From Owenia fusiformis (taxonomy: Eukaryota; Annelida; Polychaeta; Sabellida; Oweniidae): a stretch of DNA of 64,000 nucleotides. A program made the translations under genes and the position numbers. The stretch covers positions 52,159,885-52,223,884 of the forward strand of contig CAIIXF020000001.1 in assembly GCA_903813345.2 (NCBI GenBank), read 5' to 3'. Shown in pieces: positions 1 through 64,000 of the stretch (positions are counted from its first letter, which is position 1; each line of letters starts with the position of its first letter). Below the pieces are notes generated by a model. It did not search any database, was not told the DNA's origin, and saw nothing but the letters and a program-made list of their open reading frames with translations.

Positions 1-390
1 TTGCACAAAGGCCTTGAAACGCCAAATACCTAGATATTCACCTTTGACCTTGAGATGAACTTGGCCCATAAACATTGCCTTTGACCTCAGGTCACCTAAT
101 CATAAGTCGCCAAGGGTCACATATCATTCAAGTGCCTTAACACGACAAATACTTAGATATTGACCTTTGAATGACCTTGACCCATAAAGTTGACCTTGAC
201 CCCAGGTCAAGTCGAATACCTAGATACTGACCTTTAACCTCGGAATGACCTTGACCTCTGACCTTCGTAGAATACCCATCGACCCACTTAGTATGTTGAC
301 CAAGTATGAGGACCCAAGGTCAAACGGTCTAGGAGGAGATGTTCGGACAGACAGAATGACAGAAAGACAAACATACCACCGTGCTTTATA
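1..390. repeat. TGACCTT-rich dispersed repeat
   Basis: The stretch repeats TGACCTTGACC, TTTGACCT and AGGTCA words, with recurring phrases such as AATACCTAGATATTGACC at about 25, 150 and 218. It ends in a purine-rich GACAGACAGAATGACAG tail. It looks like two to three diverged units of a dispersed repeat cut off by the window edge. TGACCTTGA is also the reverse complement of the extended nuclear-receptor half-site TCAAGGTCA. Confidence 0.7.
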
Positions 391-551
391 GTAAAATTAC
401 GCATCTCAAACTCTGTAACTAAGGTAAAATACCGCTATTAGTTCTATCTATGCACATGATCTAATACTGGCGCATAATACCCTACTACTATCCCCCACCA
501 TTTAAAGTGCCATTACCAGATTCCAATTATATCTAGACAACAACACCAAGG

Positions 552-1048
552 CAGTGGCGTAGCCAGGATTTGATAGGAGGGGATTCGAATATTTTCGGCA
601 AAATTTTTTGGAGCCACCTAATGGTGAATTTGGTGAAACGTTTCCAAATTAATTTAATTAGGGACCATTTTGACATTTTATCCTAATCAGACAGTTTCTA
701 CTCGATACGTATGCTTTATTTGTACAACTGAATTCCTTTTGAGGGTATTATATCAGTATCTCAGGCCTAAAGTGCGAGGTGAAAACCTATTGTCGCCCAT
801 CTCAAATTAAAATAGAACGTTTTTTGTAATCTCAGTCTTTTTTCTTATTCAGATCAAGTTATACATCTCACATATTTTCATCATTATATATAGCTCGAAT
901 GTCTGAGGTAATTAGAAAGGATAAATTAATTAAATACTGCAAAAAAACTCAAAATTTGAGGAACTCGCATAATTGCTGGAAAAGGTGGGAATTTTTAGGC
1001 AAGATCTTTTTTTCTGGGGGGGGATGGAACCCTCTCCCTACGGCCCTG
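552..1048. mobile_element. Degenerate hAT-like MITE with CAGTGGCGTAGCC end
   Basis: The left end reads CAGTGGCGTAGCCAGGATTT, a terminus common among non-autonomous hAT-like elements in animals. The right end is preceded by a G run and reads CCTCTCCCTACGGCCCTG, a decayed complement of the left end. I could not find a convincing 8-bp target duplication, so the boundary and class are tentative. The 84-codon frame inside it is not gene-like. Confidence 0.4.
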
Positions 1049-2083
1049 CAAAGGGACATTTCCTTCATACTAAAGGCATTATATTACTTAGGTGGTTCAA
1101 AACGTTTTGCAGTTGATGCCATAACTTCAAGGAAAAAAGGACTTTTGCAATGAAACTTGGTACACATATGTGTTATATATTTATACATTATATGGTAAAA
1201 TTTGGGACCTGACAAGAAATGGATTAAGCTCAATCAATTCCGAAATTGGGACAACATTTTTATAAGTTGTTAATTATCACTGGTAGCTTTACTTATACTC
1301 AAGTGGTCAAAGGGAGAATGTACATGGGTAAAGCTGTCACTGAAGACTTTATGCTTGCAATGTTTTTCACAACGTAACCGTGAACGGAAACACGACTCAA
1401 TATAGTAATGTGTATAGAGAGCGCATACAAAACAAGCGCTAATAGATGTGTTTCTGTTTAGCTTTGGAATTCTCGTTTTCATGAGATTTTAAGATTAAGA
1501 CTTTGATTTCGAGGCACAGCATAATGTTTTCTGAAGAAAATGATGTATGTCATACATGTTTTAACTCCAAATAATTTACGAAACGAGCATGTTTAGAATA
1601 TGTATCATAGAAAACCAGCTATACACGTATAACTATCAATGGTACATTATACAGTCTAAGTATAGTCTAAGTAACGGACTAAGTAGCACTGTAACGAAAC
1701 CATGCTTAAAACAAGACAGTTAGCCGATCAATTGGCAGACTAATTATAATATTCTTGTACATCACGTTCTTCATCGCACAAAGTAAATATTCCGAGGTTG
1801 ATCTCTGATTTACAAGTCAGTCATAGATCTAAGTGCAAACCACGTTTTTGCAATGTGAATCCAAAGATACACAGGCAATCAATCGACTGCAAATTATTAG
1901 TTAATTAGGGAAACCGTCACAGTAAACTCCATAAAAAATTGGATTCTTGATCTACTTGATGAAGTCACGTAACACTTGGCTATGGTCTCGGATGCAGATC
2001 ACGTGTGAGAGACTTCGAGATAACGCTGTTTATCATGCCTAAACAAATATTGACACACATGCACTTTAACATCACTTTGGAAT
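1049..2083. other. 3' flank of the first GPCR gene
   Basis: AT-rich DNA downstream of the minus-strand GPCR. It probably holds the 3' UTR next to 2084, but I could not fix the polyadenylation site. No repeat or conserved reading frame was recognised. Confidence 0.4.
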
Positions 2084-3340
2084 TTAGACAAATTCTTGTG
2101 GGCCATGTGACAGAGAAATTGTTTTGTTCACCGTCTGCAGATGTCCGTTGAACAGCGGTCGGGTCGACTGGTTCGACGCCGTTTCTGCCGTGTTCAATCG
2201 TTCTCTCTTTGTTGAATTCTCGTGGTTATCATGTTTAACGCTTGTATAATCATTAATACTTTTCGAGTCGTTATGGATATTGTGGCATTTGCAAAAGAAA
2301 GTCATAAACGTTTCTCTAAAAACTTTACTAAATGTACAGTATAATACAAAATTAACAGCGGAGTTGATGGCAAGCAGCAAGTCAGTGAATTCCCTGATAC
2401 CACGCACCAGATAGTTAGCCTCGTAGTAACCAAGGCCAAGAAAGGTTGACATGATGGCGTCAGGAGTGATACAAATAAGGAAGACGACGATGATGGCGAC
2501 CAACATGACGGTGATCCTATATCTGGCAGCACTAGCGGCTCCCTGAATTTTCGATCTCCCAAGGGAACGTATTATTGAAGCATTAATAAATACAAGCACA
2601 AATAACGGAATAATGGAGCGCAGTAGAGTCTGAATCCATGTGTATATGTTCATAGCATACACGTCTTTTCCAAATGATGTCAATTCTATAGTCATATTAA
2701 CTATCCCCTGGGTTGAATTATCCGATGGCTTAGAGACGACTGTGTGGTATTTGAAGGCTGATGGCAAAGCTACTATGGCCATGCCAATTGCGACACAAGA
2801 GCTTACTAGTCTGGCCCGGGGGATAGTGCACATACTTTTAGCACGGTGAGGATGACACACTGAGATGTAGCGTTCCACTGCAACACTGACAGTTATCCAA
2901 GATGTTATCAACATTGCACAATTGAAAACAAAATGGGAGTAGGGATATATGTGTACAAATCCCGTTTGGCTCATTTCGGGATTATAGCGCTGCATCAATA
3001 TCACCACGAAATATATCTCATCATTTATCAATTTAATTGAATCTGCAATCGCCATGGCTGAAAGAAATGTATTTGTCGAGCTGGACATTTTCTTTTGTTG
3101 AAGTACGATCAAACTGAGAATGTTTCCGATAATTCCGAACGTGCAAATTATTGGAAAACATATTAGCGCTGCGATAAATTGAGACAAAACGAAAAAATCA
3201 TAATGTGGTTTAGTTGTTGCATTATCCATTTCACTAGCGTTGAAAATCTGTTGATAGGTGTGGTTTCCCATACCGACTTCCGTTTCCTCTACAAATACTC
3301 CATCCGGGGCTCCACCCAACGCTTGCGATACCACGATCAT
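2084..3340 (-). CDS. FMRFamide-receptor-like GPCR, copy 1
   Basis: A 418-residue class A GPCR, expected in the plasma membrane as a neuropeptide receptor. The order is: N-terminus with N-glycosylation sites (NHT, NAS, NAT), TM1 with GN, TM2 with LSAMAIAD, a TM3 end of ERYISVCHP, TM6 with CITPD, and TM7 with NSAVNFVLYC, followed by a hydrophilic tail ending PQEFV. IYPY before TM3 and the NFVLY form of NPxxY fit FMRFamide/myosuppressin-type receptors. The usual disulfide cysteines at the top of TM3 and in the second extracellular loop are absent. The frame is open five codons further to 3355, but that start would be GTG. The ATG at 3340 aligns with the start of the paralogue at 58477. The coding region is one exon with a splice acceptor 20 nt upstream. 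The ligand is not inferable beyond family level. Confidence 0.93.
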   Translation of the reverse strand: MIVVSQALGGAPDGVFVEETEVGMGNHTYQQIFNASEMDNATTKPHYDFFVLSQFIAALICFPIICTFGIIGNILSLIVLQQKKMSSSTNTFLSAMAIADSIKLINDEIYFVVILMQRYNPEMSQTGFVHIYPYSHFVFNCAMLITSWITVSVAVERYISVCHPHRAKSMCTIPRARLVSSCVAIGMAIVALPSAFKYHTVVSKPSDNSTQGIVNMTIELTSFGKDVYAMNIYTWIQTLLRSIIPLFVLVFINASIIRSLGRSKIQGAASAARYRITVMLVAIIVVFLICITPDAIMSTFLGLGYYEANYLVRGIREFTDLLLAINSAVNFVLYCTFSKVFRETFMTFFCKCHNIHNDSKSINDYTSVKHDNHENSTKRERLNTAETASNQSTRPLFNGHLQTVNKTISLSHGPQEFV

Positions 3341-3363
3341 AAATAGCTTCGACACGTTATCTG
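3341..3363 (-). other. 3' splice acceptor and 20-nt leader of GPCR copy 1
   Basis: On the minus strand the sequence reads TTGTATTTTCAG then a 20-nt exon leader then ATG. A pyrimidine-rich tract and CAG mark the end of an intron, and the leader is likely 5' UTR, as in the paralogue. No stop codon lies in frame in this short leader, so upstream coding sequence is not formally excluded here. Confidence 0.75.
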
Positions 3364-4657
3364 AAAATACAACTAGAGTTTAACATTTTTTGAGTGAACA
3401 AAGTACAGTGTTAGTACATGCAGATGAAAGTCATGATATCATCTAATTTTTTCCCTCAATCAGGTGTAACAGTGAATTTACATTTCAAGCAAGTTCCAAT
3501 TTTGGTCTTCTCTGGACTACTTTCGACAACAAATGAACCACATTATTAGGTGTAAGTACTAAGTATGTAAATACTATGTAAATGTTTTAACGTTTTAATT
3601 ATAAACAACACGATGCCCATGTCAAGCAGCGTGCCTACTAGGCACGCAGTTTGAAACTCTGACAAACTGCGCGCATATTTCAAAATGGAAGACGGGGAGG
3701 ACACGACTCCCAAAAAGAGTCAAAGTACGAAAAATACAAGGTTAGTCTCGTTCTAAAGATAGTACCATTCTGTGAAGATGAACTTAATTTACTCATAGTA
3801 CTCAATGTTGTTCCCGATGTAAACCTAGTTATCTCAATATAAGGGTCTTAAGTAACTTCTGTGTTCAAAATTTACAGTGTAAAGTTATATCTATGTCTTT
3901 TTATCGTCATTTGCCGTTTATTCAGCCATTGTGTCTGTGTATGCTAGAATATATAAGATCACTCCATCTGATTAAAGCAGCATAGTTTGTGTTCAAAACG
4001 ATAATACGCCATAAACGTGATTTAAACATTTTTTCTTGTCAAACTGTGCGCCTATATTCACATGTATTTCCCAAACTGCGTGCCTAATATTTCCGAACTG
4101 CTTGCCTATCCAAGCCTGTTTTGTATTATTAGAAAACGTAAGCACCATATGTAAGGCACATATCGTCGCATGAGAATAACTTTGTACTATCTCACATTTT
4201 TACGGAACTGAGAAATCAAGGTTTAAAAGTTTAGAGGTCTGTATCCTTCTTAGTATTGCTATGTGAAACTTGATTTTTTGTATGTCACCTGGTCTCACCC
4301 TAGAGATATCTTATATGAAATATCATACCTTGAAACAATTTACAAGATCCTTTTTTAAAACTATGGAAATGGAGTTGATACAATTTCCCACCGGAATAAC
4401 AGCTTATTTCTAATTTCAAATTGTCATATCTGATATCAACTGTTTCAACCAATCAACTCTCTAAGATTTGGTCATGTGACTTGCAAAACTTGGAGTTACA
4501 GGGTGTCCAAAAAAAAACAGGACCGTAAGAAAGTTGAATAACTCGGTCAATTTTGCATATTCTGCCTTGAAATTGTAGAATTATTAGTTCATTCAATGTG
4601 AATTTTGTTGTGAAAGTTTGATGAGAATCTGTTCATGGTGTCAAAAAGTACAGTACT

Positions 4658-4985
4658 TTACAAAACATGCTCAAAGTGGTCACTTCTCCTCTATATGCAC
4701 AAACGAATAGTGTGAACCAAGTTGTTAATGACCCTAACCTATACACATTGATGTGGATGGTACATATTGGGGGTAGTCATTGCCCTCTTAAGATTGTTAG
4801 GGGCCTGTCAGTATACACACTGGCTTTGAGAAATCCTCAAAGATAAAAATTTGGGGGATTTAGATCTGGCGAATGAGCTGCCCATATGGTTTGCATTCTG
4901 CAACTGATGAGCTGACCACCAAAGCATTGCCTAAACCATTTCAGCATATCATTTGCAGTGTTGGGGTGGCAGTGGCTTGTTGAAA
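4658..4985 (-). pseudogene. Mariner-type transposase C-terminal relic (left arm)
   Basis: Translated on the minus strand, the stretch gives SHCHPNTANDMLKWF, then HSPDLNPPNFYL followed by a stop where Trp is expected, and it ends HFEHVL at a stop codon near 4658. These match the catalytic-domain end (the PDLNPxDFFLWG region) and terminal HFEHVL signature of Tc1/mariner-superfamily transposases. A stop and a frame break make it non-functional. Confidence 0.75.
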
Positions 4986-5129
4986 CCACTGCTTATCTCC
5001 TCAGATGTCCCTTCTGGTGCTTAGTGACCTCCAAAACTTAGTGAGAACTTACTGGCCCTTGTTTATGGTGATAACACGTCCCCAGTCAACCTTCGAACCA
5101 AAAAGTACTGATGATTCCATATTTCCTCA

Positions 5130-5333
5130 TTGCCACCCAGGCAGTGCATTGTTCAGAATGCAATGGATGCTGTAACACTTCATCAGGAGGATGTAAGCCC
5201 CAGTAGCAATTGTTCTTGGAACAAACTTGTCCATTCAGAAAGACATGTGTGGAGGAGGATCATCGACAACTTTTTTCGCCGGATTGAATTGTTCATAGAG
5301 AGGAGAGGTGCACATTTGGGGCATGTTTTGTAA
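5130..5333 (+). pseudogene. Mariner-type transposase C-terminal relic (right arm)
   Basis: The frame ends RRIELFIERRGAHLGHVL and a stop. This corresponds to the usual RIxxCIExxGxHFEHVL terminus of mariner-superfamily transposases. It runs opposite to the left-arm relic, giving the element its palindromic layout. Only about 60 residues remain, with no catalytic residues. Confidence 0.65.
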
Positions 5334-6100
5334 ATAGCTGTAGTGTTTGACTCAATTGATAGATTATTATCTAACTTTCACAACAAAATTCACATTGAAT
5401 GAACTAAATAATTCTGAAATGTCAAGGCAAAATATGCAAAATTGACCGAGTTATTCAACTTTCCTGTTTTTTGGACACCCTATATAACAATCTTATATTA
5501 AAACAAAGTATGCCAATATGCATGTTATTGTATCTAGAATGAAAAATAATGTTTTGCTTTGTAAAAAAATCTTCAAAAACCAAAGAATATTATTTAATAA
5601 AATAAAGAAAATTCAATTTATAAAACTTTAAAATCAATTTCTCAAATAAGTACAATTATTTCTTAATTTTGGAATCTCAGGACACCCTTCAAAAAGAATT
5701 TATTGCCTTTGAAACTAAGGCAGAAGTACAATGCATTGAAACCAATGATGCCAATATGGTCCCCCACATATTTCCCTCGGTATTAACCCTGTAGCCTAAA
5801 CCTCCCAGCACATTCCGGTCCGCTGGTCAATATCAGGTTATTTGTGATACAGACCAGTTGATTTTTTCACTGGGTATAGGAGAATAACTTTGCAACTGGT
5901 CCGTAATTCCATTTTGACCAGCAGGTTTCAGATCCTTAGGGCCTAAGACATAACCAATTTTTATTACATGCACATGGAAGAAATTTGAAAATAGAAAAAT
6001 AATTTCTAATTCATTTTAGATTAATGACATTTGTAGTTTGTGATCGAAACAAACTGCGTGCCTAAGTAGGCGCGCAGCTTGACATGAGCACCGTGAACAA

Positions 6101-7644
6101 GGCATTATAGAAAATAGACTGTTAAATACGTTTACATGTAAATCGTAAAATGTGACATGTCTCAATATATGACCTTTGACGCATTCGGTACCCCGACCAT
6201 TTTTATACTCAGCAGCCCTCTCAAATTCAGAAAATGCCACGATTTTAGGTTTGAAAGTCATAAACTATGGGGAAATCGTATTGACAGTTTGGAATATATT
6301 TGCAAGGTGGGCAATAAAAATGTTACACTTTTTATCATTCTTAGACTTTACAAAAAAAGATTTTACAAACTAAAATTGAATAAATTCTTGAAAAATATGT
6401 CTGCCTCTATCTGTGATAATAGCGCTCAATCTCAGAAACGTCACTACTACAGTACATTATGAATGCTTTCTTTAAAGATTTAGCTACCATAGATGATATT
6501 GTTTCAATATCTGATGCGTTATCAACCTATCATACTTTATATATACTGGCTTATTTTCATAACATTTGGTTCAAATCTGTTCTTTTGAACAGAATATATA
6601 TGTGATTGTCCCATTTTTATTTGCCCATCCTGTACATATATATATACACTATAGTTTATTCTGGAATGATTTTATCCAAAGTTTCCTAAAAACAGGATAA
6701 CTGCAGAAAAAACTGCAATAAAACTCATCCCGGATTAAACCTGTAATTTTAAACAACTCGGATGTTTAAAAAAAATCAAACCGGAATTTCAAAATGTTTA
6801 GGTTGAAAAGTATGACTGTATCACATTAATGGATATACCATGAAGCTCTCTTTTTCTCCAAGTTATCAATATACAATATTCGTATGTAACCTTTTTGTTG
6901 TGGATTATCACAAAATGCTCATTAATCGATTGAAACAGACATCAGAGATATCGAATTTCCGGGGAGACATGATGCAGAATACAATCGCGGTAAGTGTTGC
7001 CGTTCTAATAACAATCCGATCAGTTACAATTAATTTTGGATCATTGACTCTGAGTGATTTAACTATTCAATATCACCCTTCATGTTATTTCTTATAAAAA
7101 AGAAATGACCTTGATAAGATATCCTTTTAAACACAATTTACACTCTGCGTCATATTGTTATAATATGTTTGTAAATATTTTGCCGAATGAAACAAACATA
7201 AAACTCAAATGACTAATACTCCTTCAGAACAAGAATGTATTTTCCAAGAAAATAATTCATTCTTTCAATAGACTAGATGCGAGTGGAAATAATCTTAAAT
7301 TAAAATCAAAATTCAGATGACATATTTGAAATCTACATGTAAAATTACGTCTAGAAGTGCTATTCCAAAAAGTATTCATCAATTAAATTCCTTTGAAAAT
7401 GGGACTTCTTGGTCAGGTAGATTCTCGTGGAAAGACCCAATGTTATAAAATCACAAAAAGTGAAATGTATTTAGTTTTATTGGACAGCTAAGACATTTTG
7501 TATAACTATCAGATACATAAGGGAACTTTCAGCTATATCATCTGCCATAATTATCTGACCCGAATTAGTCACCTGGTGGTGAAACTTGTAACTACGTGTA
7601 CCTACTGGCATCTGTGTTATTGCAGTGTTACGCGGAATATGGCA
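6101..7644. other. No gene recognised
   Basis: AT-rich DNA. The reading frames near 6157-6462 and 6840-7097 show no recognisable domain or splice context. No clear repeat was seen. Confidence 0.4.
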
Positions 7645-8133
7645 TATCGGCTATCCCAAAAATGGGACACCTTTTGACAAGTATTTTCTTGGCAACTGCT
7701 GAATCAAATTCACTGAAAATTTGTACAAAATAGCCCAAGAGTATCGTGTACAAGGTACAAAAATATGAGAAAGATCAATTAAGTGTTATGTGAGTACTAA
7801 GAAATTCAAGATAGCATGTCAAAAGATCCTATACCATAGCAATGCAATGACAACTTCATAGTGTTTGTATCAAAACTGGGAAGTAATTTCTCAGCGATAG
7901 ATGAACCAAATTCTTTAAATCTTTACCTGGGACACTTTATGGTATCTTTCGCTAGTGCTATGAATGTGTAAGAGATTGGTCACATATTGTGTGCATTATT
8001 TTTACTCGATCTTTTTTATATTTCTACAACATGCCAATGATACTCTTAGGCTACTTTGTACAAACCAGTCAATTTGTTCATCAGTTGCCGAGAAAACACT
8101 TGTTCACAAAAGTGTCTCATTTTTGGGACGATA
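7645..8133. mobile_element. Foldback element with TCCCAAAAATGRGACAC ends
   Basis: The left end reads CTATCCCAAAAATGGGACACC and the right end is the complement of CGTCCCAAAAATGAGACAC. The similarity continues inward for about 100 bp, through GACAAGTATTTTCTTGGCAA and GTACAAAATAGCC on the left and their complements on the right. A related fragment starts near 46733 (TTGTCCCAGAAAAAGTGAACC). No transposase was recognised. Confidence 0.65.
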
Positions 8134-9778
8134 TATTCATGGCTGCGCGGTACTTGTGATACGGATGAATATGCCATACTCATATTTATGACATATCTCG
8201 CAGGTGAGTATGGCATATACCGCAGTGTATGCGATACATTGATTTCAGTGAATACCCGACCTTTTATTATTAGATGCCAGATCAAACATTTCAAAGGCAC
8301 CGACTTGTATTGGGCATCACTGCAATTGGAAACTCTGATCAATTTACACGTCAGTCGAGATATCGGTGCCGACAACTGTAATCAAGTCCTAACAAATGGC
8401 GTTTTTTCGCAAAGACGACTGAGGTGTCAGTTTGGAAATCGTAAGCTTACTGAATTATTTTTTTACTTGTTTGTGCTTAAACAGAATTGTCAGAGCTGAC
8501 AGGGTCTATCAATAATACACAGGCTTAAACTATTTTTGAATGTTGTTGATTGTTATGGCACTATTTATTTGTAGCGAGGTTTAGCCTCTCTTCTATCTTA
8601 TCACAAAAACACGAAAACGAGTTTGAATCAAAATTTCATTTATTTGTGAAAATAAGCGAAAATAAGTTACTCACAGTTTTTGTGTAAATCCAGAAGACGC
8701 ATACATCACAAGAACTGTGTACCTTCAGGGTTACCTTCTTCTAAGGCCACTATATCGTGGCCTTCGTCCAAAGATAAATCCTCCAAGTTTTTTACTGCTG
8801 TATACGGGTCATTTAGTAATCATAAAATTTGAAATCAAATGTTCACCATTTTTCCACATCATAATTTGAATTGCGAGTTTTGGTCTTATTACCACACCAA
8901 TAATTACTCAGCCTGAATTACTTCTAGCCAAGAATTGGCTAGACTCGAGTAACTTCAGGGTATTTCGATTTTCTAGTTTCGAGCTTGTGCCCTCGGGTAC
9001 AAACGACTTCCAAAAAGCATTGTCAACTTTATGAAAATGTTCACGAAAGATGTAAATAGGTTGTTACTTTGCTAATTGAGGTTCAAACGCATATCGTAGC
9101 AGAGTATAGCAAACATAATATCGTGTTCATCGAAGCTAGAGCAACCAGTCTCTCAAATGATGTCAGACAGACAAAGGTAGGCGTAGCTCTATACCTTTTT
9201 TTTTATCAAAATCCACGTGGAATGTCTTCCATCACTTAACTTGAAATAAAAACTGCCTGCTAATCGTTTATTTCGGATAACTTGGAGAGTGTGAAAAGAA
9301 ACATGATAATTTTAGATTAGAAAATGCATGTAAATATATAATATTGCCTACACTGAAGAAAGACGATCGCATGGTGATAGGGACTATGGGTTCTACGACC
9401 GGGCGTTCTATCCTCATTTCATGGAAACGATCAATTTCTATTCCATTATCTATGTATTAATCAATGGATTTGAAATTAATAATTCTCAATGCAATGGCTG
9501 GAATATTGTTGACGTAAAATAACCGCAAAACGGTTCCGAAAAAGGTGTCTATGTCTGAGAAAGCTAACCCCTTTACCACTACTTTCTAATGGGGACATGC
9601 AAAGCCCCGGATGTCGTTTCGCTTCGTTTGGTACACATACTAAGGCCCGGGTATTAAATAAGCCCTTGGGTGAGCCTGTGTCCAATGGAATCGCACACTT
9701 ACATGACCATCACCTCTATAAATCCTTTATCACTCTAGGCCTCCCAAGATTGGACAGGCGTTTTTCAGATCCTTTTTA
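8134..9778. other. No gene recognised; one small inverted repeat
   Basis: A 147-codon frame (8056-8499) overlaps the foldback arm and has no recognisable motif. A 13-nt inverted repeat, TATGCCATACTCA, lies at about 8169-8181 and 8203-8215. The rest is unstructured AT-rich DNA. Confidence 0.4.
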
Positions 9779-11238
9779 TGTCCCCACCACATAGTGTGGG
9801 GACATATTGTCGTCCTAGGCCCGTCCGTCCGTCTGTCTGTCTGTCCGTCTGTCTGTCCGTCCGTACGTCCGGCAGTTTTCTCCAAAACCGCTACAGGTAT
9901 CACCTTCAAATTTTCAGGAATAACTTGTGAGTGCATACAGATGTGGATGAAAAAAAATTAACTCGATAGCTACTTCCTGTCGGCCATTTTGAGGTCAATT
10001 GCTAAAATCCTTGTCTGCAAACTTTAAGAAAAACGGCTTCACAGTTGCTTTTAACTTTAACATCTTGTTCAGCTCACTTCATTTTACATCTGATTAGGTT
10101 TTGGACCTGTTAGCTCAGTCATGTCAGCCATTTTGAATGTCTGAAGAAAAGTGAGCGCGCGATAATACTTTGTATCATATTGAATGGTGTTTTTGAGTTT
10201 TCATACTTTAACTATTTAGTAGCTTTATAAATAATTTCAGGTGTACTTTGGTGAAAAAGCCTATGTTATTGTTAACAGTAGTTATATGTGATAATTTTTT
10301 AAAAGGAAATCAGCAAAAACTCATAATCACTTTTTTATTGTCGGCCATTTTGGTTTTTTCCGTCCTAAAATCTTGTCTGTAAAGTCTTGTCTACACGTTT
10401 TCAGGTGAACCGTTTGGTAGATCAATTTCAAATTTTCAGGGATGATTCTTAGTATGAAAATCTAGATCTGATTAGTTTTTTTGGCGTTCTGGGTAAATGT
10501 CAAGGCACCCATTTTGGATTTTCCGTCCTAAAATCTTGTCTGTAAAGTCTTGTCTACGCATTTCCAGGTGAACCGTTTGGTAGATCAATTTCAAATTTTC
10601 AGGGATGATTCTTAGTATGAAATTCTAGATCTGATTAGTTTTTTTGGCGTTCTGGGTAAATGTCAAGGCAGCCATTTTGGATTTTCCGTCCTAAAATCTT
10701 GTCTGTAAAGTCTTGTCTACACATTTCCAGGTGAACCGTTTGTTAGATCAATTTCAAATATTCAGGGATGATTCTTAGTATGAAAACCTAGATCTGATTA
10801 GTTTTTTGGCATTCTGGGTAAATGTCAAGGCAGCCATTTTGGATTTTCTGTCCTAAAATCTTGTCTGTAAAGTCTTGTCTACGCGTTTTCAGGTGAACCG
10901 TTTGGTAGATCAATTTCAACTTTTCAGGGGTGATTCTTAGTATGAAAATCTAGAACTGATTAGTTTTTTGACATTCTGGGTAAATGTCAAGGCAGCCATT
11001 TTGGATTTTCCATCCTCAAATCTTGTCTGTAAAGTCTTGTTTAACTGTTTCACGGATCAATTTCAAATTTTCAGGGGTGTTTCTTAGTATGAAAATCTAG
11101 AACAAGCTAATTTTGGGGGATTCTGGGTAAATTTTAAGGCGGCCATTTTGGATTTTCCGTCCTCAAATTGTGTCAGTAAAGTCTTGTCTACTCATTTTCA
11201 GGATAACCATTTGATGGGATCACCCACTGGTGGGGACA
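9779..11238. mobile_element. TGTCCCCACCA-ended element with internal array
   Basis: The ends are TGTCCCCACCA at 9779-9789 and its exact complement at 11228-11238. Just inside the left end, TGTCCCCA and TGGGGACA form a short hairpin. A GTCC/GTCT microsatellite follows at 9822-9870, then degenerate and finally regular units of about 163 bp containing GCCATTTTGGATTTTCCGTCC. There is no coding capacity. The general architecture resembles non-autonomous DNA elements carrying internal satellites. A target duplication could not be assigned. Confidence 0.65.
10340..11215. repeat. Tandem array, about 163-bp unit, about five copies
   Basis: CAGGTGAACCGTTTGGTAG starts at 10401, 10565, 10728 (one mismatch) and 10890, giving periods of 164, 163 and 162 bp. 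The last unit, near 11047-11215, is shortened and diverged. Older units can be traced left to about 9960. Confidence 0.9.
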
Positions 11239-11682
11239 TTTTGTACACATTTGTGTTCTTGTTTATTTTTTATTTGTTGTTCATTTCAACTCACTATTGA
11301 ACATGTGACTTTGATGTCACGTGTCTTACAATGCTATTGACTAAATTATATGGGTGTGGTTTCTTTATAAAATTTGAATGAAGAGAATGAAAATACGATT
11401 TTGTCTCGATATTAATTTTCCCATACATTTGAAAATTAATTGAAACATTAAAATGATGTTGGGAAAAAACGAGATTTGTTAAAATACTGAGTTTTTGTCA
11501 ATAATAAATGTGCGGTCATTTGTGACATTTCTCTACTTATATTATAATTTGTTATTTTTAAATAGAAATTGCTAATAAATCCATGGCCAGCACCTTTTTA
11601 AAAATAGATCACAAAAAGATAAACATTTTCAGAAGAGCCATCTAGAAACTGGGTGGAAATCTGCCAGATGTCACGTGTGTAA
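11239..11682. other. No feature recognised
   Basis: AT-rich spacer with no gene, RNA or repeat that I can support. Confidence 0.4.
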
Positions 11683-11790
11683 AAGGATTTAAGCACCAGT
11701 TTTGTGCTTTGTTTATGTGACATATTATAAGTTTGTTGAAATCATGAACCTCTATGAACACACAAAGCATCGATGTTCAATGCTTAACTC
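11683..11790. mobile_element. Small foldback MITE (GGATTTAAGCAC family), copy 1
   Basis: The left end GGATTTAAGCAC with TGCTTTGTTTAT faces a right end of ACAAAGCAT and CAATGCTTAA. The same ends and inner motif occur at 20826-20965. The element is about 110 bp and non-coding. Confidence 0.5.
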
Positions 11791-12167
11791 TAATTATACA
11801 CGGCTTAGTGTGAACGTAAATCACAGTGATTCACTGAAGATAATGTCCCGCTTGGCACTCGTCTTCCGTACATCTTTCGGCGGTTCTCTGTTTTGGGCCA
11901 CTCTGTAATGAATAATATCACTGTCGACAAGGGATGAATTCCCCTACGTGATTATTAATGCTGATTATTCTGTACTTAGTACATTTGCGTCATGGCATTA
12001 CGACTTCTCATTTCTCAAAATAGAATAGATCTTTAAAGTAGCCTACATGTAAGCGTGTTGTTTGCTTTTGAACGTTTTATTGACCGAAATAGTAGATCGA
12101 TCTTTTTCTTGGAAGGTTTTGGGATTTTCTTCTAGAGAAGATAAAAATACAATACTATTATATTTAC
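11791..12167. other. No feature recognised
   Basis: AT-rich spacer between a MITE and the 12-kb foldback. Nothing supportable was seen. Confidence 0.35.
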
Positions 12168-14100
12168 AAAGGAGGAGGGAAGTTAGCGCAACAGATTTTG
12201 GACAGTCATATGATTTTGGCCATTTCCTGGGGATTTAAACAGGTGCATATGTTAGGCGAATACATTACCTCCAGGAAAATCACTTCTAGAGATGATAAAA
12301 TAATTTCGACTTTGAGACAGGGTAGATGCAAACAACCCACCCATATGTTTTTTCTGAAATTTTTTCCTGATTTTCAACCCCTTCCATCCTTGCTTTTTAA
12401 TTGTTCTTGCATCATTATGTTGCGTTTTGACACACAGTTAATCCCTTAAATGGAATAAATGATTCCTTTTAGATATAGTGGAAAACAATATTTCCCATGT
12501 TATTTTCAGCTTTCAACTAAGTTTGGTCACCCATAATCACGATGCCCATGTCAAGCAGCGTGCCTAATAGGCACGCAGTTTGAAACTCTGACAAACTACG
12601 CGCATATTTCAAAATGTGAGACGGGGAGGACACGACTCCCAAAAAGAGCCAAAATACGAAAAATACAAGGTAAGTCTCGTTCTAAAGATAGTACCATTCT
12701 GTGAAGATGAACTTAATTTACTCATAGTACTCAATGTTTTTCCCGATGTAAACCTAGTTATCTCAATATAAGGGTCTTAAGTAACTTCTGTGTTCAAAAT
12801 TTACAGTGTAAAGTTATATCTATGTCTTTTTATCGTCATTTGCCGTTTATTCAGCCATTGTGTCTGTGTATGCTAGAATATATAGGATCACTCCATCTGA
12901 TTAAATCAGCAAAGTTTGTGTTCAAAACGATAATACGCCATAAACGTGATTTAAACAAACTGCGCGCCTATATTCACATGTATTTCCCAAACTGCTTGCC
13001 TATCCAAGCTTGTTTTGTATCATTAGAAAACATAAGCGCCATATACAAGGCTCATATGTGTCTAATAGTAGAACCCCATAATTGAAACACTATGAGAGTC
13101 CATCCACCAAGATGGTGATCTGAAAATAAAAGTTTTTTTTGTTCCCAACTTAATTGTCACGTCTATTATACATTTTGACTTTCAATATGAAAATCTCATA
13201 AAATCTGACAATAAAGCAAAAATTCCAAAGCTACATGAAAAACACCTACACTTGCCTCTGTAGAAATTCCAATGATAATATGTAGTTTTAATAGTGTATG
13301 CGCACAGTTTGTAATTTCTGGCTAAAATAGGCACGCAGTTTGTGATTTATATCTTTTTAATCTCCTGATTATCTGTTTTATCTCGAAATATTTTGAATTA
13401 TACATGATAAATGTGTAAGGAATTAAATATAAAACGAGTCTAAAGTATTTGTCATTTATGTTTAAAGTGCTAGATCGATTTACGTATAAATTCCCGTTAA
13501 ATCAGTGACGAAAATGCCATTAATCTGCTTATGTTTTAAAACTTAGATTCATTTGCACATAGTTTTTGCTAGTATTTGCAAGATTCGTATATTCGCCACA
13601 GAATGAACGCGTTGAACAAGAAAACAATGCAGGATAAATGTCTTTAAATTACGTTTCAAAATACAGACTCCAACTTAAATGATGCAATGTTCTTAGGCAC
13701 GCAGTTTGTGATCGAAACAAACTGCGCGCCTAAGTAGGCGCGCAGCTTGACATGGGCACCGTGATAATGGGTATCTTTAAAACCCTTGAATGAATCACTT
13801 ATTCCTTTAAAGGGCTTAACTGTGTGTCAAAACGCAACATATTGATGCAAGAAAAATTAAAAAAGCAGGAACGGAAGGGGTCGAAAATTAGGAAAACATT
13901 TCAGAAAAACATGTGGGTGGGTTGTTTTCATCTACCCTGTTTCAAAGTCGAAATTATTTTATCGTCTCTGGAAGTGATTTTCCTAAAGGTAATGCATTGG
14001 CCTAACATATGCAATTGTTTAAATCCTCAGAAAATGGCCAAAATCCAACATATGACTGTCCAAAATATGTTGATTTCCCTCCTCCTTTCAAATTTCTCTA
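12168..14100. repeat. Foldback with about 310-bp arms, split by copy B
   Basis: The left arm (about 12168-12478) is the diverged reverse complement of the right arm (about 13786-14100). Shared blocks include AAAGGAGGAGGGAA, TTTTGGACAGTCATATG, GGGTAGATG and GCGTTTTGACACACAGTTAA. Frames at 12198-12449 and 13824-14261 lie in the arms and look incidental. Copy B lies in the loop; without it the loop would be only about 100 nt. Confidence 0.8.
12538..13763. mobile_element. CACGRTG-ended DNA transposon, copy B
   Basis: The left end CACGATGCCCATGTCAAGC and the right-end complement CACGGTGCCCATGTCAAGC are flanked by the 5-bp duplication ATAAT (12533-12537 and 13764-13768). The 1226-bp element has about nine AAACTGCGYGCCTA-like motifs on both strands, at both termini and internally (about 12957, 12989, 13328, 13694, 13718). 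Its 5' part matches copy A and its 3' part matches copy C. No credible transposase frame was found, so it is best read as a non-autonomous derivative. Confidence 0.9.
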
Positions 14101-14739
14101 AATGGACAGTCACATGTTACACATATTTGGGATTAGTTATCAGGTGCAAAATACACGTACTATCAAACTTATCAAACAACAATTTTGATATTTTGAACGT
14201 AATCCCACGTCACACCGTAACATTACGCCAATGCACCCTTTCCAATGAACATGGGTTCTAATTGTGCACACAAAAGATAATACTCTTTTACTTATCCTAG
14301 TTTTGCATGTTAGTTATATTCTTTTTGAAATTAGAGGCAACCAAGAATTTCAGAAAAGCCTACGTTTCCTTCGATTAGGGTAAAACTTCGGGTGACTGTC
14401 AACCCTTTCTCTTCAAATCCGCCAAAAGATATACTATTATATTTTCAAAATTTTGGAAACGATTGCAGAGTTGAATCTCCAGCAAAAACAGGCCTATGAC
14501 TCTCTCGCTTATTAAAAAAAGGTAAAAGCAAACAAAAATGTGAACGTTTCTGACCCACTCTGTAGTAATGTAACTAGTAATTCTTTTAATTTGGAGATTC
14601 CTTATTACAATATACGAAAATGAACGAACCGACATAGATAACTTCGAAGGACGTGATACAAAGAATAAATAACTTACTGTGATTAAATGTTTCATAGACT
14701 TTCGAAACATTTTAGAACACAAGATATTTACATGAAAAT
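14101..14739. other. No feature recognised
   Basis: AT-rich DNA. The minus-strand frame at 14399-14722 shows no recognisable domain. Confidence 0.35.
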
Positions 14740-15255
14740 GTCACCACCTGCAAATGGTTTCAAAAGGCTAGCAATTGTTACAGATACAGTTACAGGTCAA
14801 ACAAAGGTCAAAACTGAAATCTAAAGTCAGATTTGAACTTCTGAGAACTTATAAGATGACTTTGAAAAAAGATTGGTCAATTTGAAGCAAGTGGAAAAAG
14901 ACCTTTTTTACCTTGAGAAGGTCATTGAATCTCAAATCTAAAGCCAAATGTGAACTTCCGAGAACTTGAAGATGATTATGAAAAATTGGTCAATTTGAAG
15001 CGAGTTTAGAAAATACCTTTTTGAATTGTCTGACCTTGAGAAGATCTTCGAAGGTCAAATCTCAAATCTTAAGGCAGATTTGAATTTCTGAGAACTTGTA
15101 AATGATTTTGAAAAAGATTTTAAGTCAGTCTAAACAGTATCTGGTTGTTGGAAGTTGAACGCCTTTAGTTACAGACACAGACCGCCAATTGCCGACCAAC
15201 GTCACAAAAAAGTAACAATATGTCACCAATTTTGGTGGTGACATAATAAAGTTAA
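14740..15255. repeat. About 120-bp tandem repeat with TGTCACCACC flanks
   Basis: Three units start near 14818, 14935 and 15064 with CTAAAGYCARATKTGAA followed by TCTGAGAACTT. ATGTCACCACC at about 14738 and its complement GGTGGTGACAT at 15233-15243 flank the array. GTTACAGAYACAG occurs at both sides in opposite orientation. A related single end with TGTCACCACCTG and GTTACAGACACCGAC occurs at about 19022-19060. Confidence 0.6.
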
Positions 15256-15950
15256 AATTCGAAGTTATTTTATTCCTGTCTAAGTTGAAGTCAAAGAAAA
15301 TATTAGGATACATATCTATGTAACCAAATTATGAATAAATAAACGGTACCTGTTCAGAAAGATCACGTAGAATATATTTTTTCCAAATCTGTCTGAGCTG
15401 TCTTGTTCACTATCCACGTTCTACTCAAAATGCCAAGTGATTTGTGAAACTGCTCGCTACATATTTAAATCCATTGTGTCATTGAAAAAGGAGACTTGTA
15501 TAGGACTTTTACAAATGTAATACTTGTCTTCTAGATTGATTACCGAGTATTATTAGCCTAGTGATTAAATTGATGATTGCATCCTCACAAAAGTTCATCT
15601 GAAATTATACTAGTTTGTCTCCGCATCCAAAGACTCACTACTGTTTTATTTCTTTAGTCCTCCCAGTGGGAACTTAAGCGTTTGTACGTGGCACCGTGTC
15701 CGTAACGGTGCAACGTGAACTAAATTATATCCCACGATCTGAAAAACAGCTTAACAGCAGGTTCTAGATTATTAATCATTCCATTCCATGTATGATATAA
15801 GATCCATGGATCAGTGGTCCACTGTAAATTCAGTCTCCTCAAATGGCGCAACTTGCGCATCACATGTCTCTCTCCAATACATCAATAACACTCCATGCAA
15901 TATAACATCGAAGACTGGCTGGTGGCGGCCGAGTATATTTATTGGGTTCA
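15256..15950. other. No feature recognised
   Basis: AT-rich DNA. No gene or repeat was supported apart from the hairpin that starts at 15951. Confidence 0.35.
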
Positions 15951-16022
15951 ATGAACGAAATCTAGTTGAAAGCCCATGGTGCTATTATAGCAACCATGGG
16001 CTTTCAACTAGATTTCGTTCAT
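15951..16022. repeat. Near-perfect 72-nt hairpin
   Basis: The left arm, ATGAACGAAATCTAGTTGAA and onward through GCCCATGGTGCTA, pairs with the complementary right arm ending GATTTCGTTCAT. The stem is about 34 bp with a single bulged base near the tip and a loop of about three nt (TTA). No matching copy was seen elsewhere in the window. Confidence 0.9.
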
Positions 16023-17198
16023 ATATCATCTAGATAATGGATGAAATAAGCATTAAAAAACAACTCGAAACCACAAAAAAATCATTACTTATACGCACCT
16101 TTACAAAAACATTACTCATTTCAGATTTTAAATCCGTCTAAGTGCGTATCAGGTTTACGTTACTTGTTGATTGTAAAGATATACATTGAACGCTTATCAT
16201 ACGCATCAAAATTAGTGGAACATATTTAGCCTTTCCATGACATTGATTTATGGCTCATTCGGTCATTTTTGGATTTACAACACATCCAGTTTATTTTAAG
16301 AAACAATGTTTTTAATGTCAATGTACTCTGTATCGGGAAAATGAGACAAAATAAAGAAATCAGAATTCATATTAAATATCTTATATCTTATCTATTGAAC
16401 ATTCAATTACGAACAATTTACAAAAGTTCGTTTGCTTGTTTGCTTATGATTGCAGACCTCATTTCGAACCTTTATATTATCATTTATATAAGTACAAACA
16501 AACTTTATTAGAAAAAACTACTTATTATAAACAAAGCATGGAGATTCAAATTCATTTGGCACACGCGTATCAAAATTAAAAACGTATTAAAAAATTAAAC
16601 GTATTGCGCTCGTCAGATTAGATTATAATGCGTTCCTAAAAGCCCTCCATCTTGTGAGACAATTTCATTGAGATTGTCACGTTCATCCCAATTTGGTTCC
16701 CTTAAGAAGAATTGTTATCAATTTAAAAACGTTAATTGACTTCTAAAGTATTGCAAAACATTTCCATTAGTCACCTTGAATCAGTGTTTACGTCAGGCAG
16801 TAATCAGTAATGGAATGCAAAACTGTTTAATCTTGTAAAATTGACAAGGGTAATTCTAAAGAAATGATAGTTCACCGATTAATTCCGAAGATTTTTCACC
16901 AATCGTGTTGCACAATACACGCGATAACACAGGATACTCACCAGAGTAATGCAAAATGTTGACAAAAGATAGTGACATGCATGGTTTTAAAATAGAGTTA
17001 AAGACCTTTTATCTAAATCAATTTTTCATACTCATTATTTTACACTTATCAACATACCAAAGTGTCAATGTTATGTTTTTAAATGTCCATTCAGAGATGC
17101 AAACAGGAATATATGTACTTTTTGAAAAGTTATTGTTGTTTTGTTAACGCCTCCCCCCCTCCTTGCATCATGGGGCGATGTAGAAGGAGTAAAAATCA
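16023..17198. other. No feature recognised
   Basis: AT-rich spacer. Short frames (for example 16269-16511) are low-complexity and show no domain. Confidence 0.35.
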
Positions 17199-17200
17199 TA

Positions 17201-17697
17201 CAGGGTGAGCAAAAAACAAATCTGAATAACTCAGTCATCCAATATGGGGTTGATGTCATATTTGGCACATTGAATCTGAACAATGTTTCTTCATTCAACC
17301 AAGTTCCACTGGTCTATTTCAAATGGTTACGATCAATGGCCATTTTCCAAAACATGCTCAAAATGTCGGTGGTTGTCTTTGGAGGCAAATTGAACGCATC
17401 GGGTGACGTTTTCTGACTACACGCTCACAGATATCTTATGTAATGGCTCTCATTTCCCCTTTCATCTCTTGTTTAGACTCTCTGCTGCTGATGCTTCCTG
17501 GACTGTATACATTTATTTGAAATAGTCCCAAAGGCAAAATTCTGGGGTTTTATATTGGATGATTTCGTTATGTTTTGGCATTTGGAGCATGTTTTGTAGC
17601 TATCGTGACCATTGGCAAAAGATCAATGACAGACTAACACCCACATTGAATGACTGTGTTATTCATATTTTGGGGGTTACATTGTTTGGCGCACCCT
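17201..17697. mobile_element. Palindromic Tc1/mariner relic
   Basis: The left end CAGGGTGAGCAAAAAACA follows TA. The right end complement begins AGGGTGCGCCAAACA. The arms share TGAATAACWCAGTCATYCAAT. An outward-facing transposase terminus lies in each arm: HFEHVL on minus near 17350-17370 (its stop lost) and HLEHVL plus stop on plus near 17583-17600. This is the same layout as the elements at 4.5 and 43.8 kb, but the sequence is different. Confidence 0.65.
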
Positions 17698-18639
17698 TCA
17701 TCTCTTCTTATAAGGAGAACTGAACCCCAGAGTGTTGAATCATTTGTTGCGAAAAGAGATATCTCTCTTCTGCAACTCATTGTGTAAATAGATGTTGCTC
17801 ATCTTGGTCACTGAATATCTTGTTTCAATGTGGATGTTTTTGTCTTGGGATTGTCTGATTCATTCATTATCATCAAGCGGCAAGAGTCGGGGATTATGAC
17901 ATTGGCGCCAGAAAAGCCTGACCATGATCGAGCAATACCAACAATACAACAAAAAATTGTAAGAGACCGCGACAAACAAATACACTGGTTAAGTTAATAT
18001 TGATTAGACTGTTGGTATCGAGAAGACATAGAAGTAAATAACATATTTAATTAAAGATATAAATACCTGTATCATGGTAATAAAGTTAGTAATCGGGTAT
18101 TACAAGAAAAAGTAAAATAGATGACTAGATATATATATAATTTGACATGATTCTGGAATGCCAATTAGGCTATTTCTTGTTTCGTCAAGTTCATTGGGTG
18201 TTATGGAGACAGTAGATATGGTCAAAATTATTACTGTAGCATGAAGTAAACCAGGTGAGTGTCTTTCATTCATGGACCTTTTGATATCCCGTTCACACTT
18301 CATGAGAAGATTACAATATCTTACAATTTATATCTCCCTCCTACATATACTGGTACATCGAAGCTTCGTGTTATCGAGCCCATCTATTAATACCAAATTC
18401 TCCGTCCCGGCCTTGTTCCGCCATTTGCTCTACAGCGCAACGACTGATCGACGTACCAGATGAAATCTGTCCGCCATTACGTGATGCATATAGTGGAAGA
18501 TGTTTGTGTTAATGATGTGACCATGTGTTCCATATTCGCGAATTGGTATATTGGAGAGGAGCAGGCTATTCAGATTCGCATATAAATTCGTTTTGAAAGT
18601 AATTTTATATCATAAGCTTGTAAACACTTGTTATATTTT
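17698..18639. other. No feature recognised
   Basis: AT-rich DNA without a supportable gene. Frames near 18100-18463 lack domains. Confidence 0.35.
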
Positions 18640-18690
18640 TTTCAATTCAGTTCAATTTATTTATTTCATAATTCTTACATAATATACACT
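18640..18690 (-). repeat. Possible LINE 3' tail
   Basis: TTCAGTTCAATTTATTTATTTCAT reads on minus as an ATAAATAAATTGAACTGAA-type tail. A similar phrase, GTTCAGTTTATTTAT, occurs near 53337-53351. Only the tail-like motif supports this call. Confidence 0.3.
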
Positions 18691-19432
18691 ATAAAAACAA
18701 GCCGCTAGACACCCTAGTGGGTATATGTTGGGGTTTAACAGAAGTTTTTAAAATGATATCTAGACTACATATAAAAGAATTAAAGCACTTGATATAAAAT
18801 CTTTTTTATAAGAATCTTTCTTGATATCATACGCAAATTAGTATATAATTATATTCGGGATAAGTGTTTTGATAAGGTGACTCTTCAGACAATAGGCCTA
18901 TACCTTAATACAAGGATATGAGGCCCTTCAAAAACGATGAAACCCTTCAGAAACTGAGCTAATGTGACATTTGCATGATCTGTTGCTCAACGGGCTCTCA
19001 AAGACTGCTATAGACGCAAAATGTCACCACCTGATATCTGTTACAGACACCGACAACCGAATGCCGATCGAAAACCAACCGTCGAACGCCGAACACCGCC
19101 CACAAACAAATAAAAACAATAGTTTATTGCTGGCAATACGGGCAAATATAATCGCCCAGGAATATTTGTTTTGTTTACTCCCATGCCCAATGAAGGTGGG
19201 CAATACCTCCTGGGTATATCCCGTATATGTCACGGTGTACGAGTCGTAATTAATCCTAGAAGACAATCCCAGAAACCCCTCCTTGAAGAAACCCTATGTT
19301 CATTTATGTGCACTCATCTTTGTGCACTCATACATTGACATACAAGTACACACCAATGCCTTTTGTACGAATTGCGTACCACTCAGTCAAACACCCTGAA
19401 GTACTTTACACAAACAAGCAAATTAAGTATTG
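18691..19432. other. Repeat-derived spacer
   Basis: TGTCACCACCTG followed by TGTTACAGACACCGAC and GAACGCCGAACACCG at about 19022-19098 matches the repeat ends flanking the 14.8-kb array. A related complement lies near 41165-41225. Nothing gene-like was found. Confidence 0.4.
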
Positions 19433-19514
19433 CCTGAACCGGGGGTCGAACCCGGGACCTGTTGCGTATTGCGTAATTGGTACACACGCTACGCTCCCGC
19501 TGAGTTACACAGGT
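19433..19514 (-). repeat. tRNA-like sequence, probable SINE head
   Basis: On the minus strand CCTGTGTAACTCAGCGGGAG resembles a tRNA 5' end with an A box, and GGTCCCGGGTTCGACCCC is a near-ideal T arm with B box, closing with GGTTCAGG. The acceptor stem pairs only partly and the region between D arm and T arm is too long and irregular for a confident tRNA. It is either a tRNA pseudogene or, more likely, the Pol III promoter head of a SINE whose body would run toward lower coordinates. Confidence 0.6.
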
Positions 19515-19889
19515 GAACCCTAATTTGCCTCTCGTATCGAATCACAGATTTCGGTCATGAAGAACTTCTTCAGTATTGACGTCATACTGTAGAAGTTGCC
19601 CTAAGAAGTGCATCAAAAGCTGAAATTCTAAGAAAAAGGGTGGCGTTTGAATGTTTGATGCATATCTATTTCAAAGGGTTGTTTTTATCGCAGAAGTTCG
19701 CAAGGATTAATATCACTTAGAAACATGCGGAAATCCATTTCTTGGTTCAAAGATTTGCATCATAATCGTTGTATATCTCATGCATAGATATTCCCACCTG
19801 GAAACATACAATTTTGAATGAGTACATAATATCTTTTAGATAACACATCTTGTCTAATCCAAAAGATTCGTTTACTCCAAGTTTGCAAC

Positions 19890-20520
19890 TGTCATTTATT
19901 ACTTGACTCAGATTGGTAGCTCTTATGGTGACGGGTATTTCATACTCAGTAATAATTATCCTACCTCGTGTAAGAATAACTCTACCTAGCATCTCATATT
20001 TCAATACATTGATACGCGAATGGATAGCATTAGCCTCTTTGAGATGTGGTGTTGCCCCGCTACGTTTGGAAACGGGACGTTACGAACGACTGTCAATTCC
20101 ACAGAGACTGTGTTATTTTTGTGATTGAAAATGAACACTATTTTTTGTTAAAATGTCCGTTTTATTCTAGTATCAGAAACGATTTATTTTCCAAGGTTCA
20201 GAATAAAATTACAAACTTTCAAAGACTTACTGACGATGAGAAGTTCTATACCTTGATGTCAAGTTATGAGATTGCTGTCGATGTGGCAAAGGCCTGTGGC
20301 CAAATGTTTAAAAAAAGAGAACATAAACTGTACAGTTTATTTTGATGAATATCGTTTTATACATAGTGTCTTATAGGCCAAACACGGCCTGGGATAATAC
20401 TATTGATAATATAATACGTTTGAATTTGTTAACCATTTGTATTTTAGCTACTTGTTGTATTGATATACATGTATGCCCAGGACACTTTAATAAATTTTAT
20501 AATTACAAAAACAAAAAAAT
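19890..20520 (+). pseudogene. LINE 3' end with zinc-knuckle relic
   Basis: One frame gives LRCGVAPLRLETGRYERLS and then LCYFC. After a single-base frame break near 20120 a second frame gives ENEHYFLLKCPFYSSIRNDL and runs to a stop at 20343-20345. Together this is the C-x2-C...H-x4-C carboxy-terminal region typical of non-LTR retrotransposon polyproteins in invertebrates. An AATAAA near 20490 and an A-rich end near 20505-20518 mark the 3' terminus. Everything upstream of the knuckle is lost or unrecognisable. Confidence 0.75.
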
Positions 20521-20825
20521 ATGTTCCTTCCACACGAGACATATTTGTCAATATAATGAGTTGTTTAAATGATGTAGTTTGTGTGTATGTAATCAATTTT
20601 TAAAGGCCCTGTGTAAAGTTTAAACCACTGTAGTCTTCCCCAATGATATCGAAATGTGATATGTGAAACTTGTTTTTAAATTCAACTGGTGGTTTATCGA
20701 AAACTTCATGAAATAGCGTACGTTGAATTAAGGATATAGGTTGAAATAAGCGAAAAAGTATATTGAATATAAAACATATTGAAATGGACGAATGGTGAGT
20801 ATAACACAATAAAGTGTCTTGTTTA

Positions 20826-20965
20826 AGGATTTAAGCACTGAATTCAATGCTTTGTTTATAAAATATATCACAAACCAAGACCGAAGCTAGAAGTTAAAGA
20901 GGGAACAATCCACAAGTGATATATTATACAAACAAAGCATTGAATTAATCAAGTGCTTAAATTCT
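20826..20965. mobile_element. Small foldback MITE (GGATTTAAGCAC family), copy 2
   Basis: GGATTTAAGCACTGAATTCA with ATGCTTTGTTTATAAAATAT on the left faces the complementary ATATTATACAAACAAAGCAT and AAGTGCTTAAATTC on the right. The arms are about 50 bp around a 40-nt loop. It shares ends with 11683-11790. Confidence 0.7.
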
Positions 20966-22107
20966 TTTCCTACATGCCAAGATAGTTTTATAAAACGAAA
21001 CAGATTTCAACTGCAGACAGGTAGGCCATTTTGACATTTATATATAGGCTCTGAAAATTTTCAATCCAGTTTCCAGATATGACTGTTCCGAATGTGTACA
21101 TTCTCCCTCTGGATTTAGAATTAACATGTGCTATAAGAGATCGATTCTATCTTTAGAAATAAAACATTTAACTGGTTGAATATACAAGTAAACAGGACAG
21201 CCAACCTGAAATTATGAAATTGATGAACTCAATAAAAATATAATCTAAAATCACTCTAAAAATAGCCAAGCTCTCTGCTGTAATTTTAAGAATGCATATT
21301 ATTTGAAATACTGTCTTCTGATTGGCTGGAATGTATCATGCATTGCTGAAAAATATTTCATGTCTGCGCATGCATTCTTGAGCCTCGTGTTTTGAGATCA
21401 TGACCCTCATGAAAGGTTCCATTAATTTTGTACATTTATCGCGAGAAATCATTGTGAAGTGGAAAATGTTCGGTGGTGCTTCATTCCGTCGCATCGCTCG
21501 TAAATAGATATACCTCTGTATCTAAAGAAGCTATTGAAAAATTATTAACATTGTTTCTATAAATAATCAAAAATCCATCAACGATACTAGCAATATAAGC
21601 TTCATGTCAAGACCATGATATATGCCTTAATTATCTCAAGATTTTATCATTGTTTTATTCAATACCCTAAGTAGAACTTCATATGATAATAGTTGTATTC
21701 ATAACATAACGTCGCATTAATTTGTTTGAATCGGCATAAATAAAAGCAAAGTATTGCAAAGCTCAGATTTGTTGGAATATGAATCTCGCTGATTTATTGC
21801 TAGCGAAGTGTACAATTGTGGAAAATATAGTTTAAGGATGATATTATTGAATGTCATTGTCTTTCTCCAATATATAATTTCCCCAAGATGAATAGCTAAA
21901 CGATGACCACGTACTTATGACATCTAAGGAATTAACAAAACAGCAAAAATCTGAAAAACGTAGCAAGCCATTTTCCAGAATTTTGTATTATTTTAAACAT
22001 GCGAGAAACTTAAGCCAAATGTGAAATTATGCTTCTCTTTAGCGCTTCTGAGTCAAAAAACTTAAAGATTTCTTCTGTAAAACCTCTCCTGTCTCAGAAC
22101 TACTTCA
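20966..22107. other. No feature recognised
   Basis: AT-rich DNA. I found no gene, RNA or clear repeat between the MITE and the satellite. Confidence 0.35.
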
Positions 22108-22170
22108 CTACATGTCAGTCATACACCACATTAGGCTACATGTTAGTCATACACGAATGGAACCTTGACC
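22108..22170. repeat. Satellite fragment left of the LINE
   Basis: GTCAGTCATACACCA and GTTAGTCATACACGAATGGAA belong to the same 60-bp satellite that resumes at 24157. This shows the array existed before the LINE inserted. The last 15 bases are the 5' target duplication. Confidence 0.8.
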
Positions 22171-22225
22171 TTCGAATATAGTCAATTCTTTTCTATCCAG
22201 AACTTTCCATGCTTTACTCCCTAGT

Positions 22226-23123
22226 TTGAAGTGCAATTTTTCAGATCACATAGCTACAACTGAGGGTGAAAAAGCTGGGTGTTTCCTTAACTTTTTTTCT
22301 TCAAAATATCATAATTTAAACCAAGTGCATAACGATGCACATTTCCAAATAGAACTGGAATATCAATTGACCATTTATCTACCAATCCAGATGAAATTCT
22401 TCAAATAATCCAGTCCTTTGATCGCGATAAAGCCTGTGGTCTTGACAAAATTAATAACAGAATGACAAAAATAGCCCAGGAAGCATTATCCTTCCAGTTA
22501 TCAAAATTGTTTAACATGATTTTTGCATGTGGCCAATTTCCTAGTTGCTGGAAACTTGGAAACATTTCTCCAATTTATAAGAAGTCTGATAGATCTCAAG
22601 TTGAGAATTATAGACCGATTACTTTGCTAAGCACTTTTTCCAAAATTTTTGAAAAAGTTGTGCATAATCGCATTTTAACGCATCTACTGGAAAATAACCT
22701 TCTTTATCAATTTCAATCTGGATTTCTTCCAGGACACAACACTGAGCTACAACTTTTAGCAATAACTGACTATATCTTTAACGAAATGGAAAAAGGTAAC
22801 TGTGTTAATTCTGTTTATTTAGACGTGGCGTCTGCTTTTGATACTGTACCGCATAACTTACTCATTCACAAGATGAAATCATATTGAATTCAAGGTAAAT
22901 TAACCGACCTCTGCTCTTCTTACTTAGAAAATCGAAAAGTTTGTGTCACTGTAGATGATCACCCATCAAACATTTCTCCTGACCACTTCATAAACTCCGG
23001 TGTGCCTCGGGGGTCCATAATCGGACCCCTGATGTTTCTGATATACATAAATGACCTCCCTGACACTCTGACCTCGAAAACTTTTATCTATGCAGATGAT
23101 ATAAGATATATCTTGAAATAATG
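22226..23123 (+). pseudogene. LINE reverse transcriptase relic
   Basis: The first frame (to about 22370) gives EKAGCFLNFFSSKYH. After a frameshift the second gives FDRDKACGLDKINNRM, ENYRPITLLSTFSKIFEKV, QSGFLPGHNTELQLL and VYLDVASAFDTVPHNLL, the standard RT blocks up to the first catalytic Asp. A TGA at 22885-22887 interrupts it. The same frame continues with SGVPRGSIIGPLMFLIYIND and the catalytic YADD box near 23090. The stop lies where these proteins usually have Gly, consistent with a point mutation. Confidence 0.88.
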
Positions 23124-23999
23124 TATAATTCATATTTGGCGTCTCATTTTGACTATTGTAGCTCCATTTACGGATCGTCATCCTTGGCGGCCTTGTCAAA
23201 GCTTGATAAAATCCACTACCAAGCTGCTGTTATATGTGTTATGTGTGGGGTTCTGCATGGCTCTAACACCTTAAAAACGTTAAAATGTTTACAGTGGAAA
23301 TCGCTTACTGACAAAAGACACGAAAAAAATCTAAGACTGATGTTCAAAATTGTAAGAAAGGAAGTGCCTTATTATGTCCATAGTCTTTTTGACCAACATC
23401 GAAACCAAGCAACTAGAATTTTAAGACACTCTTTACCCTTTTCCTGCCCAAGAAATATTACAATGAGACTCTCCAAAGCACCAGTTTTAAAACTTATAAA
23501 TGACTAAGCCAGACTTTTCGTGAAATTCAAACCATTTCTAGATTCAAAAGCTCTATTAAACAGATAGTTATTCCTATTTCAAACTTCATACCAACTACAA
23601 AACTAAATTTAAGTAGAACCAACGAAAAACTGCTAAATAGGCTTCGAGTTGATTTTGCCCTTAAAGACCATTTCTTTACTCATAATTTTACTGGAATAAT
23701 TGACAACAAATGCCTATGTGGCTCTACTGAAGACACAAAGCATTTCATTCTAACCTGCCCTCGCCATACCCATGAACGTAATAAAATGATGACTGCACTT
23801 CGTGAACATAATTTATTGTTTGATACTCAACTTATTTCTAGTAAGACAGAACAGGTCAAATACTTAATTTATGAAAATGAACTCACTATTGATTCTCAGA
23901 AAATCCTGATAGATATAGTGATGCAATTTGTACAGGCCTGTTATAAGTTTCCATCAAATCAATGTTATTCTCATTTGTATTTTGTGACAACCCCCCCCC
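23121..23999 (+). pseudogene. LINE C-terminal region with CCHC knuckle
   Basis: The frame 23121-23507 gives ASHFDYCSSIYGSSSLAALS and KRHEKNLRLMFKIVRKEVPYY, typical of the region after the RT thumb. It joins YADD almost directly, so roughly a hundred residues normally between them are missing. A second frame then gives KCLCGSTEDTKHFILTCPRH, a C-x-C...H-x4-C knuckle. A poly-C run near 23992 ends the coding region. Confidence 0.8.
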
Positions 24000-24156
24000 C
24001 CCTCCCTCCCAACCTCTCACATTACCAATAAACCATCTATGATTACTGTAATTAATCCTCTATTGTAATTTAAACTACCTAGAATGCCTATGGTGATTGG
24101 TATTAGATATTTTGTGTATTTTTTGATTATGAAGGAAATAAATAATATGCTAAAAA

Positions 24157-25490
24157 AATGGAACCTTGACCAGCGCATTTGACTACTCCATAAAAAGCTT
24201 TATATTAGTCAAACACCGATGGGACCTTGACCAGCGCATTTGACTACTCCCTCAAAGCTATACGTATGTTAGTCGTACTCAAATGGAACGTTGACCCACG
24301 GACCAGCACATTTGACCATTCCATGAAATCTATATGTTAGTCATACACAAATGCAATGGAACCCTGACCAGCGCATTTGACTAGCTACTCCATAAAAGCT
24401 ATATGTTAGTCATACACCCATGGAACACTGACCAGCGCACTTGACTGCTCCATAAAAGCTATTTTGTCAGCCATTCACCAATGGAACCTTGACCAGCGCA
24501 TTTGACTACTCTATGAAAATTAATTGTTATTAGTCATACACCAATGGGACCCTGACCAGCGCATTTGACGACTCCATTAAACATATATGTTAGTCATATA
24601 CCAATGGAACCTTGACCAGCGCATTTGACTTCTCCATAAAAGTTAGATGTTAGTCATACACCAATGGGACATTGACCAACGCCTTTGACTACTCCATTAA
24701 ACATATATGTTAGCCATATATCAATAGGACCTTGACCAGCGCATTTGACTACTCCATAAAAATTATGTTTTAGTCATACACAAATGGGACATTGACCAAC
24801 GCCTTTGACTACTCCATTAAACATATATGTTAGCCATATATCAATAGGACCTTGACCAGCGCATTTGACTACTCCATAAAAATTATGTTTTAGTCATACA
24901 CAAATGGGACATTGACCAACGCCTTTGACTACTCCATTAAACATATATGTTAGCCATATATCAATAGGACCTTGACCAGCGCATTTGACTACTCCATAAA
25001 AATTATGTTTTAGTCATACACAAATGGGACATTGACCAACGCCTTTGACTACTCCAATAAACATATATGTTAGTCATACACCAATGGAACCTTAACCAGC
25101 GCATTTGACTTCTCTATTAAACCTATACGTTAGTCATATACCAATTGGACCTTGACTGGCACATTTGACTAATCTATCAAAGTTAAATATTAGTCATACA
25201 CCAATGGGACCTTGACCATCACACTTGTCTTCTCCGTAAAATGCCCATGGTAAAAGCAATGTTTCAGTCTATCACCAATGGAATGTTGACCAGCGCCTTT
25301 AACTGACTGCTACGTGAAAGCTTCATAGCCATACACTATTAGGACCTTGACCAGCGAATTAGACTACTCCATGAAAGCTACATCATGTAAGTCATACACC
25401 AATGGAACGTTGACGAGCGCCTTTAACTACTCCTTGGAAGTTACCTGTTCGTCATGCAGCATTGGAACGTTGACGAGCGCCTTTGTTAAT
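24157..25490. repeat. 60-bp satellite array with 120-bp higher-order dimer
   Basis: About 22 units carry GGGACCTTGACCAGCGCATTTGACTACTCC with TTAGTCATACACCA. At 24661-25060 two unit types alternate (GGGACATTGACCAACGCC and AGGACCTTGACCAGCGC), and the 120-bp dimer repeats with essentially no change at 24661, 24781 and 24901. Units at the edges are more diverged. It contains no gene. Confidence 0.95.
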
Positions 25491-26607
25491 ATTCAGCATT
25501 TTTCCACTTTGAGGCTTATCAAAGTACACCACGAGGCTAATGACTCAAAATCAGCAATTGCATTTTGTTTTAAAAGGAGATTACACACGTACAATATATA
25601 ACAAAGTTGCTTATGCCTTTTAAATATGAAGAAATATCATACATAAACAAGCATGTATATATGCCGAAATGTTCAATTATGGTCGATTGTATAATATAAA
25701 TGAAACACCAAATGGACATGCTCACTAGTAATCGATGTTCAACAGCGGAGAAACAAATCTTCATATTAACAAGCCAGTGGAGCGGCCAGTACAAATAACA
25801 TTCTACTTTACAACTAGCAGACTTAACATGTCACAAAGCAATAGATCACATCTGGATATTAGATATAACTAGGTAGAACCCACCGTATGCAATTCAAAGG
25901 TGATCTCATAAAGGAAATGATCATATACTATTTTGCGCACCGAAAACCCCTCTTTCCTCTGACACGTCGCAAAAAGGTCGCGTACGTGTGTTTTTAGGGT
26001 TTCGCATAAATGTAACTTTCATTCTTTGTAATAAGATAATATTCAAATTAAAGTAATATATCATTTTGAAACTGCTTTTTTGAAGTTTTGAAAAAGGTAC
26101 ACTCATTTCACAATTTCTGCTCGTTTTTACCCAAAAATAAAATATCCGCTGTGGACACGTTACATTTTGAATATTTTCATCTTTAAACGCTCATAACTCG
26201 AACAATATTTGACTATAATAATTTTTTTCGTCTTGATGAAAGTAGATGGAAGTTTTTTTTCAAACTCTAGTTTATTAATAAATAGTTGATTTTTTGCAAA
26301 CTTAAAATAGGCCTATAGAACAAAAGAATTTTCATTTGTGCACATTTGCCCCCCAAAATCTCACATTCTGTCGTGTTAAAGAGCGAATATGTATAATATG
26401 GACTTCATACGAATCTTAAAATAGTCTTAAAAACTCTCATTACCTGCACAAATGTGTTAAAAGGGGTAAGGGAGCAGCAGGTCGGTGGCACATTCAAACG
26501 TATTTTTAAATGCTATCAACGTGACACGATCATAACAAATTTGAAAAAACTCGAGCTAGACAAATGTTGACAGAGTGTAATTCCATGGTTGACCTGGGAT
26601 GTTGAAA
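25491..26607. other. No feature recognised
   Basis: AT-rich DNA after the satellite. Frames near 25570-25794 lack domains. Confidence 0.35.
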
Positions 26608-27278
26608 GGAGTTGACACAGATCTTTGCATTGACATTCAAATGAAAACGGGATTCGGAAAACAATTTGTGTTAATTGTATTTAAAATGTTTTTATTCTGC
26701 CTTGATTAGTGTCACTGTCTATTCTTCCGTTCACCTGTATTAATCACGTCTAAGTTAATGGTCGCTTGTGTATGCGGTAAATTGTTATAGGGGCTAATAA
26801 TACAGCGAGAGAAAAAAGTCAGACAGAAACTCATCAGTAGTAAGAATAACCGGAATCTGGGGACACATTCATGGTATGAAATATAGTTGTTCAAAGGCAA
26901 CTCGTAAACCCAATCCCATTCTACTTTAAAGTGTCTTTTATTACAGACAACTTTGGGTTTTAAGACCGAGTCACATTGCAAACATTTTTTCCAGATACCA
27001 ACGTTCCATGAAAGCCTGCAAAGACTACAATGTGTAATTTTGAATATATTTATACCATCGAACGAAGTTCGTGGGGGGGGCATAGAGAACGATTCCGCCC
27101 GAACGTTCGTACGTCTGCTCGGGCAGTAGAGAGGTTTCACAATACGTATTTCGCCGAACGTCTAAAATCCGTAACACTAATCAAGGCAGAATAAAAACAT
27201 TTTAAATACAATTAACACAAATTGTTTTCCGAATCCCGTTTTCATTTGAATGTCAATGCAAAGATCTGTGTCAACTCC
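26608..27278. repeat. Perfect 105-bp inverted repeat with 461-bp centre
   Basis: 26608-26712 and 27174-27278 are exact reverse complements starting GGAGTTGACACAGATC. No target duplication is visible outside. The centre holds a 142-codon minus-strand frame (26712-27140) that starts with GTG and has no recognised domain. It is either a very young TIR element or a recent inverted duplication. Confidence 0.9.
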
Positions 27279-27289
27279 ATATCCTAAAT

Positions 27290-27556
27290 CCATTTTCTGC
27301 TTTTAAAACATAACAATATTGCAGTTTCATATGTTTACCTAAAATACTGTATATTGACACTAAAATGGCGGCCAATTTCAAACCGGTGGCCATTTCGAAA
27401 ATCAAATTTCGAGCAGAACTCGTACTTATTCTGCATGTAAAACATAGCAATATTGCAGTTTCATATATTGTTCCTAAAATACTGTATATTGACACTAAAA
27501 TAGCGGCCATTTTGAAACCGGTGACAATTTTGAAAGTCGACTTTCGAGCAGGGGCC
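27290..27556. repeat. Two-copy tandem duplication, about 135 bp
   Basis: AACAATATTGCAGTTTCATAT and AAAATACTGTATATTGACAC recur 135-138 bp apart, each followed by GCGGCCA-TTT and CGAGCAG. A similar GCGGCCATTTTGA/AGCTTTTGA pair with 134-bp spacing occurs at 34598-34780. Confidence 0.8.
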
Positions 27557-28539
27557 ATGCATTTGTACGATCCCTAATCCGATCCTGATAAATTTCGCCA
27601 TGGTAATGATGCATTGTTGGATTAATCTTGGAATTTATCCTGACTTTGGTGAAATGGGCATCCTTTGGATAAATTTATCATAATCTTAATCCACCTTAGA
27701 CGACAGGGGAGGAAATGATCAAAGCAAATGTGTAAAAACAACATTTTCCAACCGACCAATTATATGGGTACATTGACTACGAAAAAGATCGAGCACTGTT
27801 CGAAAATCTTTTAACGTTATTAGAAAAAATGTCTAGTAGTTAAATGTCTTCCTAAACGAATACACACAAAATCGAACATGAAACCCTTAATGTATTCCTT
27901 AGATTATTTTATTTATTTTTAAAACCTACATCAAATCTACAGCATTGTCCTTGTTTCAAATCGGTTAAATAGTTACACCGTACATCTAAAGTGTACGACG
28001 GTATATTTTGTCACTGTACGTTATCGATGGTTAGGCATGTTATAGCCAAAACGTATCCACAACTGCATGTAATTGAACTGTTGAATGATCTAGATATATG
28101 TGAAGGAGCGATTTTGGTATGTTATGTTTTATATGTGAATTAGAAGCATGTTACACTTTCTTATTACAATTTGACTTGTGAGTGGCCATTTTAAAAAATG
28201 GCAGCCATTGTATGTGTGTTATTTTACGTTGTTGCTCAACAGGAAAAGTAGTGGATCGATTTTATTGAACTTCTATGTGTGAATACTTCGAAGCATATTA
28301 TTCCGTCTAGTGATCATTTGGCTAATAGGCAACCATTTTCGAAGGACAGCCAGGGCTGTTCGATGGAATTTGCAACGCTTTGCCGTTGCTGTTATCTAGT
28401 TTCATCCTACACAATGATGGGGCGCAATTTTGAGTTCTTGGAATGAGAAAAAAACACCGTGTCAAGTAAAACAATTGCGATGTGAAGTGATATATTGCAT
28501 TAATTCCTGTGATCCCTCTCCCAATAAAATAACAAAACA
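27557..28539. other. Spacer with a dispersed repeat at 27690-28040
   Basis: 27690-28040 matches 37570-37930 in the same orientation. Shared blocks are CAGGGGAGRAAATNATCAAAG, AAAACAACATTTTCCAACCGA, GATCTTTTAACGT and GGTATATTTTGTCAC. The remainder is unrecognised. Confidence 0.65.
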
Positions 28540-28660
28540 AGGCGTGTGCGGTTGGTTAGATGGCAGAAGCTTGTCTGTTAGACTGGTCATCGCCGGGAGG
28601 GGTGTGAGTGTGGACACCGCGATTCCCGGGGTTACGATGGTCAGTCTAAGACGCTGCGTT
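28540..28660. repeat. GC-rich SINE-like fragment
   Basis: GTTGGTTAGATGGCAGAAGC and GACACCGCGATTCCCGGGG weakly resemble Pol III A and B boxes. AGACTG-GTCATCG and CGATGGTCAGTCT form an imperfect hairpin. It is compositionally unlike its AT-rich surroundings. The SINE interpretation is weak. Confidence 0.25.
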
Positions 28661-28709
28661 TTTACAAAACCCATTTACGCAACTCGACAGCCTCCGCCAC
28701 CGATTTATT

Positions 28710-29030
28710 GAATGCACCAGTGTTTTAGGCAGGCATATGAAGTTTGTAACATGCACCAGTGTTTCAGGCAGGCATGTGAAATTTGTAACATGCACCAGTG
28801 TTTCAGGCAGGCATGGTGAGTTTGTAACATGCACCAGTGTTTCAGGCAGGCATGTGAAATTTGTAACATGCACCAGTGTTTCAGGCAGGCATGGTAAGTT
28901 TGTAACATGCCCCGGTGTTTCTGGCAGGCATGTGAAGTTTGTAACATGCACGTCGAGTGTTTCAGGCAGGCATGCAAAGTTTTGTAACATGCACCAGTGT
29001 TTCACAGTTTCAGGCAGGCATGTGGAGACA
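28710..29030. repeat. 39-bp minisatellite, about eight copies
   Basis: GCACCAGTGTTTCAGGCAGG recurs at 28714, 28753, 28792, 28831, 28870 and 28909 with an exact 39-bp period, then near 28948 and 28987 with small insertions. Because 39 is a multiple of three, both strands keep open frames with a 13-residue repeat; these frames are a by-product and not evidence of a gene. Confidence 0.95.
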
Positions 29031-29989
29031 ACAAGAAGGCACCTTTTTGGGACAGGCCTATATTGACATGAATTCGTGCGCCCTTTCAAGGCAAGCATGA
29101 ATTATATGATCTGAAATAAAAAAAAGAAATAAGGGGTGATGGTGGGTGGGGAAAAAGTTGTAATACAGTAAAAAACGTATGAATGATGGTATTGTAAGAA
29201 TAATGAAAACGAGTATGTTGACTGTTGACTGACTGAATACAAGATGCTCGAATGTATAGTTACTGAAGTGTGTGGAGCGAGAAGAGATACGCAAGAGGCG
29301 TAACGTATTGGTCGAGTGATCAATTCCATTAACCTGGTTTTAATTCAAAAACACAATATTATTTTATCTGTGGCTAATTTGATGGTCACCTTTGTGTCCA
29401 ATATCATTTCAAGTTTTTTTCTGGATCGATCGGAGAAATTCAAGTGTCCAAATTTATATTGACAACATAACATTAAGTAAGACTGCTAGCTAGATATTTA
29501 CAAGGTTATTCTTAGTTTTTTCTATTCTATAATTTTTTTATTATGAGACTTTTTAAGAAATCTTAAAATTCGTTTGAAGGTCATAGTCTTTACTCTTTAC
29601 AATTTCGCTTGCATCAAAAAATTCAATGGTGTATGCTGTATAATGTCTGTTACATTCCGAAATTAGTTTATACCAAATTATAATCTTAAGCTTAAATTGT
29701 CAACATAGTTGTAAGGATTTGATTTCGGAGTATGCTCAGTAATATTATTATTCGTTCTTGGGGATTGGCCAAATATGTCATGTGTATGAAATATAAATAT
29801 ATCATACTATTGGAAAAGTGTGTAGGTCACTTGCGGATCCAGGGGGAGGGGTGGGCCCAGACAGGAATTTTTGGCCAACTTATCAAAATGGGCCTAACAT
29901 TTTCAAAACTTGAGCCCAATGTTTGGATTTAGGGGCTTAAAATATTTTAAGGTTTTATCGAGGCAGTTCCCAATTGAATGGGATTCTAG
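29031..29989. other. No gene recognised
   Basis: AT-rich DNA. GCGGATCCAGGGGGAGGGG at about 29835 resembles a worn transposon end but has no partner that I can find. Confidence 0.35.
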
Positions 29990-30170
29990 AGCTTGGCAAT
30001 GACAATAGTTTATCCCAATTTATTGTTAAACGATGATGTGGATGCTGAACTAGCTTTTGTAGATAATGGGCTCACGTTATAAAGTTAAGTAGATTGGTGT
30101 AGCCACTTTGAGAAATAAACCTATTCCCAATTACACTCTGAAATTTCCCTAATCCCCAAAGTTTTCTTTG
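29990..30170. repeat. Dispersed repeat, inverted partner at 40545-40745
   Basis: TATCCCAATTTATTG, GTGGATGCTGAACTAGCTTTTGTA, TTAAGTAGATTGGTGTAG and TTCCCAATTACACT match, in order, the reverse complement of 40545-40745 with scattered differences. No coding sequence was seen. Confidence 0.7.
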
Positions 30171-30535
30171 TCGACTTATTGCTGTTATTAATCTTGATTG
30201 ATGTTTTTCTCCTACTATAACAAAGTGTGTCAATCTAATTACATAGGTAATCAAGCCTGGCTCTAGGGTACACCTAGGATAAAGAAATAAATGATTTTTC
30301 ATCCGAGGGTACACCAATTCCTCGTTAGGTATACTTAACTCTAGTATGAGTGTGGGTATGTTATTTGTAGCAATGAGTTCAGACAATTGTGCCGCTGTAG
30401 AAAAATATTTAGAAAATACGAGCTAAGTGCCGAAAATGCTTTGTAAGACGTTTTGAAAAGAGTAATTTTTTGTTAACTCATCAGAGTTTACGTAAGACTT
30501 TTCCCCAAGCCGTCTTGGAATGCGTTGCTCAATAT
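30171..30535. other. No feature recognised
   Basis: AT-rich spacer. The minus-strand frame 30072-30386 has no domain. Confidence 0.3.
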
Positions 30536-31633
30536 CAGTGGCCAGTATCAAGATGCGGTAAAAACCGTTACCTTCTCATCTAAGATGGCGGACGGAAAGT
30601 GTCGATTTCGATATTTTTGGTTTTCGTCGAGTTAAACTTATTTAATTTATAATTGACTTAATGCTTAGATATTTGAACTTGATAAGCCTTACATACAAGT
30701 ATAATAGAAACTTTGGAGTATGACCATTTGTTCGTAAATCATACGTGGACGCCATAAGTCAACTATATGTTACACCGCTAGAAACCCGGGGTGAAGCTAT
30801 TAATTAAGCTGTCACAGCTCAGCCAATCAGTGCTATTGTGGTCAGTTTAAATGTCCAGCATATACAGAACCACATGGTCTGCTACAACCTTATGTTATGT
30901 TTGTTTACTTTTAGACAGATAAGAGATGCTCATTGGCTGAAATTGAAAGTTTCAGTTATGCTAATGAGCATATTTACAAAAATGAATTGTCTAATTTCAC
31001 AAAAACTAAACAACATTTTAGGAATTTGATTTGAAATTTATAGTCATTATAGATTCATGAACCACTGTAACAAAAATGAGCTTGTAGCGCATCATAATTA
31101 TCTTGCTAAAGCAGAAAATTTGAAAAATTTCTCATTTTGTTTGAACTGGACATTTAAACTGCCATATTTGGCTGTTGTGGGCTGTTCCATCTGCCTTTTA
31201 TACCCGATTTTGGTCTTTAAGGGAAGGTAACTGGAAGTGCATGATACGATAACTGACACGTCTGTTTTCAAGATGATGCGGTTACTGTATGAAGTTAATA
31301 ATATAGATCTTTTTGTTTCAGACCAAAATGATGCACTTCACTATATAATGTGCAGTTTTTGTACATTACGGTTGGCTATGCAATAGACGTCCCAGATAGC
31401 AACGTTTCTTATCAGAAACGGGAGCTAAATGTCGGGACAGGTGTCGATGTCGATTAATTAATTGAAATTGGGAATCGAGATAATGTGAGCCCCACGTGTT
31501 ATAAATCAGGTTTTAGAACAAATTGTCGTACCCCAAGGTTTCCATGATATATAATGCTTATCAAGTTCTTGATATCAAAGCATTACGTCAATTTTAGTAG
31601 TTTAATTCCACGAAAACCAAAAATATAGATATT

Positions 31634-33465
31634 ACACGTCGAACGAAACCACGGTGCCCATGTCAAGCTGCGCGCCTACTTAGGCGCGCAGTTTGTTTCG
31701 ATCACAAACTGCGTGCCTAAGAACATTGGATCATTTAAGTTGGAGTCTGTATTTTGAAACGTTATTTAAAGACATTTATCCTGCATTGTTTTCTTGTTCA
31801 ATGCGTTCATTCTGTGGCGAATATACGAATCTTGCTAATACTAGCAAAAACTGTGTGCAAATGAATCTTAGTTTTAAAACATAAGCAGATTAATGGCATT
31901 CCGTCACTGATTTAATGGGAATTTATACGTAAATCGATCTAGCACTTTAAACATAAATGACAAATACTTTAGACTCGTTTTATATTTAATTCCTTACACA
32001 TTTATCATGTTTAATTCAAAATATTTCGAAATAAAACAGATAATCAGGAGATTAAAAAAAATAAACCACAAACTGCGCGCCTATTTTAGCCAGAAATTAC
32101 AATCTGTGCGCATACACTATTAAAACTACATATTATCATTGGAATTTCTACAGAGGTACGTGTAGGTGTTTTCGATGTAGCTTTGGAAATTTTGCTTTAT
32201 CGTTAGATTTTATGAGATTTTCATATTAAAAGTCAAAATGTATAATAGAAGTGACAATTAAGTTGGGAACGAAAAAACATTTATTTTCAGATCACCATCT
32301 TGGTGGATGGACTCTCATAGTGTTTCAATTATTGGGTTCTACTATTAGACACATATGTGCCTTGTATGGCGCTTATGTTTTCTAATAATACAAAACAAGC
32401 TTGGATAGGCAAGCAGTTTTGAAATATTAGGCACGCTCTTTTTGGGAGTCGTGTCCTCCCCGTCTCACATTTTGAAATATGCGCGCAGTTTGTCAGAGTT
32501 TCAAACTGCGTGCCTAGTAGGCACGCTGCTTGACATGAGCATCGTGGAAACTGGGGACAATTAGCGTAACATTATGGCGTCAAAAACCAAGACAAAACAA
32601 TGAGCAGCATAGGGCGCAAACAGCCTTACAACGTCAAAAACGACAAGCATCACATTTTTGTAAAGATTAGTCAACCTAAAAATAAAATACTTTATTCTTA
32701 TCTAATCATGACAAAATTCACAGGGTAGCAAGATCTCGAAGACAATATTTCTAAAATGTTTTTGAATTTTGAAGAAACGGTCAAAAAGAAATCAAAAAGA
32801 AGAAGTCAAAAAGAAATCACCTTGGAGCGTTGGAAAAAATTGATATTTATGGAATTTGTGGTAAAAAATCGATGCGTCACATTTTTTCAAGTCTAGAAAA
32901 CCATCTCTCATTTTAATATTATTTGCAAAATAAACAAACTGATTATTGTTTTGTAAATTTAGCCATGACAATATTGTGCAGTTTATTTCAAATCAGACTT
33001 AAATTAGAAGGTTAAATGAAGGTAAACTTATTGCTCGTCCTATTCGCCTTCAAAACCTTACACAATTTTGAAAATCTTAAAAGCGTTCATATACGATAAT
33101 TTGAGATCGAGTCGTTAAGCAATTGTGACGTCATAAATGGACATGTTCCATTGAATAAATTGTGAAATTTTAGTGGGATTTTGATCATTATTTCAAAAGT
33201 TATTCCAATTTCAACGAGTCCTGTAAGCGTTTAGTGTTACGTCTTACAGCGTTTTTGACGATGTCGGGATATATTTAACTTTAAAAAAATGTTGGATCCC
33301 ATCAACATTTTGAAGGAAAAATATTTTCACTGAAATGCGAATAAAAATTCTTCAAAATGATAAATAAAACACATTGTTAGCTTTTTAAATAAGGCAGAGA
33401 TTAACGCTCAAAGCTGAGATATCGATTAGCCCGTGTTTCCCGAATTGTCCCCAGGTCCGTGCACG
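31634..33465. mobile_element. CTGGGGACAATT TIR element, copy 1 (hosts copy C)
   Basis: It starts ACACGTCGAACGAAACTGGGG (interrupted by copy C after GAAAC) and ends AATTGTCCCCAGGTCCGTGCACG, giving an inverted terminus around CTGGGGACAATT. It matches 44904-45359 at both ends but has a longer centre. It is hAT-like by analogy with the 8-bp duplication of the other copy. Confidence 0.75.
31650..32546. mobile_element. CACGRTG-ended DNA transposon, copy C (inverted relative to A and B)
   Basis: It starts CACGGTGCCCATGTCAAGC and ends with the complement of CACGATGCTCATGTCAAGC, flanked by the 5-bp duplication GAAAC (31645-31649 and 32547-32551). The uninterrupted site is preserved at 44904-44925, where a single GAAAC (44915-44919) joins the same flanks. 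The 897-bp element shares most of its length with copy B in reverse orientation. A frame at 31693-31884 is not conserved as protein. Confidence 0.95.
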
Positions 33466-33494
33466 TCATTATAAGTTATTGAATCGTGTGATCC

Positions 33495-33587
33495 TCTGTA
33501 TTGCTACTGAGATTGTCCCCTCTGTACCAATATTTTCTGTATTGCGACGGAGATGATCAACGGGGACAACCTCAGTAGCAATACAGA
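33495..33587. repeat. 26-bp inverted repeat hairpin
   Basis: TCTGTATTGCTACTGAG at 33495 with its continuation TTGTCCCC pairs with 33562-33587 with one mismatch around a 41-nt loop. It sits inside the right part of the 30.5-33.7-kb nest. Confidence 0.85.
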
Positions 33588-33705
33588 TTAATGGTACAGC
33601 ACAAGAACTGACCAATCAGAGGACTTCATTTTACAGATCATACGATAAATATATATCTTAGCTGAAAAGGTAACGGTCGTTACCACATCTTGATACTGAC
33701 CAGTG

Positions 33706-34597
33706 AGTATGATTAAACATACAGACCTTGTGCTTCATAAGCATGGAAAAAGCAGGTGTCATTGACGTTTCACTGATAACAGAAACAGTTGGTCTCCAAT
33801 GGTGGGGTATAGACGAGTAAGGAATTAATATTGTCACAGATATATTTTAGTTGTGCACAAGGATATCAGTAGTCTAGTTAAAAAAAATCAGTGATTCCAT
33901 GTGTCATTACCAGAAAAAAAAATTATTCATAGATATTGAGCCCAAGGATAATCTAACTGAGTAATTTTACTGAACATCCTCGTGTAACTGCAAAGTACAC
34001 GTCTATATCCTTTCACAATAATTGCTATTAATTGCAAGGTCTATCATATGAAAAAGAGATCATTATTTTGAATAATAAAAGTAGTAATCAGTTTATTGTG
34101 AGTTTATATAGAGTTTCTAAATAAACGGTTATGAGCGAGGTTTCAAATGATGATCCGATTATTGATATATTGGAGAAGAACCTATCTCATTTTATTTACT
34201 AAAGCAAAAATTCATTCAGATCCTAAGAAAAATACGTCTGCTTTCACACTTGATATTATATTGCAATAAAATGTTCGATTACGTTATTTTGGGTACTCAT
34301 CAGGATCTCATGACACAAAATTTTCAGAAGCCTGGTGGATTCATGCAATATTGTCTTCATCGACATTTCTGAAAAACTTCGAGTCAGTTTAACTTTTATT
34401 CTGACATCCATAAAACATTCTCTGTGAGTAATTGAATTTGCTCACTTTATTTGACAACTAATTGATAGATTTCAGCAATTTTAAGGTTGTATGTCTCAAA
34501 AGTCAAAATTGTTTTTAAGAGAAATCTTTCCCGTTGAAAAACAAATATTACAAAATAGTATATACAAATTAGTTGTCAACAGTAATCTATTCTTGAT
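33706..34597. other. No feature recognised
   Basis: AT-rich spacer with no supportable gene or repeat. Confidence 0.3.
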
Positions 34598-34780
34598 GAA
34601 TGGCGGCCATTTTGACAATAGGCGAGCTTTTGAGCTGGGAATCGAGGGTTTTCTGTATTGACAGAGGTTTTTAAAACCTGCCACTGTTTTTTGAAAGACA
34701 TATGCTCAAAAAGTAAATTTCCATCAACAAAAATTGCGACCATTTTGAAATTAGGCAAGCTTTTGAACCAGGGATCAGAG
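34598..34780. repeat. Diverged two-copy tandem repeat, 134-bp spacing
   Basis: GCGGCCATTTTGACAATAGGC with GAGCTTTTGAGCTGGGAATC at 34603 recurs as GCGACCATTTTGAAATTAGGC with AAGCTTTTGAACCAGGGATC at 34737. It is related to the 27.3-kb duplication. Confidence 0.6.
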
Positions 34781-35765
34781 GGGGCTTTCTTTGATTGGTT
34801 ATAATAAAGAAACTAAACCTGACACTAGAATTATTTCAACGGAGGCCATTTGGCTTGAAACCTATACACAAGACTTCATAGTCAAGATTTTATGATGGAA
34901 AATCCAAGAGGCCGGTAAGCAGATATACTTTTTGTCGATTTTTAAAATAAAATTAGTGTTAACAGTGACATCAGTTTTTACAATGCAGGACATCTGAAAT
35001 TATTTATTCTTAAAGGGACTAAATGCACAAAAAATGTTTCCTCGACTTAGATAGTGGCCAAAACTGGCTCATTCTGGTTTGTGCTGATGAGAAGGAATTA
35101 AAACATTGGAGAAAAGTTAAAACATGGTATATGTCATGATGACCCCTCCTAAATATTATTTTTACAAGTTACCTAACAGGCTCTTTCTGCTTTATATTCC
35201 GTCGATGCCATAAGTTATATATGAGGTTCTTGACGTGCAATATCATTTTTATGCCTTTTTATATTTGAATGTAGAATTGGACGTGCGATGTTCGGCTATT
35301 CTTAATCATGTTTCAATGCCTTTTGGTGTGTGCTCTTGAGGCACTCAATATTTAGTGTGAAACCTGAGCAGAACTACTTGGAACAAATGTGATAAGACTA
35401 TACGGGACAGACCAAGCATATTATTTTATGTGTCTGTAGATCTAGATCTAGGAATATCGTTTATCAGCCATTCTCCGTTAAGCGTGAAAAATGGTGTAAC
35501 TGCTTTTCCTAATGATGTTAATCAAAATATATGCACTTTTTATGGTATAAATGACATTTTTTATCAAAAATTATGAAATGGCAGTAAAAAATACATATTA
35601 CATATGCACCATATTGTGTTACTGACTGAGAGGTGTCTGAAGTATGTGGGGGTACCCAAAATGGCCTGTCACCGAAGTGATAAGTGAACATAGAGTTGCT
35701 GTTCATTGTACACAAATGCCATACAGTCACTATGTAACATATTATAACGTATCTTCGGTATATCT
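34781..35765. other. No gene recognised
   Basis: AT-rich DNA. ATTCTCCGTTAAGCGTGA at 35470-35487 is the exact complement of 40042-40059, a possible terminal pair of a larger, older element. Confidence 0.4.
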
Positions 35766-37928
35766 CACGCCTAACCATCGACAAGGTACAGTCACGTGAC
35801 ATTGACAAAATATACCGTAGTACACTTTTGATGTACTATGTCATTTCCACCATTTTAGATCGCCATTTTCTAGAATGAGGAAGCGAGGAAAGAACTAGCA
35901 TTGATTTGATCAATATTGTGTCAGTTCATCATCAGGTAGTTGTTGCATTCGATTTGTAATTAAGTTGCAAATATGCATATCTACTTTAAATGATCCTCAG
36001 CAACTTCAATATCTTGTTATAGATCTACCCAGCACGTCAGGGATCTCTAAATCTTGACTGAATTTCTCAAAATTCTCTCTATTTTTTGTTTTGCTATGCA
36101 AATAACAGCCAAACTACGACTAACACAACTTAACATAAGTATACAAATATGCATTCAGAGTTAATGCAAAACCGATTTTTACTTTGGATTCTACTACGAA
36201 AAATAGATAATGTATGTTGTCAACTCGAATGTATGTTGTCACATTGGCCTTACAGATCTCAATTCACAGTTAATTTTACAGTGAATGAAATGCTATAATG
36301 TACGTGTAATAGAAGGAACATATTTGATAATAAAGTAATAATATTTAATAGGCATATCAGATATATTTACCCCAATATTTTTTCCGTTAATCCATAAAAT
36401 TGTCATTGATATGATTAAATGTCAGTGTTACTAATTCTTTTTTTGTGTTCCATACCTGGCTTTTGAACTTCTGCACTTTCCAGATATACAGTGTCCCAAA
36501 GTATGCCCCCCTCCCTAGGCAGACATATACCAATGTCTCCATAGTATGTGTCATATATCATTTTTAAGCTTATCCAAAGTTACATTGATTTGCCAAATAT
36601 GATGGTTCAAATGGTAAAAAGTAACAGGCATTTCAAAAATTAGCGTTTTGCCAAAAAGATTCATTTCAGTATCCTGGAAACAGCCCTGACCTGAATGTGA
36701 CAGAAAATATGGATACCATTCTCGAAGATAGGATGGCTATTGAGGTCTAAAAAGATGACGTTTACGTTTAGAAGGAAACTCTTCTTATGCCTTAAAAAGG
36801 TTTCATGAGGATTACAAAACGCCATATCCCTATTTGAAGCCTGTTTAAGGTCATATATGGAAAGTATTGCTGCTGTTAACATGGCGGCTAAGGAGACACA
36901 CCGACTATTGTTTTGGTGTAAAACTGACTTTAATTTTGGCCAAGCACTAACTTTTGTATTCCAGTAACTTTTTTCCATTTGTGAGTTGAACCATGATACT
37001 CGGCAAATTAATATAACTTTGGATGAGCTTTAAAATGATATATGACACATACTATGGAGACATTGGTATATGTCTGCCTAGGGGGCCCATACTTTCGGGA
37101 CACCCTATAGCATAAATTTTGAAAGTCATCTTGGATTAGCTAGTATAGATCTCTCCATGAACTCCTTGAGATTATTAAAATTCATAAAATGCAACTAAAC
37201 ATAACGTAACGTACCGACGCCGAGTGGCCAAAAAGGTCGGAAGATATCACGTCATGGTCACATATTAATCACCATATTAACACTTTCATAAAATAAAATA
37301 GCATTCAACGAAAAAATCACGTTTACCTGTGTATCTGTACTAGGGATACAGGAGCATGTTTGTTGAACATCACTTGTTACCCATAAAACCCTTAATGCAT
37401 TTTGAAATTAAATCATTGCAATGTTTTATATTATAACTCATGAATTTCAATTACAGGGACAACATACACTGTGAGTTGACAACGTACATTTCTGATTTTT
37501 TAAATTATACCAAATGCATGAATATTTATTAAATCTTAACCCGTCTTAAATTGTGCAGTTTAGAGAAACACATTCTCATTAAAATATTTGACACTCCGAG
37601 ACGTCAGGGGAGAAAATTATCAAAGGAAATGTGTAAAAAACAACATTTTTCCAACCGAACAATTGTATGGGTAGACATACAACGAAAAAAATCGAGCACT
37701 CGAAGATCTTTTAACGTAATTAGAAAAATAAATGTCTTTGAAATCGAATACACGCGAAATCAAACAGGAAATCCTTTTTGTATTCCTCAAATTTATTTTT
37801 GAAAACCTGCATCAAACCTACATCGTAGTCTTTGCTTAAAATCAGTTAAAAGTGACATAGTACATCAAAAGTGTACTACGGCATATTTTGTCACGGTCAC
37901 GTGACTACCTTGTCGATGGTTAGGCGTG
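35766..37928. repeat. Inverted 77-bp repeats 2.1 kb apart
   Basis: CACGCCTAACCATCGACAAGG through GTACACTTTTGATGTACTATGTCA at 35766-35842 is the near-exact complement of 37851-37928. A third, more diverged copy lies at about 27970-28040. They bracket the mariner-like MITE at 36489. Outer boundaries are uncertain. Confidence 0.7.
36489..37107. mobile_element. TIR element with about 110-bp arms and TA duplication
   Basis: The left arm, starting CAGTGTCCCAAAGTATG and including GGCAGACATATACCAATGTC, is nearly the exact complement of the right arm, which ends GGGACACCC. TA lies at both outer edges, as for Tc1/mariner. A 105-codon minus-strand frame from ATG at 36978 spans the centre, but I do not recognise it as transposase. 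Confidence 0.8.
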
Positions 37929-37930
37929 TA
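37570..37930. repeat. Dispersed repeat matching 27690-28040
   Basis: A direct-orientation copy of the 27.7-kb repeat with many substitutions and small indels. Its right 80 bp form one arm of the 35.8/37.9-kb inverted pair. Confidence 0.7.
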
Positions 37931-38206
37931 TCTACTTTCATAAAAATACCTAACCTCACGATCCATCTTTTAGTCTTTCAAAAATTTAACTTTGAATTCT
38001 GTCACTCAGTTGTATCTAATTTACGAGTCAGACTATGACACTTCATCCTGGTCTCGTATGTAAGCTTCTTATCAACAAGTTATTGATCGCAAACCAATCA
38101 CATATTGATACCTGGTCCAACAAAGAAGGCTTTTTTATGACAAAGGGTCCATGTAATCAGAAATTCTAGTCTAACTTATGGATTCTAGAATGGAAATTTT
38201 GGCCCT

Positions 38207-39866
38207 AATTTACGGGACTGCCATTTTATAAGAACATGCAGACATATAATGACAAATCTAATACAACAGATATTAAGGCACGGTGGGTCTCTTTTTAAAA
38301 CCAGCTATATAGTCCATGGTATGAAATCTCTAGGACGTCTAATAAAGGAGCTGGTAGCACACTATAGCGCAGCGATATTTGGCCTAATATTAACATACCT
38401 ACATATGTTCGCTAATAATTTTTATTATTACCGTTCCATATAGTTCCGGCTTTTAGGCTGAATTATGCCTTCCATTAACAGAGGTCAAAAAATTACCAAA
38501 AAATAAAATCCCAATTTTTCACAATTTGGAGTACACAGCGCAACAGAAAATAATACAAAATGATTTTACATATATGATTTAGTTTTCCAAGCTATAAGTT
38601 TGAGGTTATTTTCCTTATCAATACCAAAAAATTATGTAATCAGTGTATCGGCCTTTTGTATTGTTTCTCAGGTATTGATACAATAAATGCTACAAATGAA
38701 TCACTTTTGTATTAGAATGACAAATGCTTAAATTATGCTAGTTTTTCACAAAATGTGTCCCAATACGTTTTAAGATATGGACATGATCGACAAAGGAGGG
38801 CCTATTGCTCTTCCTTGACTAATTGGGACTACAGCTAAAATTCTATTTCTCGTAGTTGGATATAGCTCAGTTGCTTATAAAACAATCAATAAGACTTGGT
38901 CGAATTCATGAATATTTGAAAAAAATCGTTGTCATTATCTTTCTAAAATTTGATGATATCCAGCGGTAAGGTCAAAAAAGAAACAACCATAATAAAACTT
39001 GATGATAGCCAGCAGTAACGTCGAGGAAGAATTGTAAGGCGTTCGAATGCATATGACTCTAATTGATTATTAGACATGCCCTTGGAGTATATGAACATTC
39101 CAATACCTCTGTAACATTTAATTAGATATAAATCTTACCTATTTGTTATTGTATTATGTTTTATAAAACATGAACAATAATTGTTGTTTGACCCCTTCCG
39201 ATTATGTGAAAAAATTCTGGTAATAAAATGTTTTAAATAGTAAGGTAACTAATATATTCCCAAGTATAAATTACCTAAATATTTCACACAATTTTGTTGA
39301 ATCTGCTTGGCTCATATTTGAAAAATCAGAAAAAATCTGAAAAACACACTTGCGTAATTACACTAATTAAACACGGACATCTACAGTAAAAATTATAGTA
39401 TATTTGCACATTATCATAATCTTATCTTTGTTCGTATGCTAGAAAAACGGTCTGTGTCTTATAAATCATATATAAAAGTTCGAATCATAATATTTACGCT
39501 TTTTGACCCCTTGTGATGAAATACATTTTTCGACCTGAAAGCCGGAAGTTTTTTCAGCAAATGGTATTTTAAAATTATCAAGACCTATGCACCTCCATAA
39601 ATATTGCTTCAAATGTTGCTGCACTATAGTGTGCTACGGATCCTTCATATTCGGAAGTCATACCATGGACTAATATTCCCGATCATGGTTTCATATTTCT
39701 TGTGTTATAATTACGAGATTAATTTGAAAATACGAAAATTAACTTAGATTTTTATATCAATTTACTTGTTAGGACCATGAGATCGATAGGAAACCAAGGG
39801 AATAAGTATGTGATGTACAATATTTGTCATTTTAGCATTTAGAGGTGTCCCGTAAATTAGGTTCGT
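38207..39866. mobile_element. Old foldback element, about 1.66 kb
   Basis: CCTAATTTACGGGAC at about 38211 faces its complement GTCCCGTAAATTAGG at about 39847. Further inside, TAGTCCATGGTATGA, GTAGCACACTATAG, TTCCGGCTTT and GGTCAAAAA on the left match, in order, complements on the right at 39680-39495. The arms are heavily diverged and the centre is non-coding. Confidence 0.65.
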
Positions 39867-40544
39867 AAATTAAATGTGTGTTACAGTATACTGTTTATAC
39901 AATGCGTCATAACTTCTCCAATTTTGATACAAGGCTGATGAAACTTGGCATTTTTCATCCACAGACCGTAGCCATCCATGAATTAAGTAGAGCTAGTATT
40001 TTGGTTGAGGTCGAAAAATTAATATGTTGACACCTCAAAAGTCACGCTTAACGGAGAATGAGCGTTATGGTCGTTCTTCTGCAAGATTCATTAGTTTGGT
40101 TTTTGATTCTGAGAAATATTTCTCGGAAAACACAGGCAGAACTTCTTAATTTTCTCAAAACAACTCAGTTAAATTGTCGAGAAATACTTAATTTTAAAGA
40201 TTGGGTCTACTAAAATAGAAGCCGAGCCTAGTATTTTTTCGAGGGTATTCTGGCATACGGGATGATTGGAGATCTCGTTGCTTCAATACTGGATAGAACG
40301 AGATCTTGTTGCCACGTATGGTACTAGACCCTGCAGCTCTCAACCAATCAGATTTGAGTATTTTAATGAGGTGCATAATAAATTGTATTATACTGATGGC
40401 TATGAAATATGTCTTGTATGTTTTACATGGTAATGAGAATACTCTTTGGAAATGTCTTTTCATGGCCCCAAGGTATATTTAATACCAAAGGGGACCTTCC
40501 TTTACCATCATAAAATAAAGTTAAAAGTCACTTAACCTATCCCT
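39867..40544. other. No gene recognised
   Basis: Contains TCACGCTTAACGGAGAAT (40042-40059), partner of 35470-35487, and a small inverted pair around GAGATCTCGTTGC and AACGAGATCTTGTTGC at about 40270-40312. No gene was seen. Confidence 0.35.
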
Positions 40545-40745
40545 CAAGAATTACAATTTGGGTAATTCTGTTTTTTTAGTGTAATTGGGAAAAGATTTAC
40601 GTCGACTCGGAATTACTACACCAAGCTACTTAACAAACATAAGACTATTATCTTTACAAAAGCCAGTTTAGCATCCACTTCATTGCTTATCAATACATTG
40701 GGATGAGATATTGTTGACATCGCAAAACTGGAACTTGTTAACACC
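40545..40745. repeat. Dispersed repeat, inverted partner of 29990-30170
   Basis: TAGTGTAATTGGGAAAAG, TACACCAAGCTACTTAAC, TTTACAAAAGCCAGTTTAGC and CAATACATTGGGATGAGATA are complements of phrases in the 30-kb copy, in matching order. Confidence 0.7.
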
Positions 40746-41276
40746 AACAAAATTATTCGGTTAAAGTAACTTTATCAAAATGTATATTTTATTGATCTCG
40801 ACACTAATTGGCACAACCACAACCATTTTGGAATTTCCCTTGATGATTTGATAAATTTGATTATTGAGAAATGAACGATTGAAAAAATGGTAGACCAGCA
40901 TGTCAAACGTTCAGGGTTGTATTTAGAGTGGTCTATATTTGTGATCAATGAGTGTAGGGTTTTTAAAATACGTTAATAATGATGCAATTTCAAATGATAG
41001 CAGCTGCTTATAAAATGGCAAAGAATAGAGAATTTAAGATCGTCAGACTACGAATTAATTTTTCAAAATTAAAACCTAATGGACATTTGACAAAGTATCA
41101 TTTCTCAAAGTAGGTCAAATGGATATTCTTTTAGCTTTTTCTCCAAACGCATACTCTCCATTATGCGGTGACAAATTAGCTGCCGTGTTTTGATCGGCGT
41201 TCGGCGTCGGATCTGTAACAAACGGTTACATGTTTGTATTGCAGCTTTGTCATTTTTATTTTTAATTGGAATAATA
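40746..41276. other. No gene recognised
   Basis: AT-rich DNA. The stretch 41165-41225 (GGTGACAAATTAGC, GATCGGCGTTCGGCGTCGGATCTGTAAC) is an end of the repeat also seen at 14.7 and 19.0 kb. Confidence 0.4.
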
Positions 41277-41465
41277 CAGGGTGTCGGATGGTGTTGTGTC
41301 CCCCCCCCCTTCCACAGCATAAACATACAAGTACTTTTCGATTATGTATGCTATTGGAAAGAGCACTCAATTCTAAATATTTACCCCTTGGTGACCAAGG
41401 TCAGATATATGCTTGTTCCAATGGTTTATAGTATGCGTGAGTACCTGTCGCCATTTGACACCCTG
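41277..41465. mobile_element. 189-bp MITE with TA duplication
   Basis: CAGGGTGTCGGATGG at the left is the near-exact complement of CCATTTGACACCCTG at the right, with TA at 41275-41276 and 41466-41467. A poly-C run lies near 41302. It is a Tc1/mariner-type MITE by its ends. Confidence 0.85.
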
Positions 41466-43781
41466 TATATCTTTGCCAGTGTGTGCCCAGACAAAAATAT
41501 ACTGAAATAGTTTAATCGTTGTCATTACCCATGCGGTTCTGTCAAATAATTTTCGTTACAACATCATTAAACTTCAAATATGAGGACTCTATCGATTAAA
41601 GTAACATCAGTCAATGGGCCAATCGTAAATAACACAACCCTTCTTCAAAACACTACGCAATATTCAAAACATATCATTGTCATAAATGATTGACAAGGAA
41701 AATTATGATCATTGTAAATTAAATATTGACATAATGTATGTTTCGTTTCATATGTTCTAGTTTAAACAAATATGCCTCATAAGATCTGTGTCTACGTGTG
41801 TCTGGATTCTTTTTGATAAATAAGATAATTAATTAAAGTCGGATGATAGATTTCTTGTTGATACCATAGTCGTTTATTGGCTCGTGTTGAGGCAAGAGAC
41901 ATATCTCACTTGGATTTAGTAGTAAGTGATAACTTGAACGACAATGGACTGAGGTTTAAACGTTAGTTTACTAGTAGAAAACCTGATGGGTTAATATTTA
42001 TTGATGAAAATGAGTTAATTCCTCGAGCAATAGTTTAAAGGTGTTAGTTTATAATAAAATTGCGTTAGAGAGGGTTTCAACCATTTTTAAACAACACCAT
42101 GAACACTGTGCACTGATTTTCGGCAACATGATTCCTAAATACGACAGAAATACGAGCGACTTCTTGATTTAAAATTGTGAACAATTTACAGCATTAAAAA
42201 AACTCCGAACATTTAACTATTTTATTAATATCTTCGGAGAACGAGAATCATATTGACCCATCTTCACTTTTTGATATGTTTGGATGTTTTCTAAGAGGTC
42301 CAGGTACTCAGACCTTCTCAATTTAAAGATCTTAATCAGTTCAAAATGTTCGGATTTTTTCTACTTTTGCCGTTCGGTAAATTACAACCGCGTTAAAAGT
42401 AAGCTTGGCAATTGACTTATACAGTGAAACTTGACTTAGAAAACACTCTTCTGTAAGGAACACCTGCTTTACAAGTTATAGAACGTCTTTCAAAATATGC
42501 ATAAAATTTCAATTTTTCAGTCTGTATCCCTATTTATCAAGCAATACAATTCATTACAACACTGCAAACATCTCCTTCACACGAGCCTTCCTTTTTTTAA
42601 ATGATCTCTTGTTCTTTAAAGTAGTTTTAGCAATCCATTGACTCTTAACCAAATGCTTAATTTGACTACAACAAAATGAGGCGGCGGTGTAATGCCGTCC
42701 AAATAGAAACAACATTACAATTTATGGAAGACAACACAAAATAATATAAGATTATAATATACAGATATATTAACAACAAGTTTCCCTTATTACAATAATT
42801 ATTACATTTGGCTTCAACCCAGTCATTCGTTTGCCGAAAACAACAGCCTTTACCAACTATTATGTGATGTAAAATACACTTTCCTTTAGATTCTTGATGC
42901 GTAACTTCAATTGTGAAATTAGAGGTGAGCGGCCAATCATGCGATACCATAGATAGGTAGCTGCTCTTGGCACTGTACTCCCTGTACTAATGGCTTTTGG
43001 AAGAAATTTTGAATAAAAGGGGTAGCTGCTGATTTGATCGCATCAATCTGTGCTTATAACTAATTTTCAGAATAATAACTGTTACTAATAATCCAATTTG
43101 CACTTTATGGAACATCTCACCAGACAACTAACCATTTTAAATTAATTGCTATGTGGTTCTCTGCAGCAATGATGAGTTTATTAACAGAGCTCACAATCTA
43201 TCCACAGTTTTATGATTGTGGAGACGAGATGAAAGGATTTCATCTAGACGACATATCAAAACTTTATAGAATAAAAAATAGACAGATTTCATACCAAAGA
43301 CAATCGAGAATTATGCTGACTCTTGATAGATAGGCTAAGGTTGATTTATAGACATAATGAAATATTTCCCCGTTAGGTGAATATTGATTTCGTTTATAAA
43401 TATGGCCAAGTTTATTATTATAGGCCATCCACCTTTATGTCAGCAATAATTCTAAATGTTTAGCGAGTTTGCTTACAGTTACAGCATAAACACATATATT
43501 CTACATTGAGACGAGAACTCTAAAATGAATATCAAATATAGTTTAAGGATACAATCTCGTATTTTAGTTTTTACCATGTGGACTTTCAATTTATGAAAAC
43601 AATGCGCAAAGTATAATCAAAATTGATTTTTTTACTCTTGATTGTTGGAGGTAATAAAGATGCAATGCAAGACAGAATGTGATAATTCAAATCAAATGGA
43701 TGATTAAAGAGATCCAGTCGTCTAGATTTCTATTCTGGACAATCAGTTATGTTCCAATATAATTGCTCATAAAACATCATA
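41466..43781. other. No gene recognised
   Basis: AT-rich DNA. AAAAAACTCCGAACATTT (about 42196) and AAATGTTCGGATTTTTTC (about 42345) form a small inverted pair. The minus frame 42666-42950 is Cys-rich in its first half but has no recognised domain or splice context. Confidence 0.35.
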
Positions 43782-43994
43782 CAGGGTGACCGGAAAAAAA
43801 GGAGACCATTGAAGTAATCAATTTCTCCTAAACTAGACAAGTGCCATCAATGAAATTTTGCATACACTGGAACAGTAATATGGAAATTTGTTACTGAAGG
43901 TTTCAATACAAGCATTCAACTGGTTCAGGAGCTATGATCATTTACATAACATGCTCCAAATAGGCACAATTGAGACCAACGCAGAGTTGGATTC

Positions 43995-44165
43995 ATATGG
44001 CAAACTACCCTTACATGTTCTGCCCTCTATGGCATTATTATGGCATTACATATAGCAGTGATTGCCTTCTTTAGGTCAACAATAGTCTGAGGATTGTTTT
44101 GGTATAGATTGTCTTTCAAATATCCATACAAAAAGAAATCAGCAGGATTCAAGTCTAGGCTGTAA
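43995..44165 (-). pseudogene. Mariner-type transposase relic (left arm)
   Basis: Minus-strand translation gives HYSLDLNPADFFLYGYLKDN followed by LYQNNPQTIVDLKKAITAIC and then breaks. The DLNPADFFL block corresponds to the end of the DDE/D catalytic core. The right-arm relic encodes the same stretch independently decayed. Confidence 0.75.
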
Positions 44166-44389
44166 TGGCAATGAAGGGTTATCTGACATGTGGTTCATCA
44201 TCCTGTTGCCAAAGTGCTGATTTACCCAATCTTAAGAGTCACTTTAGGTATTGGGCATAGTGCCATGTTACTAAAACCACTATATGGCACAATTAAATCC
44301 CATATGGAAACCAAGGGCTGCCCAAAACCTCCTTAGGATGATACTGTAACTGAGTGGGACCACTGAGTCAGAAGCCATAGGTCAGATAA

Positions 44390-44614
44390 GCTTCGTCTCC
44401 ATACACCTCAAATTTGAATCCACCTGATTTCTTTTTGTGGGGCAATTTGAAAGACAATGTGTACCAAAACAATCCTGAGACAATTGCTGACCTAAAGGTG
44501 GCAATAAATGCTAAATGTAATGCCATAACAAGGTCGGAATATGTAAGGGTATTTGCCAAATGTATCCAGCTCTGCGTTGGTCTCAATTGCGCCTATTTGG
44601 AGCATGTTATGTAA
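44390..44614 (+). pseudogene. Mariner-type transposase relic (right arm)
   Basis: Plus-strand translation gives NLNPPDFFLWGNLKDNVYQN then NPETIADLKVAI and ends CAYLEHVM at a stop. This is the last third of a Tc1/mariner-superfamily transposase. Upstream catalytic blocks are missing. Confidence 0.8.
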
Positions 44615-44903
44615 ATGATCATAGCTCCTGAACCAGTTGACTGCTTGTATTGACACTTTCAGGAACAAATTTCCATAGAACTGTCCTGATGTATGCAAAA
44701 TTTCATTGATGTCACTAGTCTATTTTAGGAGATATTGCCTATTTCAATGGTCTCCTTTTTTTCCGGTCACCCTGTATATACCTTAAATATATCTTGAGAC
44801 CAAATCATAAGCGCAATATCACCAATATATTGAGGAAATCAACAAGACAACCAACAGAACAACCAACTGTCAGAATTGAACGCAATAAGTCGAAAACAAT
44901 ATT

Positions 44904-45359
44904 ACACGTCGCACGAAACTGGGGACAATTAGCGTAACATTATGGCGTCAAAAACCAAGACAAAACAATGAGCAGAATAGGGCGCAAACAGCCTTACAAC
45001 GTCAAAAACGACAAGCGTCACATTTTTGTCAAGTTTAGTCAACCTAAAAATAAAACACTTTATCCTTATCTAATCATGACAAAATTCACAGGGTAGCAAG
45101 ATCTCGAAGACAATATTTCTAAAATGTTTTTCAATTTTGAAAAACGGTCAGGAAATCCACTTGGGGCTATATATTTAACTTTAGAAATATGTTGGATCCC
45201 TTCAAAATTTTGAAGGAAAAATAATTTCACTGAAATGCGAATATAAATACTTCAAAATGATATATAAAACACATAGCTAGCTTTTTAAATAAGGCAGAGA
45301 TTAACGCTCGAAGCTGAGATTAGTCCGTATTTCCCGAATTGTCCCCAGGTCCGTGCACG
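44904..45359. mobile_element. CTGGGGACAATT TIR element, copy 2 (empty site)
   Basis: The left end ACACGTCGCACGAAACTGGGG and the right end complement CGTGCACGGACCTGGGG share CTGGGGACAATT. The flanks carry an 8-bp duplication, ACAATATT (44896-44903 and 45360-45367), as in hAT elements. It is an internally shortened relative of 31634-33465 and lacks copy C, so it records the pre-insertion site. Confidence 0.85.
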
Positions 45360-45367
45360 ACAATATT

Positions 45368-47878
45368 TTTGGGGGATACATCTATATTTTAACCCTTTGA
45401 AGTAATAAATATGGCTTCTCTGAGCCAAAACAATCTGTTGAAACTGAAGGAAAGGGCCAATCGGACTGAAACAAATTTGAGCGGGCTTTTTAAATTTGAT
45501 TTTGAATTTCTACTGATGAAAGTGGAAATTCATGGCTGGGAACAATCATCGAATTGATATTGTTAATGAACTAGTTCAAGCCTCAGAATTGATAAGTTGA
45601 TAAACAAACTTGTTTTCCATCAAATAACACGAAAAATCAGGGGGATATTCTAATTGTGTTTTTAGGAGACCCGATCTCTTTAACTGATTGTTCAATTCAA
45701 TTTTTATTCATACTATACGTAACAAGGCAAGGTGTGTCCGATTCCAGCCAATCCGGACACGGTATTTCATATAACTGCACTGCATTAGCCAATAATCCAC
45801 ATAAGGCCACTAGTTGGATGGTTGTAAACTTGACTCTACAGATCGAAATAGATTGCTAGCTTGACCCTTGCAAAAAGTTCCATTGAAAATATGTTCTTTT
45901 GGTCATTTCGTATATTTTGATTGATTTTGTAGAAAATATTTTGCAATGTGTGAAAAGAATTTAAGCCCAAGACTTGATGGATTGTGACTGATTCATTTCA
46001 CTTCTAAGGCATTATATCCTGAACTTCACACTCAATGAGCATCTAATGCATAGGTTGAAATACTACCATTTTGAGTAGGTTTATATAATTGAATGCAGTT
46101 ACGTGAAATAGCGTGTTCTGATTGGTTGGAATTGGACACACCTTGCCTAGCTATGTGTCAATCTGTCGAAATAATGTCATGCACGTTTTTTGTCTATGTG
46201 GTTATTCTTTGCAAAGTTTGTGATGTTCAATGTCTTTTTAATTTCCAACAACATAATTCATATAGCACTTTATCGAGGTTAGAAAGCGTAAGTAATATTG
46301 ATAAAGGTCCTTTTCCAATTAACCCCCTTGATGTTATAGCAAGTATAATCTGTCACATTTTGACAGTTTGAGGATATACTGTATAAGAATCAATGCATGA
46401 CATTTGACTCTGATATGCTTAACTTGATATAAAAAATATCAGATTATTATTTGTCAACTTTGTTATAAAAATTGCATTATAGTTATGAAGAATTGTAAAC
46501 GGTAAAATTCCACCAGTGACGAGACAGCACATATGTCTGATGACCAAAAAACGCACAAATTGCATGTTTCTGAATTGGTTCGAAGATTCTTTTCTGTTTT
46601 AAATAGGATATGGGGTATACATTAATAATGGTGCATACCAAGTTCACCGAAATCACTTTTACCACAAAATTCAAAATATATGAGGTTCACGCCGAGGACC
46701 TACATGTCAATGCTTTATTTATATATCGGTTGTCCCAGAAAAAGTGAACCGCTTCTTGACAAGTAATTTCTCAGTAACAGATGAACCGAATTTATTGAAT
46801 TTCACTGAGTAACAGTGTCATCAACAAGTCTGCAAAATATTTAAAATAGTAGCCGCAAATTATGCGAGTTTTGTCAAATCTGGAACACACGATATAAATA
46901 TTTGCAGCCATTTCCGTAAGCGATTATTTAAAAATTCACATAAATAAGGCGTATTGTTGGCCTGCAAAAAACAATTTTTTTGAAAATTACCTAGTACTAT
47001 GGAATCAAAGCTGATTATTATAAGGTACAGATTGGTAAAGATTATGTAGTTTGATAATTGGTAGAATAACCATGTGCAATATATCAAAACCTCTTTCAAT
47101 GATAATGGCTTTACACAGGTTCGCAGATGTTGATTTGTCTTTAGATGTTAAACTGTTGGCTGTACTTTTTCTCAAGAACTAATAAAGACAGTTTCATAAT
47201 ATTAATCCAAAAAATGAATTCTATTCCGCAAAATTAAACCTTGTTAACTTAATACCAAATCAATGGCCTTGACGTGATCAATTTTACTTCATATCATGCT
47301 TCGATGATTACCCCGAATTTAATAAACCGAACCAACGACCACTTGTGTACAGACGTCTGAAACATCAAATTAATGACGTTGCATAGTGAACTGCCACGGG
47401 ACATTCTTGAAAGCTCTCTCATCAGATAGTCCGACTTTTAACAATTTTAAGTGCACAAATCCCACTTCAAAAGTTCACAGTGCAAATAATTCCCATTAAA
47501 TACGACCTGAGATCAGTAATATTAGAACATTGATTCTCAAGGATCAAGTTGATATAAACTTGAAATGTGATTGCTGCTTCAATGCTTCAATAAGCCTTCG
47601 CAATGGCTTCCTCGCTTTTAATCTTACGTTTGATGTTACATTACGGAGCCTGATGGAGTAAGACGATATCAACGATTTGTTGATAGAATAACTTACTTTC
47701 ATTGAAATTGATCATCCCATTCGTGGTTGAAAAAAAAATCATAAGTCTAGCTACAAGTCCTTGTGAGCTCAACCCCCTCCCCTCAAAGACATTAGCTGCA
47801 GTGGCATGATTATATAAGTAGACAAAGCATAATGAGTGTGAACATAGACCAGACAGAATATTCCCGAACAAATAATAT
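45368..47878. other. No gene recognised
   Basis: AT-rich DNA. The stretch from about 46733 (TTGTCCCAGAAAAAGTGAACC, CTTGACAAGTAATTTCTCAG) resembles one arm of the 7.6-kb foldback but has no opposite arm here. Frames in this stretch show no domains. Confidence 0.35.
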
Positions 47879-48046
47879 ACAATTGTTGACCTCTGCAGAG
47901 GTCAACCGGCAAAATTGTATACCGAGACTGTAAACCGAGAAAATACTGTTGACAGAGACCGAAGGTCGAGGTCAACAGTTGTTTCAAGGTTTACAGTCGA
48001 GGTATATGATTTTGACGGTTGACCGAATGGAGAGGTCTACAATTGT
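47879..48046. mobile_element. 168-bp foldback MITE
   Basis: ACAATTGTTGACCTCT, GGTCAACCGGCAAAAT, GACTGTAAACC and CTGTTGAC on the left face complements in the same order on the right. The arms are about 75 bp with a loop near 47960. It is non-coding. Confidence 0.8.
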
Positions 48047-48926
48047 TTTGTTAGTCAGAAGAAACTAATAATACTCATATATACGACAGTCATCAATCAT
48101 GGCTTCATTTCAGAATCTTTTCTCCGAATCACGCCAGCAATAATTTTTTAAGAAAATCTGAAGACAGTGGAAGCTAAACTCTCTGTTTTCGGCACATAAC
48201 TGCGTACTCACTGAGAAAATTAATGTTAATTTTGCGTTTCTATTTGTATTTTTGCTATACTCGTCGTGTAGAAAAGTCAAAATATCACTTTCATCAACGT
48301 TTACAAAATGTCCGTCTACCATGTTTGTTCTGTAAACATTGTGACGTCATATTTCCCATAATTCACAAGTGTAGTACAGTAACATACGCGGTCAATAATA
48401 TGATATCCCATGATGCACAAGTGAGGTACAGGCAAAAATGTTGACCGCTAATTGACCAATCAGAAGTAAGTATTTACACTGAGGTACTAACAATGTTCAA
48501 TGTGTCACATTGGTATGCTAACTACTTAGAAATTCAAGTTGGACAACAGCAGAGAAGGGAATATTGTAAACAGTAATATACACATAATTGCTCAATATAA
48601 AAACAAAAACCACCAAGAAAAAGAGAACTTAACCTCTTGAATACCCAGAATGACGGATATATCTGTCACAAATAAAATCCATTTGGAACCCAGAGCGACA
48701 GATAAAGTGGGGGACAAAAATAAATCTCAACCCTCAAAAGTTGTCACAATGAGCTAAATTCTAAGTTTCATGTCTCAAACTCTCCCAAGTGGTAGAAAAA
48801 TAATTCCCATCCACTTTAAGTAGCACAATAAATGAATCCAAAGCCTCATACCTGCAAATGATGGATAAATCCCTACCAAATCGGACTAATGTTTTCATGA
48901 ATCGCCATGTTTGTGATCCAAGGAGG
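48047..48926. other. No feature recognised
   Basis: AT-rich spacer, no gene or repeat supported. Confidence 0.3.
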
Positions 48927-49039
48927 ATTGACTCCCAGAATGCAACATCAAGTAACCTTATTTATTCGTGACGTATTTCAAAACGGCGGAATGGCATTTT
49001 GAAAGCTGACACGTGTCATGTTGCATTCTGGGAGCCAAC
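48927..49039. repeat. Short inverted-repeat element, about 113 bp
   Basis: ATTGACTCCCAGAATGCAACA at the left is matched by TGTTGCATTCTGGGAGCCAA at the right with one mismatch. It is MITE-like in form; no target duplication was assigned. Confidence 0.65.
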
Positions 49040-49315
49040 CCACATTGCGGCGTAATCTGGCTCCAAAATCACCTCAACATTTGAAGAGTCGGCATTAACA
49101 TGTGAATTCCACATCAAATTTTTAAGTTCTTATTCGTCATTATGGACACAAATTCCACTATATCTGGAGTTACTATGACGGAGAAAATAGAGCACTGAAT
49201 ACACTGAGGTAAGAATTTATTACATATGCGACAACATGTAATTTCCATAGGTTTTGTAATTCTTTATGCCCCCCACTGTATATCTGTCACAGAATTTTTC
49301 ACTAAAACTGCTCTA

Positions 49316-49795
49316 CAGGCCTGTCAACTGTCCCGCAATTTGCGTATTTGTCACGCATTTGCTGAAGAATTTGAAGTCACGGAAATTATTTTTGCGTGAC
49401 AGAAAATGTCACGCAAATACGCATTTTACCTGGTAATTGTCAAGCAAAAATATTTCTGTAGAAAAATTTCTAAAAAAGATCGTCTACACAGCAAAAATAC
49501 GAACGCCGGAAAAAAAATGTACGCATTTCGTTCGGACTTTTCACGCGAATTACGTATATGTCACGCATTCCGTTCGAAATTTTTCGTACCTACCCCCCCC
49601 CCCCCCCACCCGAGCGTAGCGAGCGCGAAAAATTTGAGGTGTTCAAAATTTGGCAAGATGTAATTAAATTTAAACCAAGGTGTTCAAAATTTGAATCAAG
49701 GTGTTTAGATTTGGACTAAGGTGACCACATTTTGAGGGGAGGTGTTCAACATTTCCAAGTCACTCATGTTAGGTGTTCCCAAGTTGACAGGCCTG
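49316..49795. mobile_element. 480-bp MITE with CAGGCCTGTCAACT ends
   Basis: CAGGCCTGTCAACT at the left and its complement at the right are flanked by a matching GCTCTA (49310-49315 and 49796-49801). The left half is rich in GTCACGCAAATACGC words. The right half has about four diverged GTGTTCAAAATTTG units and a 15-plus-nt C run. The ends are hAT-like, though a 6-bp rather than 8-bp duplication is visible. Confidence 0.8.
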
Positions 49796-49906
49796 GCTCT
49801 AACTTTGGCATTTTCATCCAATCTTCACAACTAATGTTTTAGAATGTATGTAATGGGTCTATGTTTACTCTTCTTATGAAATCAAATAATATCAAACATA
49901 TTGTTT

Positions 49907-50304
49907 TTAAATAGATTAAAATTCCTCTATGGCTCCTAGAATAAAAGAACACAGAGACGCCTTAAGAATTAACCCAGACAAGTCAGCAATCGCTCAACAT
50001 TCATTTGATGAAGCGCATAAGATAAACTGGGACTATAGAATTATTGACTCAGAGTCTAAATACTTTGATCGAAAGATAAAGGAAGCGATACATATTCATA
50101 AATATAAACCTGAACTTAACAGAGACTTAGGATATAAGGTTTCCCCGAGTCTACTTGAGGTTGCTAGGTCAAAGATCAAGTCAAGGTCAAATCTACCAGT
50201 TTCCCGCCAAATTCAGACATCTTGAGAAAGGCAACAGGTGTTGTCGAAAGCTAGATAGTAATGCTATAAAAGGTTAGTGAATTGAGGAATTTTAATCTAT
50301 TTAA
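49907..50304 (+). mobile_element. Penelope-like element 3' relic bounded by 21-bp inverted repeats
   Basis: The segment holds a Penelope-type GIY-YIG C-terminal frame and is bounded by a perfect 21-nt inverted repeat at 49907-49927 and 50284-50304 (core AGATTAAAATTCCTC). The GAGAAAGGCAACAGGTGTTG-type stretch after the stop is typical of the region following Penelope endonuclease. The reverse transcriptase is absent. Confidence 0.7.
49929..50225 (+). pseudogene. GIY-YIG endonuclease C-terminal part (Penelope-like)
   Basis: The 98-codon frame has RIKEHRDALR, SAIAQHSFDEAHKINWDYRI, RKIKEAIHIHKYKPELNRDL and GYKVSP. This matches the carboxy-terminal half of the Penelope GIY-YIG domain (H-x-I-x-W, E-A-I-x-I, N-R-D-x-G). 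The GIY-YIG motif itself and the reverse transcriptase lie outside and are not present. The frame is still open, which suggests a relatively recent insertion. Confidence 0.85.
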
Positions 50305-51399
50305 TCATACACCTAACCAATGAACAATTTCGGTTATAGTGTTTTTAGATGTAAATATCAAGAAAACTAGCAGAAAATGAAAAATGCTCTGGTTTCAAAC
50401 CCTTTTTAGAGGCTGGTATTCAAGAGGTTAATGAAATAAAGTTTACAAAGGGGAGAATAAGAAGGTGCATTCCTTGGCAATAATTGATTCCTCTATATGC
50501 AGATTAACTTGGAGAATTCACAGGCTAAGAACCAAAATGACTCTTGATTGGCTCTTTTCAAATGAGTCCAACTATTTCTACTTCTGGCGACCAATAAAAA
50601 TTCTCTTGTGTCGATTTCTCAATAAAGTAGCCGGAGCGACCGGGCCAGGATTGACCCAACAAATCACTGCTAACATTATAGTTCTTGATAATACCATATA
50701 TGATGTCTCTGTAATGCCCCATGAAATTGACGGCAAGAAATAATTGGCACTCCCGAAGTATATCATGATATGTTTATGTCATATTCTAAATGAATATTTA
50801 TGTAATCCCTTATTACTTAGTACTTATTTGGTAACCATGGTATTTACATTTCGTTTAATTAATTGCATTATTTGCCTCAATACACTTCCCAACAATATTT
50901 TGCCTAATGAACAAATGAATTTCTGTTCATTCTTTCCAACTTAAAGGGGCAACAAGTACAGGTACTTTCTGAGCTTTCAGGTCAATTTTTGGGCTTAACA
51001 CCTTCTTTGACATACCTATATTCTTGAAATGCATGTATAAACTATCAATTTCAGCATTAAGAAGTGTAAATTCAGTTCAAAGTTTCTATAAAGGGAGTTC
51101 CACTTATAGATTTTTAAGATCCACCACGTTTCAAGAGGAATTTCAGCTGAAATAATGTTCATCCAGGGGATTTCTTTGTAGATAATGAAAATATATGTTA
51201 GTCTTGATGAAATATCCAAACTTAAATATGTTTTGACACTGGTCGATGATTGTTGAATGGGCATGGCCCCCTGCACTAATTATTGTCTTCGTCATGGTTA
51301 CGTTGGGCAAAATCAGTATCACCAAAGCCTTGGTTAATTACTGTAACTGAGCTCCATTAATGTACATGAGTTCAACTTGTTAAATATTAATGTCATCAC
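50305..51399. other. No gene recognised
   Basis: AT-rich DNA. The 92-codon frame at 50465-50743 shows no domain. Confidence 0.3.
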
Positions 51400-52590
51400 T
51401 TGATGTCCGTGCAATTTTTAGGAATTTCAGTCACTTTTTATGTAAGGGTGTTCATTGATGGGCATGAGTCTCCATGCTCTTCCAGCAACTACATTAATTC
51501 AGGGGTACCCCAAGGGTACATTTTAGGACCCTTGCTATTTTTAGTTTACATTTGAAGTAAGATATTCTAAACTAGTGTTTTCTATATGCAGATGACACTT
51601 TTCTTTATCAGCCCTTCAGCCAATATGATATGCTGCCTAGTTGAATAAACACCCCCCCCCCCTCCCCATTCTGATCTAAATTCAATAAACACATTCAAAC
51701 CCTCTAGAAGTGACGATTTGATATTTAACAGTCTAAAAAGGAATAAAAACCTTCTGGTCTAAAACTGGAAACGATACTTATACTTAGGCGTACTGAACAT
51801 AATAAACATCTTGGCTTTATCTTCGGTATTAAATTATCTTTCAACATTTAATCATTACCCCCTAGCAAAGGAAAATAACAAGCTTTTAAATCCTCTGAAA
51901 GCTCCAAGCAAAATGCTTAGTGAAAACAATTTAAACTAATTACGTTGATCTTTCATCTAACCACATTTTGATCTCTACGACATCCTCTATGGATGTGCGG
52001 ACATTTCCAAACACAGTTAAAAGCATTGATCGACTCTACTACAATGTAGATGTAGTGGAACTATCTTTGACCATGATCTTCTAAGAAGGTGTTCAATTTT
52101 CTAAAGTGGCCCAAACTAGAGACGAGGAGGAAGTTTCATCAACTGACCCTCATGTTCAAAATTCAAAACCAGATAGTTCATCCATAATTCAAAATGTATC
52201 GCTGAATATGAGGGAAAACGACCTTATTACTTCATCTCTAGCTCTCTATATTGGGAAATCTAAACGAATTTGTCTTTCCTGCAAAAAAGATCGGTTATAT
52301 TAAAGAAAACCTGTATTTTCAAAGCAATCTCAGAATGGATTAAATTACCCCACAATTACAACAGTCAGACAACATAAGTATTTTCAGATCAAGATTGACA
52401 CTTCTCAATTATTCTGAACCTATTATATCATCTACCTCATTGCATTTATATCAAGATCGAAGAATTTAGTCTTAATAGGACTTAAGTTGACTCAATGTTT
52501 CAATCACATTTCCATGGTCACAATTTTACTTTGGATGAATCAAAATGTGGATTCAAAAATGAAACATCCAAGCATTTCATATTTATACTC
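51400..52590 (+). pseudogene. Decayed LINE reverse transcriptase
   Basis: NSGVPQGYILGPLLFLVYI is encoded near 51498-51555 and a YADD-type catalytic box (TATGCAGATGAC) near 51580. Further on are PHFDLYDILYG-like (about 51960) and CGFKNETSKHF-like (about 52548) remnants of the C-terminal region. Many stops and frame breaks, a poly-C run near 51648 and lost segments show an old copy. It is a different LINE from the one at 22 kb. Confidence 0.75.
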
Positions 52591-52591
52591 C

Positions 52592-53262
52592 TTTTTTTAG
52601 ATTTTATTTATTCCTCTTCACGCGCAATTTAGGGTATTAGAGTCTCAAGCAGTATAAATTTTAGCAACAGTGATTAAAAATAATGTAACAAACATATATA
52701 CAGTCCCTTATTATTTTATTAAAACAATTCTAACCCGTCTATTGGAAACCAACCCTTATATTATCTACCTTATATCACATTAATAAGTTAAACATAATTT
52801 TGAAATTTTCGACTTCGGCACAATTACAGCCAATCTCTACACCAGAGCTAAACACTTTTAAATAAATACAGGATTTACCACTAATGATGCTTAGTCATAA
52901 ATACATTTGCCTCCTTAATAAAATGTGCCAGTTTAATTAACAACTTTCTTTTCCTAGTACTCATTAGTTGACCAAACTTCAAGGTATTAACATTATTACA
53001 GAAATATCTAGGCAAAAATTGAATTCTTAAATGCTGAAGAGATGTACATTCCATAATTAAATGGTATTCATCTCCCAACTTATCTGATTCGCATTAATCA
53101 CAAAATCTATTCATACGTTCTATACATTTATACCGTCCTCTCTCGTTAGGAAGCTTATGATTTCCTGTCCTAATATATAAACTTACATAAAATATTCAAA
53201 GTACAATTTGGTAAACTAGCATTAAAATACCTTTCTTGGTCAAAAATACTTTTAAAAATTCT
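52592..53262 (-). pseudogene. LINE 3' end on minus strand
   Basis: Minus-strand frames give TGNHKLPNERGRYKCIERMN, FCD-stop-CESDKLGDEYHLIMEC and NTLKFGQLMSTRKRKLLIKL. This is the C-x2-C...H-x4-C C-terminal region of a LINE polyprotein with one stop. The 3' end at about 52592-52615 has overlapping AATAAA signals and an A run. It abuts the plus-strand LINE relic tail to tail. Confidence 0.78.
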
Positions 53263-54170
53263 ATAATTACAACCCTTTGGACTGCTAAGTATTCAGCTTT
53301 CCTCTTCTGTACAATACGCGATGGAATTTAGTTTAGTTCAGTTTATTTATCTCTTGTTTGAAGAGCTCTCATGTAGGGTACAACTTCGTCTACGTCTACA
53401 TCCGGGTTCTTTCCCATTGGATTACACAGGGGTGCGATTTTCAATGCCGCTTTTATTATATGCAGAGTTGCATTTGCACAAACGATAGATATGTATGTAA
53501 TCAAGATGCAACAAGCCTTTTTGCACTATAATCCCCAAATCCGAAGAAATCTGTAGCTGAAAATGCCGTCCAATTCCATTGAATAATCGTCCGCCATTTT
53601 GATGCTTTACATACGCTATGATGTAATCATCGACCAATGGAATTAGCGGATCGTGACCTTTGACTTTTCAATCTCCGGACGTTTCGTTCAGAGTAATCGA
53701 CTTGTTCAACGAGCCAATGAAAATTTGTCCCTTCCAAAGCGATGCATCGTGGGAGATATTCGTGTAAATTACCACCTGATCTCTTATCGCGAATTTGAGT
53801 ATTGCAGACTCCGAAGGACTCTCCTCATTGACTTCAAAATAAGTCGCTATCTGGGTATTTTATTTTGTGTATAATAATTATATGCGAAATAAAATCTGAT
53901 AAATAGAAAAGTGTACATTCTCCTCTAAGTGTATGACAACACTAATATCCAAAGACCGACGGCCTGAAAGTCAACATTTCACCATGTTGCGTTCTGGTAT
54001 TTGCTATGTTGGAACAGGTCCCGCAAGGATGTAAAATTTCCTAATGAGTATTTTAGACCCGGGATTTTAGACTACGTTCTAAGCCTGCTTTGAAGATTCT
54101 AACAAAATCATCAAGTACCAACGAGCGTTAACACCCTACGCTATTCTCAATGGTTAGACTTACACAGCAT
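53263..54170. other. No gene recognised
   Basis: Moderately GC-richer DNA at 53400-53850 with no recognised domain. GTTCAGTTTATTTAT near 53337 resembles a LINE tail in minus orientation. Confidence 0.35.
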
Positions 54171-54291
54171 GTTTGATTGCACTTCGTTACGAAACATTTT
54201 GATCTGAAAAGGCGATGTGTTATACAGAGACAAAATCCTTCGTCACGAAGCTTTTTTGTGAAAATGCTGCCGGTAACGAAGCAATCAAAGC
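54171..54291. repeat. Short inverted repeat with ACGAAG words
   Basis: GTTTGATTGCACTTCGTTAC at 54171-54190 faces GTAACGAAGCAATCAAAGC at 54273-54291, with one 2-nt gap. The intervening DNA has further CGAAG words. It is a small foldback. Confidence 0.55.
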
Positions 54292-56384
54292 TGCTTGGTA
54301 CGTAACAGACACCAACTAGGACTTCCAGCTGCCTTTATGGATAGGGTATACTAACCAGTAACCAGTGTAAAAAGTCCTTTCCTCATGAAGATAAGCGTAT
54401 TGTTAATTAGTACCATACGGGTATCATTGTGAAACAATAAAGCATTAAAAGTCATGGAAATCCATTCGGTTTACAATGCTGTAAACGTGTGATATAATAC
54501 TTGAAACGTTCAAAATGTTATATTTCAAGGATTTTTTGAAAATTCACGTTTACTTGATTTAGAAATCTAACATATTATCAATACTTGTGTGATTTATGTT
54601 GAAAATAAGATATAAATCTCTTCTAAAGCTTGTAGGACTTGTTCTGTCTGGAAATAAGGCTTTCTGCACAGTTGGAATGGTACCGAGTCACGAAGATAGC
54701 AGCGTTGGGGATGATTAGGCAGCAGACCACTACAAAACAAATTCGCCAAAGAAAATAGATTTATTCGAAAGTGGGAACAGGTGCTTCAGATAACCATAAA
54801 GCAAATGATGAAGGCAAATGAAGTTCAGGGCTTCATTGATCGCTTGAGCTGATTTGAGCTGAAAACTTCAAGACTACCATCTACATAAGAAAATCGAGTA
54901 AATCAAAAAACTGAATTGAAGTATTTCATAAATCTCTATCGATCTCCAATTCTTTATTAAATTGTATCACCTCACGGGTAAATCGATCTTACATGGGGGT
55001 GTTTATCGGATTCGATGAATGGTATCTCCCCTGTCAGGATCCTTCAAGGAGTTTCATCTTCCATGTTACTACATGTACTGATATCGATGTATTAAAGAAG
55101 TGCATTATTCGCACAAGTAACATCATCACTGAAGGGATTGAATTTACAATGGACATGGTCACTGATCCGTGTGTCTTATGCCATATGACCTATAAATCAA
55201 GAATCTGTGGTACAGACTGCTTTCTTGGATATCGCCGTTCAGACGTTGTTTCACAGTTACGGCACGGTTAGTTCAAACTGACTAGACTAAGGAAATAAAA
55301 TATTGAGCCGAGTACTGCAGAGTTAAACTACTCGATTGCAGATGTACTTCTACGAGGATACAATCACCAATTTAATCACTGTGGTCTAATGATACTCGGT
55401 AATCAATATGAAGGACAATTATTACGAATAAAAGTAGACGTAATTAGAGAATGTTCCTTCATAAATGAATCTATGCATCTGCATTTACGACAACCAGCTT
55501 GACAAATCAATTGGCTTTAAAACGGAGTAAAGGGATAAATTTCTACTATGCAAAACAACTTTTCTGTGAAGTATATAGACGATAGGCTGCTGAACAGGTA
55601 TTTCTAATAATCTTACATAGGTCGTTCATTAACTTCAACACAATTTCAATATCTTTAGGCAATAGATCTTAAGGTTTCAGCGACATATGAAATGATCAGT
55701 GTAATAAAATGTAAAAATATCCATTCCCTTTTCATCTTCACATTTCTTTCGTACGTTTTTTTTATTTTAGTACATCTGGTAAGGTATTGACATGATTGAT
55801 AAGAAAATATGTTATATATTTTTCTTCATGCACTGAATAGATAATAATATTATTCTCTTACAAGGAATTAGAAGGGATTGAGATGAGCTTAAATATTTCA
55901 AGGGTGAAAAGTTTGGAGATGAGCTGAAAAGTTTCAAAATAGAAATGGGTCGTACTCTTTGAATTGTTGATTCTACTGAAAGTTCAAAAAGGAAGTCAAC
56001 ATTAGAATTAAACAACATATCCCTTTCTGACGCTCATAAACTATACCAATTAGTTACATGATGAAGCATCCATAAAATGCCCAAAAGCATAATGGCCATG
56101 GGTTATATGTATATTTGCGAGTCGAGCCTAAACATTCCAACCGTATCTAAACTTTGAATAATTACACTTATCCCTCCTTTAGGTGGAGATGTTACGTACA
56201 CAATCATATAAAGAGATATATCAAATTCCCACCGAACAAGATTCTTTAGAAGCAGTTTGGCTAGCTATCTCACAACTAGTTACTTTGACGGAACGTCAAT
56301 GTTACAAAATGGATGAACTTCCTGGATACGAGTTTTTGCTCGATTAACAAGTTGCGGATTATCATTTGGCAAAAAGTTAGACGA
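54292..56384. other. No gene recognised
   Basis: AT-rich DNA. The 92-codon frame at 54993-55271 has six cysteines but no recognised domain, signal or splice context. No repeat was supported. Confidence 0.35.
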
Positions 56385-56620
56385 TATAGTCTAGCTTTAA
56401 GAAATGCTCTCGGTTTGGAATTTGATTTTTAAATGAAGCTTTAATTCATGCATTTAGACCATCGCTTTTGTTACATTGGCGTAAGTCGTCAAAGTAACAT
56501 ACATTGGTAATTTAACGGACTTTCGTCAATGTAACAAAAGCGAGGGACTAAATATATGAATTGCAACTTCATTTACAAAACAAATTCCAAATCGAAGAAA
56601 TTTATTTAAGCTAGACTATA
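56385..56620. mobile_element. 236-bp foldback MITE
   Basis: TATAGTCTAGCTT, GGTTTGGAATTTG, AAATGAAGCT, TTCATGCATTTAG and TCGCTTTTGTTACATTG on the left are matched in order by complements on the right. The arms are about 100 bp. It is non-coding. Confidence 0.8.
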
Positions 56621-57564
56621 TTTTCCAGCTTTGTACTGAACTGCATTTGTCAGATTTGGTTCGTAAATCGAATGCATTTTGAGTAATGCAGTTATCTATC
56701 TAACGGTAGTTCTCACAAAAGTTGATTGATCCTGATTGTATATCATTTTTTATTTTGTCATAGAAGTCTAATTAAAATTGGACGATTTTCAACAAGAAAT
56801 AATGTTTTCTTGCTTTTTGTGATTTGCAAGAAAACGCCTTTATCTTAGTAATATATTGTTTAAGGTATTAATCATACTCGTACCTAATACCGAAGACTAA
56901 GCGCGAACATTAAAATAGTAGTTTTACGTTTTTAATAAAGGAACGATTATTTATTTTATGTGTAACAGGACAATTTATAGTGTACCATTAACGTTGACAT
57001 TCAATATCATAGTGATAACAGCTTAAAAGACAAAGATTATTTTTTGAATTATTGGTGACGATTCCCAAAAGGTTATTCGCATTAATGAATTTCCATTTTC
57101 TTATCATTATTGATTGAACTTCGGAATGTTTATATTTATCGCAAAACCTATTAGATCATCAATTTTATTTATGTCATTTTCTGCTGTAAATTAGGTGCTG
57201 AGGAGATTGCATACTTACTTTTCATACTTATCAAATGCAAATCCCCCAATCGGCTCTCTCATAAACCTCATGTACATGGTTCTCCAATTCCTTCATAACC
57301 ACTAGTAATTCTTGAATTATGGTGACCAGATATTTGGTGTTACTTATTCGAAAAAGTTCACTTGTATCTTCCATTGATGATTTAAGACTACTACCACGAC
57401 AGATCTACCAATGACATTTTTTAGTTCATAGCCTCCATCCTACGCTTGATTTACCACAGACCGTTTGGCTTTTGGTTAATCAAGCCACTGTAAATTTATA
57501 ATCGATTTGTTAAAATGTCTTGGGTTTGATATGCACTAAAGGTATTTTTCAATCTTCTTGTCCT
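56621..57564. other. No feature recognised
   Basis: AT-rich DNA upstream of GPCR copy 2. I could not recognise promoter elements or upstream exons. Confidence 0.3.
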
Positions 57565-57880
57565 TCATTCGGTTTACCGTGGGACCCTTTTCACACTTGG
57601 ATTCACCAATCTATTGACCTGTATAAGGTATCCAGAGCAAACTCAGAACATCTGTACATCGCATTTGTCCTATATTCGGCTATCGTGGTTGTTTTCGCAT
57701 TTGGATGGGCTACTGAGTCATTGTCCTACATTAGATTTACTTAAATTCATCACATTTTCACATTTGGTTACTAAGTCCCTACATTAGGTTTACCTTGGAA
57801 ATCGTCATATTTGTATAGAAACCATTGTTCTACATTTGGTTTACCGAGGAAATATTTCTAATTTGGTTTACCATGCTTTC
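57565..57880. repeat. Degenerate repeat of CATTYGGTTTACC words
   Basis: CATTCGGTTTACCGTGGGA, CATTAGGTTTACCTTGG, CATTTGGTTTACCGAGG and ATTTGGTTTACCATG recur irregularly, mixed with CACATTTGGTTACTAAG. It is a worn short tandem repeat. Confidence 0.5.
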
Positions 57881-58450
57881 CGAGAATACTCGTAAAATTG
57901 TGTTCCCGAGTCTAAACATTTAAATAGGTACTGTATGTGTGTCATTTTAACCCTTCCTTTTAATTAATTGCTTCTTCTTCTTCAGTGCAATTTTTACGAG
58001 AAATAAAAGGGAAATGATGATAAATTAACAAACACTTGGAGGAACTGGCCCAAAGCTAATTGTTAAGTGATTGGAATACTAATTCAAGGGCCACTTTCAC
58101 ACTGATTGTCATCCGGATTAATGCATCATTGTCTCCGTGAGAAATCGAATAGAGATGCTGTATCAAATCGTACTATTTACATTACTTTTACCTTAAATCT
58201 AAATAACTGAGTTAAGAAGCAATCACCTATCAACAAAGAACATGGCATTACACGATGGATCAAAAAAATATGATTACATTCTTAGAATATATACGTCATA
58301 GCAACGCATGAGTTGAGTCCTTAATTGTGAAGATGACATTTAAGGTTAACAGAAAATTGAGGATCTTACATGGGAAACAGCGAGCTATCAAGTTGTGCGT
58401 ATGGACCTTGAGTTAAAGTATTCAGAAAAAATAACATCCTGATTTCTTTT
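57881..58450. other. Presumed intron of GPCR copy 2
   Basis: The sequence lies just upstream of the acceptor at 58454 and is therefore probably intronic. No exon was recognised in it. Confidence 0.4.
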
Positions 58451-58476
58451 TCAGGTGATCTTGAGGTGTTGAGGCT
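58451..58476 (+). other. 3' splice acceptor and 5' leader of GPCR copy 2
   Basis: GATTTCTTTTTCAG ends at 58454 and is followed by a 22-nt exon leader before the ATG. A TGA at 58462-58464 is in frame with the ATG, so coding sequence cannot continue upstream through this exon. This places the intron in the 5' UTR and fixes the start. Confidence 0.85.
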
Positions 58477-59736
58477 ATGATCGTGGTGTCACAACTGAAT
58501 GCGGAAGGACCATCGGGGACAGAGGAAACGGAAGCCGGTATGGGAAACTACACCTATGAGCAGATATTCAATGAAAGTGGAACGGATAATGCAACAGCTA
58601 AACCACATTACAATTTCTTTGTACAGTCTCAATTCATCACAGCTCTTATATGTTTACCTATAATTTGTACTTTCGGAATTATCGGAAACATTCTCAGTTT
58701 GATCGTGCTTCAACAAAAGAAAATGTCCAGCTCGACAAATACATTTCTTTCAGCCATGGCGATAGCTGATTTAATTAAATTGATAAATGATGAGATATAT
58801 TTCGTGGTGATATTGATGCAGCGCTATAATCCCGAGATGAGCCAAACAGGATTTGTACACATATATCCCTACTCCCATTATGTTTTCAATGGTGCAATGT
58901 TGATTACATCTTGGTTAACTGTTAGTGTTGCAGTGGAACGCTACATCTCAGTGTGTCATCCACATCTTGCCAAAAGCATGTGCACTATACCCCGGGCCAG
59001 GCTAGTAAGCTCTTGTGTTGCACTTGGCATGTCAATAATAGCACTGCCATCTGCCTTCAAATACCACACAGTCGTCTCTAAGCCATTGGATAATACAAGC
59101 GAGGGGGTAGTTAATATGACAATAGAACTGACATCATTTGGAAAAGACGAACACGTTATGAACATATACACATGGATTCAGACTCTACTGCGCTCCATTA
59201 TTCCGTTATTTGTGCTTGTATTCATTAATGCTTCAATAATACGTTCCCTCGGGAGATCGAAAATTCAGGGAGCCGCTAGTGCTGCCAGATATAGGATCAC
59301 TGTCATGTTGGTCGCCATTATCGTCGTCTTCCTTATTTGTATCACTCCTGACGCCATCATGTCAACCTTTCTCGGCCTTGGTTACTACGAGGCTAACTAT
59401 CTGGTGCGTGGTATCAGGGAATTCACTGACTTGCTGCTTGCCATCAACTCCGCTGTTAATTTTGTACTCTATTGCACATTTAGTAAAGTTTTTAGAGAAA
59501 CGTTTATGACGTTCTTTTGCAACTACCACATTATAAGTAACCAGTCTACGGTATCAAGAACTGGTAATGGTTTTCCCGATGCTAAACATGATCGCCATGA
59601 GAGCCCATCAAGGAGGGAACAATTGCACACTGGAGAAACCGGATCAAACCAGTTGACTCAACCACTGTTCAATGGTCATGTGACAAAGGCAAACAAAACA
59701 ATATATCTGACAGATTGTCCACAGGAGTTCGTCTAG
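58477..59736 (+). CDS. FMRFamide-receptor-like GPCR, copy 2
   Basis: A 419-residue class A GPCR. TM segments lie at about 50-78, 88-112, 127-153, 173-196, 231-256, 273-297 and 312-335. Seen are GN at 70-71, LSAMAIAD at 91-98, ERY at 154-156, CITP at 288-291 and NFVLY at 328-332 in place of NPxxY. N-glycosylation sites occur at N24, N32 and N38, with NTS and NMT in the second loop. C348 may be palmitoylated. The tail ends PQEFV, an acidic-x-hydrophobic PDZ-type end shared with copy 1. No Cys occupies the TM3-top or loop-2 disulfide positions, as seen in FMRFamide/myosuppressin-type receptors. It is expected to couple a neuropeptide to G proteins; the ligand is inferred only at family level. 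Residues 228-348 are identical to copy 1, whereas the N-terminus and tail differ. Confidence 0.94.
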   Translation: MIVVSQLNAEGPSGTEETEAGMGNYTYEQIFNESGTDNATAKPHYNFFVQSQFITALICLPIICTFGIIGNILSLIVLQQKKMSSSTNTFLSAMAIADLIKLINDEIYFVVILMQRYNPEMSQTGFVHIYPYSHYVFNGAMLITSWLTVSVAVERYISVCHPHLAKSMCTIPRARLVSSCVALGMSIIALPSAFKYHTVVSKPLDNTSEGVVNMTIELTSFGKDEHVMNIYTWIQTLLRSIIPLFVLVFINASIIRSLGRSKIQGAASAARYRITVMLVAIIVVFLICITPDAIMSTFLGLGYYEANYLVRGIREFTDLLLAINSAVNFVLYCTFSKVFRETFMTFFCNYHIISNQSTVSRTGNGFPDAKHDRHESPSRREQLHTGETGSNQLTQPLFNGHVTKANKTIYLTDCPQEFV

Positions 59737-60624
59737 ACTGATTAACATTTGTACCAAGGTTAAGACACAATCTCCTCTAAATCCCGATAATATATCTTCA
59801 CATCTAAAAGCGATCTGCATTCCTGCGAAACCATTGTATGGCATCTCATCAATTAAGAGTTTTCCAATGATGGTACTGTTTTGACTGTGGGGCCATTTGG
59901 ATGTGTCATGTCGACTTCCCTACATTAGCGCCGATGTATCTTTGGTTTAACATCGAAAAGTATTAGTTATACATTGATAAGTTAGTTTTAGTATACATTG
60001 ATCAATGATTGTTTGTAAATCAGAGATCGCACGGAATAGGTATATATAGATGAAGATGGAGATCGTTACGTAATACATAATCTAGATGAATATCCATGAC
60101 AGATAAGACAGCCTAGTTAGAAAGTTGTAAGAAATTGCCTGGATTATACAAAATTGCCATCGTACATCCTGATACCAATTACATATTTCTAGTAAGCTTA
60201 TTCTGTTGACATTGGTTGACACACAGAACACTAGTGATATCACCTTTTTAAGTTTCATGACTCTAAATCAGATAAAAGATACGCTGAAATACCTTTTTAT
60301 CAGTTTTGCTGGATTTTGAGATCTACTAGATCGGCACTATCCAACACAGAGATGTAGCGAATGGGCAAATTGGACCTAAATCAGGCCAATTTTATGTTTG
60401 TAAGGACTAGAAATATTTTATAAGTGACAACTTATTATTTGCTAACTATCGATAATAATTCGTAAACAAACAATTTTACTGTTTCTATCAATTTAGAAAT
60501 GTATTTTTACGAATAACAATCTTAAATATTGCCCAAGAATTACGGGGAAATAGCAAAGATATACATTATATTTGTGCATAATGATTAAAGTAAATGATAA
60601 AATGAAACTTAACGAATATTATAG
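59737..60624. other. 3' flank of GPCR copy 2
   Basis: It begins with the likely 3' UTR. I could not choose a polyadenylation site. No conserved frame or repeat was recognised. Confidence 0.4.
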
Positions 60625-61165
60625 GAATATCCTATGGTTTTGAAAAAATATCATTTATATCCATGAGTGGATATTGATATCTTCATGAGTGAGCGCAGCG
60701 AATGAGTGAAGATATTTATATCCATGAGTGGATACAATTGATATTTTTGAAAAACCATGGGATTGTCCGTTTATCCCATGGGAAATCATCAACAGCGAAA
60801 AAAGTTGAAAAATATAATTTGAGAAAAAATTTGAAAATATAATTGAAAAAATTGTGAAAAATTGTTGAAATTTTTTTTAGGAAATTTTGAAAATCTTTTT
60901 AAATATTTTTTGAAAATAATTAAAAAATGTAAAAAGAATTTTTTTTGAAAAAATTCGAAACCCTCGAATATCACTTTTAAAACCATCGAATATCACTTTT
61001 AAAACCATCGAATATCACTTTTTAAGACGTGATATTCGATAGTTTAAAAGTGATATTCGATGGTTTGTGAATTTTATGCTAAAATATGATATCTTGATCC
61101 ACATATCAAATATATCTTCATGTGACATTCGATCTATATCTTTGCAACCATGGGATAAAGATATA
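60625..61165. repeat. Compound palindromic, low-complexity element
   Basis: 60625-60780 is a palindrome with two TATCCATGAGTGGATA cores around TGAGTGAGCGCAGCGAATGA and ends CCTATGGTTTTGAAAAA and TTTTTGAAAAACCATGGGA. 60795-60960 is strand-biased GAAAAATT/TTTGAAAA low complexity. 60958-61065 has three direct ATCGAATATCACTTTTAA units followed by inverted ones. 61090-61165 ends with CCATGGGATAAAGATAT. It is probably one old foldback element. Confidence 0.65.
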
Positions 61166-62347
61166 AACAAATGTAGACTGCAAGTCTCAGGTTCGTGATC
61201 TCAATGAACCAATGAATAACTAATATCAATACATATGACAATGACATGAATATGATCAATTTCACGAATGCATTTTACTTGGATAAAAATTCGATAAAGA
61301 AAAATTAAAATGCCAATAATAGGACTTATTCATTGTTAAATTAATTTGACATTTTGTTAGTAAATATTAACTATAATTGAAACAAGGATATAGATACAAA
61401 ATGACACCTTTTTTTCAAATACGAATACAGGAGAGAACAAGTCCCCCTCTCTTTTTCTTGACTTTTTTTAAATCTCAGTTATTAGGATAAACCCTAAAGC
61501 GTTCTCAACAAACACAATTTTGTTTAACTCATAGTCACGTTTCATTTTAATTAAAGCTTTTCAGAAATCAAAAGCGTCGAGAAAAGTAACACGAGGAACT
61601 AAATCTTCGAATCGCTTGATGATTCAAGATGAATATATGCATCACACCATCACTGACATGAATGCGAACCTCTAAATCCACACACGTTCCGGCTTGGAAA
61701 TGCCCGTTCTTGTTTGTGGACTTTTGAGCAATCCGCACTCCAAACACCACCTGGACTGTTGGCCACCCAGTTCCGGTGTGAAAGAAATGATGATCCCCAG
61801 GGATTATGGTCCCCTTTCTTAACGACCCTTGCTAGCCCTGTTTGCGTATAAGATAATGAGGGAAAGAGTTGTATTTAGGTCACCATATAAATCAATGGAG
61901 AGTCGGACTATAATTTGATAGGACCTCCTACCCTTTTACACCGCAAGGACCATTTTGGGCCAAACACTACTAATGATTTTTTAACTAAATGTACGAGTAG
62001 AGAGTATGCGCTAACTGCACGTATACAAATACTGAAAATCGTCCAAGTGAGTGAGATTTTTTGTTGAAAACACCTGAGTATGTAACGAGCACTGCAGGGC
62101 TTATTGTTCTTTTTAGTGATACCTGGGGAAAAACCATATTAAAACATTACGCAATTCACCAGCACCGCGGGCATACAAAATGCAATCATATGGTGTCTTT
62201 GTATTATGGTGGGTCCCAGTGACATTGAGAGGAAATGAAGGGGCTTTGATCGCATTAAAGTTCTGTGTGCAGTTGATTGGCATCCTTGACATTCGGATTC
62301 GCTGCTACGGCGTTCAGCGTATCATTTTAGTTACCCTACTATCAGTG
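61166..62347. other. No gene recognised
   Basis: AT-rich DNA. Frames at 61568-61750 and 62180-62362 have no domains. Confidence 0.3.
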
Positions 62348-63064
62348 ATCACACCAAACTAGTTCTCACTACGTTCTCGAAAACGGGCTTCAACTGTGTA
62401 CGAACGGACTGGACGTACTTAGACCCGTTTGGGGTCTGTTTACAAACTTCATCAAACGTACTCGAACGGATAGGTCCTCTAGAACTTAGAACATGCTCAA
62501 AATGTTCTCTTGATCGTCATGTTCTACAATTAGAACGAGTGACAACCTACTAACGACGAGCTGGACGTACTACGAACGTAACCGTCGTACTTCAATCCTA
62601 CTAGGGACGTTTTTACAACGAGTTGAACTGTCTGAGGACCTATTGAAAACGAAGTAGAACTAATTGCAAACGGGTTAAAACTGATTAAGAACGTATTTAT
62701 CAACGAGTTAGCAAAACGGAATGAACGTAGCTACAACGTTCTACGGTCTGTTTACGAACTTCATGGACTTTCCCGGACGGGGAATGTGATTTAGAATTTT
62801 GAATCGATTCAAAATTTGATAGCGACCATATCGTTCTGTAATCAGGTCATGATGACCTTCTAGACTAAGGGACGCGTTATACGACGTTGCACACCGACGT
62901 GGCGCGACCTGAACGAAGGCGAATGAGATGGACGTATTGAAGACTGTTTATGAACGAAGTGGCTAATTATTTTAGACATATTTCCCGACCACAGCCAGAT
63001 TGAGCCCGTTTTACGACGTTTTCGTAGAACTGGCAAGAACGGGTAAGAACTAGTTTGGTGTGAT
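62348..63064. mobile_element. 717-bp TIR element dense in ACGT and AACG words
   Basis: ATCACACCAAACTAGTTCT at the left is the exact complement of the right end; AAAACGGGCT recurs inverted 50-70 bp inside each end. The interior is strikingly rich in GGACGTAC, GAACGTA, ACGAACG and AACGAGT words and has more CpG than its flanks. There is no coding capacity. No convincing target duplication was found, so the class is unknown. Confidence 0.75.
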
Positions 63065-64000
63065 AGGGGTGTTAGTGAGAATATGTCTCTTCAAGGTGGG
63101 AATACTCAAAATTAAAAATGAAGATTAGTCATTCTTCTCAACCAATGTATAATGCCTTTAAATATCAGCCACGAGATAAAGATGTGATAAAAAGTATCAC
63201 CATTGACTCCCTCATATCTAACATCAATTAAGTGATCGCAAATGCGACCATATCCACTGTTGACGTATTAATTGACAATAACATCAACGCTATCAGACAG
63301 GACATGACATTAACTCTCAAATGACAAGCACTTCCCAAATGTCAGGGAGAATTTCGAAAAAAACAAAATCCACTGCAATCAAATCTAAATCAATGTCAAT
63401 GATGATTTCATCATGTTTTGTATAAGTCGTATGATACTCAGATAAGAGGAAATAATGTTTGAAACGCGTTTAATTAAAATCATGTTATACCCCTGGTTAT
63501 ACCATGGTTACTGCGCTTGTTTCGGCACTTGACTTGCGTTTTTTAGACAGAAAGATGTGATGAGCATCATAATACGTAATTAAGTAGCCCGACAAGATAT
63601 GAAGTAATCCAGCAATCAAATTCTTACATTACTGAACAAATAATTCAAAAACTCGAGGAGAGTGAGAAATCATTAATCAGTCATCCTAGTATAGCACTCG
63701 GAGAAACACAAGACACAGATTGTGCATATTCCTTACTAGCACTGAGCTTTCCAATACTACTTTTGGTTTTATCATTCTGTTCGCGGTTTTCAGTTTGTGA
63801 CCAGATCTGCCTCTCGGAGACTCCCTATTCCCTCTTCCTAGTCCGTTCGGGTTGTGAAAAAAAGTTGTTAGTATTAGGAACTTGATTCATATTCAACCAA
63901 TACATGCAAGTAGCAAATAAGTTACCATGCAACGTATCCATCAAATAGTACTTAGTATACTGCCTTGATGTGGAAAAGTCAGTCGGACACTCGGTCGGTC
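63065..64000. other. No feature recognised
   Basis: AT-rich DNA to the window edge, with no gene or repeat that I can support. Confidence 0.3.

Follow-up and report, generated by a model that had tools for sequence, protein, structure and literature searches.

Transib transposons end in CACWATG, and hAT termini usually begin with CAG or TAG. Elements of the CMCT clade (EnSpm/Mirage/Chapaev/Transib) mostly carry 5'-CA..TG-3' ends and generate target duplications of 2–5 bp, with EnSpm/CACTA defined by a 3-bp duplication and CAC..GTG termini (excerpts of PMC12730594); a hAT group with 5-bp duplications, hAT5, is on record in a title cited there, and subterminal repeats modify hAT transposase activity, according to an excerpt of PMC4763223. 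In Drosophila, Transib insertion is accompanied by 5-bp duplications at 532 of 533 hopper sites and at all seven transib2 sites, the target being the GC-rich palindrome CCANTGG (excerpt of PMC3276498). Protostome RAGL elements likewise start with CAC, duplicate 5 bp and share the end consensus CACTWMCAAACKTYKBB, as given in part of PMC7204232, and Chapaev elements combine a CAC start with inverted repeats (part of PMC3985635).

The stretch of Owenia fusiformis DNA analysed here (64,000 nucleotides, hereafter the window) holds three copies of an element with common 19-bp termini, CACGRTGCYCATGTCAAGC, each flanked by its own 5-bp duplication – AACAA, ATAAT and GAAAC, respectively – exactly as the original prediction had it, both in coordinates and in letters. 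The pattern CACGRTGCCCATGTCAAGC, allowing up to three mismatches, matches the window six times, at the two ends of each of the three copies, as compared to zero matches expected from shuffled sequence. Counting the bare heptamer CACGRTG provides weaker evidence than this longer pattern: it occurs 14 times versus 7.4 expected, a number reached in 0 of 100 shuffles, and eight of the 14 occurrences are not termini of the three copies. Copy 2 (12538–13763, plus strand) is a near-complete non-autonomous element of 1226 bp that differs from the family consensus by 1.5% over aligned positions; it lies between ATAAT at 12533–12537 and ATAAT at 13764–13768, and carries internal copies of a 14-bp motif at 12957–12970 (plus strand, AAACTGCGCGCCTA) and 13328–13341 (minus strand). 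Copy 3 (31650–32546) is in the opposite orientation, on the minus strand, and is an 897-bp internal-deletion derivative bounded by GAAAC at 31645–31649 and 32547–32551. Its paralogous empty site is located at 44899–45150 (plus strand): here a single GAAAC is present, the sequence is uninterrupted at the point of the 31650 insertion, and the 253 bases aligned across the junction, with 21 lying to its left, are 96% identical.

While the termini of copy 1 (3609–6095, plus strand) and its AACAA duplication (3604–3608 and 6096–6100) are real, most of the interior is foreign repeat DNA, and we therefore reject the stretch as a long intact copy. It consists of element positions 1–554 (3609–4163) and the last 61 bp, positions 1200–1260 (6035–6095). 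Between them lies part of another high-copy repeat from outside the family (approximately 4155–6027, plus strand), itself interrupted at about 4499–5482 by a further nested, non-family element with inverted ends AGGGTGTCC and GGACACCCT, whose bounds are approximate; the two pieces of the repeat match contiguous DNA in six other loci (L023–L028).

In the 498-Mb host genome the exact 29-bp ends occur at least 391 times and the reversed control pattern not at all. The first 100 ends listed resolve into 38 pairs and 24 unpaired ends, and 31 of these 38 pairs span 1100–1300 bp. The consensus is about 1260 bp long, and 13 aligned near-complete copies diverge from it by 1.4–5.2%. Its inverted repeats are imperfect and extend over approximately 70 bp. 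The consensus holds 11 copies of the 14-bp motif AAACTGCGYGCCTA at up to three changes, of which six lie no more than 70 bp from an end; across 200 mononucleotide shuffles the count averaged 0.24 and never exceeded 3. Duplication length, when tabulated over 35 complete copies genome-wide, is consistently 5 bp (33 of 35, with a chance of 0.0015 per copy), the exceptions being L010, which fits 6 bp, and L015, which shows no duplication; the inconsistency that would have spoken against the original prediction is thus absent. The duplications have a GC content of 22% as compared to 35% in the window, indicating AT-rich targets, and the insertion site, C/AWWWT/G, is palindrome-like, with a weak preference for the flanking C and G (p ~4e-5). 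With many copies, inverted repeats, duplications of their own and no transposase, these are non-autonomous, MITE-like DNA transposons with terminal inverted repeats, and the three stretches in the window are genuine and relatively recent insertions of a short element that lacks its own enzyme. The family is new and of an already known type. No description of it appears among the papers listed by the literature searches, Repbase apart, which is weak evidence of novelty, and the string CACGGTG is absent from the papers checked for it.

The original prediction saw no transposase in any of the three copies, and this was borne out: the longest stop-free stretch of the consensus is 121 codons, and Pfam gave no match for the equivalent frame of L004. 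Nor did we recognise an autonomous copy among those examined, including any with a different transposase class, the other outcome that would have countered the original prediction. The inserts of the long copies L005, L006, L007, L008b, L009 and copy 1 show no similarity to one another (E 1e-3), with a longest frame of 151 aa. L004 was rejected as well, since its frame looks by eye like that of an LTR retrotransposon and is flanked by two identical 96-aa frames, as was L058, in which a frame resembling, by eye, reverse transcriptase lies within the element. Three further loci (L057, L059 and L060) track the element for 348, 718 and 252 bp, respectively, and then diverge; no right end was found in the 5–9 kb examined, and these are likely truncated copies. 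Where the consensus reads ATG TGA, 33 genome copies have ATGGAAGACGGGGAGGACACG instead, many of them continuing into the splice-donor-like AAG/GTTAGT; that this ATG stretch might be a first coding exon is a guess. Of these 33 intact-ATG copies, 30 (all except C9:14967710, C12:29744748 and C102:108416) yielded no recognisable transposase outside nested inserts. Sixteen of the 30 were seen through a 401-bp probe alone, each probe containing ordinary element sequence, and the others in longer pieces (the window, L005, L057–L059 and L081–L089). Frames of the candidate loci gave no transposase against Pfam and NCBIfam. With a combined RAG1-like and Chapaev protein profile, run on six-frame pieces of at least 25 aa from the window and the gathered loci other than 12 with known genes, only L036, a locus gathered beforehand, passed the inclusion threshold. 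A variant-end pattern is present at nine places, none of them near a transposase place, as judged by comparing coordinates by eye and by computed distance. Finally, no member of a set of 59 RAG1-like or Chapaev places and 134 hAT places was closer than 25 kb to any of the 150 ends compared (of at least 391), a comparison that neither links an enzyme class to the family nor excludes one.

The resemblance to Transib and RAG that the original prediction drew from the ends stands in part: the family is transposase-less, its termini are one base away from CACWATG or CACAGTG, and its duplications are 5 bp. Membership in that superfamily does not follow. CACGATG differs from the Transib terminus at position 4 and CACGGTG at positions 4 and 5. 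Of the 256 possible tetramers after CAC, 30 give a heptamer that departs from a reference heptamer by at most one base, and the resemblance is therefore weak. A CAC start alone is not diagnostic of Transib or RAG, and the heptamer by itself cannot serve for assignment because Chapaev elements of this very genome combine a CAC start with 4-bp duplications. A manually written Transib query, which recovered PDB chain 6pqn (titled a DNA-mediated transposase), had zero genome matches at E up to 10 in an intron-blind six-frame search run with no positive-control genome; we take 6pqn to be HzTransib. The RAG1 (PF12940) and RAG2-PHD models likewise gave no genome match above cut-off, again with no positive-control genome, and no RAG1L or RAG2L was found in the loci screened by profile. 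Three weak PF12940 matches belong to an unfamiliar RAG1-like DDE protein of 726–729 aa (one copy is shorter) that has relatives in this genome. The protein is encoded by a 5.35-kb element whose termini are CATATCGAGATTTT and whose two copies show no evident target duplication; it was rejected as a partner since its element has other ends. Around its distant relatives in L116–L121, family ends are absent within the stretches examined.

Taken together, the family is very likely a large MITE, a non-autonomous cut-and-paste DNA transposon moved with a 5-bp stagger by a transposase made elsewhere. Mobilisation would presumably occur in trans: the enzyme would bind the imperfect inverted repeats of ~70 bp, with the 14-bp motif as its putative binding site, cut at CACGRTG and insert the element at target cuts staggered by 5 bp, yielding 5-bp duplications at AT-rich sites. 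Because no autonomous copy was found, we infer the class of this enzyme from the ends and the duplication length, which point to the CMCT clade. Within it a Transib-like enzyme or an undescribed 5-bp lineage appears most likely, Chapaev itself is unlikely, and hAT5 is possible.

An undescribed CMCT lineage that makes 5-bp duplications at AT-rich sites, and whose transposase present models miss, is a tentative reading. It accommodates the CAC..GTG ends, the duplications and the AT-rich, palindrome-like target (EnSpm/CACTA, with its 3-bp duplication, does not fit the 5 bp seen here), as well as a genome in which an unfamiliar RAG1-like DDE protein and its relatives are present and neither Transib nor RAG1L was detected; however, no such transposase was found beside family ends, and the 726–729-aa protein belongs to an element with other termini and no evident duplication. 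More tentatively still, this could be a lineage of the EnSpm/Mirage/Chapaev/Transib/RAG clade with CAC ends and 5-bp duplications whose enzyme recognises arrays of the 14-bp motif and favours insertion at AT-rich sites. It is doubtful that the family is a true Transib member whose transposase has been lost, is missing from the assembly or has diverged beyond recognition: 33 of 35 copies have the 5-bp duplication of hopper and transib2, and CACGATG is one base from CACWATG, yet the fourth base is G, the targets are AT-rich rather than CCANTGG as in the Drosophila excerpt, the 6pqn-validated query found nothing in the genome, and the consensus carries 11 copies of the 14-bp motif. We know of no arrays of repeated 14-bp motifs in Transib.

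Since hAT elements are abundant here (at least 138 genome matches to the hAT dimerisation domain) and a 5-bp group is on record by title, hAT is a live rival. A hAT5 origin would account for the duplication length, and repeated subterminal motifs are shared with hAT elements generally, as far as the excerpt goes; still, we consider it rather unlikely, as no hAT protein could be linked to the 150 ends compared (of at least 391) and the termini begin with CACG, not CAG or TAG. Much less probable is a non-autonomous RAGL/ProtoRAG member: the CAC start and 5-bp duplication are those of the protostome RAGL elements in the source excerpt, but most of end positions 4–17 mismatch their consensus (by eye, CCC replaces AAA at positions 8–10) and the RAG1 and RAG2-PHD searches gave nothing above cut-off. 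Membership in Chapaev (DUF1280) is hardly credible, despite intact frames among 44 DUF1280 places in the same genome and four Chapaev families here with CACAG or CACAC termini. Their ends are unrelated to ours, and their duplications are 4 bp in eight of eight copies, as in L033 (AGCC), which disfavours Chapaev as the mobiliser; a fifth element, L032 (59–4583, ends CACAGTACTG), has GGGGG flanks, a run of G that can be read as 4 or 5 bp. This tabulation covers elements with settable ends, thus excluding L029, L031, L034 and L096/L098. None of 13 upstream flanks among the 44 places has a family end, and when as many as 4 changes in 17 bases are allowed, the sole matches are two in L092, neither starting with CACG; the DUF1280 proteins were accordingly rejected as partners.

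For now, this adds another family to the known non-autonomous DNA transposons, of use in annotating the genome. As judged by sequence, its ends and 5-bp duplications resemble those of the transposons ancestral to RAG, a putative kinship, as no such enzyme was found in the genome. Should the autonomous partner be Transib-like, a recently active, CAC-ended 5-bp system in an animal where neither Transib nor RAGL could be detected would provide a data point on how V(D)J recombination arose. If, on the other hand, the undescribed lineage exists, it would be a further branch beside the ancestry of the RAG recombinase.

Re-reading the sequence letters of the three copies in the window (3609-6095, 12538-13763 and 31650-32546) showed that they and their flanking duplications, AACAA, ATAAT and GAAAC, are exactly as first described. 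With up to three mismatches, CACGRTGCCCATGTCAAGC occurs six times in the window as compared to zero in 100 shuffles, and the bare heptamer CACGRTG, with 14 occurrences against 7.4 expected, is about twice as frequent as chance. The second copy is a nearly complete element; the third is an 897-bp form with an internal deletion, in reversed orientation relative to the others; in the first, most of the right half is replaced by another repeat, inside which a further element is nested. The segment 44899-45150 is a paralogue of the third copy’s flanks (21 bases align left of the junction, the remainder right of it), with an uninterrupted insertion point and a single GAAAC, indicating that the duplication arose upon insertion. 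Inverted-repeat arms (12195-12468 and 13789-14068, 84-89% alike) bracket the second copy, as if it had inserted mid-way into another palindromic element. The window also contains two 1026-bp repeats in opposite orientations (2265-3290 and 58521-59546, 92% alike) and tandem arrays with periods of 60 bp (24410-25369), 39 bp (28673-28984) and ~162 bp (10314-11278).

Across the genome (498 Mb, 525 contigs), a 29-base end pattern is matched exactly at 391 sites, as compared to zero for its reversed control. Among the first 100 ends listed, 76 form 38 facing pairs, 31 of which span 1100-1300 bp, and 24 are without a partner. Alignment of 13 near-complete copies yielded a 1260-bp consensus, from which each copy diverges by 1.4-5.2% and which has imperfectly matching inverted repeats at its two ends (81% over 70 bp). 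With up to three changes, the 14-bp motif AAACTGCGYGCCTA is present 11 times in the consensus, as compared to a mean of 0.24 and a maximum of 3 in 200 mononucleotide shuffles. No stop-free stretch of the consensus exceeds 121 codons, or 86 if counted from an ATG; Pfam gave no match for the corresponding 118-aa frame of locus L004, and none over the cut-off for a 100-aa frame on the other strand at locus L005. Of the long or unusual copies, considered as autonomous candidates, some proved to be nested insertions into a family element, and others exit the element into DNA without a recognised transposase. With these ends, this copy number, the 5-bp duplications, the empty site, the motif array and the absence of a substantial frame, the family is a non-autonomous cut-and-paste DNA element.

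Tabulated over complete copies, the duplication is 5 bp long in 33 of 35, as the original prediction anticipated: in all three in the window, in 16 of 18 at loci L004-L020 (it fits 6 bp at L010, and none was found at L015) and in 14 of 14 further copies, taken from the 15 of 20 probed that keep the right end. The duplications are AT-rich (22% GC vs 35% in the window), and C before and G after them exceed expectation (25 of 64 symmetrised, p ~4e-5, from 32 of the 33 rows), giving a weak palindromic target site, C|AWWWT|G. Drosophila Transib elements, in contrast, favour CCANTGG targets according to PMC3276498.

Membership in a RAG/Transib-like group had been proposed from the CACGRTG ends together with the duplications; the duplication length speaks for it still, while the CAC ends fail as a marker, being common to Chapaev here. 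DUF1280, equated with Chapaev in PMC3985635, is found at 44 places in the genome, several with intact 656-688-aa frames, each in at least two copies; several young Chapaev families (L029-L035, L090-L112) encode zf-AD and DUF1280 in intact frames. The four families with definable ends have CACAG or CACAC termini, and all 8 of their copies examined carry 4-bp duplications; the duplication of one DUF1280 locus, L033, fits 4 bp, and another, L032, is flanked by GGGGG, which 4 or 5 bp both fit. CAC ends alone are thus no mark of Transib/RAG, and the 4-bp duplications, as opposed to the family’s 5 bp, argue against Chapaev as the mobiliser, the least probable of the sources considered. The family’s ends were absent from all 13 DUF1280 upstream flanks fetched (of the 44 places).

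Searched against the genome, RAG1 (PF12940) gave three weak matches and RAG2-PHD only one, all under the cut-off, and mobilisation by RAGL is highly improbable. The weak RAG1 matches are to a RAG1-like DDE protein of 726-729 aa (L001, 2868-5057, minus strand; L002, 1149-3329, plus strand), which matches PDB RAG1 with E 0.0016 and has distant relatives elsewhere in the genome (26-39% identity). It was rejected as a partner, since its ~5.35-kb element ends in CATATCGAGATTTT, unlike the family; two copies of that element show no evident target duplication, and an upstream frame resembles a chromodomain by eye (KGYLVKWKGFSLWDSTWEPLNS). A profile built from eight proteins of the genome (two RAG1-like, six Chapaev) matched RAG1 in PDB (E ~1e-6), carried by the final-E region (24 bits), with a weak alignment (~4 bits) over the second D/CxxC region. 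This match agrees with PMC3985635, where RAG1 and DUF1280 are placed in a single clade.

The EnSpm/Mirage/Chapaev/Transib clade mostly has 5'-CA..TG-3' ends and 2-5-bp duplications, as stated in PMC12730594, and an undescribed branch of it is, tentatively, the mobiliser to which we give most weight. Some other superfamily comes next, as a doubtful possibility, followed by Transib, for which 5 bp is the duplication length within the clade (PMC3276498). Transib peptide queries match PDB chain 6pqn (HzTransib) with E 1.5e-6, 7e-16 and 4e-25; concatenated, these queries found nothing in the genome even with the E limit set to 10, in an intron-blind search run without a positive-control genome, which is evidence against Transib in this genome, short of proof. 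Somewhat less likely again is hAT5: a hAT group with 5-bp duplications is named in the reference list of PMC12730594, and the genome has at least 138 hAT matches; of 134 hAT places compared with 150 of the at least 391 family ends, none lies within 25 kb of an end.

Whichever its source, a transposase supplied in trans would bind the 14-bp motifs, cut at the CACGRTG ends and join the cut ends to the target with a 5-bp stagger. One old copy, L081 (C7:8630750-8633600), carries element positions 243-345 twice, ~645 bp apart, the repeated segment standing after an 800-bp insert. Nine copies were picked because they have an intact ATG but lack the ordinary right half; several of them are older and contain pieces of up to ~540 bp that are 85-92% identical to the consensus; as these diverged copies share the same layout, the element seems to have been mobile in this form for some time.
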